The notes under the pieces were generated by a model that ran no database searches, was not told the DNA's origin, and worked only from the letters and a program-made list of their open reading frames with translations. Below, one piece after another: positions 1 to 64,000 of a DNA stretch of 64,000 bases. Numbering within the stretch: position 1 is the stretch's first letter; every line of letters begins with the position of its first letter. Origin of the DNA: Thraustochytrium sp. TN22 (lineage: Eukaryota > Sar > Bigyra > Thraustochytrida > Thraustochytriidae); assembly GCA_013306675.1 (NCBI GenBank), contig JABLUY010000085.1:2435-66434 (forward strand). Reading direction: 5' to 3'. The position numbers were made by a program, and so were the translations under genes.

Positions 1-3000
1 GGTGGGGCCAAAGAGGCGGCGCACGAAGTAGAGGATGGAGTACTCCTGGCGCGGGTCGTCGCCCTCCAGCTCGATGATGAGGCGCGCGAGGCCGTAAATG
101 TCGGTCTCGAAGGCCGGGAGTGCCGAGCCGACGAAAACGAGACCGGCGGTGAAGATGAGCACGAAGGCGAGGAGCCACTTGCCGAAGACGGTGAAGCCAA
201 TGCTGGCCTCGCCGGCAGCCATGGGGAAGCGGAAGTCGGCGATGCAAATGGGAAAGTCGTCGGCCTTGTGCGGATCGCGGTGCAGCGCAACGATCTGGCG
301 CTCGATGCGTTCGTGAAAGGTGCCGATGACGTTGCTCGTGGCGAGGGAGATGACGAGGGCGGTGCAGAAGCAGTAGATGCTAAACTCCGGGTTGATGACC
401 ATCTCGAGGCCGTAAAAGTTCTCCGGCAAGAAGGTGTTTTCTGGGCTGGAAAAGTTGAGGTTGAAGGTGATGAAGACGAGCACGAGGAAGAAGAGCTCGA
501 TGAGACTCCACTTGCCGAGCTGGTCCAGGCGGCGGATGAGGAGGCCGCGGCGGTCAAAGGAGACGCGCGAGGTGTGCACAAACCAGGCGACCATCATGCC
601 GGTGATCTTGACGTAGGGCCAGGCGACGCTGACGACGGCGATGAGGATGGCGAGCACCCAGCCGCCCGAGTCCATGAGTGTCTGCACGCTCTCGATGACG
701 CTGATGCTGGCGAAGTTGTCCATGACAATGTCGACGCCGACCACGCTGGCGCTGACGCCGACTGTGATGGCCACGAAGACGTGGCCAATCACGAAGAGGC
801 CGCAGTTGATGATGATGAGGGCCGGGATGGCGAAGCGGCAAAAGACCGGCACGCTGGGGTGGTTGAAGAGGGAGCGCTCCTCGAGCTCCTGCACGGCGTG
901 GTCCTTGTTGTCGACATCCTCGAGGAAGTCGACGGACTTGGCGCCGGCCAGGACCACGGCCTGCACGCGCTTGTCGTCGCCGCGGGCGCGCAGCGTGTCG
1001 CCGGGGCTCTTGATGCAGCAGCAGGCGGCGCCGCCGGAGAGCGCGAGCACGCCGATGAGGCCGCCCATGTAGGCGAAGACCGAGCCGAGGTCCTCTTCGT
1101 ACTCCTCCACCTCGTAAGGCGCCTCGAGCGTGGGCTCGCCGCGGCAGCTGCGCGCAAAGTTGGGTACGGTGGTGTTCCAGTTGTCTTGGTTGAAAAAGTC
1201 GAGGAGGACCTGGCTGCCGAGCTCGAGGACATCATTGACAAGCTCGAAGAACTCCACAGAGGCCTGGTCGTTGTTGAAGCGCTGCTCGAGGCCCTTGAAG
1301 ACCGAGTTGGTGCACTCGATGCAGTCGAGGCGCATGAGGCTCTCTCGCAGCACGACGGCGATGGCCTCGAGGCCGCCGTACGGCTGCAGCTTGCCCATCC
1401 AGCAGTCAAAGGAGAGCGTGTCGTCCAGCACCGTGGAGCGCACGTCGTAGTTGAGCATGGGGAGCCAGGCATCGAGCAGGCCGTAGACGCTCTGAAAGAC
1501 GATGTTGAGCCGCACCCAGTTGCGCTGGCGACCCAGCGCGTAAGGCGTCGGGTACGGGGTGGGCGCTGCGGTGGTGGGCCGCATCGTGGTGGGCGCGTGC
1601 GTCGGCGCAGGCGTGGTCGGGCCCGTGGTCGGGTACGGCGTCGGGTACGCGGTGGGTGTTGGCGCCGGCGTGGGGAAGTCGTCGATGAAGAGCGCGCGGC
1701 GGCGCGCCGCCTCGTCTTCGATGTCGCCTTTTAGCACGGCAGCCAGGAGGCCAGACGAGAGCAGAGCGCGGTACACGGAGCCCTGCGAGGCATCGAGGAC
1801 GAGACCGCGGTACGCGGCGCCCAGACGGCGCGAGCGCGGGCCCTCAAGAGCGCGCTCGTGCTCGCGCTCCAGCTCGCGGCGCGCGCGCGCCGCCTCGCCG
1901 CCGCGCGTGCTGCCGCCGGCCCAGCTGAAGAGGAAGTCGCCCTCGCGCAAGGCGCGGTCGTCGGCCTCCTCGAGGCGGCGCGCCTGCGCGCCGTTCTCCG
2001 GGTACGTGTTGAGCTCGATCTCGACCCCGATGCGCACTGGGTTCTCCTCGACGCCGATGGCGAGCTCGTTGAAGAGGCTCTCCGGAAAGTGCGGCGAGGT
2101 TCCGTTCACCTCGAGCAGGCGAAAGATGGTGAAGTTGGCCGGCGTCACGCCGGCCACCTCGACCGCGGTCAGGTAGAACTCCAGCGTGATGTTGAGCCCG
2201 CTGCTGGATGGGACGTTCTCGAAGGTGACGATGTCGATGGGCTCCGAGATGATCTGGTTGAAGTCCGCGTACTCGGAGCCGTCGTCGCGCTTGGGGAAGA
2301 GGAGGTCCACGAGCGAGCTGACGAGATCCTGCGTGAGCACGCCCTGCAGCTCATCCATGACCGTGCCGGTGAAGTTGAAGTGCAGGCCCTGGCCGTCGTC
2401 CACCTCGATTGGGCACTCGGTCGAGTTGAGGAGGTCGGCATCCACGAGGGAGGAGTTCGCCACGAAGTTGACGCCGCCCGGCACGAGGCCCTGCAGCGGA
2501 ATCACAAATGTCTCGATGGCGTCGAGCGCAACGGAGAGCAAAACGTCAAGGTCCGTGTTCCGGCGCGAGGAGAACTCCGTGCTCTCGGCGGCTGTCCGGA
2601 AGGCGGCCACGCGTGGCGTGCGGAAAAATGTCGAAAAGAGGCAGTCGTAGACGTTCTCGGAGAGTGGGCCCACTTGGAGGTCCCGAATGGCCGTCTCGTC
2701 GAGCGCCAGCAGCACGGCCATCTCGAGGAAGAAGTCGTACCAGTGTAGCGAGAGCGCAAACCGGCCGTTCTCCTTGGCCACCACGAAGGGCTCGAGCTCC
2801 GCGAGCGCCTGGTTGAAGAACTCGTCCATGTCGGCGTCCTCTTCGATGAGCGTGTCGCCGCCGTAAAAGGACATGTCCATGGCAACGTCGATGTCCAGGA
2901 TGAGGTCGCCCGGGCGCAGGCGAGGCAGCTTGAGTGTCTGCGGGCCGACGAGCATGAGCTCGTCCAGCCAGAAGCGTGAGGGCTTCTCGATGTCGCGCCG

Positions 3001-4434
3001 TGGGTCCGTGGTGATGTGGAGGCTGACGACGGTGATGTTGAGATCCATGACGCGCTCCTCGCGCTCGCCCACCACGATGGGGATCTCCACGCTGTACCCG
3101 CGGCTGGCATCGACAAACTCGGGCCCCAGCACGTCCTCTGCCACTTGCAGCACGTCGATGTTGTCGGCGCGGCCGTCCTCCGCCAGTGACGTGTTGAGGA
3201 AGTAGTCCACGATGTCCAAAATCGGGTCCTTGGTCTCGTTGAAGGGCAGGTCCAGCACGAAGCACACGAGCTCCGAAATGGCCGTCGGCGCGTCCAAGCC
3301 GCCGATATACCCGCTCTCGTCCGGGAAAAGGCCGGCCGTGTTGACGATGAGGTTGTTGCCGATGTCCACGAAGGTGGTGTTGGCGGCCTCCGCGGCCAGC
3401 ATCATCTTGGTCTCCAGAAGAAGCGCCTCCGCTGCGGTGATTGGCATGGCGCGCTGCGGCAGCAGGTCGGCCCACAGGTCGCGATCCGTGAGAAGATCGT
3501 TGACCGCGGTGGTCCAGTCGCGTACCAGCTCGCACAGCACGGTTCGGAGCGGAGCCTGGCCCACCTCGGCCTTGCCTTCTGCGCTATCGTCGTTGAGAGA
3601 GAGCTCCAGCTCCTCGTTGAGGTCGGCGAGGGTGATGGTGTACACGTCGACCCCAAAGGCAGTAATGGTGACTTCGATGGGCTGAAACCCCTCCGCCTCG
3701 AAGACGACGTCAGACAGCGTCACGCCGGCATCGCACGAGCTCTCCTCCTCGCCGATGGTGTTGACCACGGTGGCGTTGTCCGGGTTCTCGTCGAGGAACT
3801 CAAACGGGCCGGTGAGCCGCGTTGACTCCGTCGAGCTTCCGTTGCCGGCGTACAAGAGGGCGGTCAGGTTGAGCGCGACGTCATTGACGTTGAACGTCAG
3901 GTAGGCCTCCTGCTCCGGGTCTCCAACGGAGGAGTAAAAGTCTTCGCCCGTTCCCGAGTCGAAAGAGTCCGTGGTTACGATGGCGCGCGAGCGCATGCGG
4001 CATGTAAAGGCGGCTTGCGCGAAGACGGAGTACGCATAGGTCTCCTTGTCGATGGCGAAGTAGTCCGGGTCGTACTGGATGTCGTCCTCTTCCGCCGAGT
4101 CAATGAAGGTGCGCGTGGTGCCCGTCATTGCGCCCACGATGTAGGGACTCGAGAGCAGCTGGAAGCTGTGGCAGCTCGCGTACGGCACGCCCTCGATCTC
4201 GTTGTTCTTGTCTGGCCAAAGCAGCCGCAGAGACACGCACGCCGTGATGAAGCCGAGGTACGTCTCGCACGAGGCGTTCTCCACGAGCACCTCGCCTTCC
4301 TCGCCGGCCAGGCTTTCCACGGGCAGTTCTAGCTCCACGTTGGCCAGCATGTTGTTGATGACCTCGATGTTCTGCGCACGGGCCACTGCCGCAGTTGCCG
4401 CCGCCGCCACGAGCAACGCCCGCACGAACATCAT
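1..4434 (-). CDS. Large secreted/membrane protein with C-terminal PqiA-like membrane domain (3' end outside window)
   Basis: Reading the minus strand from the ATG at 4434 gives an open frame of 1478 codons that runs off the left edge, so the C-terminus is missing. Residues 1-20 are a signal peptide ending in AVARA. A long ectodomain (about 21-915) has many N-glycosylation sequons and alternating hydrophobic strands such as LNITVVSLHI. A Pro/Thr-rich linker follows (about 918-963, PTPAPTPTAYPTPYP). Hydrophobic segments lie near 1112-1140, 1195-1235, 1253-1285, 1311-1330, 1350-1372 and 1415-1440. The stretch around 1269-1317 (YVKITGMMVAWF, then RRLDQLGKWSLIELFF) matches the conserved core of bacterial PqiA (paraquat-inducible A), an inner-membrane partner of MCE lipid-transfer proteins. 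Lipid binding by the ectodomain is inference. The PqiA likeness is recognised by motif only. A second ATG at 4431 would serve equally as start. Confidence 0.8.
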   Translation of the reverse strand, partial: MMFVRALLVAAAATAAVARAQNIEVINNMLANVELELPVESLAGEEGEVLVENASCETYLGFITACVSLRLLWPDKNNEIEGVPYASCHSFQLLSSPYIVGAMTGTTRTFIDSAEEDDIQYDPDYFAIDKETYAYSVFAQAAFTCRMRSRAIVTTDSFDSGTGEDFYSSVGDPEQEAYLTFNVNDVALNLTALLYAGNGSSTESTRLTGPFEFLDENPDNATVVNTIGEEESSCDAGVTLSDVVFEAEGFQPIEVTITAFGVDVYTITLADLNEELELSLNDDSAEGKAEVGQAPLRTVLCELVRDWTTAVNDLLTDRDLWADLLPQRAMPITAAEALLLETKMMLAAEAANTTFVDIGNNLIVNTAGLFPDESGYIGGLDAPTAISELVCFVLDLPFNETKDPILDIVDYFLNTSLAEDGRADNIDVLQVAEDVLGPEFVDASRGYSVEIPIVVGEREERVMDLNITVVSLHITTDPRRDIEKPSRFWLDELMLVGPQTLKLPRLRPGDLILDIDVAMDMSFYGGDTLIEEDADMDEFFNQALAELEPFVVAKENGRFALSLHWYDFFLEMAVLLALDETAIRDLQVGPLSENVYDCLFSTFFRTPRVAAFRTAAESTEFSSRRNTDLDVLLSVALDAIETFVIPLQGLVPGGVNFVANSSLVDADLLNSTECPIEVDDGQGLHFNFTGTVMDELQGVLTQDLVSSLVDLLFPKRDDGSEYADFNQIISEPIDIVTFENVPSSSGLNITLEFYLTAVEVAGVTPANFTIFRLLEVNGTSPHFPESLFNELAIGVEENPVRIGVEIELNTYPENGAQARRLEEADDRALREGDFLFSWAGGSTRGGEAARARRELEREHERALEGPRSRRLGAAYRGLVLDASQGSVYRALLSSGLLAAVLKGDIEDEAARRRALFIDDFPTPAPTPTAYPTPYPTTGPTTPAPTHAPTTMRPTTAAPTPYPTPYALGRQRNWVRLNIVFQSVYGLLDAWLPMLNYDVRSTVLDDTLSFDCWMGKLQPYGGLEAIAVVLRESLMRLDCIECTNSVFKGLEQRFNNDQASVEFFELVNDVLELGSQVLLDFFNQDNWNTTVPNFARSCRGEPTLEAPYEVEEYEEDLGSVFAYMGGLIGVLALSGGAACCCIKSPGDTLRARGDDKRVQAVVLAGAKSVDFLEDVDNKDHAVQELEERSLFNHPSVPVFCRFAIPALIIINCGLFVIGHVFVAITVGVSASVVGVDIVMDNFASISVIESVQTLMDSGGWVLAILIAVVSVAWPYVKITGMMVAWFVHTSRVSFDRRGLLIRRLDQLGKWSLIELFFLVLVFITFNLNFSSPENTFLPENFYGLEMVINPEFSIYCFCTALVISLATSNVIGTFHERIERQIVALHRDPHKADDFPICIADFRFPMAAGEASIGFTVFGKWLLAFVLIFTAGLVFVGSALPAFETDIYGLARLIIELEGDDPRQEYSILYFVRRLFGPT

Positions 4435-5478
4435 CTCCACCTCTCCTCTCTCGCGCAAGCGCGACGACGCAGTGCTCGTACCCGCCCGCGCTCGTCCCGG
4501 CCTGAGCTCTGACGCAGCGCCTGCCGAATGCACGTCCCGCCACGCGGCGCGACGCGACCACGACACGACACGACTCGACTCGACACGACACGACGCAACG
4601 CGACGCGACGCGGCGCGACGCGGCCAGGGCCGCCGGGCTGCAGGTCTGCGTGCGCGCTGCGCGAGCAGGTCTCGCGGAGCCCGTGGCGCCAAAGGCCTCC
4701 TTGGCCTTCTCGTCGTAGTACTTCCCCCTCGTCCCGGTCTGTCTCATCATCGGCATGGGGACGCCGCTTGCGGGTCCCCCGCTTTGCCTTGCCATGGGCG
4801 AGCACGTGCGACGGAGACGAAGACCGCCCTGGGCCGCCAATGGCAGGCAATGCAGAAGTCCTGGCGATGCCACGCGGACGGACTCGGAGGCAGGTGCAAC
4901 TTGCTTCTCCGAGTCGGCCGGGATGGCTGGGTCTAAGTCACCCACCAGTAGTGAGTGACTCATGATGCGGAGGCGTCACGGTGAGGATGAGGACGAGGAC
5001 GGGCACGAGGACACGGATTCGGAGCCCGAGCGAGTGAGCGCCAGCCAGGCTCGGCAAGCGGATCCGAAGCAGCCTCGGGCAAGCGAGATTGAGGCTCAAA
5101 GAAGGAACTCTGTATTGTTTTGGTGTGTGACAGACAAACATGCATGGGACGACCCTGGTGAAGGAAGGCGGCTCACGTGGGAGCGCGGCGTGGTGTGTGT
5201 AAAAAAGAGAGTATCGCGGCAGCGAGTCGCTGGAGTGCGTGCTGGGTCTCCAAGCGAGCAGCGCGTGACAGTGCTGCGATGCAATAGCTCTAGACAAGTG
5301 GTAATTCGAGGAGAAACGCATGGGCGAGCAAAGGGGAGAAAAGGAGAGATGGCACGTGTGGACGGGGCACACATCCACATCGCATCTTGAACCTCCTCTC
5401 CTGGCGCCCAACCTTTTCCCGCCCCCTCTCTTTCTTTCTCTTTCTCTCTCTCTTCTCTCTCCTGGAGAAGGCGACTTC
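4435..5478. other. Intergenic, upstream of the PqiA-like gene
   Basis: This 1 kb stretch separates the start of the PqiA-like gene from the stop of the next minus-strand gene. It holds a pentameric CpG microsatellite (4547-4623) and, toward 5440-5460, a CT-rich tract beside the receptor stop. I see no coding region that can be supported. Confidence 0.5.
4547..4623. repeat. Pentanucleotide microsatellite (GACAC/GACTC/GACGC)
   Basis: Imperfect 5-bp repeats of the form CGAC[A/T/G]C fill 4547-4623, about 110-190 bp upstream of the PqiA-like start codon. Similar CpG-containing pentamer runs lie upstream of several other genes in this window. Confidence 0.8.
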
Positions 5479-7929
5479 TTAGAGAGAGTTGGCCGGGTAG
5501 GCCTCCTTGCTGCCGCGGCCACCGGCGGAGTAGGAGTGCTCGGAAGCGGTGTTGACGCCAGCCTCGGTGCCGCGCGTGGCGAAGCTGCTGACGAAGACGT
5601 CCATATCGAGCTTGAAGTGGGCGGCGTAGACGCGCGAGCCGACAACGAGCAGGGAGGCGAAGACGGTGCCGAAGCAGACACAGGAGGCAACGAAGAGCGA
5701 CTTGGTGGTGGGCGAGAGGCCGTCGACGATGAGGATGAAGAGCGAAAAGGCGGTGACAAGTGCCGTGGTATACGAGGTCCAGAGCATGAGCGAAGCCTCA
5801 CGGAAGATGAGGCCACGGTAGCCGCGCGTCTGAAGGGCGAGGCCACAGGAAACGACGAGCATGAGGTAGCCCATGGCAATGTAAAAGGCGAGCAGGATGT
5901 CGTTGCTGGGGCAAACCTGCTCGGTGATGCCATATTCGGAGGTCTCATCGAGGACAGTGACGGGTTCGAAGCCGTTGACGAGGTACCAGACGAGGAGCCA
6001 GAGGGCGCAAAAGGCGGAAATCGCGGCGACCTCATAGCGCAGCAAAAAGGTGGCCCGGGCGGTGGCGCGCGTGTCGAGCATGTACTTGGCCTGCATGAGG
6101 CGGACGATGACCCACTGCTTGATCGCGAGCGCGAGCGAGAAGTAGAAGAAGCCGAAGAGCAGGAGCGTGAAGCGCATGCCGCACTTGACGGCGGTGGGCT
6201 CGCCAATCTCGAAGAGAATGGAGCAGTTCATGAGGACGCCACCGACGAGAAGCACACAGAGCGTCTTGGCGCGCGCCGTCTTGACGGCCGGGTGCTTGCG
6301 GTAGAAGACGGCACCAGCACCGCAGAGGATCAAAATAACGGAGGCGGCGATGGCGAGCGCCGTGAAGACGTAGCGTTCTTTGCTGTGCTCCGGAACGTAG
6401 GAGCAGTAGAGCGTCTCGACGACCTCGGTGGGGAATTCCCTGGTGGTCCACATGGTGGAGTAGACCGAGACGCCCTGGTTGTCGCACGGGTCATCGTCGG
6501 CATCGATGGAAACCGTGCCGTTGTTGAGGTAGAGCGACTCGTTGTAGAGGGCAACAACTTCGCGGTTGCCGTTCGAGTCGCAGTCGCAGGCAAAGATGGA
6601 GGGCTCGAGCTCCTCGTCGAGCCACATCTCGTCCTCGAATTGCGCCGCAACGGTGCTGAGCCAGGGCTTCCAGGTGCCGTTGTTCGCCTTGAGCCAGTCG
6701 CAGGTGACGTCCATGAGAAGCTCGGTGTCGACGTCCTCAAGCAGCTGCGCGAGCATCTCCTCCTGCTGGCTGTTGCTGCTGTAGCTGAGCGCGCGGACGA
6801 GGAGCGCGACGTCCGGCTTGGAGTTCTCGAGGCTGGCGCTGTAGGCCTTGGCCAGGGATTCGGAAGGATAGCCGCAGGTGGCGAGCGTCGAGTTGTCGTC
6901 GACGTCGTCCTGGCACTCGGGCGTGCTGACAGGGAGGAGGGCGATGGTGAGGTTGACCTTTTGGAAGATGCCGTGCGGCTTCCACATGTAGGCCATGAGA
7001 GGCTCGCGCTCGCTCTCGTCGGAGGAGGCCGCCTTGAGCAGCGCGGCGATGGAGTTGGCCTCGGAGCCCGAATACTCAATGGTCATGTCGAGCCCGAGGC
7101 CCTCGATGATCTGGTCGTCGTGCTGCGACCAGTGCTCAATGCCGGCCAGGAAGCGGCCGCCGGTACGCGGGATGGACTGCGTGGCGGGATCAAGGCATTC
7201 CGCCGCGGTGGCCAGGCCGCCGTCGGCTACTTTGGTGCCGCCGCGCGCCTCGTCGGCCATGCAGGGCAGCATGTCCTCCGGCTGGCTGTCGGCAATGTTG
7301 GCGACGCAGCACGGCGCGGACCCAGCCACTTGGAACGTGCTCATGACAGAGGGATCCAGCCAGCTGCGCCAGTACTCCAGGTCCGGGTCTGCGTCCACGA
7401 GGTAGGTGGGCATGAACCAGCCGATGCGGCCCTCGAGACCGATGGTGCCCGCCGTCACCACCGTGCTCTTGGCGACGGTGTAGGCGGAGATGTGCGAGCG
7501 GTGGCCGGACGGCCAGTACTCGAGCAGCGCGTCTAGCGCGCCCGAGTCCAGCTTGCGGAAGCCGTCCGGCGTGACGACGTTGCCCTCGTCGTCGAGCTCG
7601 TCCTGCTCCACCTCCGTGCCGGAGAAGGCGCCGGATGGGTCGGCGGTGATGGCCACGGGAAAGCCCAGCATCTCCTCAATGAGGATTTTGGCCACGTACA
7701 CGTTCACGAAGCTGCCCATCCAGCTCGAGACGCCCAGCTTGACCGCGCACGAATCATCCGTCTCGGGGTCGCACCTGAAGCCGCCGGTCGGCCTGCCGAA
7801 GCAGCAGTTCGCCTCGTCCGTCAGGCACGAGTCCTGCAGCGGCGAGTCCCTGCCCTGCGCTGCTGCCAGCACCACTGCGAGCACCAGCACCACGGCCGAC
7901 GCCGCCAGGCGCCTCACCGAGGCCGCCAT
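5479..7929 (-). CDS. OpuAC-ectodomain seven-transmembrane receptor, copy 1 (most diverged)
   Basis: 816 residues. Residues 1-24 form a signal peptide. A Cys-rich start (SPLQDSCLTDEANCCF) is followed by a two-lobed ectodomain (about 50-450) with hallmarks of OpuAC/ProX substrate-binding proteins: KLGVSSWMGSFVN, YWPSGH, GRIGWFMP, and a late AYMWKPHG that matches the OpuAC W-x-P-H element. A disulfide-rich neck leads to seven hydrophobic helices (about 520-765) of the class C GPCR (7tm_3) type, including KTLCVLLVGG, a Cys in KCGMRFTLLLFG and a Lys in ALAIKQW. The tail is short, about 50 residues. In bacteria OpuAC binds glycine betaine, choline or proline betaine for ABC importers. Here it takes the place of the usual Venus-flytrap, so a sensor for betaine-like osmolytes at the plasma membrane is inferred. 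It is opposite in strand to its four paralogues. Confidence 0.85.
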   Translation of the reverse strand: MAASVRRLAASAVVLVLAVVLAAAQGRDSPLQDSCLTDEANCCFGRPTGGFRCDPETDDSCAVKLGVSSWMGSFVNVYVAKILIEEMLGFPVAITADPSGAFSGTEVEQDELDDEGNVVTPDGFRKLDSGALDALLEYWPSGHRSHISAYTVAKSTVVTAGTIGLEGRIGWFMPTYLVDADPDLEYWRSWLDPSVMSTFQVAGSAPCCVANIADSQPEDMLPCMADEARGGTKVADGGLATAAECLDPATQSIPRTGGRFLAGIEHWSQHDDQIIEGLGLDMTIEYSGSEANSIAALLKAASSDESEREPLMAYMWKPHGIFQKVNLTIALLPVSTPECQDDVDDNSTLATCGYPSESLAKAYSASLENSKPDVALLVRALSYSSNSQQEEMLAQLLEDVDTELLMDVTCDWLKANNGTWKPWLSTVAAQFEDEMWLDEELEPSIFACDCDSNGNREVVALYNESLYLNNGTVSIDADDDPCDNQGVSVYSTMWTTREFPTEVVETLYCSYVPEHSKERYVFTALAIAASVILILCGAGAVFYRKHPAVKTARAKTLCVLLVGGVLMNCSILFEIGEPTAVKCGMRFTLLLFGFFYFSLALAIKQWVIVRLMQAKYMLDTRATARATFLLRYEVAAISAFCALWLLVWYLVNGFEPVTVLDETSEYGITEQVCPSNDILLAFYIAMGYLMLVVSCGLALQTRGYRGLIFREASLMLWTSYTTALVTAFSLFILIVDGLSPTTKSLFVASCVCFGTVFASLLVVGSRVYAAHFKLDMDVFVSSFATRGTEAGVNTASEHSYSAGGRGSKEAYPANSL

Positions 7930-7954
7930 TCTCGCGCGCGACCTAGCACGGGGG

Positions 7955-7990
7955 TCAAGTCGCGTCGAGTCGCGTCGAGTCGAGTCGCGT
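7955..7990. repeat. Pentanucleotide microsatellite (GTCGC/GTCGA)
   Basis: About seven 5-bp units alternating between GTCGC and GTCGA. They start 26 bp upstream of the ATG of receptor copy 1, in its probable leader or core promoter. Confidence 0.75.
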
Positions 7991-9505
7991 CTGAGCTAGC
8001 CGGGCTAGCTGAGCTAGCGCCTCGCCTCGCCTCGCCTCGCCTTCGCGTTTCGGGCTTGCTCGCCCGCCGCCCCCGCGCCTTGTCTGCGCCTTGCTGCAGC
8101 GGCCCTGTGCAGCTCGCAGGAAGAAGGCGCTCTGATCCACGCGAGCGCGGGAGGTGGTCCGCTCGCGCGCGTGCCGCCCACAGCGCGCCCACACGCGCCG
8201 CTCCGGCCGCGCCGCCGCGCCGCGCTCGCTCGCTCGCTCAAGCTCAAGCTCAAGCTCGGGCTCAGGCTCGCGCTCGGGCTGGCGGCGCCGTCCGAGCCTG
8301 CGGCAGCTCGACGTCTGCGCTGCGCGCGAGCTCGTGGCGCCTCGGGGTCGTGGCGCCTGGCTGGAGGCCGTCCGACAAGCCGTGCAGCGCAGTCACTGCA
8401 GTGCAGTGCAGGAAGGCAAGCAGGTCTCGGCGTCGGGAGGCGCCGGCCGCGTGTCCTGCCCGTGCAGGCGCAGCGCAGCGAGGGCGTGCCGCAAGGCGGG
8501 GAGAAGGAGGAGGCGCCGCACGAGGCCGACTGCCAACTCACCGTCAGGCTGCGCCTGCCCGGACTCTGGACTGATCGAGCGCGCGGATCAAGAACTACTC
8601 CTCACCGCCAGGAGCAGGGCGGAGAGGAGGCCGCGCGACGCAAGCCTGGCGCCGACGGAGTGGCTGGCTCGCGGCGTACGCTGGGCTGGCAGTGCAGTTC
8701 TGGCGGTTCTGGCGGTTCTGGCGACGCGATGGTCGCCCCCTGCAGAGCTGAAAGAAAGCACTGCACCGCAGTGTCTGCGACTCTGCGGTGCGGGGCTCGA
8801 AGCGCGCATCGATCGGCTTTAGCTAGCTAGCTAGAGCTAGGAACGAGCAAGATCGAGCACGCGCGCACAACACGCACGCGCGCGCGGCGGACGTGCAGCC
8901 AAGCCGCCTTGCGCGGCAGCGGCAGCACCGCTCAGCACGTCCACCCCCACGCGGCAGGCCGTTCCTGCGATAGCTGGGCCTGCAACGCAAGCGCAAGCAA
9001 GCTAGTAGCCTCTGGCGAGAGTGCCTCTCCTCTACAAGAGCAAAGCAAAGCGTTGGTCGGTCCAGGCCAGCCAGGCCGCACTGGCCATCAACCAGGCCGC
9101 GCAACCCGGCCGGCGCTCAAGGCCGCGCCCGCCGTGGCAGCGCAGCGAGTGATGCGCCCGCCAGCTGGCGGCCCGACGGCCGTCGCTCCGATCGGAGCCT
9201 GAGACCCGCGAGACCCGCTTGACCCGCGAGAGGCGGGGGCCGCAAGTGCAGGCGCGAGCCGCAATATCCATGAATCGCCTCGCCTCTTCATTTGGCCGCT
9301 GGCGAACGAGAAACACAGCCGCGCGCGCGGGCGCGCGGCGCCGCGTCGAGCGCCCTCTGCCAGCCATCCCCAGCCAGAAAGAAGTTATCGCCGTGGCGAC
9401 TCGGCTCGACAGAACACCTTGTTCTTGGCTGCGAGGTGGAGTCGTCTGATTGTCGTCGAGTCGCAGTCCATTTAGCTCCTGTCACTAGCCGGCGCCGCCG
9501 CCGCC

Positions 9506-9530
9506 GCATGCGCATGCGCATGCGCATGCG
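9506..9530. repeat. GCATGC tandem repeat (alternating purine-pyrimidine)
   Basis: Four units of the hexamer GCATGC (overlapping GCGCAT) make a 25-bp alternating purine-pyrimidine run. It contains the palindrome TGCGCATGCGCA, the form of the NRF1 site in animals and a possible Z-DNA former. Any function here is unknown. Confidence 0.6.
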
Positions 9531-11467
9531 AGCGAACGAGCTGCAACGCTGCGCGGGCAGCGGCGGCGCTGCTGCGCGGCGCTGCGTGCGTGCGTCGCCG
9601 CCGAGACGAGACACGGCGGCCGAGTTGCGCGCGGCGGCCGAGCGCCGCGCAATGACACGCATGCGCCGCTCGCTTCCCGCCTCGGGGCACCAGCCGGATC
9701 AGCTTGGAACCCACAGTAGCTGCTGGAAGCGCCGTCTCCGATCTCGGCCGCCAGCCTGCCGCGCCGGTGGCGACAGGCGTGGGAAAAACTTGCTTGTTAC
9801 CTTCACCGTTTGCACGCGCAGGCGCGCAGCCAGCCACCATCATGTCATCAGGAAGAAGAAGAAACACAGGCAGGCCAGGCCTGGCAGGCAGCTGAGCAGG
9901 CCATTCCTGAAGTCGCGCACGGCGAGCGGGGCCGCGGAGCACGACTCGGACGGAGGTGCCCGGACTCGAGAGAGGCCGAGGGCGCGAGCGCGCGGAGCGA
10001 GCAGGTGGGCGTCCGGCGAGCACGCGAGCGAGCAAGCGAGCAGCCGACCGAAGCTGGCCGCGGCGGACAAGCGCTCGTGGAGGGAGTGGCTGCGTTGTCT
10101 CCGAGCAGCGCGAGCAGATCATGGCATGTCCGTGACCAGAGCACGCCGCTGCGAGCAACGCCACGCCACGACGACTTCTGCGCGTTGGCTGCGCCGAGCG
10201 GCGAGAGGACCCACCCGGACGGGCTCCGCCACGCTCAGCCTGGCGTCAGGCTGTCAGCCACGCTGCGCGTGGGAGGGCCGCCCGTCATGATGACGCCAAG
10301 ACGCCTGCCGCCGTGCCGCGGCCTGCCGTGCCGCCGCAGTGGCGCGGCCTGATCTGCGACAACAGAGACGCGCGGGCCGCGGCTGCGCTGGCACTGGCAG
10401 GACAGCGCCGCGCTGCGCTTTGGTCGCCGCCGGGCCCAGCTTCGGGACTTGGCTCCCGCGGGGGTCGCCACGCGGCCCGCCCCCGGCCAGCGCGGCGGGC
10501 TGCGCCGGCTGCGCGCTGCAGCTGCTGCAGCGTTAGCCCTGGTTCTCTCGCAGGCCTGGCATAGCGGCCGTCGTGGTGGCTCCGGAGGGCGGGAGGAGGC
10601 CGAGGCCGGTGCCTGCGGCACGCTGCGAGCTCAGCACTGCAGGCTGCTCGCGAGCGTCTTTTCGTTCCTGACGAGCTGAGGACGGCTCGGGTAGGCTTGG
10701 CGGGCGCCGCTCAGCTCCCACGCGCGTCGGGCGGCTGGCTGGCCGGCTGGCTGGCTTAGCCTGGCCCTGGCTGGCCCGGGCACTGGCAGGATGGCGTGTG
10801 CCAGCCAGTGCTTTGGATGACTTGGCCTGCTATTGCGCACTGTGTGCAGGCAGTGAGAGAGGAGCGAGCCGCGATTAACCATGGCAACAAGACTTGGAAT
10901 GCCGCGCTCGCTTCCTTCTCTGTCAGGTTGGCGGCCGCCGTTGACCTTGGCCGTGAGTGCCGGGACTTGCAGTGCTGGCGGGTGTCAGTGGCAGGTTGTA
11001 CAGCTGCCGCAGCAAATAACGTGGCGAGCCGTAGAGCAGCAGCAGCAGAGCTGCCAGCGCAACCAAGTTGCATCCCGCGCGCGCGGTATGTCCCGTGAGT
11101 CGACCGTGTGACGCGGCGGTAATTAGTTAGTAACGGCCCGGTTCCGAGTCGTAGGATAGGACGGCCCGGCCAGGCCGAGCTAACGAACCGGTGCGCCTTC
11201 GGCGAGGCATCGGAGCGCCGTTGCACGGAGCGCAGATCACGTCACCGCTCGTTCAAACGTTGTCTGTCATGCTGCCATGTGCAAGATTGGCGCAAGACCC
11301 TTGTACCACGTGACAGTGAGTCAAACCGCAGCAGCCGCGTTTTTGCTGGCGTGACACGTGCAAGCTAGCTAGCTAGCTAGCGTATCCGTTGGAGACATGC
11401 CGGGTGTGCGCAGCGCATGACCGGCATGACCGTGTATCATGAACACTTGTGGCCGGCAGGCTCCGGG

Positions 11468-11547
11468 ACAGCAGGGCCACATTGATAGCGGCAATGTTGA
11501 GCAGGACACAGCAGGGCCACAACGATAGCGGCAATGTTGAGCAGGAC
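11468..11547 (+). repeat. 40-bp tandem duplication spanning the start codon of receptor 2
   Basis: Two 40-bp direct copies (11468-11507 and 11508-11547) differ at only a few bases. Each carries the segment GGCAATGTTGAGCAGGAC. The downstream copy supplies the true start (11534). The upstream copy gives an identical ATG at 11494 that is out of frame because 40 is not a multiple of three. Confidence 0.9.
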
Positions 11548-13918
11548 TGCCGCAGCGCTTCTCGTTGTTGCGCTCGCGTGCGGCGGGGCGACAGGTCTGC
11601 GCACGGACCCGTTGCAGGACTCGTGCGCGCGCGACGCGGCCAATTGCTGCTTCAGCGAGGACATCTGGCCCCGCTCCTCTGGAGAACGCTTTCGGTGCGA
11701 GCCGGACGAGACTGGCAACTACCCATGCAGCGTCAAAATTGGTGTCTGCTCATGGGCGGGATCCTTCGTCAATGCCTACGTGGTTAAAATCCTCATCGAG
11801 GAGTACCTCGGTTACCCGGTTGAGATCGTGGGTGATTTTAGCGACAACACAGGCATTGAACCGAACCAGCACACCGTGGACGACGAGGGCAACATCGTGT
11901 CGCCCAGCCTGTGGGACAACCTCGTCTCAGGCGTCTCCGATATCAACACGGAATTCTGGCCTTCGGGGCACGCGGACAATGTGCGCAAGTACATCCTGGA
12001 GGACGGCGACGTGGTCAGCGCAGGCGCCATTGGTCTCGAAGGCCGCATAGGCTGGTTTATGCCCTCCTCCGTGCTCGAGGCCGACCAGTCGCTCGAATAC
12101 TGGCGCACCCTGCTTGAGCCAGGCAAGGCGGAGCTCTTCAAGAATGTAAATGCGGAGATCCCTTGCTGCCAGGCCAACCCCGACTCGCAGAGTGCCGATA
12201 AGCTCCCCTGCATGGCGGCCGAGTCGCTGGGTGGCACTCCGGCCGCGTATGGTGGCCTCGCCACGCCCGACCTCTGCACCTCCGGCGCACAGCAAGACGT
12301 TGCCACGTACGGCGGCCGCTTCTTGGCCGGCTCGAGCACTTGGTCAGCCCACGACAAGCAGATCATCCGCAACCTCGAGCTCAATCTCACCGTCGAATAC
12401 GCCGTCTCAGAAGCCAAGATCATCAGCGAATTCCTCGACACAGAGACATCCGGGAACCCATTCATCGGCTACTTTTGGGCCCCCCACGGCCTCTTTCAGC
12501 TCATGAACCTGACCGAAGTCATGCTGCCCAAGCAGACCACCGAGTGCGTTGCCAAGATCGCCACGGGCGACGCCGACTGCGGTTATGCCACAGATGTCCT
12601 CACGGCCGTCTATTCTGCCGTCCTGCAGGAGGCCAAACCGGACGTTGCGCTCTTCATGGACGCCTTCAAGTACCGCTCCAATGATCAGCAGGAGGAGATG
12701 CTGCTCATGCAGATGCTCAACGCATCGCGCACCTTCAACGAGATCGCCTGCACCTGGCTCAAGGACAACCAAGACACCTACACAGACTGGACAACTGTCG
12801 TGAACCGCCAGTTCATGGACACCACATGGCGCGGCGAGACTCCCACCGCCACGGTCACGGCTTGCGAATGCGCCCTGGACGGCACGCGCGAGGTCGTGGC
12901 TCTCTTTGATGAGGGCTCTTCCGTCTACACGGCCTCCGGCCAGGTCTCCTTCGAGGTCGACCCCGACCCGTGCACCTCCGCGCGCAACGCGTCCATCTAC
13001 CACACTCGCTGGGCGAGCAAGGCGCTCGAGACCACCGTGGTCAAGACCATTGCGTGCGCCTACGTGCCCCTGGGTAGCCCCGAGCAGGGCTTCATCATCG
13101 CCATCGCCTGCATTGCTGTGGGCCTCCAGCTGGTCTGCGTTGGGGCACTGCTGCGCTTCCGCCGGCATCACGTCATCAAGACAGCCCGCATCAAGACGCT
13201 CTCGCTCCTGCTGATGGGCGCGGCGCTCATGAATACGGCCACTGTCTTCGAGATCGGCCAGCCGACGGCGCCCAAGTGCGCGCTGCGCTTCGCCTCCCTC
13301 CTCTTCGGCTTCGCCTTCTTCGTCGGCAGCCTCCTGCTCAAGCAGCTCACCATCACTGCGCTCATGCGCGCCAAGTACAAGCTTGACAAGCGTGGAGCGC
13401 AGCGCGCCACGCTCTTCATGCGCTTCGAGTTCATCTGCTGTAGCCTTGCGGCCGGCGCCTGCTTCGCGCTCTGGGCCGGCGTGGTGGGCTTCGAGCCTCT
13501 GCATGTGGAAGCTGATGTGGCCACCGGCGTCGAGGAGCTCGTGTGCCCGTCCGACACCACTCTACTCATGCTCATCATTGCCATCTGCTTCATGGCCATC
13601 CTCGTCTCGTGCGTCCTGGCGAACCAGACCAAGGGCTTCAAGGGTCTAATCTTCGGCGAGGCGCGCATCATGCTCGTGTCCAACTACAACGTGGCGCTTC
13701 TGAGCGCCTTTTCTCTCTTCGTCGTGCTCACGGACGGCACCAAGCCGACGCTCAAGGCCCTATTTGTCGCCACTGCCGTAGCCTTTTGCACCACCTTCTG
13801 CTCCATCATGGTGGTTGGCTCCCGCGCCTACGCTGCCTACCGGGACATGAAGACAGGAACCATCAGCGCGTCACGCGACTTGGCTTCCAGCGTCCCGACC
13901 ACCGTCCCAGAGACATGA
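11534..13918 (+). CDS. OpuAC-ectodomain seven-transmembrane receptor, copy 2
   Basis: 794 residues. The signal peptide is 1-21 (ends GGATG), then LRTDPLQDSCARDAANCCF opens the mature protein as in copies 3-5. The OpuAC-like lobes include VKIGVCSWAGSFVNAY (about 68-83), FWPSGH (about 143), GRIGWFMP (about 171) and YFWAPHGLF (about 315). The segment TWLKDNQDTYTDW matches the OpuAC C-terminal helix ending in W. A Cys-containing neck precedes the 7TM core (about 518-768) with KTLSLLLMGAALMN, KCALRFASLLFGF and LLLKQLTI. The tail is Ser/Thr-rich and short. The start was chosen because it gives the signal peptide; an identical upstream ATG is out of frame. The ectodomain resembles copy 4 most, yet parts of the core and the LLMQMLNASRTFNEIACTW block are almost the same DNA as copies 3 and 4. 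Confidence 0.87.
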   Translation: MLSRTAAALLVVALACGGATGLRTDPLQDSCARDAANCCFSEDIWPRSSGERFRCEPDETGNYPCSVKIGVCSWAGSFVNAYVVKILIEEYLGYPVEIVGDFSDNTGIEPNQHTVDDEGNIVSPSLWDNLVSGVSDINTEFWPSGHADNVRKYILEDGDVVSAGAIGLEGRIGWFMPSSVLEADQSLEYWRTLLEPGKAELFKNVNAEIPCCQANPDSQSADKLPCMAAESLGGTPAAYGGLATPDLCTSGAQQDVATYGGRFLAGSSTWSAHDKQIIRNLELNLTVEYAVSEAKIISEFLDTETSGNPFIGYFWAPHGLFQLMNLTEVMLPKQTTECVAKIATGDADCGYATDVLTAVYSAVLQEAKPDVALFMDAFKYRSNDQQEEMLLMQMLNASRTFNEIACTWLKDNQDTYTDWTTVVNRQFMDTTWRGETPTATVTACECALDGTREVVALFDEGSSVYTASGQVSFEVDPDPCTSARNASIYHTRWASKALETTVVKTIACAYVPLGSPEQGFIIAIACIAVGLQLVCVGALLRFRRHHVIKTARIKTLSLLLMGAALMNTATVFEIGQPTAPKCALRFASLLFGFAFFVGSLLLKQLTITALMRAKYKLDKRGAQRATLFMRFEFICCSLAAGACFALWAGVVGFEPLHVEADVATGVEELVCPSDTTLLMLIIAICFMAILVSCVLANQTKGFKGLIFGEARIMLVSNYNVALLSAFSLFVVLTDGTKPTLKALFVATAVAFCTTFCSIMVVGSRAYAAYRDMKTGTISASRDLASSVPTTVPET

Positions 13919-15084
13919 TTATTCTTTGGCACGCATCAAAATCAAAACCGAAGCTCTGTGTCGATGGTTGCGATCTGCTGTTTCGCTCGTGGGGTCTTAT
14001 CGAGACAAGAAGCAAGAAGCCGCTCATTGCGAGGTAACCGATTCCAAGTCTGCCGACAGGGTGAATGTGAATGCACTTTCAGGTTCCGAGCCTGCTACCC
14101 AACGCCGCGACGGGCATCGGAATTGGAGCTTGCTCACTTGCTCGCTCGTTGTGGCAACTTGACAAAATGGCGCCGGTCATGCCCTTCTACTTGACCTTTG
14201 CGGTTTCTGGTACGTGGAACGCGTACTACGGGCGGCGCGGCGGCGGCACTGGTCAACACGGTTACCACGGGCTACGACGGGTTATCCCACCACTGATTCG
14301 AGGTGGTACCACCACCTTGTTCCCGGGGCAGTGGTACTGGTACCATGGTACCTGGTACCCAACCACTACCAGTACCAAGGCACTCGGCCCAACGGTAAAA
14401 AGAGAAAGTGAGGAAGAGAGAAATCGTATGACGCTATTCTGAGTCAAGCGTACCTCGAGTTCCGGCTGCTTTTGATGCGCCTTGAGTCCGTGAAGTTCAC
14501 TATCTTACACCTGGCCGCCCGACTTCTGCATGACGCGATGGCTCAGATCCGCTTGCTCGCTATCGCGCTGTCGGAGCCTCTCCTGCCCCGAAAACCGCCT
14601 ACGACTAGACTAGCTCTAGCCTGCGCTGCAGACAGCAACAAGGTCCGGGAACGAGGCGATCTCTCCACTCCGCTCGCAAAAGAGCTTCGTGCTTCCTCCC
14701 ACGGGAGCGGACCAAAGGTCCAGCAAAGACAATGGCACTATGGTGCCGTCGAACGCCGCCAAAGCCGGAACGCAGCCTCACCGTTGGAGCGAGCTGCTCG
14801 CGACGCGTGTCGACAACGCGACCGTCCTTGTTGGCAGCGTCCTCGTGTTTGGAAGGAGCCGGGAGGATGCTTCCAATACACCGCTGTTCAAAGAATGGGA
14901 ATCAGGCAGCACTCGAGGTGACCTAATATCACCGTCCCTCTGCTTCGGGCCGGGCCGGCCACATCCTCATGACTCGGACGGCCCAACAAAACAAGCCGAG
15001 GCACGAGCCACAGGCGCACGCACCTCGATCCTACCGGAGCTCGCAAAGTCCGAATAGCGTGACTGCGCTCGTGCAAGTCCGCGA
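13919..15084. other. Intergenic between receptors 2 and 3
   Basis: No supportable gene. The notable feature is a nested palindrome block at 14300-14380 built on GGTACC and ACCACC motifs, with a perfect 14-bp palindrome at 14339-14352. Confidence 0.5.
14300..14380. repeat. Nested inverted repeat rich in GGTACC
   Basis: The centre GGTACCATGGTACC (14339-14352) is a perfect palindrome. On either side GTGGTACTGG and CCACTACCAGTACC can pair, so the block could fold as a hairpin or cruciform. A shorter relative (GTACCATGGTAC) lies at 17502-17513, just downstream of receptor 3. Confidence 0.7.
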
Positions 15085-17496
15085 ATGGCGCTCATCATGC
15101 ATAAGCTGTTCGTCCTCCTGGCGCTGGTGCCCTGGGCCACCGCCGTACGCACGGACCCTCTCCAGGACTCGTGCGCACGTGACGCAGCCAACTGCTGCTT
15201 CAGCGAGGACACGTGGCCACGCCACACAAGTCGCCGGTTCCGCTGCGAACCGGACGACGATGGCAGCTACCCATGCAGTGTCAAAATCGCAATTTGCTCG
15301 TGGGCAGGCTCCTTCGTCAATGCCTACGTGGTGAAGATCCTCATCGAGGAGTACCTAGGCTACCCAGTAGAGATCAGGGCCGACTTCAGCGACTTTACGG
15401 GCCTCTCGTCCGAGAAGGGCTTCACGGACGCCGATGGCGTGGTGACGCCAAGCTACTGGGACGAGCTCGTTTCGGGCATCTCCGACATCAACACGGAAGT
15501 CTGGCCCTCAGGTGCGTCAGAAAAGGTGCGCAAGTACATCCTGGAGGACAGCAACGTCATTAGTGCTGGCGGTAATGGCCTTGAGGGCCGCATTGGTTGG
15601 TTCATGCCCTCTTCCGCTCTCCGAGCGGATCCATCGCTCGAGTACTGGCGCACCTTGCTCGAGCCGGGCAAAGCGGAGCTCTTTGAAAATCCACAGGTCG
15701 AGATTCCGTGCTGCCAGAGCGCCGCTGACGCGCAAAGCATCGACAAGCTACCCTGCATGGCGGCCGAGTCGCTGGGCGGCACCCCGGCCGCCAACGGCGG
15801 CCTCGCCACGCCCGACCTCTGCGTTGCGGGCGCGCAGCAAAATGTCTCCACCTACGGAGGGCGCTTTCTGACCGGCTCGAGTAGTTGGGGTGCTCACGAC
15901 GACCAAATCATCCGCAACCTCGATCTAAACTTCACCGTTGAGTACGCTGTCTACGAAAGCAAGCTCATCGGCGAGCTCGTCAACGCTGACACGTCCGGAG
16001 AGCCGCTCATCGCCTACTTCTGGGCGCCTCACGGACTCTTCCAGCTCATGAACCTGACCGAGGTCATCCTGCCCAAGCAAACCACCGAGTGCGCCGCCAA
16101 GATCGCCACGGGTGACGCCGATTGCGGCTACGCTGCCGAGTTCCTCATATCCATATATTCGACAAGTCTTCAGGAGGCCAAGCCGGATGTTGCGCTCTTT
16201 ATGGACGCCTTTGCGTATCGGTCCAACGATCAGCAGGAGGAGATGCTGCTCATGCAGATGCTCAACGCATCGCGCACCTTCAACGAGATCGCCTGCACCT
16301 GGCTCAAGGACAATCAAGACACCTACACAGACTGGACGGAGGTCGTAGACCGCCAGTTCGAGGACACCACGTGGCGCGGCGAGTCGCTCACCACCACGAG
16401 TATGGCCTGCGAGTGCGCACTGGACGGCACGCGCGAGGTCGTGGCGCTCTACGACGAGAGCTCGTCCGTCTACACGGCCTCGGGCCTGGTCACCTTCGAG
16501 GTCGACCCGAATCCGTGCACAACCGCGCGCAACGCGTCCATCTACCACACTCGCTGGGCGAGCCACGCGCTCGAGACCACTGTGATCAAGACCATCGCGT
16601 GCGCCTACGTACCTGAGGGCAGCCTTGAGCAGGTTGCCATCACCGTCATCGCCTCCATCGCCCTGGGCGTCCTGCTGATCTGCTTTGCGGCACTGCTGCG
16701 CTTCCGCAAGCACCAGGTCGTTCGAACTGCCCGCATCAAGACGCTCACGCTCCTGCTGGGGGGCGCGGCGCTCATGAATGCGGCCTCCGTCTTCGAGATC
16801 GGCCAGCCGACCGCGCCCAAGTGCGCGCTGCGCTTCGCCTCCCTCCTCTTCGGCTTCGCCTTCTTCGTCGGCAGCCTCCTGCTCAAGCAGCTCACCATCA
16901 CTGCGCTCATGCGCGCCAAGTACAAGCTTGACAAGCGTGGAGCGCAGCGCGCCACGCTCTTCATGCGCTTCGAGTTCATCTGCTGTAGCCTCGCGGCTGG
17001 CGCCTGCTTCGCGCTCTGGGCCGGCGTGGTGGGCTTCGAGCCTCTGCACGTGGAGGCCGACGCGACTACCGGCGTCCAGGAGCTCGTGTGTCCGTCCGAC
17101 ACCACTCTACTCATGCTCATCATTGCCATCTGCTTCATGGCCATCCTCGTCTCGTGCGTCCTGGCGAACCAGACCAAGGGCTTCAAGGGTCTAGTCTTTG
17201 GCGAGGCGCGCATCATGCTGGTGTCCAACTACAACGTGGCGCTCCTGAGCGCCTTTTCCCTCTTTGTCGTGCTCACGGATGGCACCAAGCCGACGCTCAA
17301 GGCTCTCTTTGTGGCCTTTGCTGTGGCCTTTTGCACCATATTTTGCTCCATCATGGTGGTTGGCTCCCGCGTCTACGCTGCGCACCGCGGCATGAAGGTT
17401 GGGACGGTCAACACCAGGACGGCCACGTCGAACCCCAGCATCCCGACGTCCAACTTCACGGAGTCCAAGCCACCCGCAGGATTGCAAGTCCGTTAA
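15085..17496 (+). CDS. OpuAC-ectodomain seven-transmembrane receptor, copy 3
   Basis: 803 residues. The signal peptide is about 1-20 (LFVLLALVPWATA), followed by VRTDPLQDSCARDAANCCF. OpuAC-like lobes occupy about 60-430 and the 7TM core about 515-765. It diverges from copies 2 and 4 in one ligand-lobe stretch (FTGLSSEKGFTDADGVV, then WPSGASEKVRKYI in place of WPSGHADNVRKYI), which may alter ligand choice. From 17101 to about 17370 its DNA differs from copy 4 at only two positions, both silent, although the flanking intergenic sequences are unrelated. The C-terminal tail (VNTRTATSNPSIPTSNFTES) is specific to this copy. An ATG at 15097 would be an alternative start inside the signal peptide. 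Confidence 0.87.
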   Translation: MALIMHKLFVLLALVPWATAVRTDPLQDSCARDAANCCFSEDTWPRHTSRRFRCEPDDDGSYPCSVKIAICSWAGSFVNAYVVKILIEEYLGYPVEIRADFSDFTGLSSEKGFTDADGVVTPSYWDELVSGISDINTEVWPSGASEKVRKYILEDSNVISAGGNGLEGRIGWFMPSSALRADPSLEYWRTLLEPGKAELFENPQVEIPCCQSAADAQSIDKLPCMAAESLGGTPAANGGLATPDLCVAGAQQNVSTYGGRFLTGSSSWGAHDDQIIRNLDLNFTVEYAVYESKLIGELVNADTSGEPLIAYFWAPHGLFQLMNLTEVILPKQTTECAAKIATGDADCGYAAEFLISIYSTSLQEAKPDVALFMDAFAYRSNDQQEEMLLMQMLNASRTFNEIACTWLKDNQDTYTDWTEVVDRQFEDTTWRGESLTTTSMACECALDGTREVVALYDESSSVYTASGLVTFEVDPNPCTTARNASIYHTRWASHALETTVIKTIACAYVPEGSLEQVAITVIASIALGVLLICFAALLRFRKHQVVRTARIKTLTLLLGGAALMNAASVFEIGQPTAPKCALRFASLLFGFAFFVGSLLLKQLTITALMRAKYKLDKRGAQRATLFMRFEFICCSLAAGACFALWAGVVGFEPLHVEADATTGVQELVCPSDTTLLMLIIAICFMAILVSCVLANQTKGFKGLVFGEARIMLVSNYNVALLSAFSLFVVLTDGTKPTLKALFVAFAVAFCTIFCSIMVVGSRVYAAHRGMKVGTVNTRTATSNPSIPTSNFTESKPPAGLQVR

Positions 17497-19070
17497 CGAA
17501 CGTACCATGGTACCATACCACCAAAAAGAAAAGACAAAATTGAGAGTCACGACCAACCCACATGGCTTCGGAGGCACGAGGCGAAGTTGAACAGCAGGGA
17601 GAGGATGAATGAGCAACCCGCACATTCGAGAGCAGTTTCTTTTCTTTCCTCTTTTTTTTCGGTCATGCAGTGGTGCGAGCTGGCCGGTGAGACGCCAGCT
17701 TGTGGCTGCACAAGAGCCCCCCCCCCCCTAACCCCGATGACCCGACCGGCGACTGCTTCGCTCGGCGGTCCTTGCTTGCGGACGAATGGTGTGAGCCTGA
17801 GCGAACTTCATCCTGAGCGAACTTCATCAAGGGCTCGGAAGCTGACCCGTCCCTGGAGTCCGAGTCCGCCGAGTCCGGGTCCGGACCCACGGTCCCACGC
17901 GTATGCCATCATGCCACCATGCCACACCGTGACCGCAGTGCAGGCTTCTCCCATATCCGCCGCCACCCAGTGTCGTCAAATTCGTGTCCCATGTCAAGCC
18001 TCCAAGGCAATGCCGCAATGGACAATGGGCGTTCCTTCTTCAACCTTCTGAGCAGTGCGCCGCCCGGCCCGCTGCGACGGCGATTCTCTAGCTAGTAGGT
18101 AGCTAGGGAGGTAGGTAGCTACTAGCGCGGCTCCGAGCTTTCGATCTTCCGATCAAGCAACGGCCAGCCTGGGGAGCTAGCTGGCAGTTGCTGTGCTGCA
18201 GTGTGCTACACTGGCAGTCCGTACCCCCGCGGACCATTTTCAAGCCTCGATCCAACCTGCTGGCCGCCGCGCCGCGCGTTCCGCAGCTTTGTCGACGTCA
18301 AACGAGGAGCCACATGGCGAAAGTGGGGCTCAGGCGCTTACCAGTTTTCGCGACGAAACGAACCGAAGCAGACCCAACCGACATGGGGCTCGCAGGCTCC
18401 CTTCCCTCTCTGTCGGTTCCTCGCATCAGCGGCACTCCTGCAAACGGCGCAACGGCGTCGACTGAGCCTGTCGGCAGTAGCAACGCATCTACCAGCTGCG
18501 GCGACGGTGACGGACGGTCCACCTGCAGAACGAAAGCGAACCAGCTTTCGGCCTCCGCAGAAAACCGCCACCACGTCCTCGCGCTTCGAATGTGAGGCGC
18601 AGCGCAATGCGGTCTGTCGCTACCCAGGGCGGATGGCAATGGCACGATGCGGCTTGACCCTGCTCAGGCTAGCTGGATTCACATCAGCCAGCCTGGACGA
18701 GCAGTCTTCTCATCATCCGTTTTCCTGGAAGGAAGCGGTGCTCGAAGCCGCGTCGCCATCTTGTTCAAAGTGAAAGAACGAATCAGGAAGAGAAAGGACA
18801 GGACGCGAAGACTGAGGACTGGCTCGACCCGTGCGGAAAAAAAAGAACTCTCGGCGTTAGGACTTTTTCCGATGCTTGCATCCCACCCGAACGGCTTCAA
18901 GCTTCTGCGGCTGAGCTCCGGTCGACCTCCCTTGAAGGAGACAAGACCAGACATGTCGTACGTATCTGCGCGACCCGCCACCGCGTGGAGGCTCGCTTTG
19001 CACGCTTCTTAGGTAGCGAGTGAGGCAGGCAGAATCGCAAACCTGCTTGACGCTTGTCGCTGGTCAAGAA
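17497..19070. other. Intergenic between receptors 3 and 4
   Basis: No supportable gene. It holds a GTACCATGGTAC palindrome (17502-17513), a C10-type homopolymer near 17710 and a CTAG/GTAG-rich palindromic run at 18090-18125. Confidence 0.5.
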
Positions 19071-21500
19071 ATGTTACTCGCCATGTACAAGGTGCTTGCC
19101 TTTCTGGCCCTTGTGCACATGGCCAGGGCCGTGCGTACGGACCCTCTCGAGGACTCGTGCGCCCGCGACGCGGCCAACTGCTGCTTCGGCGAGGACATGT
19201 GGCCTCGCCACGCGAGCAGCCGCTTCCGCTGCGAGCCAGATGAGGACGGTAGGTACCCGTGCAGCGTCAAGGTCGGTGTCTGCTCCTGGGCAGGCTCCTT
19301 CGTCAACGCCTACGTGATCAAGATCCTCATCGAAGAGTACCTCGGCTACCCAGTGGAGATCGTGGCCGATTTCAGCGACAGCACAGGCATTGAACCAAAC
19401 CAGCATACCGTGGACGATGAGGGCAATATTGTGACGCCCAGCATGTGGGACAACCTCGCCTCTGGCGTCTCCGACATTAACACTGAATTCTGGCCGTCGG
19501 GCCATGCGGACAATGTGCGCAAGTACATCCTGGAAGACGGCGATGTGGTCAGTGCCGGTGCTATTGGCCTCGAGGGCCGCATCGGCTGGTTTATGCCCTC
19601 ATATGTGCTCGAGGCAGATCCGGCGCTCGAGTACTGGCGCACCTTGCTCGACACAAGCAAAGTCGAGCTCTTCCAGAATCCAAAGACCGAGATTCCATGC
19701 TGCCAGAGTGACGCCGACTCGCAAACCATCGACAAGCTCCCCTGCATGTCGGCCGAGTCGCTGGGCGGCGCCCCGGCCGCTCACGGCGGTCTCGCCACTC
19801 CGGACCTCTGCGTTGTAGGCGCGCAACAGAATGTCTCCACCTACGGCGGTCGCTTCCTGGCTGGCTCGAGCACATGGTCCGCCCACGACGAGCAGATCGT
19901 CCGCAATCTTGGGCTAAACCTTACCATCGAGTATGCAGTGTACGAGAGTAAGATCATCAGTGAGCTCATGGACGCCGACGCGTCTCGAAACCCGCTCATC
20001 GCCTACTTCTGGGCGCCTCACGGGCTCTTCCAGCTCATGAACCTGACCGAGGTCATGTTGCCCAAGCAGTCCACAGAATGCATCGCCAAAATCGCCACGG
20101 GGGACGCAGACTGCGGCTACGCCACCGACGTCCTCACGGCTGTCTACTCGGCGGCCATGCGTGAGGCCAAGCCTGACGTTGCGCTCTTCATGGACGCCTT
20201 TGCGTATCGGTCCAACGATCAGCAGGAGGAGATGCTGCTCATGCAGATGCTCAACGCATCGCGCACCTTCAACGAGATCGCCTGCACCTGGCTCAAGGAC
20301 AATCAAGACACCTTCACAGACTGGACCACAGTCGTAGACCGCCAGTTTGGGGACGCCACGTGGCGTGGCGAGACGCTCACTGCCACGGTCATGGCCTGCG
20401 AGTGCGCCCTCGACGGCACGCGCGAGGTCGTGGCTCTCTACGACCAGAGCTCGTCCATCTACACAGCCTCTGGCCAGGTCACCTTCGAGGTCGACCCGGA
20501 CCCGTGCACAAGCGCGCGCAACGCGTCCATCTACCACACTCGCTGGGCGAGCCATGCGCTCGAGACCACTGTGATCAAGACCATCGCGTGCGCCTACGTG
20601 CCCGAGGGCAGCCCTGAAGAGGTCGCCATCGTCGCCATCGCCTGCGTCGCGGTCGCCACTCTCCTGCTTTGCGTCGGCGCGTTGCTGCGATTCCGCAAGC
20701 ACCAGGTAGTTCGAACGGCCCGCCTCAAGACGCTCTCGCTCCTGCTGCTGGGCGCGGCGCTTATGAACGCGACCTCCGTCTTCGAGATCGGCCAGCCGAG
20801 CGCGCCCAAGTGCGCGCTGCGCTTCGCCTCGCTCCTCTTCGGCTTCGCCTTCTTCGTCGGCAGCCTCCTGCTCAAGCAGCTCACCATCACTGCGCTCATG
20901 CGCGCCAAGTACAAGCTTGACAAGCGCAGAACGCAGCGCGCCACGCTCTTCATGCGCTTCGAGTTCATCTGCTGTAGCCTTGCGGCCGGCGCCTGCTTCG
21001 CGCTCTGGGCCGGCGTGGTGGGCTTCGAGCCTCTGCACGTGGAGGTCGACGCGACGACCGGCGTCCAGGAGCTCGTGTGTCCGTCCGACACCACTCTACT
21101 CATGCTCATCATTGCCATCTGCTTCATGGCCATCCTCGTCTCGTGCGTCCTGGCGAACCAAACCAAGGGCTTCAAGGGTCTAGTCTTTGGCGAGGCGCGC
21201 ATCATGCTGGTGTCCAACTACAACGTGGCGCTCCTGAGCGCCTTTTCCCTCTTTGTCGTGCTCACGGATGGCACCAAGCCGACGCTCAAGGCTCTCTTTG
21301 TGGCCTTTGCTGTGGCCTTTTGCACCATATTTTGCTCCATCATGGTGGTCGGCTCCCGCGTTTATGCCGCCTTTTACGACATGAAGGCAACCAGGAGTGG
21401 AACCAAGGTGTCTGCATCCACCAGGGTCGGTGGCATGACGACAAATCCGCTCAACTCCAGCGCCATCACCTCATCTCTGCAGAATGGGAGCGAGCGATAA
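19071..21500 (+). CDS. OpuAC-ectodomain seven-transmembrane receptor, copy 4
   Basis: 809 residues from the ATG at 19071, chosen because it gives a clean signal peptide (MLLAMYKVLAFLALVHMARA) directly before VRTDPLEDSCARDAANCCF. An in-frame ATG at 19020 would add 17 polar residues in front. The ligand lobe around FSDSTGIEPNQHTVDDEGN is nearly that of copy 2, whereas the last transmembrane helices are nearly those of copy 3, so the gene is a mosaic of its neighbours. The 7TM core is about 516-766. The tail carries basic and Ser/Thr-rich sequence (TRSGTKVSASTRVGG) not shared with the others. It shows the same OpuAC landmarks: FWPSGH, GRIGWFMP and YFWAPHGLF. Confidence 0.87.
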   Translation: MLLAMYKVLAFLALVHMARAVRTDPLEDSCARDAANCCFGEDMWPRHASSRFRCEPDEDGRYPCSVKVGVCSWAGSFVNAYVIKILIEEYLGYPVEIVADFSDSTGIEPNQHTVDDEGNIVTPSMWDNLASGVSDINTEFWPSGHADNVRKYILEDGDVVSAGAIGLEGRIGWFMPSYVLEADPALEYWRTLLDTSKVELFQNPKTEIPCCQSDADSQTIDKLPCMSAESLGGAPAAHGGLATPDLCVVGAQQNVSTYGGRFLAGSSTWSAHDEQIVRNLGLNLTIEYAVYESKIISELMDADASRNPLIAYFWAPHGLFQLMNLTEVMLPKQSTECIAKIATGDADCGYATDVLTAVYSAAMREAKPDVALFMDAFAYRSNDQQEEMLLMQMLNASRTFNEIACTWLKDNQDTFTDWTTVVDRQFGDATWRGETLTATVMACECALDGTREVVALYDQSSSIYTASGQVTFEVDPDPCTSARNASIYHTRWASHALETTVIKTIACAYVPEGSPEEVAIVAIACVAVATLLLCVGALLRFRKHQVVRTARLKTLSLLLLGAALMNATSVFEIGQPSAPKCALRFASLLFGFAFFVGSLLLKQLTITALMRAKYKLDKRRTQRATLFMRFEFICCSLAAGACFALWAGVVGFEPLHVEVDATTGVQELVCPSDTTLLMLIIAICFMAILVSCVLANQTKGFKGLVFGEARIMLVSNYNVALLSAFSLFVVLTDGTKPTLKALFVAFAVAFCTIFCSIMVVGSRVYAAFYDMKATRSGTKVSASTRVGGMTTNPLNSSAITSSLQNGSER

Positions 21501-22334
21501 CAGGAAATAATCAGAACGCCGCACTGGCCGCAATGCAGTGAAAACATGTTCTCCTCGTGACGTCTTCCTCTTCCTCCTTCCCCAGGGGCGGCGCCGCACG
21601 CAATAGGTATAGGCCTTTTCAATCATTCTGTACACGAGACGCCTGCTTCCCGCATAGTTAACGGCCAAGTGCGCCGGCATTGTTGTACACTAAGTAGCCT
21701 AAGTTAGGCCTAGTAGAAAGGCCGGCCTGTGGCGACGCGGCCGTTAAATTTGCGGGAACCACCGGCGGGCGTCTCCCGTACAGAATCGTTGAAAAGGCCT
21801 ATACCTGTCGCGTACCCGGGCCTGGCCGCCGGGGCCCGGCCCGGCGGCCGTGACGGCGCGCCGCCCTTCCCTACACACCGGGTCAAGTCTTGGCACAGCC
21901 AAGCAAGGCACTGCATGCTGACGGCGAGTGCAGCCCATCCGCATCCCCCTCGTCGCGCTGCTCAAAGACCAGAGACACTCGCCCCCTGGCCGCCCGCTTG
22001 GGTCCGGGCAGTCCGGGCAACGGCTCACTTCCATGTGCGCAGGTTTCGTTCTTTCGTGATCACCATGGCGGTACCGGATCACGCGCGTCGACAAACAGCC
22101 ACGGCCAACGAGAGTTTCGAGAGCTCCAAGGGCAAAGAGCGCCATCCTAACTAGAGTAGTCAGGAAACGTTGCAGTTTGACGCCACAGGGGTCACAACGA
22201 GCGCCAACCTTCAAAAGAATCGACGATCGTACGCTGCACGGCAATACCTCTGAGCAGGTCGCTCGCTTCTGGCGCAGGACGCCGCTGCGAGCACGAGGCC
22301 ACCGCGAAGGCAGCAACGTTGTGCCCGCGTCTCG
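21501..22334. other. Intergenic between receptors 4 and 5
   Basis: Contains the foldback element at 21605-21806. The remainder has short open frames only and no recognisable product. Confidence 0.5.
21605..21806. mobile_element. MITE-like foldback element with long terminal inverted repeats
   Basis: The left arm 21605-21666 (starts AGGTATAGGCCTTTTCAA) and the right arm 21739-21806 (ends TTGAAAAGGCCTATACCT) are inverted copies along their whole length, with scattered mismatches and a small indel. They flank about 72 bp that itself contains small palindromes (CCTAAGTTAGG, AGGCCGGCCT). There is no coding capacity. I could not find a convincing target-site duplication, so classification as a non-autonomous DNA transposon is inference from structure. 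Confidence 0.65.
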
Positions 22335-24782
22335 ATGGTGCCGGTGCCGCTGCCGCCGCTGCTAGTCCTGCTATTGTTCCTCCTGCTCTTGGTTGGCAGC
22401 GAAGCGGTGCGGACGGACCCGCTGCAGGACTCGTGCGCGCGCGATGAGGCCAACTGCTGCTTCGACGAGGGCAAATGGTTGCGGCTGTCCGAGAGCCGCT
22501 TCCGATGCGAGCCGCTTGCCGACGGGAGTTACCCCTGCAGCATAAAAATCGGCGTCAACTCGTGGGTGGGCAGCTTTATCAATGCGATGGTGCTCAAGAT
22601 TTTTCTGGAGGAGTTTCTCGGGTACGTCGTTGAGATTGCGGCCGATGTTGAGGACTTCAGCGGGACTGAGGTTCAGCACGACGGTGTCGATGCGGACGGC
22701 GTGCAGCGCTCGTCCATGTGGGCGCGCATGGCATCTGGCGAAATTGACGCGGTGAGCGAGGTCTGGCCATCCGGCCACACCAGCAATTTGCGCGAGTACG
22801 TGCTGGAGCGCGGCGAGGTGGTGAATGCGGGCAACATCGGCTTGGATGGCCGCATCGGTTGGTTCATGCCGGCTTTCGTACTCGAGGACCATGATCCAGC
22901 CCTCGAGTATTGGCGCACGCTGCGGCTTGCCGACCCAGACCTCTTCGCGCCGACAAGAACCAGCCTCCCCTGCTGCGTCGGAGGCGCCACCGAGCAGCCG
23001 AAAGACAAGATTCCGTGCATGCCGCCGGAGTCATACGGCGGCACGCCCGTGGCCTACGGCGGCCTCACAGACTTCGCGGAGTGCAACGCCTCCGCGCCGC
23101 AAGAGATCCCTACGTATGGTGGCCGCTTTCTGGGCGGGTCCAGGGACTGGACCAGCCACGACGTGCAAATTATGCGGAACCTCGGCTTCAACTTTACCGT
23201 CGAATTCGGCCTCTTCGAGGAGGAGATTCTCGAGGAGATTGTCAAGGCGACGGCGACCAGAACCCCGCTTGTAACATACTTTTGGCGGCCCGCGCCCGTC
23301 GACCTTGTCAGCGTGATCCTTCCGGAAAGCTCTCCACAGTGCCGTGCCAAGATCGCGTCGGGCGAGGCAGATTGCGGCTACGTGACCGACTTGCCCATCA
23401 ACCTCTACGCCAGCCGGCTGCGCGAGGACAAACCGGACGCCGCGCTTTTCATGGATGCCTTCTCGTACACGTCCAACGAGCAGCAGGAGACCATGCTCAA
23501 GGCATGGCATGAAAACCGCACGCAGAGTTTCTCCGGCCTTGTGTGCGACTGGGTCAAGGCGAACGAGGCAACCTACGAATCGTGGACGGCGGTCGTCACG
23601 TCGCAGTTTGAAGGAAGCATCTGGGATCATGAGCAGCTCACGCCCACGCTGGTCGGCTGCTCCTGCTCCTCCGACGGCTCGCGGGATGTTGTGGCGCTCT
23701 ATGACAATCAATCCTCGGCCCACAGCTCTTCTGGTCAGGTCATCTTCGAAGAGGACCGCCATCCGTGCTCGAGCGAGCGGAACGTGTCTATCTACCGTAC
23801 GCGCTGGACGATGCGGACTCTCCCGACCACCGTGCTGAAGACCATCCCATGCGCCTACGTGCCGCCCGGCACTCCCATGCACGCTGGCATTATCGCCATC
23901 GCAGTTGTCGCCGGCCTCATTCTATGCTTCTGCCTCACCAGCCTCTACCTCTTCCGCATGCACCGAAGTGTACGCGCCGCGCGAGTCAAAACACTCACGC
24001 TCATGCTGGTTGGCGCTATTCTCATGAACACAACCACGCTCTTCAGCGTCGGCGAGCCCACCACGGCAAAATGCGCGCTCAGGGTCGCGACGCTGCTCTA
24101 CGGCTACTTTGGCTTCGTGGGTGGTCTCGCCATCAAGCAGGCCGTTATTTATGCGCTTATGCGGTCCAAGGGCACGGTCGGCAGGAGTCAGCAGACCCGG
24201 CGGGCAGGACTACTCTTGCGTTTTGAGGTCCTCATCTGCGTCGCCGCGGCGTCGACATGCTTTGCTGCCTGGGCCATTTTCGTTGGATTCCAACCCGAGC
24301 ACGTCGTCGCGGACTCCGCCACGGGCGTCCAAGAGCTCGTCTGCCCGTCCAGCACAACTCTGCTCATGCTCATTGTTGGTATCTGCGGCGTCGTTCTCAG
24401 CATTAGCTGCGTCCTTGCTAATGAGACTCGCGCGTTCTCCGGCCTTGTCTTCGCGCACGAGGGAAAGCACATGTTGTGGTCCAACAACAACCTCGCCATC
24501 CTCTCCGCGGCGTCCATCTTTATTGTCCTGCAGGACGGCGTGCACCCCATGCTCAAGGCGCTTTTCGTCGCGATCGCTATTTTTGGAGCCACCGTCACCA
24601 GCTGCTACCTGCTCGTAGTCTCACGCATCCAAAGCGCTATCGATAGGGTTGGTGAATCCAGCAGGAAAGCTGTCAACACCACCCCGATCACTGCCGTCCC
24701 GCGTGCCGTCGCTGCCACGATGTTTTCTACAGGTCGCGGGGCCAAGCGTAAGCCACCCTCCTCGCCCCAACACCATGGGTGA
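22335..24782 (+). CDS. OpuAC-ectodomain seven-transmembrane receptor, copy 5
   Basis: 815 residues. A very hydrophobic Leu-rich signal peptide (LLVLLLFLLLLVGSEA) precedes VRTDPLQDSCARDEANCCF. The ectodomain is clearly homologous but more diverged than copies 2-4. It shares FSGTEV with copy 1, carries GRIGWFMPAFVLEDHDP, and has a shortened W-x-P element (YFWRPAPVDLV) lacking the usual HGLFQLMN. The 7TM core is about 516-768 with KTLTLMLVGAILMN and KCALRVATLLYGYFG. The tail is basic and Pro/Thr-rich, ending GAKRKPPSSPQHHG. It shows no sign of recent homogenisation with copies 2-4 and is probably an older duplicate. The altered binding-lobe motif suggests a different ligand. Confidence 0.86.
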   Translation: MVPVPLPPLLVLLLFLLLLVGSEAVRTDPLQDSCARDEANCCFDEGKWLRLSESRFRCEPLADGSYPCSIKIGVNSWVGSFINAMVLKIFLEEFLGYVVEIAADVEDFSGTEVQHDGVDADGVQRSSMWARMASGEIDAVSEVWPSGHTSNLREYVLERGEVVNAGNIGLDGRIGWFMPAFVLEDHDPALEYWRTLRLADPDLFAPTRTSLPCCVGGATEQPKDKIPCMPPESYGGTPVAYGGLTDFAECNASAPQEIPTYGGRFLGGSRDWTSHDVQIMRNLGFNFTVEFGLFEEEILEEIVKATATRTPLVTYFWRPAPVDLVSVILPESSPQCRAKIASGEADCGYVTDLPINLYASRLREDKPDAALFMDAFSYTSNEQQETMLKAWHENRTQSFSGLVCDWVKANEATYESWTAVVTSQFEGSIWDHEQLTPTLVGCSCSSDGSRDVVALYDNQSSAHSSSGQVIFEEDRHPCSSERNVSIYRTRWTMRTLPTTVLKTIPCAYVPPGTPMHAGIIAIAVVAGLILCFCLTSLYLFRMHRSVRAARVKTLTLMLVGAILMNTTTLFSVGEPTTAKCALRVATLLYGYFGFVGGLAIKQAVIYALMRSKGTVGRSQQTRRAGLLLRFEVLICVAAASTCFAAWAIFVGFQPEHVVADSATGVQELVCPSSTTLLMLIVGICGVVLSISCVLANETRAFSGLVFAHEGKHMLWSNNNLAILSAASIFIVLQDGVHPMLKALFVAIAIFGATVTSCYLLVVSRIQSAIDRVGESSRKAVNTTPITAVPRAVAATMFSTGRGAKRKPPSSPQHHG

Positions 24783-25435
24783 CATCACAGCTTCGCCGGT
24801 AGAAGAAGAAAAAAAATGATGACGTAAGATTGGCTGGCGCTTGAGCATACTTGCCTCCGAGTCCGAGTCGCTCTGCCGAATCCCTCCTCTGCAGCGGCCG
24901 GGCCGGCCGGCTGGGCGGCTGGCTCAGCCTGGCTGCTTGGCACACATCTCTTTCTCCACCAGCAAGCAGCCTCACAACATCAGCTGAACAAGCTGGCTGC
25001 TCAAGCGCCGCGCGTTCGCGCCTGGCTCCGAGCACAATTTGCTTGTTTCATTCCGCTGTGCCCGTCGCCGAACGCGCGACTCGAGTGCCAGTGGCGCTGC
25101 GCCGCGCTGTTCACGATGACTCGCCGGCGACCTTTGATCGCAGCAGCTCTGTCAGCTCTGCTGTCCACAGGTCGCGCGCGCCACGTCTTTCTCAGGCGGA
25201 ACCTGACTGTGATGATTGATAAACGTCCTCTCCGAGTCTGACTCGGATCAGGCTGGCTGGTCCGGGTCGTCACCACACTGCACTGTCACAGAGTCACCGT
25301 CAGCCTGCACGACGAACGTCAGCGAACGGCAGAGCCCAATCGAGGCCGCGCGCGGAGCAGGGACCCGGCGTAGAGGCGGCAGGCGCGACGTCGCGCAGCA
25401 CGCAGCACACCAACATCAGCGTCGCTCGCCGCACG
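24783..25435. other. Intergenic, receptor 5 to adenosine deaminase
   Basis: 653 bp with no supportable gene. It presumably holds the 3' end of receptor 5 and the promoter of the deaminase. Confidence 0.5.
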
Positions 25436-26944
25436 ATGTCATCCGGCGATGTCATCGACGAGCGCAAGGCGGCGCTGCGGCGCATGGTGCTGCTGGAGTC
25501 CTTCCACAGCGTGGACTACGCCGTGTCGGAGGAGCAGGTGGCGCCGGCGCTGGACGCGGCCTTCGGCGAGCTGCTGCTGGGCGACGATAAGCTCGACCCG
25601 AGCCGGCACCTGATGGAGACGCGCGAGCAAGTCAAGCAGAGCCCCGTCTTTAAGCTCCTGCAGCTCATGCCCAAGGGCGCGCTCCTCCACACGCACGGCA
25701 TCGCGACCGGCCCGTTCGAGGACCTCGTGCGCATTCTGCAGGCCGACGGGCGAGTGCACATGTACCTGGGTGGGCCCGAGGCCGACGCCGCCATCGCCTC
25801 GGCGGTCGAGGCGCGCGCGCCCGGCGAAAAGGAGCACTTCGAGGACATCCCGATCGAGGGCGAGATCCGCTACCTGACTAACGAGGAGGCCGACTCCAAG
25901 CCGGGCTGGTATCGCGTCGGCGCGATCGAGGCCGATCGCGTGCTCAGTTACATGGTGGTGCCCCCGGAGACCCCTCGCGCGGAGCGTTGGACCAAGTTCC
26001 AGCACTGCTGGAACGCCGTGCGCGAGCTCAGCGACGCGCTCCCGCTCTGGGACGGCAAGGACTCCTACTTTTGGTGCATGCTCAAGAAGCTGCGCGAGAC
26101 CGGCGTCTCCTACGTCGAGGTCAAGCAGCTCGTGCCGCGCGGCTTCGTCAAGCCTGCCGCCAACGGCTCGTCCGTCGACCGCAGCGCGACCATCGACGAG
26201 TTCATGGACACCTTCATCCGCACCGTCGAGCTCTTCCGCGCCCACTACCCTGACTTTGTCGGCGCCAAGATGGTCTGGTGCGGCCTAAAGATCTTCGGAG
26301 CCGATGCCGTGCGCGAGATGGCCGACACTACGCTGCGCCTCGAGACAAAGTACCCGAATTGGATCGCCGGCTTCGACCTCGTGGGGGAGGAGGATAAGCT
26401 CACACCGCTCAAGGAGTACTCCAAGGTCCTTGCCTCCTACAAGGATCGCGGCGGCCGCCTTCTTGTGCACGCTGGCGAGTCCATTGAACCTGGCAACGAG
26501 CAACTCTACGACGCCATCGCGCTCGGCTCCGAGCGCATCGGCCACGCCATCGCGCTGCCCAAGCACCCGGCGCTCATGCGCATCGTGCGCGAGCGCGGCA
26601 TCACCGTCGAGTGCTGCCCCATGTCTAATCAGTGCCTCGGCTTTGTCGAAGACCTGCGCCTGCACCCAGCGCAGATCATGCTCAACAACGGCGTCCGCCT
26701 CACCATCTCCAGCGACGATGCCGCCACCTTCTCCTACGACGACGTCACCTATGACTTCGCTCTCGTCGCCAAGGCCTGGGGCCTCTCCCTGCGCCAGCTC
26801 CACCATCTCGCGCGGGCCAGCTTCCGCTGCTCCACGCTTGACGACGCCTCCGTCATCCGCGCTGAGGCTGACTTCGACGCTGCCTGGGACGCTTTCCTGC
26901 GCTCCGACCGCGTCGCCGCGCTCCTCCCCTCCACCAAGAACTGA
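25436..26944 (+). CDS. Adenosine deaminase of the ADGF/ADA2 type
   Basis: 502 residues, predicted to deaminate adenosine to inosine in purine salvage or signalling. The metal and catalytic motifs of the family are in order: PKGALLHTHG (His85, His87), FDLVGEED (313-320), HAGES (345-349, metal His and catalytic-site Glu region), RIGHA (367-371), ECCPMSNQ (392-399) and ISSDD (424-428). FDLVGEED and the ECCP-S-NQ followed by DLRLHPA pattern point to ADGF/ADA2 rather than short cytosolic ADA. Animal ADA2 is secreted with a signal peptide and an N-terminal dimerisation region. Here the N-terminus (MSSGDVIDERKAALRRM) is charged, so a cytosolic enzyme is more likely. It is single-exon and full length for the family, and follows the receptor array on the same strand. 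Confidence 0.9.
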   Translation: MSSGDVIDERKAALRRMVLLESFHSVDYAVSEEQVAPALDAAFGELLLGDDKLDPSRHLMETREQVKQSPVFKLLQLMPKGALLHTHGIATGPFEDLVRILQADGRVHMYLGGPEADAAIASAVEARAPGEKEHFEDIPIEGEIRYLTNEEADSKPGWYRVGAIEADRVLSYMVVPPETPRAERWTKFQHCWNAVRELSDALPLWDGKDSYFWCMLKKLRETGVSYVEVKQLVPRGFVKPAANGSSVDRSATIDEFMDTFIRTVELFRAHYPDFVGAKMVWCGLKIFGADAVREMADTTLRLETKYPNWIAGFDLVGEEDKLTPLKEYSKVLASYKDRGGRLLVHAGESIEPGNEQLYDAIALGSERIGHAIALPKHPALMRIVRERGITVECCPMSNQCLGFVEDLRLHPAQIMLNNGVRLTISSDDAATFSYDDVTYDFALVAKAWGLSLRQLHHLARASFRCSTLDDASVIRAEADFDAAWDAFLRSDRVAALLPSTKN

Positions 26945-27945
26945 CTCAGCCTCGACCGTTCACACTCTTCGTCACACTGTGTCGCACAGCGCGAGCGAAG
27001 CACGATCTTGACGCCTGCTACGCTAGCTAAACTCCCCCAAGCAACATCACACAAAAGTCAATGCCATTCATGCAGCGCCATCTTCTCCTCACCTCATGCG
27101 ACACGTTCAAAACGACCTTGACCACTACCACGCGATCTCAGACACTCAGTTCTAAGCCAGGTGCCAGCCGGCGGACGGCCTTCCACGCCAACAATCCCGC
27201 TTGACTCCTTCACCATCTTCACACCGAGTCGAGCGCCTGCCATACCTCCGCACATGCCTCAGCTCCCGTACCAGCCCAGCTTCCTACCAGCCCTCTTTTC
27301 CAGGCCAAGCCACCCAAGGAACTTCTTCTCCTCCATCTCGTCCAGCTCCTGCGCCGCCATCACCATGACGACGCCCCTCACGACGCCTGCCTGCCTGCAC
27401 TGGCAGTCATCCACCTCCCAGCCCTGAGCCAGCTCAAACGTCGAGTTGCCCCTCAGCATTCGATTCACCACGAACCCTCACCGCCCTCATCTCGTCCCAG
27501 TCGTACTTTGTCCAGCTCCTTGACCGTGACGACGCCCCTCGCCTGCATGCCTGCCTGCCGTGCACTGGCAGCCAATTAGCTCCCAGCCCTGGGCCACCTC
27601 AGCCTTTGCGTCGCCCCTCCGGCATTCGATCCACCGCGAGCCCTCATCGCCCTCATCGCCCTCATCTCGTGCTCGTACCCGTCGTACGTGTCCACCTCCT
27701 CCGCGACGTTCTCCACGCGGCTCCGCGCAGAGGGGAGCACTCTGCAGGTAAAGTTCTGCCGGCGCGCGCTTGCGCCTGCTACACGGCTGGAAGCACCTCG
27801 TGGAGACTCCGTTCATACTCCCAAAAATAGATCCGCCGGTGGCGCGGGATCCGCCGGCGGAATCCTCGCCGAGGCCAGGCGGCCAAGTCCGAATCGCGCG
27901 CGCGGCGGCGCGGCGGCGCGGCGGGGCGCGGCGCGGCGCGGGAGC
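26945..27945. other. Intergenic with tandem-repeat fossil
   Basis: About 1 kb between two plus-strand genes. Most of it is occupied by a decayed repeat on the minus strand (27180-27720). The last 200 bp are GGC/CGG-rich leader of the next gene. Confidence 0.45.
27180..27720 (-). pseudogene. Decayed tandem-repeat protein gene, about 170-bp unit
   Basis: Two imperfect copies (27341-27495 and 27511-27670, offset 170 bp) and part of a third (about 27671-27720) read on the minus strand as related protein-like strings, for example FELAQGWEVDDCQC in one copy and AEVAQGWELIGCQC in the next, with DWDEMRAV and GYEHEMRAM between them. The reading frame is not continuous across the copies and no start is evident, so this looks like a remnant of a gene made of about 57-residue repeats. 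I do not recognise the family. Confidence 0.4.
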
Positions 27946-29946
27946 ATGGACCGGCTGCGCAACGCGTGGGGCCTGCGGCGCGGCGGCGGCGGCGCGGCGC
28001 TGAACGAGAGCCTGCTGCATGATGGGGATGGCGCGGCGCTGGGCGCCGACGAGGAGCAGGACGAGGGCGCGTACGAGCGGCGCGTGGCGCCAGGCGCGAG
28101 CGAGGAGGAGCGGCGCGCGGCCGTGGACGGGGCGCTCTCGAGGCAGATGCGCAATAACGAGCAGTTTCAGGAGGACCTGCGCCGCGAGGAGGAGCAGATC
28201 TACTCGGAGATTCGGGCAAGGCGCATCATCGAGGAGGAGGATCGCAAGCTCGCGCAGCGCCTGCAGGAGGAGCTGAGCGGGCGCTCCGGCGCGCTGCGCA
28301 TCCAGTGCGTCGTGCCAGAGGGCGTGCTCGGCGGCCAGTTTATCGCCGTGCAGGTGCCCGGCCGCGACGGCGTCGAGCGCGTGCAGGTGCCGCCGGGGCT
28401 CCAGCCTGGCATGTCCTTCACCTACGTCACCTCCGGCGCGAACGGCGCGCCCGGCCGCACCGAGGTTGCCCCGCCCTCCTCGCGCACCGTGCGCGTGGTC
28501 GTCCCGGCCGACGTTCGCCCCGGCGGCACCTTCCCGGTTGTGCTGCCGAGTGGAGCCAGGGTCTCCGTGCAGGTCCCGCCGGGCTGCGGCCCGGGCGACG
28601 AGATTCTCATCCCGGTCGGCGAGTCCGCGCCCGCCCCCGCCCCCGCTCCGCAGCTTACCGAGGCGCAGCGTAAAGAACGAGAGGCCTTCCTCGCTGCGCT
28701 GCCCGAGGACCTGCGCGCCGAGATCATTGCGCAGGAGGCCGCCGAGGCTGAGGCTGCCCAAAGTGTGCCGCAATCAGGTCAGCAGCAGCAGCAGCAGCAG
28801 CAACAACAACAACAACAGGGTGGCGGCGCCGCTGATGGCTGGGTCGACATGGTCCAGGTGGAAATCCCCGAGGGCTGCGCGCCAGGCAGCGTCTTTGACG
28901 CTGTCATGCCTGACGGCCGTCGCGTTGAGGTGGAGGTCCCGGAGGGCCTTTACCCGGGCGACACAATTGGTCTCCCGGCCAACACTGGTCTGGAGACGGA
29001 CGCTGGGAGCAAGCCGCCGCCGCCGCCTGCGGTGCAGCCCTCGCCTGCTCCGTCCTTGAGTGATAAGGAGCGCAAGGAGCGCGAGGACTTCCTCGCCGCG
29101 CTCCCGGACGACATTCGTGCCGAGGTTCTCGCCGCGGAGCGCGCGCAGCCGTCTTCCTCTTCGGCGCCTGCCCAGCAACAGCAGCAGCAGCAGCAGCTGG
29201 CGCCAACGCCGACGCCGACCGCGGCCTTGTCCTCACAAAAGCACTCTGATCAGGACCTGCTCGGCGGCACGGAGGGCCAGGACCAGGACGACAACGACCT
29301 CTTGGGTGGCGACTATGACTACGACGGCGGGAATCAGGATCTCTTGGACTTTGACGGGTCCGGCGGCAACGACGACGCGGACGACGACGCCAAGGACAGC
29401 GGCGCCAAGGAACCCCCAGTCGCCAACGATGACCTCCTCATGATGGGGTCCGAGCACGACGCAGCAGACGGCGGCGCCAAAGAATCCCCAGCTGCGAACG
29501 ATGACCTCCTCAAGATGGGGTCCGAGCACGACTCAGCAAACGCGCCCCCCGCGGCGGCTCTGGCGCCCGGGGCAAGTACCTCCTTCGACTTTTTGCAGAA
29601 GAGCAACACGCCGACGCCGCCGCCGCATCCCCCGGCCCCCTCGCACTTCAATCACCCGCCACCGCCCATCGTGCAGCAGAGTTCCAGCGCGGATGACCCA
29701 TTCGCCACCGTGACAGCGCAGAAGCCGACCGAGGAGCCCAAGCCCAAGGTCGCCGCGCCTGGTGCTCCGGACCAGTTCGCCTCCATGTCCAAGGCAGCCG
29801 CCGCCAGTATGACGGAGTCCGCCGGTGCAGAGGAAGCCAAGCCGCCACTGCAGAGGCTCAAGGAGGCACGCGAGAAGCTGGACCGCGGCGAGATCTCCCA
29901 GGAGGACTTTGACCGGGTCAAGAAGGAGGTGATCGCCGCCATCTGA
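27946..29946 (+). CDS. Putative ubiquitin-binding endocytic adaptor-like protein (UBM-like motifs, SHOCT domain)
   Basis: 666 residues from the ATG at 27946. Upstream in-frame codons are low-complexity and are read as leader. An acidic, Glu/Arg-rich helix (about 60-110) is followed by beta-repeats of the form V-V-P-PG-F-V-PSG-V-VQVPPG-PGDEI, twice before and once after a polyQ tract (about 278-291, CAG/CAA). Two copies of FLAALP[ED]D[LI]RAE (near 246-260 and 379-393) resemble the ubiquitin-binding UBM/DUF4414 motif of HUWE1-type ligases. The C-terminal half is disordered and acidic, with DLLGG repeats, a clathrin-box-like LLDFD (near 465), two tandem NDDLL-MGSEHD units and DDPFATV (AP2-appendage-like DPF). 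The last 33 residues (LQRLKEAREKLDRGEISQED) are a SHOCT domain. An adaptor role is inferred from motifs; no catalytic domain is seen. Confidence 0.75.
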   Translation: MDRLRNAWGLRRGGGGAALNESLLHDGDGAALGADEEQDEGAYERRVAPGASEEERRAAVDGALSRQMRNNEQFQEDLRREEEQIYSEIRARRIIEEEDRKLAQRLQEELSGRSGALRIQCVVPEGVLGGQFIAVQVPGRDGVERVQVPPGLQPGMSFTYVTSGANGAPGRTEVAPPSSRTVRVVVPADVRPGGTFPVVLPSGARVSVQVPPGCGPGDEILIPVGESAPAPAPAPQLTEAQRKEREAFLAALPEDLRAEIIAQEAAEAEAAQSVPQSGQQQQQQQQQQQQQGGGAADGWVDMVQVEIPEGCAPGSVFDAVMPDGRRVEVEVPEGLYPGDTIGLPANTGLETDAGSKPPPPPAVQPSPAPSLSDKERKEREDFLAALPDDIRAEVLAAERAQPSSSSAPAQQQQQQQQLAPTPTPTAALSSQKHSDQDLLGGTEGQDQDDNDLLGGDYDYDGGNQDLLDFDGSGGNDDADDDAKDSGAKEPPVANDDLLMMGSEHDAADGGAKESPAANDDLLKMGSEHDSANAPPAAALAPGASTSFDFLQKSNTPTPPPHPPAPSHFNHPPPPIVQQSSSADDPFATVTAQKPTEEPKPKVAAPGAPDQFASMSKAAAASMTESAGAEEAKPPLQRLKEAREKLDRGEISQEDFDRVKKEVIAAI

Positions 29947-30100
29947 TTGATGTGCTCTCGGAGAGGCGCCGGTCCGCGCGCCGACGCCACTCCTGGAGAT
30001 GAGAGATGCAGGTATCCTAATCCACAGAGCTAGAGCAAGAGAAAATTGTTGATGATTGTGGCGGCGACGACGGGGGCCATCCCCCGCGCTCGCCGCTGCT

Positions 30101-33100
30101 TTACTTCATGATACTGACCGGGGCCTCGCGAAGGCGCGCGACCTTGCCTGAGGGCAGCTTAGCATTCCGTACCAGGTACAGGCCGTACTTCTTGGGCTTG
30201 TCGTGGAGGATGTCTTTGATCTTGTCCAACTGCGTCGGGCGCTCGCCCTTGACGCCCTGGTGCGCCTTGAAATCAAGGCTCTCGACAACCACGCGGTCGA
30301 GCCACTCCTGATGCTCGGCCGCTTTGCGCGCGCGAGCCTCGACCTCGACGCCGTCGCCTGAGAGGTGCACAGAGCGGAAGAAGTCCGCGTTCTTGGACCC
30401 GTCGACGTGGTAGCCACCGAAGAGCTCGTAGTCCTTGGTTGGGATGCAGTCGAAGTCCACCTCGTCGCCTCGGCGCGCGTCCTTGGCGCGCAAGGCCACG
30501 GCCGGGTCCTCCCACGGCTGCTTGAGCTCCTCGGCGCGCGCTTCGCTTACCTCGCGCTTCCCCTTGCGCGCCTCGCGCGACTCACGCGGCGGCGGATACA
30601 CGAAGCCGCGCTTTGTGATGAACTTGTCGCGCTGCGCCTGGGCCTCCTGCTTGGCCACGCGCTCCTCGTTCACCAAGGAAAATGCAAGCGACTGGAAGTC
30701 CTTCGAGTACGTGTACGTGACGTTGCGCTGCTGGCTCAGGCGCTCCCGCAGGCGGTCCTGCTGCATCTCCACGAAGTTCAGCCGCTGGCCAGAGTACATG
30801 TGCACCGGCTTGCCGTCCTGGCCCAGTGCGCTTAGCAGGGCGGCGTCCTTCTCCGCACGGGCCTGCATGCGCGAGCGCGTGTGTCTCTGCACACGTCGCC
30901 GCGCCTCGCGGTGCTCCTGCAAAAAGTCCTTCTCCTCGCGCGCTGCGCGCTGCGCCTCGTACGCGTCGTTGCGCGAGTCCGTCGCCGCCTTGCGCCGTGT
31001 CGGGAGCGCCTTGGCGGACTGCGAGCGCTGCGCAACGAGCGCCGCGCCACCCGCCGCGTCCAGCAGCTCTGGCGAGCTGGCCTGCGCGTCCTGGTCCTCG
31101 ACTTGGTTGCGACCGCGCCGCGGCCCGCGCAGACTGGCCTGCTTCGGCACGCCGTCCATGTCCTCCACACTCACCGACTCGCCATACTTGGACTCCAGCT
31201 TGGTCAACATACCGGGCGTAGGAAACATGCCAGCGCGGAAGAGCACGCGCGTGCGTTGCGAGCTGCGGATCTCCGCGAGCTTGGACAGCGCGTTGTGGCA
31301 CTCCAAGTCCACCTTGAAGGAGTCGTAGATCTCCGGGGCCTGCAAAATGTACACGAGCGGCTCGCGCAGACGCACAATCTTCAAGTCCACGTCAAAGCAC
31401 GTGTACAGCCGCTCGCGGAAGCGCACGCGCTTGTTCTGCAGCACGCGCAGCTGCTCCGTGTTGGCGGCGCGCCGCGGCAGCCGCGCGCACAGCTCTGCAA
31501 TACCCTTGGCCGCAAGGCCCTCCACCACGACGATGCGGAAGTGGTCGTCCACCACCTGGAACCCGGTCAGAATGTCCAGCGCGCCCTCGTCCGCCGCGGC
31601 GCGCTCCCCCTCGGACAGCTGATGCGATCGCAGCGAGACCGCGTTCGGCAGCGCGCGCGCGTTCACGTCGCGCAGCACCGCCAGAATCTCCTGCATCAGC
31701 GCGCCGTTCTTGTACTCAAAGAGGAAGACCACGCGCTCGAAGAGCGCCTCGCGACGCTCCAACGCCTCGCGCTTGGCACGGGCGCGCCGTGCGAACAGCG
31801 ATCGCTCGTGGTGGTAAACCGGGTAGCACAGACTGGCGGCCAGGCGCACCTCCGTGTCGGCCTCCATGTAGCGCCCGGGCTGACGCACCATGCGCTCTGC
31901 GTCCGTGAGGTCCAGCTCCGCCTTTTGCACGTCTGCCGGCAGCTGCTTCGGCCGCTTCACGGGCGTCACATTGGCGCACGCCTTGAAACTCGCCACCTTG
32001 CGGTTCGGACCGAAGCGCGCCGCCCGCTTGCGGTACAGCTCGCGCCGGTGGCGGTCCACAAGCTCCACGGCGCTTGACCACAGGCCTGCGAGCGGGATGC
32101 TCGCCTCGCCGTGCGCCTGCTGCGTTGCGTGCCGTGACCGGATGTCGCGCAGCTCCTCGAAGACCGCCACATCGAGCCGATGCCGGCGCATCGCGGGGGA
32201 GACCTCCTCGGTCTCGCCGTCCTCCTCCACCTCCGGAGCGGTCTGGCCTGACGCGGACGCGGCCGCCTCCGGGTCCACGGGGGCGTCCAGGGCTGCGTAC
32301 CGCTCTGCGAGGCCGGCGCGGACCGCCGCGAGCTGGGCGTCCGTCGTCACCAGCCGCACGTCGCGGTCGTGCACGTGGATGAGGACCGGCTCGGTCTCGA
32401 GCGCCTCGGCGACCAGGTCGCGGTCCAGCTCGCCCACCAGGACCGTCGTCTTGGCATCAAAGACCACCTTGGCTGGCCCCTGCTTGAAGGCAGGGCTCCA
32501 CACATGGCCGCGCGGCCCGAGGAGACGCGGCAGCGCCTCGAAGTGCGCGTGCACCGGCTCGCAGAACTGGCGCTGCAGCATGAACGGGTCTGCCTCGCCG
32601 GTGATCGGGTCTGTCACGTACGGCGCCATGGTCGGATTGCCCTGCTCCACGCGCAGACCCGGAAGCGGTCGCGCGGCGCGCAGGTGGACTGTCAGCGGAT
32701 TCAACGTCTCGCAGAGATCCTCGGTTAGACACGCCGTGCTCGTCGTAATGCGAACCTGTACGCCCGTGGCGCGGCCCTCCAGCAGGGGCTCGCTGGAGGC
32801 AAAGTACTGGGTCTCCGTACCGGGGTAGCAGCCCCACGTCGCGCAGAGCGCGCGTTCGCCGTCCAGCAGCGGACTCAGGTCTAGCGACAGACAGCCCACC
32901 CACGGTGCGCCGGCGCCGTCGGACGCCGTGATGACCATATGAGGCGTCTCGTTCACTGCGCGCGCCCACGCGAGGTCCACGCGCACGGTTGTCGCGAGAG
33001 TCCAGGTGAATGGCGCATCCTCCCCATCACCGGACGCAGTCTCCGCGCCGTCGTCGTCCTGAGCGGGCAGATCCTCCGGAGGCTCCTCGCCTGTCGCTTC

Positions 33101-33487
33101 CTCGTCCTCAGCGGGCGCGGCAAGAGGGTCCACGGCCTCAGCGCGCTTGCGCTGCCAGAGATGAGCGGCCTCCGTCTCGACCGGCTCGGCCATGCCGGGC
33201 AGCAAGAAACGCAATCTGAGACCTCTGGTCTCGCCCTCCGGCTCGCCGGCGCCATCCTCTGCCGTCGCGGGCGGCCGGATGCCCGTCACACTCAACGCGA
33301 TACCAATTCTCACGTCCTGCTCAACGACGGGCTCCGCATCCTCCTCCTCGGACTCCTCGGACTCCGCGTCGGCAGGCGCAATCGATTCCTCCTGCGCATC
33401 TTCGTGCACGTCGCCCTGCTCCGAGCCGGACTTCTCCTCCTCCTGCTTGTGCTCCCCGTCTGCGTGCTCCTCTCCGGCCTCAGACAT
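30101..33487 (-). CDS. CFAP92: CFAP92/KIAA1257-like (DUF4550-type) candidate ciliary protein
   Basis: 1128 residues from the ATG at 33487 (MSEAGEEHADGE); the reading frame extends further upstream only through non-ATG codons. A Glu-rich N-terminus is followed by two beta-rich, C2-like regions. The middle holds LNPLTVHLRAARPLPGL, a run with HAHFEALPR and VVFDAKTTVLVGELDRDLV, then EPVLIHVHDRDVR. This order of motifs is what I recall for CFAP92/KIAA1257-type proteins of motile cilia. The C-terminal third is basic coiled-coil ending in KPKKYGLYLVRNAKLPSGK. It converges on the UBM/SHOCT gene (154 bp between stops) and is divergent from the F-P-IN repeat gene. Assignment rests on motif memory, so the symbol is tentative. 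Confidence 0.6.
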   Translation of the reverse strand: MSEAGEEHADGEHKQEEEKSGSEQGDVHEDAQEESIAPADAESEESEEEDAEPVVEQDVRIGIALSVTGIRPPATAEDGAGEPEGETRGLRLRFLLPGMAEPVETEAAHLWQRKRAEAVDPLAAPAEDEEATGEEPPEDLPAQDDDGAETASGDGEDAPFTWTLATTVRVDLAWARAVNETPHMVITASDGAGAPWVGCLSLDLSPLLDGERALCATWGCYPGTETQYFASSEPLLEGRATGVQVRITTSTACLTEDLCETLNPLTVHLRAARPLPGLRVEQGNPTMAPYVTDPITGEADPFMLQRQFCEPVHAHFEALPRLLGPRGHVWSPAFKQGPAKVVFDAKTTVLVGELDRDLVAEALETEPVLIHVHDRDVRLVTTDAQLAAVRAGLAERYAALDAPVDPEAAASASGQTAPEVEEDGETEEVSPAMRRHRLDVAVFEELRDIRSRHATQQAHGEASIPLAGLWSSAVELVDRHRRELYRKRAARFGPNRKVASFKACANVTPVKRPKQLPADVQKAELDLTDAERMVRQPGRYMEADTEVRLAASLCYPVYHHERSLFARRARAKREALERREALFERVVFLFEYKNGALMQEILAVLRDVNARALPNAVSLRSHQLSEGERAAADEGALDILTGFQVVDDHFRIVVVEGLAAKGIAELCARLPRRAANTEQLRVLQNKRVRFRERLYTCFDVDLKIVRLREPLVYILQAPEIYDSFKVDLECHNALSKLAEIRSSQRTRVLFRAGMFPTPGMLTKLESKYGESVSVEDMDGVPKQASLRGPRRGRNQVEDQDAQASSPELLDAAGGAALVAQRSQSAKALPTRRKAATDSRNDAYEAQRAAREEKDFLQEHREARRRVQRHTRSRMQARAEKDAALLSALGQDGKPVHMYSGQRLNFVEMQQDRLRERLSQQRNVTYTYSKDFQSLAFSLVNEERVAKQEAQAQRDKFITKRGFVYPPPRESREARKGKREVSEARAEELKQPWEDPAVALRAKDARRGDEVDFDCIPTKDYELFGGYHVDGSKNADFFRSVHLSGDGVEVEARARKAAEHQEWLDRVVVESLDFKAHQGVKGERPTQLDKIKDILHDKPKKYGLYLVRNAKLPSGKVARLREAPVSIMK

Positions 33488-33904
33488 GCTTGCGCGTCCC
33501 TGAGACACTGCGCGGGGCCGCCGCAGAGCTCTCTCGCGCGCGAAGACCGCGTCCTGCCGCCGTCGCCGCCGCTGCTGCTGCCGCCGCACGTGCAGCCAGG
33601 ATGGGAGGTCCGCTCAGGGTGCGCACCCAGGCCAGCCGACCGACCATCGATGCCAAGCACCGCATAAGAATCGCAAGCGGAGATCTCCTCCCCTCCTCTG
33701 CGCATCGCGCTCCAAGGCCGGTTTTTCCCTCCGCGGATAGATGCGTTGACCCGGAAGTCCCGTACGAGAGTCGCCATATTGTTGCCGCGAGGGGGCAATA
33801 CCGGACCCCGGACTCGGCGCGAGAGAAAACGCTCCCAAGCGCCGGGGGGCGAGCACGTGCAGAAGGACTTGGAGAAGCCGGGTGCGGCGGCTGTGGCGGC
33901 GGCC
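33488..33904. promoter_or_regulatory. Bidirectional intergenic promoter region (417 bp)
   Basis: This separates two divergent start codons (33487 minus, 33905 plus). I looked for a full RFX X-box (GTTGCC-AT-GGCAAC) because both genes look ciliary. Only a lone GTTGCC half-site occurs near 33781. Confidence 0.45.
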
Positions 33905-35098
33905 ATGGGCGGGGAGGACGCCGTGTATGTGGCGCGGCGGCGGTCGAGGCCGATGCAGAGCAGCGCGACGGGCCGCGAGGAGAAGGTGGACGCGATGCTG
34001 GCCAAGTCCGCCGAGGAGCTGGCGGCGCTGCTGGACGGCGCCGCGCCGGTGAGCAGCGACTGCGTGGACTGGAGCGCGCGCACGGAGAAGCTGGTGCAGT
34101 CGATCGCGGAGGAGATCCAGCGTATGGCTGTCTTCGCGGACGGAGGGGCCACCGTGGAGACCAAGGAGGACGAGATACAGAGTGGCTCGCCGGAGGACGA
34201 CGCGTCCGTGCTAAGTTTCGTAAGCGTTGCGGCGTCTGGCCATGCAGCGAAGAACGCCAAGGGCGAGGCGGCCTCCGCAGATGCGGGCGCGGCCGAGGGC
34301 GAGGCGCACGCGCTGCTGACGCCGTTCCAGGTGTGGAAGGCGGCGCGGTGGCGGCAGAGCGAGTCTGCGCCGCCAAAGACACTGAGCAGCGAGGAGGCAG
34401 AGGCGGTCGCTTCGCGTTTGTATGCGCATCAAGTCAAGCGCGAGCTCGCACGACAGCGCGCGCAGGACGAGGCCTTGGTCGCCGAGCTGGCGACCCTGGA
34501 CTTCCAGCCCAAGATCAACGAGCGATCCAGGAAGCTCGCGCGCGTCCGCCCGCTGCAGGAGCGCTTTGGGCGCATTCTGGAGCAGCGCGAGGAGCGTCTG
34601 GCGCGAGAGCGCGAGCGGCTCAAGGAGGAGGAGGTGGCCGACTGCACGGGGTCGCCGCAGATCAATCGCACGCGGCGCTGGAAGCCGCAGGTGTCGACGC
34701 GTTTCCTGGACGCCGCCAAGCGCGAAGCGTGCGCTGACTCCTGCGAGCTGACCTTCGCGCCCAAAGTGAACGTGCGGTCCATGCGGCTGGCGGAGCGCGC
34801 CAGCCTCGAGGGTCGGCGCCGCAGCATCGAAGAGACGCCGCCGCCGGCGGCGCCCGCAGCGCCGCCAGACCCGCCTTTTCGGCCGCGCATCAACGTGCGG
34901 TCCAAGAAGATTCAGCGCGAGGGGCCGGTCCACGAGCGTCTATTCCAGCTCTCTTCCGTGCCAGGGATCCTTGCGGAAAGGTCTTCTGGCGCCGTGCGCC
35001 ACTCGGGCGTGAGTGAGGTCCCATATGATGTTCAGAAGCACGCCTTTATTATGCGCCGGCTGCGAGCCGCTGGCGCGCTGCCTGGCAGTGCACGATGA
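33905..35098 (+). CDS. Basic protein with F-x-P-x-[IV]-N-x-R-S repeats, candidate flagellar/basal-body component
   Basis: 397 residues. The ATG at 33905 sits in a strong context (GCGGCCATGG) and is preferred to an in-frame start 53 codons upstream. Three repeats share the core F-P-[IV]N-RS: LDFQPKINERSRKLA (near 196), LTFAPKVNVRSMRLAE (near 282) and FRPRINVRSKKI (near 324). They are separated by charged helices such as RLARERERLKEEE. Repeats of this type recur in proteins of flagellated protists, often ones linked to the axoneme or basal body, but the biochemical role is not known to me. Divergent pairing with the CFAP92-like gene agrees with a flagellar role. The first 130 residues are acidic and probably disordered. 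Confidence 0.7.
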   Translation: MGGEDAVYVARRRSRPMQSSATGREEKVDAMLAKSAEELAALLDGAAPVSSDCVDWSARTEKLVQSIAEEIQRMAVFADGGATVETKEDEIQSGSPEDDASVLSFVSVAASGHAAKNAKGEAASADAGAAEGEAHALLTPFQVWKAARWRQSESAPPKTLSSEEAEAVASRLYAHQVKRELARQRAQDEALVAELATLDFQPKINERSRKLARVRPLQERFGRILEQREERLARERERLKEEEVADCTGSPQINRTRRWKPQVSTRFLDAAKREACADSCELTFAPKVNVRSMRLAERASLEGRRRSIEETPPPAAPAAPPDPPFRPRINVRSKKIQREGPVHERLFQLSSVPGILAERSSGAVRHSGVSEVPYDVQKHAFIMRRLRAAGALPGSAR

Positions 35099-35236
35099 CA
35101 TCAGGTGCAAGGTGTTCACAAAAAAAAAGGAGGAGTCTCCCTGCGTGTGTATGGTGTGAAGAGAGGAGCAAGCATGACTCTGTGTCGTCGTTGTGAACGT
35201 GCGTGCCACGCAGTGCCTGTAAAGCCTTCCAATTTT

Positions 35237-35242
35237 AATAAA
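35237..35242 (+). terminator. AATAAA polyadenylation signal
   Basis: A canonical AATAAA lies 139 bp after the stop of the F-P-IN repeat gene, in an AT-richer patch (CCAATTTTAATAAAAC) unusual for this GC-rich region. GT-rich sequence follows, as expected for a downstream element. Confidence 0.6.
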
Positions 35243-35333
35243 ACAAGTGCAGTGTGTGTGTATGGGTAGCTTACTTGTAGTTTGTTAGTTAGAAGGTGAG
35301 TCGAGCTAGCCTAGCTAGCTTGGAAAGCCTCGC

Positions 35334-36647
35334 CTAGGCGAGCTTGAGGGCCTCCGACGTGACCTGCATGGTCGCTGACTGGCCGCCCTCGCGCACGATG
35401 GTAATGTCAAAGGTCTTGCCGATCTCATACGCCATGCGCGTGGTCATCTCCGCGACAGACTTGACCTTCTTGCCATCGAACTCGACGATGACATCGCCCT
35501 GGCGGATGCCGGCCCTGGCGGCCGGCGAGTTGGGAGCTACCTTGACGACGAGCAGGCCAGACTCAACATCCGGGAAGCGCTTGGAGATGCGGCGCTCGAA
35601 CCGCACGAGGTTCTTGTTGAGCGGCACCATGCGCATGCCGAGGTAGGGCCGCACGACCTTGCCCGTGTCACGAAGCTGCGAGAGCACGACCCAAGCCGTG
35701 TTGATGGGAATGGCGAAGCCGATGCCGTCGCCGCCCGCCACCTTCATGGTGTTGATGCCGACGACATCGCCGTCAAGGTTCACGAGTGGGCCGCCAGAGT
35801 TGCCCTGGTTGATGGCGGCGTCCGTCTGGATGTAGTCGGTGCGCGCCTGCAACATGCCAATCTCCGAGGCAGCGCGCGCCGTGGAGCTCACGATGCCGGC
35901 CGTGACGGTGTTGCCCAAGTTGAGCGGCGAGCCGAGGGCCACGACGAACTCGCCGGGACGCAGCAGCGAGGAGTCGCCGATGCGCATGACGGGCAGCGGC
36001 TCCTCAAGGACGTCCGCCACTTGCACGAGCGCCAGGTCCGAGGTGGCGTCCGACGCGAAGACCCGCGCCTGATACTGCCTGCCGTCGCTCAGCGTCACAG
36101 TCAGCGCCGTAGCGCCCTTGACCACGTGCGCGTTGGTGGCGATGAGACCGTCGGACCGGATCACGAAGCCGGACCCGGTCGACTGCACCATGGAGCCCCA
36201 CGGGCCGTTCTGCACGGAGCTGATGTTGACCAGAGCCGGGATGGCGCGCTCGGCCGCGTCCGCGATGAAGTGCGGCCCGAAGACCGCCGGCGCACGCCCG
36301 CTGTAGGCCGCCGCCGAGCCCTGCTGCGCCGCGGAGCCTGGCTGCGCGAAGTCCGCGAGCAGGTTGTCGCGCTGCTCGCAGCGCACCTCGCCGCGGGACT
36401 CCAGCCGCCGCTCGTCCGTGTTGTACGCGCCGGCCACCAGCGCCACGACGGCCACGGCGCCGGCGGCCAGCGCCGCGCCGCGCAGCAGGCCGCCGCCGCC
36501 GCCGCCGCCGCTGCCGCGCTCCGGCCCGCGCGGCGTCGGCAGCGGCGGCGGCGGCGACGAGGGCGGCGGCGGCATGACGCTCAGGCCGCGCCTCGTCGCG
36601 CCGCGCGCCGCCGCGCGCGCCGCGGGCCGCGACGCTGCTCGCAGCAT
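35334..36647 (-). CDS. HtrA2/DegP-type serine protease, probably mitochondrial
   Basis: 437 residues. The N-terminus (MLRAASRPAARAAARGATRR) is Arg/Ala-rich like a mitochondrial presequence. A Pro/Gly-rich linker and a single hydrophobic helix (about 54-74) follow, as in inner-membrane-anchored HTRA2. The trypsin-like domain carries the full triad: His174 in TNAHVV, Asp204 in TSDLALV and Ser284 in GNSGGPL. One PDZ domain (about 335-425) contains VRPYLGMRM, AGIRQGDVIVEFDGK and MTTRMAYEIGK. Members of this family cut misfolded proteins in the intermembrane space and regulate their activity through the PDZ. All catalytic residues are intact. It converges on the F-P-IN repeat gene. Confidence 0.93.
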   Translation of the reverse strand: MLRAASRPAARAAARGATRRGLSVMPPPPSSPPPPLPTPRGPERGSGGGGGGGLLRGAALAAGAVAVVALVAGAYNTDERRLESRGEVRCEQRDNLLADFAQPGSAAQQGSAAAYSGRAPAVFGPHFIADAAERAIPALVNISSVQNGPWGSMVQSTGSGFVIRSDGLIATNAHVVKGATALTVTLSDGRQYQARVFASDATSDLALVQVADVLEEPLPVMRIGDSSLLRPGEFVVALGSPLNLGNTVTAGIVSSTARAASEIGMLQARTDYIQTDAAINQGNSGGPLVNLDGDVVGINTMKVAGGDGIGFAIPINTAWVVLSQLRDTGKVVRPYLGMRMVPLNKNLVRFERRISKRFPDVESGLLVVKVAPNSPAARAGIRQGDVIVEFDGKKVKSVAEMTTRMAYEIGKTFDITIVREGGQSATMQVTSEALKLA

Positions 36648-38217
36648 CGTGGGCTCCGCGCTCCGGGCCTCGCTCCCCCGCGCCGAGGACTGCGGCTGCG
36701 GCTGCTGCTGCTGCTGCGGCGGCGGCGGCGCTTTGACCGCGAACTAGGTTTGCATTCGGCGTGTTGACCACCAAGCAAGACGCGCGCAGAACCCGGCGAG
36801 CCCGCGCCCGGCCGGGAGCTCCGCCGGAGCTCGTGCGTGCGAGCTCGGGCGCGGCTCCATGCCCGTCTCCGTGCTCGATCGATCGATGCCGGTCTCAGGC
36901 CAAGCGTCATGCCGAGTGTCAAGCCGTCTAAAGAGAGGGACGTCAGGGACGACAGCGACGAAGCGTCATGAAGCGCAGATCGGGTTCCCCCCAGCCTAGA
37001 GAGCCAAGCCAGCTAGCTGCCTGTGCGCGCAGCCATGGTTCGTGGCTCTCGAGCAGGAACAGGCTGCGACTCGGAGAGATACTCCAGATACTCCACCGTC
37101 CAGGTGAGTGATCGCGATCGCGGGCGCCCAGGTCGACCTGCGTCATACTTTCCTTCTTCTCAAAGCAGCAGCAGCAGCACCACCAAGGCGCCTTTTTGGC
37201 GCGCACGCGAGCTCGCCGCGCTGCGCCAGGTTCTTGCAGCGGCGCGTGCAAGCCTCGAAGAGTACAGGGCTCAACGCACTCCACCTAACGGTAAGTCCGA
37301 TTCGCGTCCTCATCTTACAGCCGCGCTTAACTCTCTGCACGCCCGAGCCGGCCAGGCTTCGCGCCGCTTCGCGCCTGGCGCTCCCCGTACCTCTCTCCGC
37401 ACGGTCGCTGCACTCTCCCTTCCCCTGTCCCAGGCAGGCTGCTCTCGCACGCGCCTTGGAACCCAAAGGAAGTCTGGCGAACAAAGTATGGTGGTTGTCG
37501 TCCTCGTCGTCCTCGTCGCGCCACGCGGGCTCGCGGCCGTGGCACGTGCCTCGGGGCGGGCGACCGCCTGCAGCGCGAGCCGCGCCGCGCCGCGCCCGTC
37601 CCGCCCGTCCCGCGCGCAGCGAAATCGGCGCCGCAGACCGCCAACTCCTCGGCGCCCTGGCGCTCGTACCTCGTGTCCCGATTCACCCCCCTGTGTGAGG
37701 GCCTGTCGCGTACGCGCCTCGTGTCGCCCAGGTCGTCGTCCACGACACCAGCAAAACCCGAACCCCGCCCAGACCAAGGACCAAGAGCCCGGCCCGATCA
37801 AAGCCGCGCTCGGCGGCAGCGGCGCGTGCGGCGGCGGCGGCGGCGCGCGGGTTGCACGCCTGCACGGCCCGCCCCCGCGCGCGCGAGCGGCGGCGGCGCG
37901 GCCGTCGCGAGCGAGAGCGGCGCCGTTGAGGTCGCGGCGCTGCAGAACGACATCGGCGAAGCTTCGCTCGTCGCGAACTCCGACGCGGCGGCGGCGGCGC
38001 GGCGGCGGCAGCGGCGGCGGCGGCGCGGCGGCGAGTGCCCGCGCCTGGACGGCTCCGCGCTGCTCGCTGCGGTGTCGCTCGCGTCGCTTCGGCGAGGCTC
38101 GCTGCGGGTAGCCGGGGCGCGGCGCCGGAGCAGGGGCAGGGCGAGCAGCCAGAGCGACGAGCAGCTGCTGGCGAGGTACGAGCGGGGCGAGGCGGGGAAG
38201 CTCGCGGCGAGCGGAAG
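36648..38217. other. 1.6-kb region upstream of PA200; possible leader exons
   Basis: No supportable coding gene. Splice-like signals occur on the plus strand: CAG/GTGAGT at about 37102-37110 with a pyrimidine-rich CTTCTTCTCAAAG about 60 bp on, and CGGTAAGT near 37291 followed by CTTACAG near 37320. Leader introns of PA200 are possible but unproven. 37800-38217 is extremely GC-rich (GGC repeats) leader of PA200. Confidence 0.35.
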
Positions 38218-41200
38218 ATGACGGCGGCGGAGCAGCACGTGCTGGTGCAGGCGCTGCCGGAGCGGTCGGCGAGCGCGGCGCACGATGTGGTGGGCGAGGT
38301 GGTCGCGGACCTCCAGCGCGGCGTGGAAGAGCGCGACTTCCGGCTGGCGACCGTGGCGAAGCGGCGGCTGGGCACGTACCTGGAGCTGCACGGGCGGCTG
38401 ACGCTGGATGAGCAAGCGACGCTGGTGAACGTGCTGCTGCGGCTGGCGCGCGCCGAGGCGGACTCGCTGAACGGGCAGCTCAAGACCCTGCGCACGCTCA
38501 AGAAGCTGCTGGAGGCGTACCGGGAGGGCCTGGCGCCCAAGCTGGAGGAGCTGCGGTGGACCGAGCTGCTGGAGATGGCGGACCGCCTGCACTGGCGGCC
38601 GCGCGAGGGCGCCGCGGAGCTGGGCGGCTCGCGGGTGCTGGCCGCGCACGCCGGCGCGCTGGCCGACCTGTGCCGCGTGGCGCGGCGCTACTACAGCGCA
38701 GACATCCTCGAGGATGTGTGCGCCGCGGCATACGCTTACATGGAGGACCCGCTGTCGCGGGACCTGTTCACGGGCCAGGCGGTGCTGACGCTGTTTCTGC
38801 CTGCGGCGCCCTGCGCGGGGTATGCGGGCCATTTGCAGCGCTGGGTGCTGCAGGAGTGGCCCAAGATCGAGCAGTGCGCGGACTGGGACGCGGAGTGGAT
38901 GCGCGTCGTGCGCCGCGCGCTGCGGTGGGGCGGCACCTCGGCCTGCGTGGGCGGCGACGGCGGCCTGATCGCGGAGCTGGCGCGCCGTGTGCAGCTCTCG
39001 CTGCTGCTGCCGTCGCCGAGCGGATTCACGGCACCCGCGCGCACGGCCAAGCCCTCGTACCTGACGGCCTTTGGCAACAAGACATCCGGTGCCGCGTACG
39101 GCGCGCGTGTGGCTGTGCTGCTGCTGGGCCAAGGGTCGGCGGCCGATTTTTATTCGAGCGTCGTGGGCGGCGAGGATCAGGCGGAGGGCCTGCTGACGGC
39201 CAACAGCCGCGAGGAGCTGGCCGCGTGCCTGGAGCAGGACCGCGGGCTGTCGGCCGGCCTGCTATGCCTGCGGCGGCTGCTGACGGCGATGCAGACGCTC
39301 TTCCACCCGAGCAACGCGGACCGCAGCACGACGGGCGTGGCCACCTTTGCAGAGAGCCTGTGCGAGGCGTTCACGCGGCGGCTTGGCTGGGAGCGCGCCG
39401 ACGCTCTGGCGTCGGGCGACGCGCCCATGACGCCCGAGGACAAGCGCGCCTTTGTGGCCACCATGCTGCCGCTCGTGTCCATGGGCATGTACTCGAAGAT
39501 CCGGACCGTGGTGCACCTGTCTCAGGCGAGCATCGGGCAGCTGGCCTATGTGGCGCCCATCACGGTGGCGGACCACTTCATGGGGCAGGTGGCCGACGCC
39601 CTGGATCCGAACAACCTGAATCAGACGCACCACGCGCCGGCCGCCATCAAGCTGCTGACCGTGCTGGTGCAGCCGCTGCTGCAGGTGCGGCCGCTGCTGG
39701 CCGAGGCGCTGCCGGAGTTCCTGGAGCTCACGCTCCCGGGCATCGACTCGAACGACATCTTCAAGACGGTGGCCACGACCATGTTCTACCAGGTGGTCCT
39801 GAGCTGGGTCCCGATTGTGGACGTCGAGGCGGAGGGCCTCGAGTACCCGTCCAGCGCGCCGCAGCTGGACGCGGACTCGGCCGCCATGAAGGACCGGCTC
39901 GCGCAGAGTTTTGGGATCGACGACGAGGCGCGTGAGGCGCAGGCTGAGGACGAGACGCCCATGCGCGATGCCATGTGGCGCGGCAGCCCCGTGCTCGTGG
40001 AGTGGTCGCTGGCCTGCCTGGAGCGCCTTTTGGTCTTTTTGGGCAATCAGGTGAAGCGCGCCAAGGGCGGCGTCGCGGAGCAGATGGACAACGCCGTCCT
40101 GTCGGGCCTCTCGGTGACGGGCCGGCTGCTGCTGTCGCAGATGAGCCCGGCGGTGCGCGTGCGCGCCGGCGAGCGCATCAACGCGTGGGCGCTGGACAAG
40201 GTGTACCTTGACGCGGAGCGCGAGGCCAAGCTGCTGGTGCGGTCCTACACGTCGGCCTTCGTGGCGGGCAAGGACGACAAGGCGCTGCGGGAGGTGGTGC
40301 TGCAGGGCCTCTTCGAGCCCATGCTGGCACGCGTCACCAACAAGGACTCCTCGGACCGATCGCTGCAGTGGGCACTCTCGATGCTGGGCGCCATGGCGCG
40401 CGTGCTGGGCCCTGCGCTGCTCTCGTACGAGAAGGACATCTCGCGTGCCGTGGACGCGGCGCTGGAGCACGAGGACGCCTCGGTGCGCAAGCTGGGTGGC
40501 AAGCTGCTGCGGCGCACCCTGCGCGGGCTCTCGGAGCGCTACATTCCGTCGCGGTGCTCTGTGGGGCTCGAAGGGGACGCCGACAAGGACGCCCTAGTGC
40601 GTGCCGCCGTGGGCTGGGGCCTGCCGCAGGCCTGGACTCAGACGTGCAGCTCGGTGCAGTGGCACGAGCCGTCGCGCGAGGAGGTGGCCATGGCGACGCG
40701 GCTCGCGGACGCCTACGGCGCGCGCGCCAAGGAGAGCGTGCGCGCGGCGCTGCGCGACAACGCGACCAGCACGGTGCTGCGCAAGGAGCTGGAGCTGCTC
40801 TTCCAGGTGACGCGGGGCGCGTCGGCGCTGCGCATGAAGCGCGGCGACCGGCACGAGGCTCTGCGCGACCTGAGCGACCTGCTGGGCGAGGTACTGCAGC
40901 AGCGCGAGACCGACACGGTCTCGCACCGCCGCGTCATCAAGTGCATCCGCATGGTGCTGCGCGCCTACGGCGCCAGTTCGCGGTCCGAGAAGAAACTCGC
41001 GGGCCGCGGGCTCTGGTTCGCCTATCTGCGCGAGACCATGGCGTCTCGCGCCTTCGAGGAGGAGGTGCGCGTGCTCGGGGGCGGCGACGGAAATCTGTCG
41101 GACCGCAGCCACTGGGTGGTGCCGCGCTTCCACCAGCTGGACGACGTGCAGACGCTGTACTACCTGCAGCGCCACGAGCGCGCATACGAGAGCGCGCGCG

Positions 41201-43545
41201 CGGACAAGGACGAGAATGCGGAGGAGGCGCTGGCAGGCTGCTTCAACGCAGTGCTGGCGGCCAATGAGCACGATTGGGACGACACGCGCAAGGCGGCCGT
41301 GGACGCGCTCAAGGACATGATCGTGGTGGCGCCCTGGTTCGGCAAGGGCCAGGTCCCGACGCTGCTGGACGCGCTCTTGGAGCGCAAGCGGCACGGGCGA
41401 ATCCTGGGCGCTGGTGACCTGCTCGCCTGGGGCAAGATCGTGCGCTGGATCACCACCGACTGGCGCCTCCTGGACCAGTGCATGCGCGCGCTCCTGCTGG
41501 AGTCTTCCGTGACGGAGCTGGCGGAGGACAAGCAGCGACCGGCCGCGGACGGCCTGCGCGGGCTCATGGTGCTCGTCCTGCAGGCGTGGACGCGCATCCC
41601 GGCGGACGACGACCGCGACGAGGCGCGCCGTGTCAAGCTCCTGCACGACGTCACGAGCAACACGGGCAGCACGCTCTCGTGGCGCAACGAGATCGCCTCG
41701 TGCGCGCTCGCCTGCACGCTGGCCGGCAACGGCGCCAGTGCGGCCACGGGCGACACCGCCGTGGACGATGACGTATTGACCTGGGTGCTGGCGCGCACCA
41801 CGAGCGACGTGCTGCCGCTGCGTTCCATCGCAGTGTCCACGCTCGTGCAGCTCCTGCAGCGTGCCGGCGATGGGCGGCGCGACGCGCTCGTGGGCAAGCT
41901 GGATCTCGGTGACGCGGAGCTCCGGTCCATTGGCGAGACGCTCGCGCAGGACCACAGCAACGCGACCGTCTCCGTGGACGGCAACTCCAAGGGCATCAAG
42001 CAAAAGTCCGACTGGTCCGCCGGCGTCGGCGAGCTGCTGCGCCTGGGCCGCTTCCCCGGCTCGCGCTTCTATCCGAATACCTGTCTCCCGTCGCACTCCA
42101 AGACCTTCAACACCTCGCACATGCTCATGATGCGCGCGCTATGCGAGACGCTGGGCGCGGACGCCTGCGTGGATGCCTTCTTGCCGCACCTCAAGGCGCT
42201 CCTCTTTGAGGGCGTGGAGACCGCCGAGCACCCGTCGCGGGCCTGTGCGGCCGCGGAGATCTTCGCGGGCCTCGTCCTGGGCGGCGCCGGCGGCAACGAG
42301 GCGCTCCTGGACGTGGCGCTGCGCGCCTTTGACGACGCCAGCCTGGAGGCGGCCGAGGTTTGGCTGGACGCCTTCCGCCTCGCGTCGGCCGATGGCCTGC
42401 ACCTGGAGGTCTTTGCCGGGCGCCTGGACGAGATGCTCGCGGCGCAGACGGACGCGGCTGCCGACTCGGTGCGCACCACCAACACGCTGCGCGTTGTGCG
42501 CGCCCTGGTGTATGAGGCGGAGGCCTCGCCCAAGCTCACCGAGACGTGCACGCAGCTCGCGCCGCGCCTCGTGCAGGCGGCCGGCCACCCTTACGAGACC
42601 GTGCGGCGCGAGATCGGCCGCACTCTCGCGGCCATCATGGACGTGGCGCTGCGGCGCGCGCTGCCGGGACCCAGCGACTGGGTGGACCAGGCTTTTGGCG
42701 ACCTGGACAGCATCGTCCTGGACGCGCCGCGCGACAAGGAGTCCAGCCCCATCACGCGCGCGTACGAGACCTGCATGCACCTGACCGCCTCGGTGGTGAT
42801 GTGCGGCGGCCCGCTCGTGGACTACGGTCTCGTGAAGTGTGTGCCCTTTGTGCTCAACGCGCAGGGCCACCCGAACCTGGATGTGGGCGCCAAGGCCAAG
42901 TCCGCGGCCGGCTGCATGGCCTCGGTCTCGTACGCGGATGGCGGTGCGGCGCTCGCGCTCGTGCGCGCCATCAGTGAGACTTCGGTTCCCGAGGACCTCT
43001 GGCACGCGCGCGCGGCCGTTGTGCAGCTGCTTGGTGCGCTGCTGAGTCTCAACATGTTTTCGCTCGGCTATGCGGCCGGCGCCATTCACGCGCGCAAGGA
43101 AATCGAGAAGATGCTGCGTGACCCGCAAATCGAGGTGCAGACGGTCGCTAGCGTCATGCTCACGCGCGTGCTGTCTGCGTACAATGCCGAGTCTGCCTCG
43201 CTCGAAGTCACGCGCGACCGCTACGTGAAGCTCGCCAACACCAAGCTGCGTCGCGAGCAGTACAAGACGGACGAGGGCCGCGACAAGCTCAAGAAGCGCA
43301 TGACTGGCGTCCTCGGCCTCGCTGCCGTCGTCAATGCCTTTCCCTACTCGGTGCCTTTCCCGCAGGCTGTGGTTGCCATGGCGCGTCGCGTCAACGATCC
43401 AGCCGGCGTCGGCAACGAGGCCAAGAAGGCCGTCGCCAACTTTAAGCGTACGCACGCCGACACCTGGGAGCAGACCCGGCGTGCCTTCACCACCGAGGAG
43501 CTCGAGGACCTCCAGGATTCCTCCGCCTCCACTTCGCATAGTTAA
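38218..43545 (+). CDS. PSME4: Proteasome activator PA200/Blm10 homologue
   Basis: 1775 residues from the ATG at 38218; codons upstream in frame are GC-rich leader. It is a HEAT/ARM-repeat solenoid that caps the 20S proteasome, as in PSME4/Blm10. The Blm10 middle signature lies at about 400-480 (MLPLVSMGMYSKIRTVVHL, then VADALDPNNLNQTHHAP). The C-terminal domain includes VANFKRTHADTWEQTRRAF, which corresponds to the FK-TH-D-W element of animal and plant PA200, followed by FTTEELEDLQD. Length is near the family norm. The oddity is the extreme C-terminus. Family members end in a hydrophobic-Tyr-X (HbYX) motif that docks into an alpha-ring pocket and opens the gate. Here the protein ends SSASTSHS with no Tyr. 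Confidence 0.92.
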   Translation: MTAAEQHVLVQALPERSASAAHDVVGEVVADLQRGVEERDFRLATVAKRRLGTYLELHGRLTLDEQATLVNVLLRLARAEADSLNGQLKTLRTLKKLLEAYREGLAPKLEELRWTELLEMADRLHWRPREGAAELGGSRVLAAHAGALADLCRVARRYYSADILEDVCAAAYAYMEDPLSRDLFTGQAVLTLFLPAAPCAGYAGHLQRWVLQEWPKIEQCADWDAEWMRVVRRALRWGGTSACVGGDGGLIAELARRVQLSLLLPSPSGFTAPARTAKPSYLTAFGNKTSGAAYGARVAVLLLGQGSAADFYSSVVGGEDQAEGLLTANSREELAACLEQDRGLSAGLLCLRRLLTAMQTLFHPSNADRSTTGVATFAESLCEAFTRRLGWERADALASGDAPMTPEDKRAFVATMLPLVSMGMYSKIRTVVHLSQASIGQLAYVAPITVADHFMGQVADALDPNNLNQTHHAPAAIKLLTVLVQPLLQVRPLLAEALPEFLELTLPGIDSNDIFKTVATTMFYQVVLSWVPIVDVEAEGLEYPSSAPQLDADSAAMKDRLAQSFGIDDEAREAQAEDETPMRDAMWRGSPVLVEWSLACLERLLVFLGNQVKRAKGGVAEQMDNAVLSGLSVTGRLLLSQMSPAVRVRAGERINAWALDKVYLDAEREAKLLVRSYTSAFVAGKDDKALREVVLQGLFEPMLARVTNKDSSDRSLQWALSMLGAMARVLGPALLSYEKDISRAVDAALEHEDASVRKLGGKLLRRTLRGLSERYIPSRCSVGLEGDADKDALVRAAVGWGLPQAWTQTCSSVQWHEPSREEVAMATRLADAYGARAKESVRAALRDNATSTVLRKELELLFQVTRGASALRMKRGDRHEALRDLSDLLGEVLQQRETDTVSHRRVIKCIRMVLRAYGASSRSEKKLAGRGLWFAYLRETMASRAFEEEVRVLGGGDGNLSDRSHWVVPRFHQLDDVQTLYYLQRHERAYESARADKDENAEEALAGCFNAVLAANEHDWDDTRKAAVDALKDMIVVAPWFGKGQVPTLLDALLERKRHGRILGAGDLLAWGKIVRWITTDWRLLDQCMRALLLESSVTELAEDKQRPAADGLRGLMVLVLQAWTRIPADDDRDEARRVKLLHDVTSNTGSTLSWRNEIASCALACTLAGNGASAATGDTAVDDDVLTWVLARTTSDVLPLRSIAVSTLVQLLQRAGDGRRDALVGKLDLGDAELRSIGETLAQDHSNATVSVDGNSKGIKQKSDWSAGVGELLRLGRFPGSRFYPNTCLPSHSKTFNTSHMLMMRALCETLGADACVDAFLPHLKALLFEGVETAEHPSRACAAAEIFAGLVLGGAGGNEALLDVALRAFDDASLEAAEVWLDAFRLASADGLHLEVFAGRLDEMLAAQTDAAADSVRTTNTLRVVRALVYEAEASPKLTETCTQLAPRLVQAAGHPYETVRREIGRTLAAIMDVALRRALPGPSDWVDQAFGDLDSIVLDAPRDKESSPITRAYETCMHLTASVVMCGGPLVDYGLVKCVPFVLNAQGHPNLDVGAKAKSAAGCMASVSYADGGAALALVRAISETSVPEDLWHARAAVVQLLGALLSLNMFSLGYAAGAIHARKEIEKMLRDPQIEVQTVASVMLTRVLSAYNAESASLEVTRDRYVKLANTKLRREQYKTDEGRDKLKKRMTGVLGLAAVVNAFPYSVPFPQAVVAMARRVNDPAGVGNEAKKAVANFKRTHADTWEQTRRAFTTEELEDLQDSSASTSHS

Positions 43546-43650
43546 TCATAATTGACCAATCAAGGCGATGTCAGATCGTTGATGAAGGCTGTAAAACTCA
43601 TGCTCGGCGGACAAGCAACGAGAATAGGAGGGTGTACTTGCTCAGGCTTG

Positions 43651-43933
43651 GGAGACGGCGGTTCGGAGGTGCGCATCGCTGGGACGCTCGCGGCAGACAC
43701 AGGCCTGCGGTGCGCAGCCGCGTTCCGAAAGAGATCAAGCACGAGTTTTATTGGACGATTCACTCACGCTTGGAGACGGCGATTCGAAGGCGGGTCGCTG
43801 GGACGCTCGCGGCAGACACAGGCCTGCGGGGCGCAGCCGCGTTCCGAAAGAGAACAAGCACGAGTTTTATTGGACGATTCACTCACGCTTGGAGACGGCG
43901 ATTCGAAGGCGGGTCGCTGGGACGCTCGCGGCA
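43651..43933. repeat. Tandem duplication of a gene 3' end (about 120-bp unit)
   Basis: Units 43651-43771, 43772-43890 and the partial 43891-43933 are direct repeats. The last partial unit is the final coding part of the minus-strand ATRIP-like gene. Each complete unit carries the same stop codon (TCA on plus), TTTATT (AATAAA on minus) and surrounding sequence, so the gene's terminal codons, stop and poly(A) signal have been copied downstream of it. Confidence 0.85.
43866..43871 (-). terminator. AATAAA polyadenylation signal, duplicated at 43747-43752
   Basis: TTTATT on the plus strand gives AATAAA on the minus strand 8 bp beyond the stop of the ATRIP-like gene. A second identical signal occurs one repeat unit further downstream. 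Confidence 0.6.
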
Positions 43934-44874
43934 GGCTCCTCCTCGAGGTCGCGCAGGAGAAGCACAACCCTGTTGCGCGCAGCAGCGTCCTTGATATCCG
44001 CAAAGTAGGTGGGCCGCGCCAACATGACGGCTGCTAGGGTTTGCAGCGCCGGCGCTGGGTCCGCCCGACGGTCTCGATGAGCCTTGAGCAGTTTGTACAG
44101 GTCCGGAAGGTGCGCTATGGCCAAGGGCGGGACCTCGGCGGCGGCGAGCACAGCGAAGAGCTCCAAGAGGGAGGCCCACGCTGGCCCGTTGGCGAGCCAG
44201 GCCCAGCCGGCTGCCTTGTCGAGCGCGCCGATGAGGCGCGAAATAGCCTGAAAGAGCTTGCGCCCGGCAGGCGTGGACTGCTCCGTGCGGCGGGCGAGCG
44301 GCGCGAGGAAAGCGGCGATCGCGGCGGCGGCGCGGCGCTTGCCGTCGTTGAAGGGTGCGCTGGTGTCGAGGATGTCGACCAGGGCTGGCGCGAGGAGCAT
44401 GTCTGCGTGCGCGCAACGCAGTGTCGGCTGGCTCGCGCGCAGGCACTTGCCGAGGACACGAAGGGTCGCCTCCAAGGCGTCCGTGCGTCCCGTCCGCAGC
44501 TGCGACGCCGCCTCGTCCGCCAGGATGCGCTCGACCTGGCCCTCGGTCAGCGCCACGGCGTTGGACGCGTCCATGTGGCGTAGCACATGCACGTGGTCCT
44601 CGGGCGTGAGAAAGGCTGGCAGGCGGATTGTGCTCGCTGGCTCGACCGCGGGCGCCGCTTGCTGCTGCGGAGGTTGAGGCGGTGTCAGCGGCCTTGCAGC
44701 AGGCCCGTCTTGGTCCTCGGGAGAGGCATGCAGCGGAGGCGGGCCGGCGCGCATCTCGAGCGGCCGCGGGCCAGCGCGTCCGCCGTCGTCGCCTGGGTGC
44801 GGTCGTTTGCGCCCAGCGGCTGCCGCGCCCCTGCGCTGCCCCTGCCCCTGTGCTTGGGCGCGAAGCTGCGCCTG

Positions 44875-44932
<58 letters not shown>

Positions 44933-45570
44933 ATCTGCATCTGCTGCTGCATGCGTTGCAGCTTTTCTTCTAGCGCCCTGCGCTCGGACCGCTCCTTGCG
45001 CAGCGCCTTATCGCTCTCCGTGTGCTCTCGCTGCGCGAAGAGGAGCTGCGAGCGCATCTGCTCCAGCATCGAGGACCTGCCGTGCTTCTCCTCGGCCGCC
45101 TTGCACATGAGCTCCGCCTGCAGCGAGAAGTTCTGGTCCTCTGCGGTCGCCAGTTTGCTGCGCGCCTCCCTGAGCAGCTCCTGCAGCACGCGCACCTCGC
45201 CGGCCGCGCTCCCCGGCGACGCCTGCGCCCGCGCGCCGTTGTCGTGGCCGCGGTCTTCGTCATGTCGCTGCTGCAGCTGCTGCTGCAGGTGCTGCTGCTG
45301 CTGCTGCTGCTCCGCGCCCTCGCCGCCGCCGCCGTGGGCGGGCGGCGCGGGCTCGCTGGCCAGCGCCAGCGGCCGCGCCGCCGCGCGCCGCCGCGACATC
45401 CGCGCGGCTCGGGGTCTGCTGCCGCGCGTGGTGGTTGGTCGCGCCCACGACGACGGCGCCGGAGAAGAGCTGGGCGGGTACGAGCTGGGCGGGTACGAGC
45501 GCGAGGACGGTTGGCTCCAAAGGCAAGGCGCAATGCGCGGCGGTGGGGCCACACTGATGAAGAACGACAT
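43879..45570 (-). CDS. Coiled-coil and polyQ protein with ATRIP-like architecture
   Basis: 563 residues from the ATG at 45570; a second ATG at 45399 (MSRRRAAARPL) may be the real start because the first 57 residues are Pro/Ser-rich and featureless. After polyQ (near 88-105), a coiled coil (about 123-205) reads GEVRVLQELLREARSKL, then MLEQMRSQLLFAQREHTESD. This resembles the ATRIP/Ddc2 pattern GE-I-LR-L, then L-S-L-Q-ELQFKD-E. A long polyQ tract (about 206-233, mostly CAG) and a Pro-rich spacer precede an all-helical, ARM-like region (about 310-545; LRVLGKCLRASQPTLR, IAAFLAPLARRTEQ). ATRIP is the obligate partner of the ATR checkpoint kinase and binds RPA. The call is tentative because no strictly diagnostic residue was seen. 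Its last 18 codons lie in a triplicated DNA segment. Confidence 0.55.
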
Positions 45571-46466
45571 GGCCGATCGCGCGGGCGTTGGCGCTCTTCA
45601 GGTCGAGGCGGATGGAAGTCTCATCCTTGATGATTCTCGTACAGAACGAAACTGTGTTTGCAAATAACTGGGCGCGCTGGCCGGATGATGAGCGACGGAC
45701 AGATGGGCATCACGTAATGGCTTGACAACATTGCGAACGCCGTGTTATGCTGCTACGCTTTGAATCGTTCGCATGCTCAGCGCACGAGTCAGCCTCCGCG
45801 ACCTCATCTTCGCCCCAAAGCCCTCCGCCCCTCCCTCGCACGACCTCCCTCCTCCCCTCCACCCCTGCAGCGTGCATCCACCCCTTCGAGGCGCTTCTTC
45901 GTCGCTTTCTCCAAGCTTCCAGCCTCCATCCAAGCACTCCAAGCCCCGTTCGCTCGCAGGTCGTTCTTGCTCTGCACGCAAACCCAACGCAAGCCTCCAC
46001 GGCGCGGCGCCACCTCCTTCCCCACGCAGGTCCTGGCCGGCGACTGGACCACGACCACGAGCGGCCTCTCGGGCCCGGCGAGCCCGACTTCTGCCTTGGA
46101 GAGGCGCCGGCCTCCTTGGTCTCCTTGGTCTCCTTGGTCTCCTTGGTCTCCTTGGTCTCCTTGGTCTCCTAGGTCTCCTAGGTCTCCTTGGTCTCCTAGG
46201 TCTCCTAGGTCTCCTAGGTCTCCTAGGTCTCCTAGGTCTCCTAGGTCTCCTAGGTCTCCTTGGTCTCCTAGGTCTCCTTGGTCTCCTTGGTCTCCTGGTC
46301 CTGGTCCTCGTCCCAGGCGGCGCCGGCGAGCGCGCGCTGACGGCTCGCTCGCGCGCGGGCTTGGCGGGCGCGCGGCCAGAGCGGGTTGGCGCGCGCGCGC
46401 GGGCGCGGCGCGGGCGCGCGCGGGCGCGCGCGGCGGCGGCGGCGCGCGCGGCGGAGGCCCGGCAGG
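45571..46466. other. Divergent intergenic region between ATRIP-like gene and PPOX
   Basis: Contains the 9-bp minisatellite (46112-46291) and a very GC-rich leader of PPOX. No supportable gene. Confidence 0.5.
46112..46291. repeat. 9-bp minisatellite, about 20 copies
   Basis: Head-to-tail copies of CTCCTTGGT and CTCCTAGGT run for 180 bp without interruption, then decay into CTGGTC triplet-like repeats. They lie 176-355 bp upstream of the PPOX start codon. Confidence 0.9.
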
Positions 46467-47960
46467 ATGGGCCCGCCCTCGCAGCGGCTGACGGTGCTGG
46501 GCGGCGGGCTGAGCGGGCTGGTGGCGGCCTGGACGGGGCGGCGGCTCGGCGCGGACGCGGGCGTGCGCCTCGTGGAGCAGCGCGCGCGCGCCGGCGGCTG
46601 GTTCTGGTCGGAGCCGCGCGGGCAGTGGCTGCTGGAGCGGGGCCCGCACAGCTTCCGGCCCGTCGGGCCGAGCGGCGCGGCCGTGGTGCGGCTGCTGGAG
46701 GAGCTGGGCCTGGAGCGCGAGGCTGTGCCGACGAGCGCCGCGGCCAAGGCGAGGTACATTTGGTACGCGGATGAGCTGCACGAGATGCCGACCAGCGTGG
46801 CTGGCATGCTGCGCGACCCGATGATGCGGCCGCTGCCGGCGCTGGGCGTGCGCGAGGCGCTAATGCTTGGGCGGCGCGGCGCGGGCGCAGGCGCGAGCGC
46901 GGGCGCGGGCGTAGGCGCGGGCATAGGCGCGGGGGAGGACGAGAGCGTGTACGAGTTCTTCGCGCGGCGGTTCAGCCCGTATGTGGCGGATACCTTCGCG
47001 GACCCGCTGCTGCAGGGCATCTTTGCGGGCGATATCCGGCGACTCTCGATCCAGGCGTGCCTGCCGCTGCTGTACGAACTGGAGAGCGAGCACGGGTCGG
47101 TGGTGCGTGGCATGCTGGCTCGTGCGCGCAAGGGCGTGCCCGAGCCGCAGGGAGAGGAGGGTCTGGGCGTGCCGCAGACCGAGGCGGGGCGTGCGCTGGC
47201 CAAGGCGACGGGCGTCTCGTTCCCGGGCGGCCTGGTCCGGCTGACGCAAGCGCTGGAGGAGGCGGTCTTCGGGGGCCCAGGAGGCGAGGCGAGCGAGCTC
47301 AAGACGGGCGCTGCCGTGACGGGCATCTCGCGCAGTGGCGACGTGGAGCTGTCGACTGGCGAGGTGCTGGAGCGCCGCGAGGGCGAGCAAGTGGTTTCGG
47401 CGCTGCCCGTGGACAAGCTAGCAGCAGTGTTGCCGGCGGGCACTGGCGACGCGCTGCGCAAGCTTGCGGAGGAGACACCGTTCGCGTCGGTGGGCGTGGT
47501 GAACCTGCAGTGGGACGGCATGGAGCGGCTCCCGCGCGCCGGCTTTGGCCACCTGGTCCCAACGTCGCAGATGCAGGGCGTCATCGGCATGATCTACGAC
47601 TCGGAGGTCTTCCCGTCGCAGTTCGCGCCGGGCTCAAGCGGGCTGACGGTGATGATGGGCGGCATGCAGTTCCCGGAGTTCGCGCGTCTCTCGGAGGCCG
47701 AGATGATCGAGGTGGCCACCGACAAGGTGCGAGAGCACCTGGGCATCGAGCGCGAGCCGAGCGTGGCCGCGGCCGTCGGCCACCAGCGCTGCATCCCGCA
47801 GTACTCGGTCGGCCACCGCGCCAAGGTGGCGCGGGCGCGCGAGGAGCTCGCGCAGCAGCTCCCCTTTCTGCACCTTACGGGCAACACGTACGATGGCGTG
47901 GGCATCGCGGACTCTGTACGCCACGCATACCGCGTCACACACGCTGCGCTCACGTGCTAA
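46467..47960 (+). CDS. PPOX: Protoporphyrinogen oxidase
   Basis: 497 residues. A flavoenzyme of heme (and chlorophyll) synthesis, oxidising protoporphyrinogen IX to protoporphyrin IX. The ATG at 46467 is preferred because the FAD-binding motif LTVLGGGLSGLVAAW follows at once, as in the family. Other family signatures are LLERGPHSFRP, FADPLLQGIFAGDIRRLS, SFPGGLVRLTQALEEAV, VVSALPVDKLA and the C-terminal GNTYDGVGIADSVRHAY. An insertion of Gly/Ala dipeptides (about 134-154; GRRGAGAGASAGAGVGAG) follows VREALMLG and seems to come from expansion of a GGCGC[A/G]-type simple repeat. No classical presequence is visible, as for several PPOX that use internal targeting. Confidence 0.93.
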   Translation: MGPPSQRLTVLGGGLSGLVAAWTGRRLGADAGVRLVEQRARAGGWFWSEPRGQWLLERGPHSFRPVGPSGAAVVRLLEELGLEREAVPTSAAAKARYIWYADELHEMPTSVAGMLRDPMMRPLPALGVREALMLGRRGAGAGASAGAGVGAGIGAGEDESVYEFFARRFSPYVADTFADPLLQGIFAGDIRRLSIQACLPLLYELESEHGSVVRGMLARARKGVPEPQGEEGLGVPQTEAGRALAKATGVSFPGGLVRLTQALEEAVFGGPGGEASELKTGAAVTGISRSGDVELSTGEVLERREGEQVVSALPVDKLAAVLPAGTGDALRKLAEETPFASVGVVNLQWDGMERLPRAGFGHLVPTSQMQGVIGMIYDSEVFPSQFAPGSSGLTVMMGGMQFPEFARLSEAEMIEVATDKVREHLGIEREPSVAAAVGHQRCIPQYSVGHRAKVARAREELAQQLPFLHLTGNTYDGVGIADSVRHAYRVTHAALTC

Positions 47961-48906
47961 GGATCAGATCCCAGACGGGGGCATCCTGCACAGCTTGGCA
48001 TCCGCGCATTCTCGCCGAAGGGGCACGCTGGAGAGCGCTGTCGTCTGCGATTCGTTTGCTGTTGATTCACTTGCTCGAGGCTCTGTCAGCCTTGGAGCGC
48101 AGCTAGCCGCTGCGGTGGCCAGCTTGCTAATTCCTCTGCTAGTTTGCTGCTCAACGGCGCCCCCACTAGCTAGCTCTTACGCTTCCGCTTCCTGAAGACA
48201 AGTAAATTTGGTAGGCCTGGCGGCGTTTGGACTCGTCTCGTCTCGTCTCGTCTCGTAGCAGTGCCGCGCATTTTCATTTTTTTGTCCCACAGCTCTGCAC
48301 GTGGCACACCGGCCAAAAAACGCCCGCGGCGCTTCGGGGAGGAAGCGGCATGGCGGCGGCGCGGGCGTCGCACGCAGCACGGCACCGGACGGACAGCGCG
48401 GAGCCTCGGTTTGGCTAGGAAAGCTGGAGGCACTTGATACGCGAGCTCCGCCCGCAGCGGACCTGTGCGCTTTGGGTCCGAGGCTCGTTTTGGCGACCAG
48501 ACTTCTTGCGGGAGCGACCGGCCAAGTCGACTCGGTCGATGAAGAGCGAGCGAAAAGACGGGCTCGGAGGAGTGGCGATGATGAAGCCATGAGTGAGGTA
48601 ACTTTTGTACCCTGGTAGGCCTAAAACAAGAGAAACGGGCGAGCGTGAGGATGAGTCTCTATCTGTCTGGTTAAAGTCAAGCTTCTACGAGCACGCAACA
48701 CACTCTCACGGATTGGGTCGCGGTAACATCAGGACGAAAGGAGGCGCAGTCAGCGCAAGGCGAAATGGCAGGCCTGGAGGGTCGGCCCCAAGAGGCCAGA
48801 CAGGCAGGCAGGCAGGCAGGCATCCGAGCCAGCGCGCGAGAGGTTACAATGCGGCTGGCTTGGTCTGGTCTTTTTCGCAAGCAAAGGATGCGAGCACAGG
48901 CAGCGC
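47961..48906. other. Convergent intergenic region, PPOX to carbonic anhydrase
   Basis: No supportable gene. Holds a CTAGCTAG run near 48166-48174 and CTCGT pentamer repeats (48232-48256). Confidence 0.5.
48232..48256. repeat. Pentanucleotide microsatellite (CTCGT)5
   Basis: Five perfect CTCGT units. The same unit recurs upstream of the last gene (63574-63600). Confidence 0.85.
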
Positions 48907-49875
48907 TTAGAGGCCAGTGCGGCCAAGGAACTCCTTGAGGCGGCAGTTGAGGTCGTCATCCGCGCAGAGGTTCTGCGAGCGGTAGACGGTGCGCGCGTTG
49001 CGCGCCTGGATCTCGCGGTAGTTGGGCGCGATGAGCTCGTCGGTGTGCGCCTCGGCGTGCTGGAAAGCCTTGATCTGCGACTTGCTGAGGCCGAGCGTAT
49101 CGTGCATGACGACCCAGGTGATGATCTGGTTGCACTGCGGCGTGGTGAGCGAGCCCTTGTAGGTGTCGAACTTGGAGAGGTCGATATCTTCGATCATGTC
49201 GAGAAGCGAGAAGTCCTCGAGCTCGACATGGTCCTCCTCATGGAAGGAGTCGGCGGTCTCCATGGCCTCGACAATCTTGGCGAACTCGTGGTTTTCCTTG
49301 CGCTGCTTGTCGCCGAAGATGCCGATCACCATGACGCCATCCTCGTTGCCGGCAGCGGTGGAAAAGTCCGCGTACGCGGTGTTGTAGGTGACGATGTGCA
49401 TCTCGATCGGGTAGGCCTTGCCCCCGCGGTAGTGCTCGCTGCCGTAGCCGGTGAAGGCCTTGTCCCAGTGGAAGTGGAACTGCTTGACCTTGTAGGAGAT
49501 GTCCTGGTCCGAGGCGCGGCCTACGACCTTGCCGAGGTTGTTGCCGGAGATGAGGATCTCGGGACCGTCGTAGAGGACCTCGATGGTGCCACCAAGGTTC
49601 TCGAGATCGATGGTGCCCGCGCCGCCGTTGTCCGAGATGGTGAGCGGCGACAGCGCCTGGATGGGCGTCAGGCCGCTCGCGACACTGGGCAGGGACGGCA
49701 GGTCGATGGGCGACTGCTCGCCGTACGTGCAGTACGTGCCGCTCAGAACGGAGCCGCGCAGCTGGCGGCCCTCGCTCACCTCGCGCAGCGCCTTGATGTG
49801 CTCGCTACCGCAAGCCTGCGCGCTGCTCAGCAGCGACGCAGCGGCCACCACCGCAACGGCGCACTTGGCGATCAT
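48907..49875 (-). CDS. Secreted alpha-type carbonic anhydrase
   Basis: 322 residues with a signal peptide (1-21, ends SAQA). Catalyses CO2 hydration at a zinc site. The three zinc ligands are visible: His134 and His136 in QFHFHW and His160 in EMHIV. GSEH (145-148) supplies the Glu/His gate pair, GSLTTPQCNQIITWVV the substrate-pocket Thr pair, and NYREIQ-NARTVYRS the C-terminal signature. The usual N-terminal W-Y segment before the QSP motif is reduced to TYCTYGEQSPIDL. Cys49 and Cys258 probably form the disulfide typical of extracellular members. A Glu/Asp-rich insertion (about 205-225; HEEDHVELEDFSLLDMIED) lies before the SLTTP loop. The enzyme probably acts in the cell wall or secretory pathway. 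Confidence 0.92.
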   Translation of the reverse strand: MIAKCAVAVVAAASLLSSAQACGSEHIKALREVSEGRQLRGSVLSGTYCTYGEQSPIDLPSLPSVASGLTPIQALSPLTISDNGGAGTIDLENLGGTIEVLYDGPEILISGNNLGKVVGRASDQDISYKVKQFHFHWDKAFTGYGSEHYRGGKAYPIEMHIVTYNTAYADFSTAAGNEDGVMVIGIFGDKQRKENHEFAKIVEAMETADSFHEEDHVELEDFSLLDMIEDIDLSKFDTYKGSLTTPQCNQIITWVVMHDTLGLSKSQIKAFQHAEAHTDELIAPNYREIQARNARTVYRSQNLCADDDLNCRLKEFLGRTGL

Positions 49876-52680
49876 CTTTGCTATTCGCTCGCTCGCTTCT
49901 TGCTTTTCTCTTTTGCTCTCGGAGGGTTGCGGGTTTGCTTTGCTCGCTGCCGCGCCTCGCGCCCGTCCGCTGCTGCCAGTGGGTCTTGCCTGCCTTCCTT
50001 CCCTCGGGATCTGAGCCTGCCTGCTTCCTGCTGCCGTGCAGTGCAGTGCAGTGCAGTGCAGTAATGTGCCAGAGAGTCTGAGAGAGTGCAGTGCAGCGCC
50101 GCGCCGCGCAATGCTGCACGGCCGCGCTGCTTCCTGCGGCTCGGGGCCAATGGCGACGACCTACCTACCTTCCTGCCCGCGGCGCCTCGGCTCCTCGCCC
50201 GGCTCCCTGTCATGCCATGCAGAGCTCAAGCTCATCGCGGCCTCTTGCCCAGCCTGACCTTCAGCCTCGCGCCAGCCTCGGATTGGACGCCTGCAGGAGT
50301 CCGTTCTGGCCGAGCCTGGGCAGAAGCGAGTTGACGAGCGAGCGAGCGAGCGAGCGAGGCGAGCAACGGAGCTGCGGCCGTCGAATCGCGAGCCAAGCCT
50401 CTTCGCCTTGCCTTCCCGTCGGGACGTGCCCGCTATACCCCCTCTGCACGCGGCCCCACCCGCGAGTTGCGGCATGACCCCGCGCGGCTCGAGAGCTCTC
50501 ACGCGAGCGATCAGGGAGCTACGCTGCGCCTGGCGCGAGGTCCCTCCCGCCCCTCGCGGCTCCGAACCTGCGCCCCGGCCAGCCGCCGCCGCCGTGGGTT
50601 GGTCCGGACGCATCCTTGGTCCGAGTCCTGCCCGCGTCGTCAGGCGAATGAATGTGCTGCAGCCTGCAGGCGCGACGCCCGCCGTCGACGGCGCTGGAGC
50701 TTGATCCCTTGCTCTCGCTTGCTCCGCCCTCGCTCCGAGTCTCGCTCTCGTTCTCGGTCGGCGCCGACGGCGAGGGCCTCGAGGCGCCGAAATGCGAGCC
50801 TAGCTAGGACTTGCCAAGGCGAAGCGCTCGACAAAAGTTGCTTGGAGCGCTCGACGTCGGGCGCTCGCGAGCTCCGGCGAGCTGCAGCGGCCGCCTGAGC
50901 GCTCGCTGAGCACGCGCTGCGCAGCGTCGCGAGGTCGACAACGGCGACCAAGGGCGGCCTTCGCAGCTCAAGCAAGGCAGGCAAGCAAGCTTAGCAAGGC
51001 GAGCAAGCGAGGCGAAGCAAATCGTCCACCGACAAGCAGGCCGCCGAGCTGCAGCTGCAACTGCACGTCCCGGAAGCCCGGAGCGGTCGTAGTCCCACCA
51101 CCTCCGCTTGCTTCTGGGACAAGCGCCAGCTCGAGGCCGGAAGCGTGGTGCGGACTCCGGCGCTCGTGCCCGACGTGCCGTGCAGGCGCAGGCGCGCAGG
51201 CGCAAGGTTGCCAAGGCCAGCTTCGGCTCGGCTCTTGGATCACGCGACAACGACGCTCGCCGAGCCATGACGCTCGCCGAGCAATGATTTCTTTGCAAGC
51301 AGGCCTCGAGCGCCCGTGGAACTCGATCCGGCATGGTCGCTTCCCGGTCGCAAAACAGACGCAAATCGCTAGCCAAGCTAGCTAGCGCCGCGGCCAGGAG
51401 CCAACGAGCGAGCGGCGCTCGCGGGCCACGGCCCGGTCTGCGCCGCCCTCGCCGGCGCTGGGCGCGCTCCGCGAGAGCACCTTGAACCTCTCGATCGGCC
51501 AACTCCCGCGACGTGAGCAAGCTACGGAGCCTCGGCCAAGCATCCAGGCTTCCAGGGGAGGGCCCGTTGTCCGACGGTGGTCGACGTCGTGGCGGCGCCG
51601 TGCCATTTGGCGGCACGCGCTCGACAGCGATGACGAGCGATTCATTCGGCCAACGAGCTCGTGATCTCGATTGATGCGCGCCTTGCAACTGAATTCGAGC
51701 TAACCAACCGCCGCCAGCCTGAGCGACTCCGCCGCCTCGGGCTCGGGCTCGGAGGCAGGCTGGTGATGGCTGCGCAGCTGCAGCAGCGCGAGGTACGATG
51801 AACTGACGTCCACCCGGCCCGGCCGGGTCGGCCCCGCCCGGCCCGGCCGGACCCGCTGCGCATTGCTCGATCGCTTGAGCACGACGTTGGGCACGGCACG
51901 CGGCCGCGGCACGAGCGCATGCCCTGCCATTGATCATGAATGCCCTCCACGCTGCTGCAGCGCGGCATGCGCATGGCGCGGGCGCTCCTGCGCCTCCCCA
52001 CGGCCGCTGCCCGTTGCGCGGCCCGGCCGGGTCTCGGCCCGGCTCCCGGCGCCGCCGCTGGCTCGCCGGATGGACGGATCGACGGGTCGATCCTCGCTCG
52101 GCGCTCGGCTTGGCGTCGCTCGCCCCGGCCGCGAACAGCGATCGCTCGCGGCGCGGCGCGGCGCCCGGCGATTGATCGCGGCGGCGGGTTCGATCGCGGG
52201 TTCTGCGTGGCCCGCGAAGTGATCGCGGGCGTGTACGTGCGCCCGCTCCGCGCGGCACTCCGGCTGCGGGGGCGCGCACCCGCAGAGGCCGCGCCGGCCC
52301 TTGTGCGCCCTTGTGCGGCGGGAACCGCGGCTTCGGCTGCGGGCCGCTGCGGGCCGACGGGCGGGCAGATGCGGGGCGCGGGGACGCCGCTGCCGGCGCG
52401 GCTGGCGGCGCTGCGCTGCGCTGCACGACGCCGTCACCGCGACGGAGGGAAGGGAGCCGGGGGGTGCAGGCGCTTCGGAGCGCCGAGGGCTGGGTCGGAA
52501 TGCCTGGAGCTAGCTGAGCTGGAGGCCGGTCCACAGGGCGCTGGCGGCGGAGGCAACGATGGAATGAAACCTGAACACCCGCACAAAAAGCAAAACCTGC
52601 TTTGTTTGGGAACCGCAGCTCGATGGCTTTCCAAGAGCGCAGACCAGGTGCGGAGGCGCGGCATTCCGTTGCAGGGAACT
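49876..52680. other. GC-rich gene desert, 2.8 kb
   Basis: No gene can be supported. Holds (GTGCA)5 at 50036-50060, about 160 bp upstream of the carbonic anhydrase start, and a GAGC tetramer run near 50335-50360. A 576-codon frame on the minus strand (50804-52534) is Arg/Ala/Ser/Pro-rich without any motif and is judged a chance product of the base composition. Confidence 0.5.
50036..50060. repeat. Pentanucleotide microsatellite (GTGCA)5
   Basis: Five perfect units about 160-185 bp upstream of the carbonic anhydrase ATG. A further GTGCAGTGCAG remnant lies near 50086. Confidence 0.85.
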
Positions 52681-52689
52681 TGTTGTTAT

Positions 52690-53740
52690 TATTGCAAGGA
52701 AGTTTGCAGCCATGCGGTCCAATAGCCTCTTTGCGCTTCCTCCACAGGAATGACTTTCAGCTCGCTGGCGCTGCGCAAGGCATAAAGTACCAGCTCGCGG
52801 TCGTCGAGCGCGCCGAGATAGAGGTCCAGACCAAGCTGAAACATGCCGATTGTCTCTCACTGCTTCAAGGAGAAGGACCGCCACAAGGCCAACCGCAAAG
52901 AAAAGGAAGGCCTTGGCCGCTTGGCGCACAAAACGTACGCTGGCTGCTGCACAGCTCGTGGAGCACTGCACGTCCTCTTCGCAACCTGCGGCTTCACAGT
53001 CAGGCGATCTGAATCATCCAATCTGCGGGCCGAGAGGTCCGCCTGAACTTGTGTGCTGAAAGGGTCTTGCTTGGCACGCCAACCAATAATCTCCACCAGC
53101 AAAGCCAGGTAGCTCCAGCCCCAGAAGCCAACTCCGAAGCCCCGGCGTGTTGACCAACTTGAAGAGCCCGCCTGGTCAAGCAGCGCCTCTCTCGAGTCTC
53201 CCGCCACTGCTTGGGTGTAGCCAGTTGCTGGTTGGCTGGTGGTGGTGGCTCACTGGTGCCAGTGGCCCTGCACTGCGCGACTGCGTCGGCACTGTCGCAG
53301 CACAGGCTCAGGTTCACCACAAAGTCAAAGTCGCTCAAGACTGCCACGACACCCACGCGGCGGCGGCGGCGGTTAGCACGAGTAAGCACTGCCCCAGCCA
53401 GTGCAGCGCGTCGGCGTACAAGCCGGCCTCGGGCGCGGTGCAGGCGACCGAGCACGCGCAAATGCTCGCAGTTATGACGCGGCAGCCGGGCCCACTCGGT
53501 GAAGTGCAACGTGAAGGGGCAGGGCAGGCAAAGCTGCGCGATTCAGTTCATCTGGAGCACGAGGTTGTGGACACGAGCGCGGGCAGCGGCGGAGTCCTCG
53601 GCGAGCGGAGCCACTGCAGCTCGACTCGAGGCGTGGCCGGCGACGGGAACGGTGACGGCTGGCTGCCCGCGCACGACGGCCTGACTGTGAATGGCGAGCG
53701 AAAGAGCGCTAGCCTCGTGACGCCTGCCTGCATCGGTGGC
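52690..53740 (-). pseudogene. Protein-like minus-strand segments of a membrane protein (decayed, or a small multi-exon gene)
   Basis: Base composition is less extreme here than in the flanks, and several short minus-strand stretches in different frames look like real protein: LYADALHWLGQCLLVLTA near 53.4 kb, SDFDFVVNLSLCCDSADAVA near 53.3 kb, GFWGWSYLALLVEIIGWRAK near 53.1 kb, AAKAFLFFAVGLVAVLLLEA near 52.9 kb and LGLDLYLGALDDRELVLYAL near 52.8 kb. Three are membrane-helix-like. No single frame spans them, so it is either spliced with very short introns or a fossil of a small polytopic membrane protein. Family unknown. Confidence 0.35.
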
Positions 53741-54572
53741 TAGGAGGCGCCGTGCAAGTCGCCCGAGCGAGCAAGCCGGGGTTCGCTTGTGCGTCGAGGG
53801 TGCGAGGGTCCAACCAGAAGGCTCGGGTTTCGAGCCCGGCAGGTCGGTAGGTACATGCGTGCTGGAGAGAGATGCAGGCGGGCAGCAGCCACCGGCCAAT
53901 CAGCGAAAGCTACAGGTTGTAGACGGCCTCGCTCTCTCCCTTTCTCTGTTTCGGTGCGTGCGGTGCGTGCGGTGCAGCGGCGAGCGTTGTCTAGGCCAGG
54001 CGGCTGCCACGCGGACGGCTTGCTTCGATTGAACTCAAGTCGAAGTAGGCCTAACAGTAAAAAAGGCGAGCTCGCGCGCTCCGGAGTCAGCCGCTCACGC
54101 GCCCGGAGAGAGACGATCATCTTATGTCAGCAAGTCGGCCTACTCTAAGCTAGCTTAGCTAGGCTGGTGTGTAGGTCTGACTGCACGCGAGGCCGCTGAA
54201 TCGATGGGGTCTTGTACAGCTCCGGGGTGGTGCAGCAGTGCAGCAGCACGGCATTGCAATTCAGCCGAGCGCAGGCGCCGTGCGGACGCTGCAGCCAGGC
54301 GGATGCGAGGGCGATCGCCAGCGGCCGCCACCCCAACTCGACGTAGCGCACACGCGCGCAAGGGCCCGGCCGGGCATGCCGCCATCACCACGAAGTTATC
54401 GTTCCCCGCGTGCACAAGGTGCTGGGGAGAAAGGCGCAGAATGGGAGGCTCGCGACGACGCTGAAGCACGGCTAGCTAGCAAGCCAGCCTTGCAAGCTAG
54501 AAAGCCGCACATGACGAGCAGCTTAGTGGGTCGCGAGAAGGGCCTGGCACGGCCGGAGCAATCACAATCTTA
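53741..54572. other. Intergenic, no supported gene
   Basis: Nothing convincing was seen. A tRNA T-arm-like string near 53817 (CTCGGGTTTCGAGCCCG) lacks the rest of a cloverleaf. Confidence 0.4.
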
Positions 54573-54838
54573 GTTTGACTTCGTTTTACAGCTTCTCGCG
54601 GCACTCGTCCAGGGGCGGCAGGTCTCTGTCTCCGGCGTTGCGACTCCGAGAGTATACTGGCGGCCTCCTCCAGGCGGCCTCCTCTAGATACTGACCACGC
54701 CTCGCGGCCCGAATACAGGGCCCTGATGTTCACAAGCGTGGTCGCCACGTGAGGATGGGCTTCTGTGTCGATGGAGAGGACCTCTTCGCAACAACGCAGC
54801 GTCTCGTCATCGCGGCCCTGCGGCGCTCTCCAGTTGAA
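54573..54838 (-). pseudogene. Fragment of a TPR (kinesin-light-chain-like) gene
   Basis: The minus strand reads DDETLRCCEEVLSIDTEAHP, then HVATTLVNIRALYSG and GGRLEEAASILSES. This is the typical HP-VATTL-N-A-LY then G-EEA pattern of kinesin-light-chain TPRs. Only about one and a half repeats are present, with an internal stretch that interrupts the helix pair and no further repeats on either side. It is best seen as a gene fragment. Confidence 0.4.
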
Positions 54839-54960
54839 AAGACTCCCGCGACTCCGGACTGGCCGGGGAGGACAAGTGACACTCTACAGGAAAGGCATAC
54901 ACTCGGGCATTGCTTGAGAAGTCATCGGTGGGGCTCTTGGAAGGACGTTGTATACGTCGT

Positions 54961-54995
<35 letters not shown>

Positions 54996-55403
54996 GGCCG
55001 GCATAGCCGGGTGCCCTGCACGAGGTGCGAGCTACGGGACGCAGCGAATCAGCATCGCCCTTCATCTTGGCTGCGGCGTCCTGACATTCTGGCAGCCTGG
55101 TTCAGGTTGAGCTTTGAGCTCACAGACGCTGGGTGAAAGGAACGTTTGGTTAGCTTAGAGATCTCCTTCTAAAGGTCGCTCCCAAAGACCTATCGACTGT
55201 TTCCGTCGCTCCTGCCGCTCCCGTCGCTCTTCTGTGTGTGTAAGTGTGTGTTGGTTTCTATTGTCCTTCGCCGAGTCTCGTCGTTTTCGTCGCTCTCGTG
55301 ACTTTCCATCGAAGTTGTCGCTTCTGTTGTTGTCGCCGTAGGCCCTGTCGTCAGACCAGTCGTTCCAGTCGCTCCCCTCTTCGCTCGAATGAGATCAAGG
55401 CTC
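54839..55403. other. Intergenic with triplet repeats
   Basis: Holds CGT/CGC triplet repeats at 54957-54995 and, at 55200-55380, many CGTCGCTC-like units (3' flank of the metallo-beta-lactamase-fold gene). No supported gene. Confidence 0.45.
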
Positions 55404-56531
55404 TCACAGCTTGAGGAGGCGCTGCGCCTTTCGCTCGTTGGCGACGGTGCGACGGATGATGGCGTCCATGAAGCGGCGGCGGCAGTTGACAATGCTGAGA
55501 GGGTGCTTGGAGTGGTCCAAGTCTTGCTCGCTGTCGGGGTGGTGGGCAGGGTCGTCCTGGTCGAAGGCATCCTTGCAGAGGTCGACAGAGATGCCATAGA
55601 CCTTCCTGAGGGAGCTCCTTTGGATGGGCCAGCAGTCAAAGTTTGGGCGCAGCGCAAGCGGAAAGAGCATCTCGTAGACTGCCATGGGAAGCGCGGAGGC
55701 GATGATTGCGTTGTCACCAATGTAACGGCGCAGCGCGCGGCGCGCGGCGCGCTCGTCCTGCGCGAGGTCCGCGGGCCGCGCATCGGAGGCGAGGTCAATC
55801 GGATAGAGCGTGTCGCCGGTGAAGATGAGCTCGGAGTGCAGGAAGCGGTAGCCGACGTGGCCGCGCGGGGGTTTGTCCCGGAGCGTGGGGCTGGTCTCGA
55901 GTCCGAGAACTTCGACGTTCTCGCCGCCGACGCTGATGATGTCGCTGGGCTCGACGCGGCGCACCGGGCAGGGCGGCTCCTCCTTGGACTCCGCCGGCCA
56001 GTACACGGTGTAGATGCCGCGCGCGGGGTCCGGATTGGCTCCGGGCGTGACTTTGTACTTGTCCTTGAGGTGGTCGACGAAGGCGGCGAGGCCGTGCGAG
56101 AGCGGGCCCGGGTGGGTGATGAGCACGGCGTCGAGAGGGCAAGTCTTCTCGAAGAGGTCGCGCGGCAGCAGGTCGAGCGGGGCGGAGGCCTTGGCGCCAG
56201 GCGTGTCGACCGAAAAGTAGCGGCCGCCGAGGCCGCCGGAGAAGCAGCGCAGGCCGCTGCCCTCCGGGTCCGGCGCGGACACTAGCCTGTCGCCCCTGCC
56301 GCTGCCGAGCGAGGTGGTGATGGAGCCGAGCAGGTTGCCCGGCTGGCGGATGGCGCCTTTGTTGGACGGCAGGTAGACCTCCAGGGCACTCTGCGTGGCG
56401 TCGTACATGAGGTGCGCGGCGCGCACGAGGTCGCCGTCGCCAGTCATCTCGTGCAGCCATGCCTCAATGAGCTCGGAGTCCGCGCGCAGCCGCGCGGCGG
56501 CCGCTGTGGCGGCGGACCTCGGCTGCCTCAT
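55404..56531 (-). CDS. Metallo-beta-lactamase-fold protein with degenerate metal site
   Basis: 375 residues from the ATG at 56531. The fold is suggested by GGRYFSVDTPG (about 102-112), DAVLITHPGPLSHGLAAF (134-151) in the place of motif 2, and GHVGYRF-LHSELIFTGDTLYP (224-244), which matches the GH-G-F then FTGD-L pattern of glyoxalase II and persulfide dioxygenase relatives. The canonical THxHxDH is not kept: only His140 and His146 remain in THPGPLSH, without the middle His and the Asp. Either the metal site is changed or the protein is a non-catalytic paralogue. The C-terminus is helical and basic (RRRFMDAIIRRTVANERK). Its 5' end overlaps the ankyrin gene on the other strand. A later ATG at 56447 would remove the overlap. 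Confidence 0.65.
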   Translation of the reverse strand: MRQPRSAATAAAARLRADSELIEAWLHEMTGDGDLVRAAHLMYDATQSALEVYLPSNKGAIRQPGNLLGSITTSLGSGRGDRLVSAPDPEGSGLRCFSGGLGGRYFSVDTPGAKASAPLDLLPRDLFEKTCPLDAVLITHPGPLSHGLAAFVDHLKDKYKVTPGANPDPARGIYTVYWPAESKEEPPCPVRRVEPSDIISVGGENVEVLGLETSPTLRDKPPRGHVGYRFLHSELIFTGDTLYPIDLASDARPADLAQDERAARRALRRYIGDNAIIASALPMAVYEMLFPLALRPNFDCWPIQRSSLRKVYGISVDLCKDAFDQDDPAHHPDSEQDLDHSKHPLSIVNCRRRFMDAIIRRTVANERKAQRLLKL

Positions 56532-57888
56532 CGCGGCGGCCGCGCGCCGCTGCCTGCCGCCCGCCGCTGCCGACGCGCGCCGCTGGCGTCCCAGGCCGGC
56601 GCAGGCGAGCGGCTCTGGGCCCGACCTCGCCTGCCACGACGCGCGCGCGGCCTACCTCGCGCTGCGGCGCGGCCGCGAGGGCGACCTGCGCGTGGAGACG
56701 CGCACGGCCCTCGGCGCCTGCCGCCTGCGCGTCTTCGCCGGCGCGCAGGCGCTGGCCGAGGACCTGCTCGCCGAGGTTGACGGCGACGCGCTGGCGGCGC
56801 TCTGCGTGGACGCGCGCGCCGCGCCCGACGGCACGCTGCTCTTCACCTCGCGCCTGCACGCGGCGCGCCAGAAGGACCTCGGCCTGCTGCAGTGCCCGGC
56901 CTGCGCGCTCTTCGCGCGAGGCGAACGCGGTCTGCGCGACCACCAGCTCGTGGCCCACGCCTCCGACTATGCCACTTCGCTCGAGGTGGCCAGCCGCGCC
57001 TCGCAGGCCCTCGTGCTCTATGCGCCGCGCCACGACGTGTCGTCTGCGACGCTCGCGGCAGCGGACGATCGATCGACGCAGCCTGAAGCGCCGCCACCTC
57101 CTTCTCCTGCTCGAGCACGGCCGCCAGACGCCCCGCTCGTGGCCGCGGCCAAGCGGGGCGACCTGGCTGCGGTCCGCGAGGCCCTGGGCGGCCTGAAGCA
57201 GGGCCAGGGCCAGGGCCAGGCCCAAGGGCATGATTCGAGGCAGGTGCGCGCCATGCTGCTCGCGGCCTTGGCCTGGGCGGCCGGCGCCGGCAGCGTGGAC
57301 GTGCTGGACGAGCTCGCGGCCGCGCTGGGGCCCGATGCGGGCGCGCCGGACCCTGCGGACAAGCTCGGTCGCACTGCCTTGCATTGGGCGGCTCGCAAGG
57401 ACCAGCTCGAGTCGGTACGAGCCCTCGTGGAGCGCCACGGCGTGGACATGAACGCAACCATGGCGGAGGACACCACTGTATTCCACTACGCCGTCTATGG
57501 CGGCAGCGAGCGCGTCTGCGACTACCTGATCTCACGCGGAGCCGACGTGCACGCCATCAACCAGCATGGTTGCAATGCCGCGCAGTGGGCGGCGCTCACC
57601 GGGTCCTGCCCCATGTTTGAGTATCTCGCCGACCGCGCTGGGCTCGACATGAACATTCGCAGCAAGAATGGCCACGTGCTCTTGCACAAGACTGCGCAGC
57701 GTGGCTACCTTGCCGCCTGCGAGTTTCTGGCCAGCCGCTTCCCCGAGCAGCGTGCCGTGCGCGACAAGCAAGGCCTCACACCAGGTGAGCTCGCAGCGTT
57801 GAATGGGCATACAGATGTGGCTGCCGTCTTGCGGGTTGCTCTGCAAGAGCAGGCAAGTTTTGTTGCTGACGAGCAAAAGCTATGCTGA
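56467..57888 (+). CDS. Ankyrin-repeat protein with a C2H2 zinc finger
   Basis: 473 residues from the ATG at 56467, with an upstream in-frame ATG at 56395. Residues 142-164 contain CPAC-x12-HQLVAH, a C2H2 zinc finger. After a Pro-rich and Gly/Gln-repeat region, ankyrin repeats run from about 297 to 460: GRTALHWAARKDQLESVRAL, TVFHYAVYGGSERVCDYLIS, NAAQWAALTGSCPMFEYLAD, HVLLHKTAQRGYLAACEFLA and LTPGELAALNGHTDVAAVL. The role is presumably protein-protein binding; partners are unknown. No in-frame Met occurs between 56467 and the ankyrin part, so the start must overlap the opposite gene unless an upstream exon exists. Confidence 0.7.
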   Translation: MSSESARSRAAAAVAADLGCLIAAAARRCLPPAAADARRWRPRPAQASGSGPDLACHDARAAYLALRRGREGDLRVETRTALGACRLRVFAGAQALAEDLLAEVDGDALAALCVDARAAPDGTLLFTSRLHAARQKDLGLLQCPACALFARGERGLRDHQLVAHASDYATSLEVASRASQALVLYAPRHDVSSATLAAADDRSTQPEAPPPPSPARARPPDAPLVAAAKRGDLAAVREALGGLKQGQGQGQAQGHDSRQVRAMLLAALAWAAGAGSVDVLDELAAALGPDAGAPDPADKLGRTALHWAARKDQLESVRALVERHGVDMNATMAEDTTVFHYAVYGGSERVCDYLISRGADVHAINQHGCNAAQWAALTGSCPMFEYLADRAGLDMNIRSKNGHVLLHKTAQRGYLAACEFLASRFPEQRAVRDKQGLTPGELAALNGHTDVAAVLRVALQEQASFVADEQKLC

Positions 57889-58340
57889 TAAAGTGATCCA
57901 GTGATCAGTCAAGAGCGAGCGAGTGAGCAAGCTTGCAAGCCAAGGTTGGGTGCGCACGAAGTATCGTTATTGTGCAAGCACGAGCTGCGTTGCCATTGAC
58001 AACAGAGAGTCCACAGCAGCAGCCGCTGCCCTCACAGTCAAGTCCACAGTGGGCCAAGAAGTTTGACTCGGCAGGGCCCTCATTGGCACTGGCAGACGCT
58101 CTAGCTAGAGCTAGAGCTCCAGAGGTACCAAGCAAACAAGCTTGGCTCAGTCAGCTGCGCAAGCCGCTTCGAGCCCGCAGCAGCAACCCCGTCACTGGCG
58201 CTGGCAGACAGGCACGCTTGCTTCAAGTTGAGTCGAGCCGTGAACGCAAGCAAGGCAAGGCAAGGGAAGCGTTCTCTTGTCTGAGAGGTCACTTGAGCGC
58301 GAAGCTAGCTAAAGTGTTAAGGTGTTGGTAGCGCTAACGC
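57889..58340. other. Convergent intergenic region, ankyrin gene to ATP synthase beta
   Basis: Repeated CTAG/AGCT motifs at 58101-58115 and 58303-58312 near the ATP synthase stop. No supported gene. Confidence 0.5.
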
Positions 58341-60092
<1,752 letters not shown>

Positions 60093-60240
60093 TCATCCTG
60101 CGCCAGCCATATCTTTGCAGCTGGCGCCCCTCGGCCCCTCCGCCTCGCCCTCCTGTGGCGGGCGGTGGAGGCGTCGGCGCCGTCGTTGGCGCCGTCGCCG
60201 TCGCCGTCGCCGCGCGCCGCGCTGCCCTCGTCCCTCCCGC

Positions 60241-60265
60241 GTCGCGTCGCGTCGCGTCGCGTCGC
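60241..60265. repeat. Pentanucleotide microsatellite (GTCGC)5
   Basis: Five perfect units with partial units on both sides, about 400 bp upstream of the ATP2 start. Confidence 0.85.
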
Positions 60266-60800
60266 GGCGTCGCGCGCCACGCAAGCGCCCTCATCTCCCT
60301 CCATGGCCATGTCCGCATCCCGCACCCGCGCCGCGCGCCGCCGCCGCGGCGACGGCGGCGGGCGCGGCGGGAGGGGGGGAGGCGCGGCGCGCCGCCGCCG
60401 CCGCCGCCCGCGCGCTCGCGCACGTACCTGCCCGCGTCGCCGATCTCGCTGCTGCCCAGCCTGCCAGTAGTCTTTCTGCCTCTCTCTATCGCTGCATGCA
60501 GCGCCGCGCCGCCGGCGGATCTCGCCTCTGGCGGCGCGCCCCCCCCGGCGAATCCGCAACTCGCGCGCCGCCGCCCCCCGCGCGGCGCGGCCGCCCCCTC
60601 ACGCGATTCCCTGCGCGCGCGCTGCCGCCCCCCTAGCTCCTCTGCCCCCTGCGGCGCCCAGTGCGCGCAGGGGGCGCCTGCAGCCGCGGCTTTTCAGAAA
60701 CGGTTTCCCCGCGCCGCGCTGCGCCGCGCGCCGCGACGCGGCCGGGGCCGTTCCGCGCGTTCTGTTCTGAACGGGGGTGGCCGCGGCCGCTCGCGCGCCT

Positions 60801-60976
60801 GCAAGTGGGCTATGCGCGCGAGGCCGACTTGCGCGCCCGGGGGCGCGACTTGCGCGCCGCCGCCGCAAGTCGGGAATGGGGCAAAACCGCCGCGCCCGCG
60901 CCGCGCGCAAGTGCCGCCGCGCCGCCGCGCAAGTGCGCGCGGGCGCGCGCAAGTGCGGAATGCGCGCGCGCAAGTG
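60801..60976. promoter_or_regulatory. Helically phased cluster of GCGCAAGTG motifs (8 sites)
   Basis: GCAAGT begins at 60801, 60865, 60907, 60929, 60949 and 60970, and its complement ACTTGC at 60827 and 60848. Most are flanked by GCGC. Most spacings are 20-22 bp (or 42), two helical turns. The cluster ends about 240 bp upstream of the Cys/His-rich gene. A related cluster lies upstream of the last gene. Probably a binding array for an unknown regulator. Confidence 0.6.
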
Positions 60977-61218
60977 AAGAATGCGCGCGGCCAAGGGCGC
61001 GCAACGCGGGCTGGGTCCCTCTCCCTGCGCACAATGCGCTTTGGCGCCGACTCCGACTCGGCGCCGGCCTGCGCTGCGCTGCGCGCGGGCTCGGCCCGGC
61101 GGACGGTCCTCTGCGCTGCGCCGCGCTCCGTGGTGCGCTGCGTGGCGCGCTGGGCCGCCTCGCGTCGCGCTGCGTGGTGCTGACGGCTCGCCTTATGGGC
61201 GTGTGAGGCAGGGGCGAT

Positions 61219-62127
61219 ATGGCGAGCGAGAGCGCCTCCGAGGACGTGGACGTGCACGCGCGGAACGTGGACGACCTGGACAAGGCAGATGTGGAGGCTG
61301 GCGCTGAGCGAGGAGAGGCTCGTGGATCCGAGCAGGGAGCTGCCGACGGTGCAGCGGCTGGCGGAGCGCAGAACGGCGAGCCCAAGCTCGGCGCCCAGGA
61401 GGCCGCCCAGGAGGCCGCCCAGGAGGCCGCCCAGGAGGACGTCCAGGAGAGCGCAGGCCACAAAAAGCACCAGGACGAAGAGGGCCAGGGACGCGACATC
61501 ATGGCGGCGCCGGCGCTGCCCGCTTTGGCCGAGGTGGCGCTGAAGCGCAAGCTGGAGCGCGAGCCGCGCGGCGACAAGCGACCGCGCAAGGCGTCCACCA
61601 TCTGCCCCGTGGACGGATGCGACGGTTGGAAGGAGATGGGCGGCTTCTGTACGACGCACGGCGGCGGTCGGCGCTGCCAGGTGGCCGGCTGCAACAAGCG
61701 CGACATGGGCGAGGGCAAGTGCATCGCGCATGGCGCGCCCACCAAGGCCTGCGCCTTTGAAGGCTGCACCAACCGCAACAACCTTTACGGCCTGTGCCAG
61801 CGCCACGGTGGCTTTAGCCTCTGCCGCGAGCCAGAGTGCTCCACGCGCGCTGCGGCTGGCGGCTACTGCATTCCGCACGGTGGCGGCCGCTGCCACGTGC
61901 GCCGTCCGGCGCGGTGCCAGAAGAAGGTCGTGCGCTACCGCGCCTACTGTGCGGCCCACCTGTACCTCGAGAGCGAGACAGACTTTGTTGCCGACCACGC
62001 CAAGAAGCAGAATGCCGTCTTGGCGGCGGCGGCGGCGGCGGCTGCAGCTGCTGCAGATGCAGCTGGTGATGCTCATGCTGATGCTCATGATGGTTCGGAA
62101 CAGCCGCCAGTAGGTCAGGGCGAGTAG
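61219..62127 (+). CDS. Cys/His-rich repeat protein (GGG-x-R/K-C type), probably nuclear
   Basis: 302 residues. An acidic N-terminus with a 12-bp DNA repeat encoding AQEA four times (about 59-74) and a basic KRKLEREPRGDKRPRK stretch (nuclear-localisation-like, near 112-127) lead into five tandem modules (about 130-260). Their pattern is C-x3-GC-x8-G-C-x2-HGG-G-x-RC, for example CPVDGCDGWKEMGGFCTTHG, CQVAGCNKRDMGEGKCIAHG and CAFEGCTNRNNLYGLCQRHG. Such repeats are common in oomycete and other stramenopile proteins labelled WRKY19-like and presumably bind zinc. No WRKY domain is present. A poly-Ala run follows (near 270-282). The C-terminal codons and 3' flank are tandemly duplicated. Function is unproven; nucleic-acid binding is inference. 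Confidence 0.78.
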   Translation: MASESASEDVDVHARNVDDLDKADVEAGAERGEARGSEQGAADGAAAGGAQNGEPKLGAQEAAQEAAQEAAQEDVQESAGHKKHQDEEGQGRDIMAAPALPALAEVALKRKLEREPRGDKRPRKASTICPVDGCDGWKEMGGFCTTHGGGRRCQVAGCNKRDMGEGKCIAHGAPTKACAFEGCTNRNNLYGLCQRHGGFSLCREPECSTRAAAGGYCIPHGGGRCHVRRPARCQKKVVRYRAYCAAHLYLESETDFVADHAKKQNAVLAAAAAAAAAAADAAGDAHADAHDGSEQPPVGQGE

Positions 62128-62335
62128 CCAAGCAAGCGGTCACCAGGCTTTCCCGGGGCGGGAAAGCTCTGCCCGCACTCACGGCGGCGGCGGCTGCAGC
62201 TGATGCTCATGCTGATGCTCATGATGCTTCAAGGCGAGGAGCCAAGCAAGCGGTCACCAGGCTTTCCCGGGGGCGGGAAAGCTCTGCTCGTGCTGATGCT
62301 CATGAAACTTCAAGGCGAGTAGCCGAGCAAGCGGG
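62068..62335 (+). repeat. Tandem duplication of the 3' end of the Cys/His-rich gene
   Basis: Unit 1 (about 62068-62181) contains the last codons, the TAG stop and a CTTTCCCGGGGCGGGAAAG palindrome. Unit 2 (about 62182-62287) repeats these with GAGGAG where the stop was. Unit 3 (about 62288-62335) is partial and has the GAGTAG again. The palindrome (62148-62166 and 62262-62281) contains TTTCCCGC-type sites in inverted orientation. Confidence 0.85.
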
Positions 62336-62700
62336 CCCTGCCTGCCCACACTCTCGTCAGAGTCCTTTTTATAATCATTTATCGTGTGCACTGTGCAGCG
62401 TCTGTGCAGCCTTGCTGCTCCTCTCCTCCTCGTCCTCCTCGCATCAGCCAGCCAAGGCTGTGCAGCCACTGCAGCGGCGGCAGGCTCTGGCGTGTCACTA
62501 ACCAGCCAGCCAGATTCACTTCACACCAGCCAGCCGAAGAGGCTCGTGCCCCTACCAGTGCCAGTGGGGCGCCGAGCACAAGCTCTCAAGCTCCCTCCCC
62601 CGCAACTTACCCAGGAGTGGCTGCGGTGCACATCGGTACGAAGCGAGCCTTTCCTGTCGCCTGCAGTGTCAGCAGTGGCCAGCAATACAGCTCGTCTGTC

Positions 62701-62820
62701 CGAGCCGAGCCGAGCCGAGCCGAGCCGAGCCGAGCCCGAGCCCGAGCCTGGGCCCAAGCCCAAGCCCAAGCCCAGCCCAAGCCCAAGCCAAGCTCGCCGA
62801 GGTCAAGGTCAAGGTCAAGA
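62701..62820. repeat. Three adjacent microsatellites (GAGCC, CCCAAG, AAGGTC)
   Basis: A GAGCC pentamer run passes into GAGCCC/CCCAAG hexamers and then AAGGTC hexamers within 120 bp. Confidence 0.8.
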
Positions 62821-63262
62821 TCCGCTCGTCCACCTGACGACGTCGGACCAGCGCAGCACGTACATCCAGATCTCCGCGCGTGGACCGGCCGCGTCTGCGA
62901 AGACTCCGTTCTCCTCTCGCTCTCAGGCTCCGTGGCCACCACCAGCCTCGCCGGGCTGCTCCCAAGGGCCTGGTTTGCCGCCGCGTCGTCGCGTCGCCGC
63001 GCCGCTTCCCGTTCTCCGCCGAGGCCTGCGGCGCGGCCGACTTGCCGCTCGGACCTCGCTTCGATTCGCTTCGATTGCAGCGTCCTTGCTCGGGTTTGGA
63101 CTGGTTGATCGGCCGCTGGGATCGATTTGATCGAGCCTGCCGGAGCTGGTCTCGGCCGCCGGTGGTTGCGCGCTGGACGGGGCGGTTCCCGCGTTCCAGC
63201 GGCTCCGGGCGCTCCAGGGGTTCCGGCGTTCCGCGCGCGGCTGCGGGGCACGCGCGGTGGGC

Positions 63263-63331
63263 GCAAGTGGGGTAAAGGCCGCGCAAGTGGGGAAAGCGTG
63301 GCCGCGCAAGTAGGCGCGCCGCGCGCAAGTG
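63263..63331. promoter_or_regulatory. Second GCGCAAGTG cluster (4 sites)
   Basis: GCAAGT or GCAAGTA starts at 63263, 63283, 63306 and 63325, spaced 20, 23 and 19 bp and embedded in GCGC. It lies 330-400 bp upstream of the last gene, a distance similar to that of the first cluster from its gene. Confidence 0.55.
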
Positions 63332-63414
63332 AGACTAAAGGCGCGTGCCGCTCGATCGCATCAAATACCGATTCCCGGCAGAAAGCGCGGGCGAGAACGG
63401 CGGCGCCCTCTCGC

Positions 63415-63454
<40 letters not shown>

Positions 63455-63573
63455 GCGCGGGCGGCGGCGCGGCGGCGTGCTCTCCCCCTTCCCGCGGCGG
63501 CGGCGCGGGCCCCTCTGGGCGCTGGGTTCCTCCATCCATCCATCCATTGATTGGTGTTCCTCCCTCGCTCCCG

Positions 63574-63600
63574 CTCGTCTCGTCTCGTCTCGTCTCGTCT
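63574..63600. repeat. Pentanucleotide microsatellite (CTCGT)5
   Basis: Five units plus CTCGA/CCGCT derivatives to about 63630, ending some 30-60 bp before the start codon of the last gene. Confidence 0.85.
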
Positions 63601-63659
63601 TCACTCGACTCCGCTCGACTCCGCTCGCTCGCGCGCGCGCGCAGGTCGTCCCTCGCGCG

Positions 63660-64000
63660 ATGGAGCGGCTGCGCAGGCTGAGCACGCGGCGGCAGCAGGG
63701 CGCCGGGGCGGCGTCGGCGTCGTCAGCGGCGGCGGCGGGGTCGACGGCCGGGACGGCGGCGACGGCGTCGCGCGCGTCGCGGCGGTCGCTGGTGCGGCGC
63801 ACGAGCGCGTCGCGGCAGGCCATGGCGTCGCGCGCGTCGCAGGCGCGCAACGGCTGGCGGCGGAGAAGCTCGCGCATGACGGGCTACTTCCGGCGCGGCG
63901 TGGCGACGACGCGCCGCGAGGCGGACGCCGCGGCCGACCAGGAGGAGGAGGCGCTCCCGCTCGAGGAGCGCGGCTTCCGCCGCCGGCTCAGCAGGCATCA
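63660..64000 (+). CDS. N-terminal part of a basic protein (3' end outside window)
   Basis: The ATG at 63660 opens a frame that stays open to the right edge (113 codons seen). The sequence is Arg/Ser/Ala-rich (MERLRRLSTRRQQG, then SRASRRSLVRRTSASRQ) and becomes mixed and acidic (ADAAADQEEEALPLEERGFR), more protein-like than chance frames nearby. Pentamer repeats and a GCAAGT cluster upstream, as at other genes here, support a real start. A GCGCGCAG/GTCG junction just before it could also be a splice acceptor. Product unknown. Confidence 0.5.
   Translation, partial: MERLRRLSTRRQQGAGAASASSAAAAGSTAGTAATASRASRRSLVRRTSASRQAMASRASQARNGWRRRSSRMTGYFRRGVATTRREADAAADQEEEALPLEERGFRRRLSRH

Follow-up and report, generated by a model that had tools for sequence, protein, structure and literature searches.

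Five adjoining eukaryotic genes each join an OpuAC-type binding domain to a class C receptor core

Five adjoining genes in the 64-kb window (the whole stretch of DNA analysed) each encode a predicted OpuAC-type osmolyte-binding clamshell fused to a class C receptor core of the seven-helix family. The array spans 5479-24782 and consists of five intact open frames, one inverted and four head-to-tail; all five lie where a preliminary description had placed five paralogues joining OpuAC-like lobes to a seven-helix core, and this is confirmed. In the reading that we prefer, with a probability of roughly 0.6, the genes encode class C GPCR chemoreceptors of the plasma membrane. The OpuAC-type substrate-binding clamshell would face outside, where a cage of four tryptophans would hold a small onium zwitterion (glycine betaine, DMSP or something closely similar); closure of the lobes would be relayed via a cysteine-bearing linker to the seven-helix core, which would in turn couple to G proteins. 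Computation establishes the domain order in the five intact frames, the class C profile, a predicted two-lobed fold (one copy modelled), the retention of the cage residues and the homogenised state of helices 3-7. The cell may in this way detect external compounds, for example DMSP or glycine betaine. In the sea, DMSP, betaines and TMAO are plentiful, and microbes are known to follow them.

The genes were delimited from the open-reading-frame list and Pfam matches, together with translations of all five copies and, for copies 3 and 5, the alignment. Copy 1 (816 amino acids; 5479-7929, minus strand) has a signal-like N-terminus, an OpuAC ectodomain and a class C 7TM core. It is inverted and is separated by a 3.6-kb GC-rich spacer from copies 2-5, which are on the plus strand; the proposed “tandem” expansion therefore describes copies 2-5, which lie head to tail, and not copy 1. 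Copy 2 (794 amino acids) lies at 11534-13918, copy 3 (803 amino acids) at 15085-17496 and copy 5 (815 amino acids) at 22335-24782. The frame of copy 4 has 826 amino acids when counted from a GTG at 19020 (19020-21500) and runs over 19071-21500 from its first ATG; its translation was read from 19080. Identity between copies is about 41-86% (tblastn pairs), and no sixth copy or fragment was found when the five receptors were compared with the 64-kb window by tblastn at E up to 1e-3. Apart from one palindrome and the stretches that adjacent flanks share by overlapping, the flanks of copies 2-5 have no mutual similarity, and there was no Rfam match at the gathering threshold.

The motifs and signal peptides that had been ascribed to the family are less uniform than first described. 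Copies 2, 3 and 5 carry RTDPLQDSC unchanged, whereas copy 4 has RTDPLEDSC and copy 1 RDSPLQDSC; exact matches to FWAPHG and TWLKDN occur in copies 2-4 only. A hydrophobic N-terminus of the signal-peptide type exceeds the hydropathy threshold in four of the five copies, while copy 4, when read from its ATG at 19083, falls below it. The upstream ATG at 19071 would extend the N-terminus of copy 4 by the residues MLLA.

It is clear that the ectodomains belong to the OpuAC family: the profile PF04069 matched all five, with E-values of 9.1e-12 to 6.7e-18 and 45.6-65.7 bits, above the curated cut-off of 21.2. In copy 2 the domain comprises residues 67-430 (11732-12823, plus strand; Pfam and alignment, with the fold taken from the copy 4 model) and has inserts at about residues 104-125 and, in a cysteine-bearing stretch, at 203-259, both of them missing in the two Nonomuraea rows. 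In copy 5 the Pfam match covers residues 121-408 (22695-23558, plus strand). Copy 4, the sole copy modelled for fold, gave an ectodomain model that is two-lobed, as had been expected, with a mean pLDDT of 73.5, a pTM of 0.72 and a pLDDT of at least 90 for 213 of 491 residues. The top Foldseek match of this model is TmoX with TMAO (E 8.1e-20, TM-score by target 0.84), and DmpX with DMSP was matched at E 5.9e-17 (TM-score by target 0.79); ranks 1-12 are entries for TmoX, DmpX, ProX, OpuAC/OpuA and choline-binding protein, so that the nearest structures are those of TMAO-, DMSP- and betaine-binding proteins. The contrast previously drawn with the class C Venus-flytrap does not stand, since OpuAC is itself a clamshell; the real contrast is between two clans of binding protein rather than between flytrap and no flytrap.

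The residues expected to form an aromatic cage are retained. Alignment with DmpX and TmoX, whose pocket residue roles were taken from the parts consulted of PMC10030565 and PMC8918994, places the predicted cage residues of copy 2 (plus strand) at Trp74 (11753-11755; DmpX W35, TmoX W55), Trp142 (11957-11959; DmpX W84, TmoX W102), Trp270 (12341-12343; DmpX W152, TmoX W177) and within Tyr313-Phe-Trp315 (12470-12478; DmpX Y200 and W202, TmoX F220 and W222). The four tryptophans and Tyr313 are unchanged in all five receptors, and by this alignment W74, W142, W270 and W315 would provide the aromatic box for an onium group that was sought. The four tryptophans and the tyrosine occur together in 5/5 receptors and in DmpX, which was represented by a single sequence, and in none of the 41 other bacterial rows aligned, nine of which carry a Phe or a Met in place of Trp74 and represent more distant OpuAC types of uncertain alignment.

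Closer comparison with the two bacterial proteins shows where the pocket departs from theirs. DmpX of marine bacteria (PDB 7YLE, PMC10030565) shares with the receptors its fold, the four-tryptophan cage and Tyr200, as well as Thr64 in copies 1, 3 and 4, giving identity at 6/8 pocket residues in copies 1, 3 and 4 and at 5/8 in copies 2 and 5; Ala153 of DmpX is replaced by Ser, Gly or Thr. DmpX serves an ABC importer, whereas its counterpart in the receptors is attached to a 7TM core; on the tree the two are not close. TmoX, the TMAO-binding protein (PDB 4XZ6, PMC8918994), is the best match by both fold and profile and has the four-tryptophan box in common, but its Phe106 is His or Ala and its Phe220 Tyr in the receptors. 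The pocket glutamate of both (E113 of DmpX, E131 of TmoX) is Ile in all five receptors; in TmoX this residue hydrogen-bonds the TMAO oxygen, according to the part of PMC8918994 consulted. Binding can therefore not be identical to that of DmpX or TmoX. Furthermore, the position contacting the carboxylate reads T/S/T/T/R in copies 1-5 and, taken with the change from Glu to Ile, makes a betaine- or DMSP-like zwitterion a better fit than TMAO.

Alternatively, the receptor machinery could be as proposed and the ligand not an onium zwitterion at all, the pocket having been retuned to an amino acid, an ergothioneine-like compound or another metabolite. The uniform loss of the pocket glutamate to Ile and the presence of Ser, Thr or Arg at position 123 are consistent with this, as are the ergothioneine-binding EgtU proteins found among the fold neighbours of the copy 4 model from rank 13, and the long branch of the receptors on the tree (1.36 changes per column). 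We consider it an unlikely but serious alternative, since all five copies retain the four cage tryptophans and the tyrosine and the best-ranked fold matches are binding proteins for TMAO, DMSP and betaine.

The pocket varies among copies at positions 123, 146 and 271. The changes that had been pointed out in copy 3 (WPSGH) and copy 5 (the W-P-H element) are present, position 146 being Ala in copy 3 (WPSGA) and copy 5 having Arg at position 123 and FWRPAP with a 4-residue deletion, but they leave the four cage tryptophans untouched. The missing part of the P-H loop in copy 5 would also suit an ectodomain that acts as a capture or scaffold module, concentrating solute or holding dimers, beside a 7TM core that signals constitutively or in answer to something else, as would the fact that the linker and coupling steps are themselves proposals. 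This appears improbable: the pocket is more invariant than the domain average (6/8 against 119/364 positions, hypergeometric P 0.017; 6/9, P 0.037, with the extra TmoX position), and closure of the clamshell is the general switching mechanism of class C receptors.

For the proposed chemoreceptors, the linker and core are as follows. The linker of copy 2 (12824-13075, plus strand; Pfam and alignment) contains cysteines C444, C446, C480 and C508, invariant in the five copies. The 7tm_3 profile (PF00003), proposed as a check on the core, matched all five copies with E-values of 1.6e-18 to 7.2e-22 and 67.7-78.7 bits, above the curated cut-off of 33.5; the Pfam matches lie at about 5653-6375 on the minus strand in copy 1 and, on the plus strand, at 13088-13807 (residues 519-758) in copy 2, 16633-17349 in copy 3, 20619-21338 in copy 4 and 23874-24611 in copy 5. 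A profile of the five receptors matched mGlu4 in the PDB at 1e-8. A full-length model of copy 2, built from five sequences, has seven long helices at low confidence (pLDDT 38.6) and was left out of the fold search; hydropathy peaks cover the same regions as the modelled helices and overlap, giving no clean count of seven.

In common with metabotropic glutamate and GABA-B receptors, the copies have the 7tm_3 core, the loop cysteines, the TM3 lysine and the TM6 glutamate. C582 and C671, invariant in 5/5, align with the mGlu4 cysteines of the putative extracellular-loop disulfide, and K603 of TM3 and E709 of TM6 are present in all five, while the second basic residue of TM3 (Arg in mGlu4) is lost. 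In place of the PK motif of TM7 there is SR in 5/5 (SRxY in four, SRxQ in copy 5). The OpuAC clamshell replaces the ANF_receptor flytrap (PF01094), which matched none of the five at E up to 1, and likewise none matched NCD3G (PF07562) at E up to 1. GABA-B receptors are also without the NCD3G cysteine-rich domain.

The OpuAC-GPCR architecture is already known from the fungus Allomyces macrogynus (PMC3251606). In the part of that 2012 report consulted, six glutamate-family GPCRs with OpuAC are given (AMAG_01750, 04252, 14324, 14326, 15836 and 17562), with no ligand named; by that description both of the Pfam families found here are combined in single proteins there, and the numerical closeness of 14324 and 14326 makes clustering possible there too. 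The present array suggests that a fusion known from one zoosporic fungus has also given rise to a family of several genes, whether in a relative of that fungus or elsewhere. The Dictyostelium Grl receptors likewise join a class C core to a bacterial binding-protein ectodomain, a BMP domain in 13 members according to the same partial source, but BMP belongs to clan CL0144 and the OpuAC of the receptors to clan CL0177 (PMC3251606). Class C GPCR candidates from diatoms, which are microalgae, have class C cores, seven with periplasmic-binding-type N-termini; the N-termini are similar to the ligand domains of class C receptors or to components of sugar ABC systems, and the part of the article consulted makes no mention of OpuAC (PMC3727952). 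None of the six binding-domain terms sought in PMC12716839 is present there. Among papers listed as joining DMSP, G protein-coupled receptor and chemotaxis, no DMSP-sensing GPCR is evident. The array provides concrete candidates that are single-frame and expressible; their cage residues are predicted, and the head-group positions differ naturally between copies.

Among copies 2-4, helices 3-7 give the impression of having been homogenised (residues 579-765 of copy 2, 13268-13828, plus strand; site comparison): differences at four-fold sites amount to 6-10% there against 32-38% in the ectodomain. In a run test on variable sites, in which the shuffle mixes sites across the whole gene, p was 0.80 (not significant) for copies 2 and 3 and 0.016 for copies 2 and 4, and none of 2000 shuffles reached the observed value for copies 3 and 4. 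The array offers a clear case of a homogenised receptor core with a diverging sensor. We hold it doubtful, though conceivable, that at least one receptor is a eukaryotic DMSP GPCR with an importer-like cage, in a family whose uniform core is kept by gene conversion under diverging sensor heads. Purifying selection acts on the lobes of copies 2-4: dN/dS is 0.06-0.31 there and in helices 3-7, against 0.31-0.77 for TM1-2 and 0.50-1.39 for the signal peptide; the suggestion that tandem expansion has diversified the ligand range is therefore at most possible.

The tree places DmpX (a single row) far from the receptors, which branch away from it. Nearest among the sampled rows are OpuACs from 15 actinobacterial loci, whose grouping with the receptors has a support of 94/86 and so does not reach the starred level; Trp270 is absent from 15/15 of these and Trp315 from 14/15. 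No close relative in the sample can therefore have passed on the DmpX-like pattern, which need not imply the same ligand. These rows derive from a genome scan with one peptide pattern favouring one clade, which gave 240 stretches, 224 confirmed, of which the best 80 were kept, all actinobacterial by record titles; given this bias, no actinobacterial origin is claimed for the ectodomain. One alignment and a second structure job took 58 of the 80 loci, and the tree took 15 of the 80 with nine of 28 plasmid records (10 fetched). In a phylum control of 30 loci, the profile recovered 17, of which 16 were used after removal of a single row of 63 residues. Among viral contigs 18 stretches matched a pattern, none of which was confirmed; phage records gave no match, and two scans of viral contigs with bacterial OpuAC queries found no relatives.

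Finally, the copies might be decaying or artefactual, as a misassembled fusion or a pseudogene array. No point was found in favour of this, and it is hardly credible, as the fusion lies within a single open frame in five diverged copies, dN/dS is low in copies 2-4 for both the lobes and helices 3-7, and the contig carries other eukaryotic genes of similar third-position GC. One of these, identified by comparison with the PDB, is an ATP synthase beta gene at 58344-60092, whose best chain is 8h9e_E (789 bits), presumably human, followed by bovine-named chains (785 bits) and by others that we take to be from yeasts (749-765 bits) and Toxoplasma (764 bits).

The five paralogous receptor genes lie where the preliminary description had placed them (5479-24782), each of them one open frame with a length of 794-826 codons according to the ORF list and its translations. 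The minus strand carries copy 1 (5479-7929); beyond a 3.6-kb spacer, the plus strand carries copies 2 to 5 (11534-13918, 15085-17496, 19071-21500 and 22335-24782) in a head-to-tail row, and tblastn with the five receptors (E up to 1e-3) found no sixth copy in the window. Identity to copy 2 is 46% for copy 1, 79% for copy 3, 82% for copy 4 and 51% for copy 5. The proposed union of an OpuAC domain with a class C core was also confirmed, as PF04069 (OpuAC) and PF00003 (7tm_3) were matched above their curated cut-offs in all five copies. The spacer (7930-11533; GC 0.69) holds 19 pairs of inverted repeats, which its composition alone may explain; no receptor remnant was found in it by tblastn of the five receptors against the window. 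Between copies 4 and 5 lies a strong imperfect palindrome (21598-21813) with 49-nt arms that are 86% complementary and 23-nt inner arms that are 87% complementary. Folded as RNA it reaches -130.2 kcal/mol (z -10.3), the window gave no second copy of it (E up to 1e-4), and it is possibly a foldback element or a hairpin RNA.

When a profile of the five receptors was compared with solved chains, the ectodomain matched the TMAO-binding protein TmoX (PDB 4XZ6, E 1.6e-12), followed by DmpX, the DMSP-binding protein of marine bacteria (7YLE, 6.4e-9). The copy 4 ectodomain was modelled with AlphaFold2, the input also including the four paralogues together with 58 of the 80 bacterial relatives that were fetched. 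The model has a mean pLDDT of 73.5 and a pTM of 0.72, with the binding-protein core mostly at 80-97 and values below 50 at 82-92, in much of 186-237 and in the linker 408-491. Its top Foldseek match is TmoX with TMAO (E 8.1e-20, TM-score by target 0.84), then DmpX with DMSP (5.9e-17, 0.79), then ProX, OpuAC and a choline-binding protein, and no class C flytrap appears among the best 50 of 495 matches (E up to 10). From these ranks the predicted ectodomain is an OpuAC-type clamshell, which agrees with the two-lobed fold that had been anticipated. Pfam places ANF_receptor in clan CL0144 and OpuAC in CL0177 (PMC3251606).

The residues that contact DMSP in DmpX (W35, T64, W84, E113, W152, A153, Y200 and W202; PMC10030565) and TMAO in TmoX (W55, W102, F106, E131, W177, F220 and W222; PMC8918994) were mapped through profile alignments and a separate MAFFT alignment to copy 2 residues 74, 123, 142, 172, 270, 271, 313 and 315, with F106 at 146. 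The four pocket tryptophans and Tyr313 are invariant in all five copies, so that the aligned positions support the putative aromatic cage. Invariance extends to 6 of the 8 DmpX positions, whereas 119 of the domain's 364 positions are invariant (hypergeometric P 0.017); counting the TmoX position as well gives 6 of 9 (P 0.037). All four tryptophans and the tyrosine are present in 5/5 receptors and in the single DmpX row (n=1), and in none of the 41 remaining bacterial rows (15 fetched from actinobacteria, 9 from plasmids, TmoX and 16 phylum controls, 9 of these controls being more distant OpuAC types of uncertain alignment); the tryptophans without the tyrosine occur in 6 of the 41. Reading from copy 1 to copy 5, position 123 is T/S/T/T/R, 271 is S/S/G/S/T and 146 is H/H/A/H/H. 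We infer that the onium cage is fixed while the head-group contacts vary among the copies. Thr, Ser or Arg at 123, the carboxylate-contact position, would be compatible with DMSP or glycine betaine. In TmoX a glutamate hydrogen-bonds the TMAO oxygen, whereas all five receptors have isoleucine at the same position (172); the loss of this glutamate argues against TMAO as the ligand. A Roseovarius plasmid OpuAC relative (L002 2408-3364) has a choline dehydrogenase gene beside it, as would suit an importer of choline or betaine.

For the seven-helix core, the profile search of solved chains matched metabotropic glutamate receptor 4 (1e-8). Class C marks are present in all five copies, namely the loop cysteines C582 and C671, Lys603 in TM3 and Glu709 in TM6 (roles in PMC3727952); a second basic TM3 residue is absent from the five cores, as is the TM7 PK motif, replaced by SR. 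No NCD3G domain was matched by Pfam in copies 1-5, and in its place the linker has four invariant cysteines. A full-length model shows seven long helices at low confidence (mean pLDDT 38.6). The most likely mechanism would extend the computed domain order, fold prediction and residue conservation by analogy with class C receptors and binding proteins generally, from which closure-driven activation, G-protein coupling and a sensory role are drawn: a solute would enter the ectodomain cleft, the cage would grip its onium group, the lobes would close on it, and the linker would relay this motion to the seven-helix core and then to a G protein.

On the tree the five ectodomains group together in a single clade (100/99), in which copy 1 branches first, followed by 5, by 4 and by the pair of 2 and 3; the array therefore most likely grew by local duplication. 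This clade joins the actinobacterial OpuACs of the sample with a support of 94/86, which is below the starred level, and on a long branch, with DmpX distant; the lowest-E plasmid match likewise comes from an actinobacterium (Nonomuraea, 24.6%, E 5e-17), but OpuAC relatives were sampled too narrowly for a donor lineage to be named. Among copies 2-4, the four-fold sites that differ number 60/156 (2-3), 63/164 (2-4) and 50/155 (3-4) in the ectodomain versus 11/108, 11/105 and 7/109 across helices 3-7 (Fisher P 2.2e-7 to 3.0e-7). Pairs 2-5, 3-5, 4-5, 1-2, 1-4 and 1-5 show no comparable drop (P 0.25-0.85), so that the contrast is not just a matter of a slowly evolving region. Copies 3 and 4 further agree at 17 variable sites in a row (residues 706-755; 0/2000 shuffles); of the other two pairs, one gave a weak signal in the run test (p 0.016) and one gave none (p 0.80). 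Our reading is that gene conversion or unequal exchange keeps the signalling cores similar as the sensor heads diverge. In the lobes of copies 2-4, dN/dS is 0.06-0.31, which indicates constrained sensor heads; thus, of the suggestion that tandem expansion diversified the ligand range, the local duplication is most likely right and adaptive diversification is at most possible.

Six receptors of the glutamate family in Allomyces macrogynus have been reported to carry OpuAC (PMC3251606), so that the architecture, alike in the present array, has been known since 2012. In the literature searched for OpuAC with GPCR or class C terms, we found no precedent for the five-gene array, for a cage like that of the DMSP and TMAO proteins with variable head-group positions, or for the homogenised core; as far as that literature reaches, these are new.

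The window is eukaryotic. Its recognised genes are long uninterrupted frames, including those for ATP synthase beta, adenosine deaminase, amine oxidase, a eukaryotic-type carbonic anhydrase and the proteasome activator PSME4/PA200 (37930-43542; Pfam), whose single uninterrupted 1871-codon frame is a sign of an intron-poor nuclear genome. Third-position GC is 0.77-0.89 in the receptor frames, slightly below the 0.82-0.93 of adjacent Pfam-matched frames. A 1581-codon minus-strand frame (1-4743) runs off the left window edge; its sole Pfam match is PqiA (E 8.2e-7, residues 1345-1423), a mainly bacterial family. The adenosine deaminase-family gene (25436-26944; Pfam) directly adjoins the array, and the protein encoded at 27688-29946 has ubiquitin-binding UBM regions (Pfam) and repeated VPPG-PGxxF-type segments.
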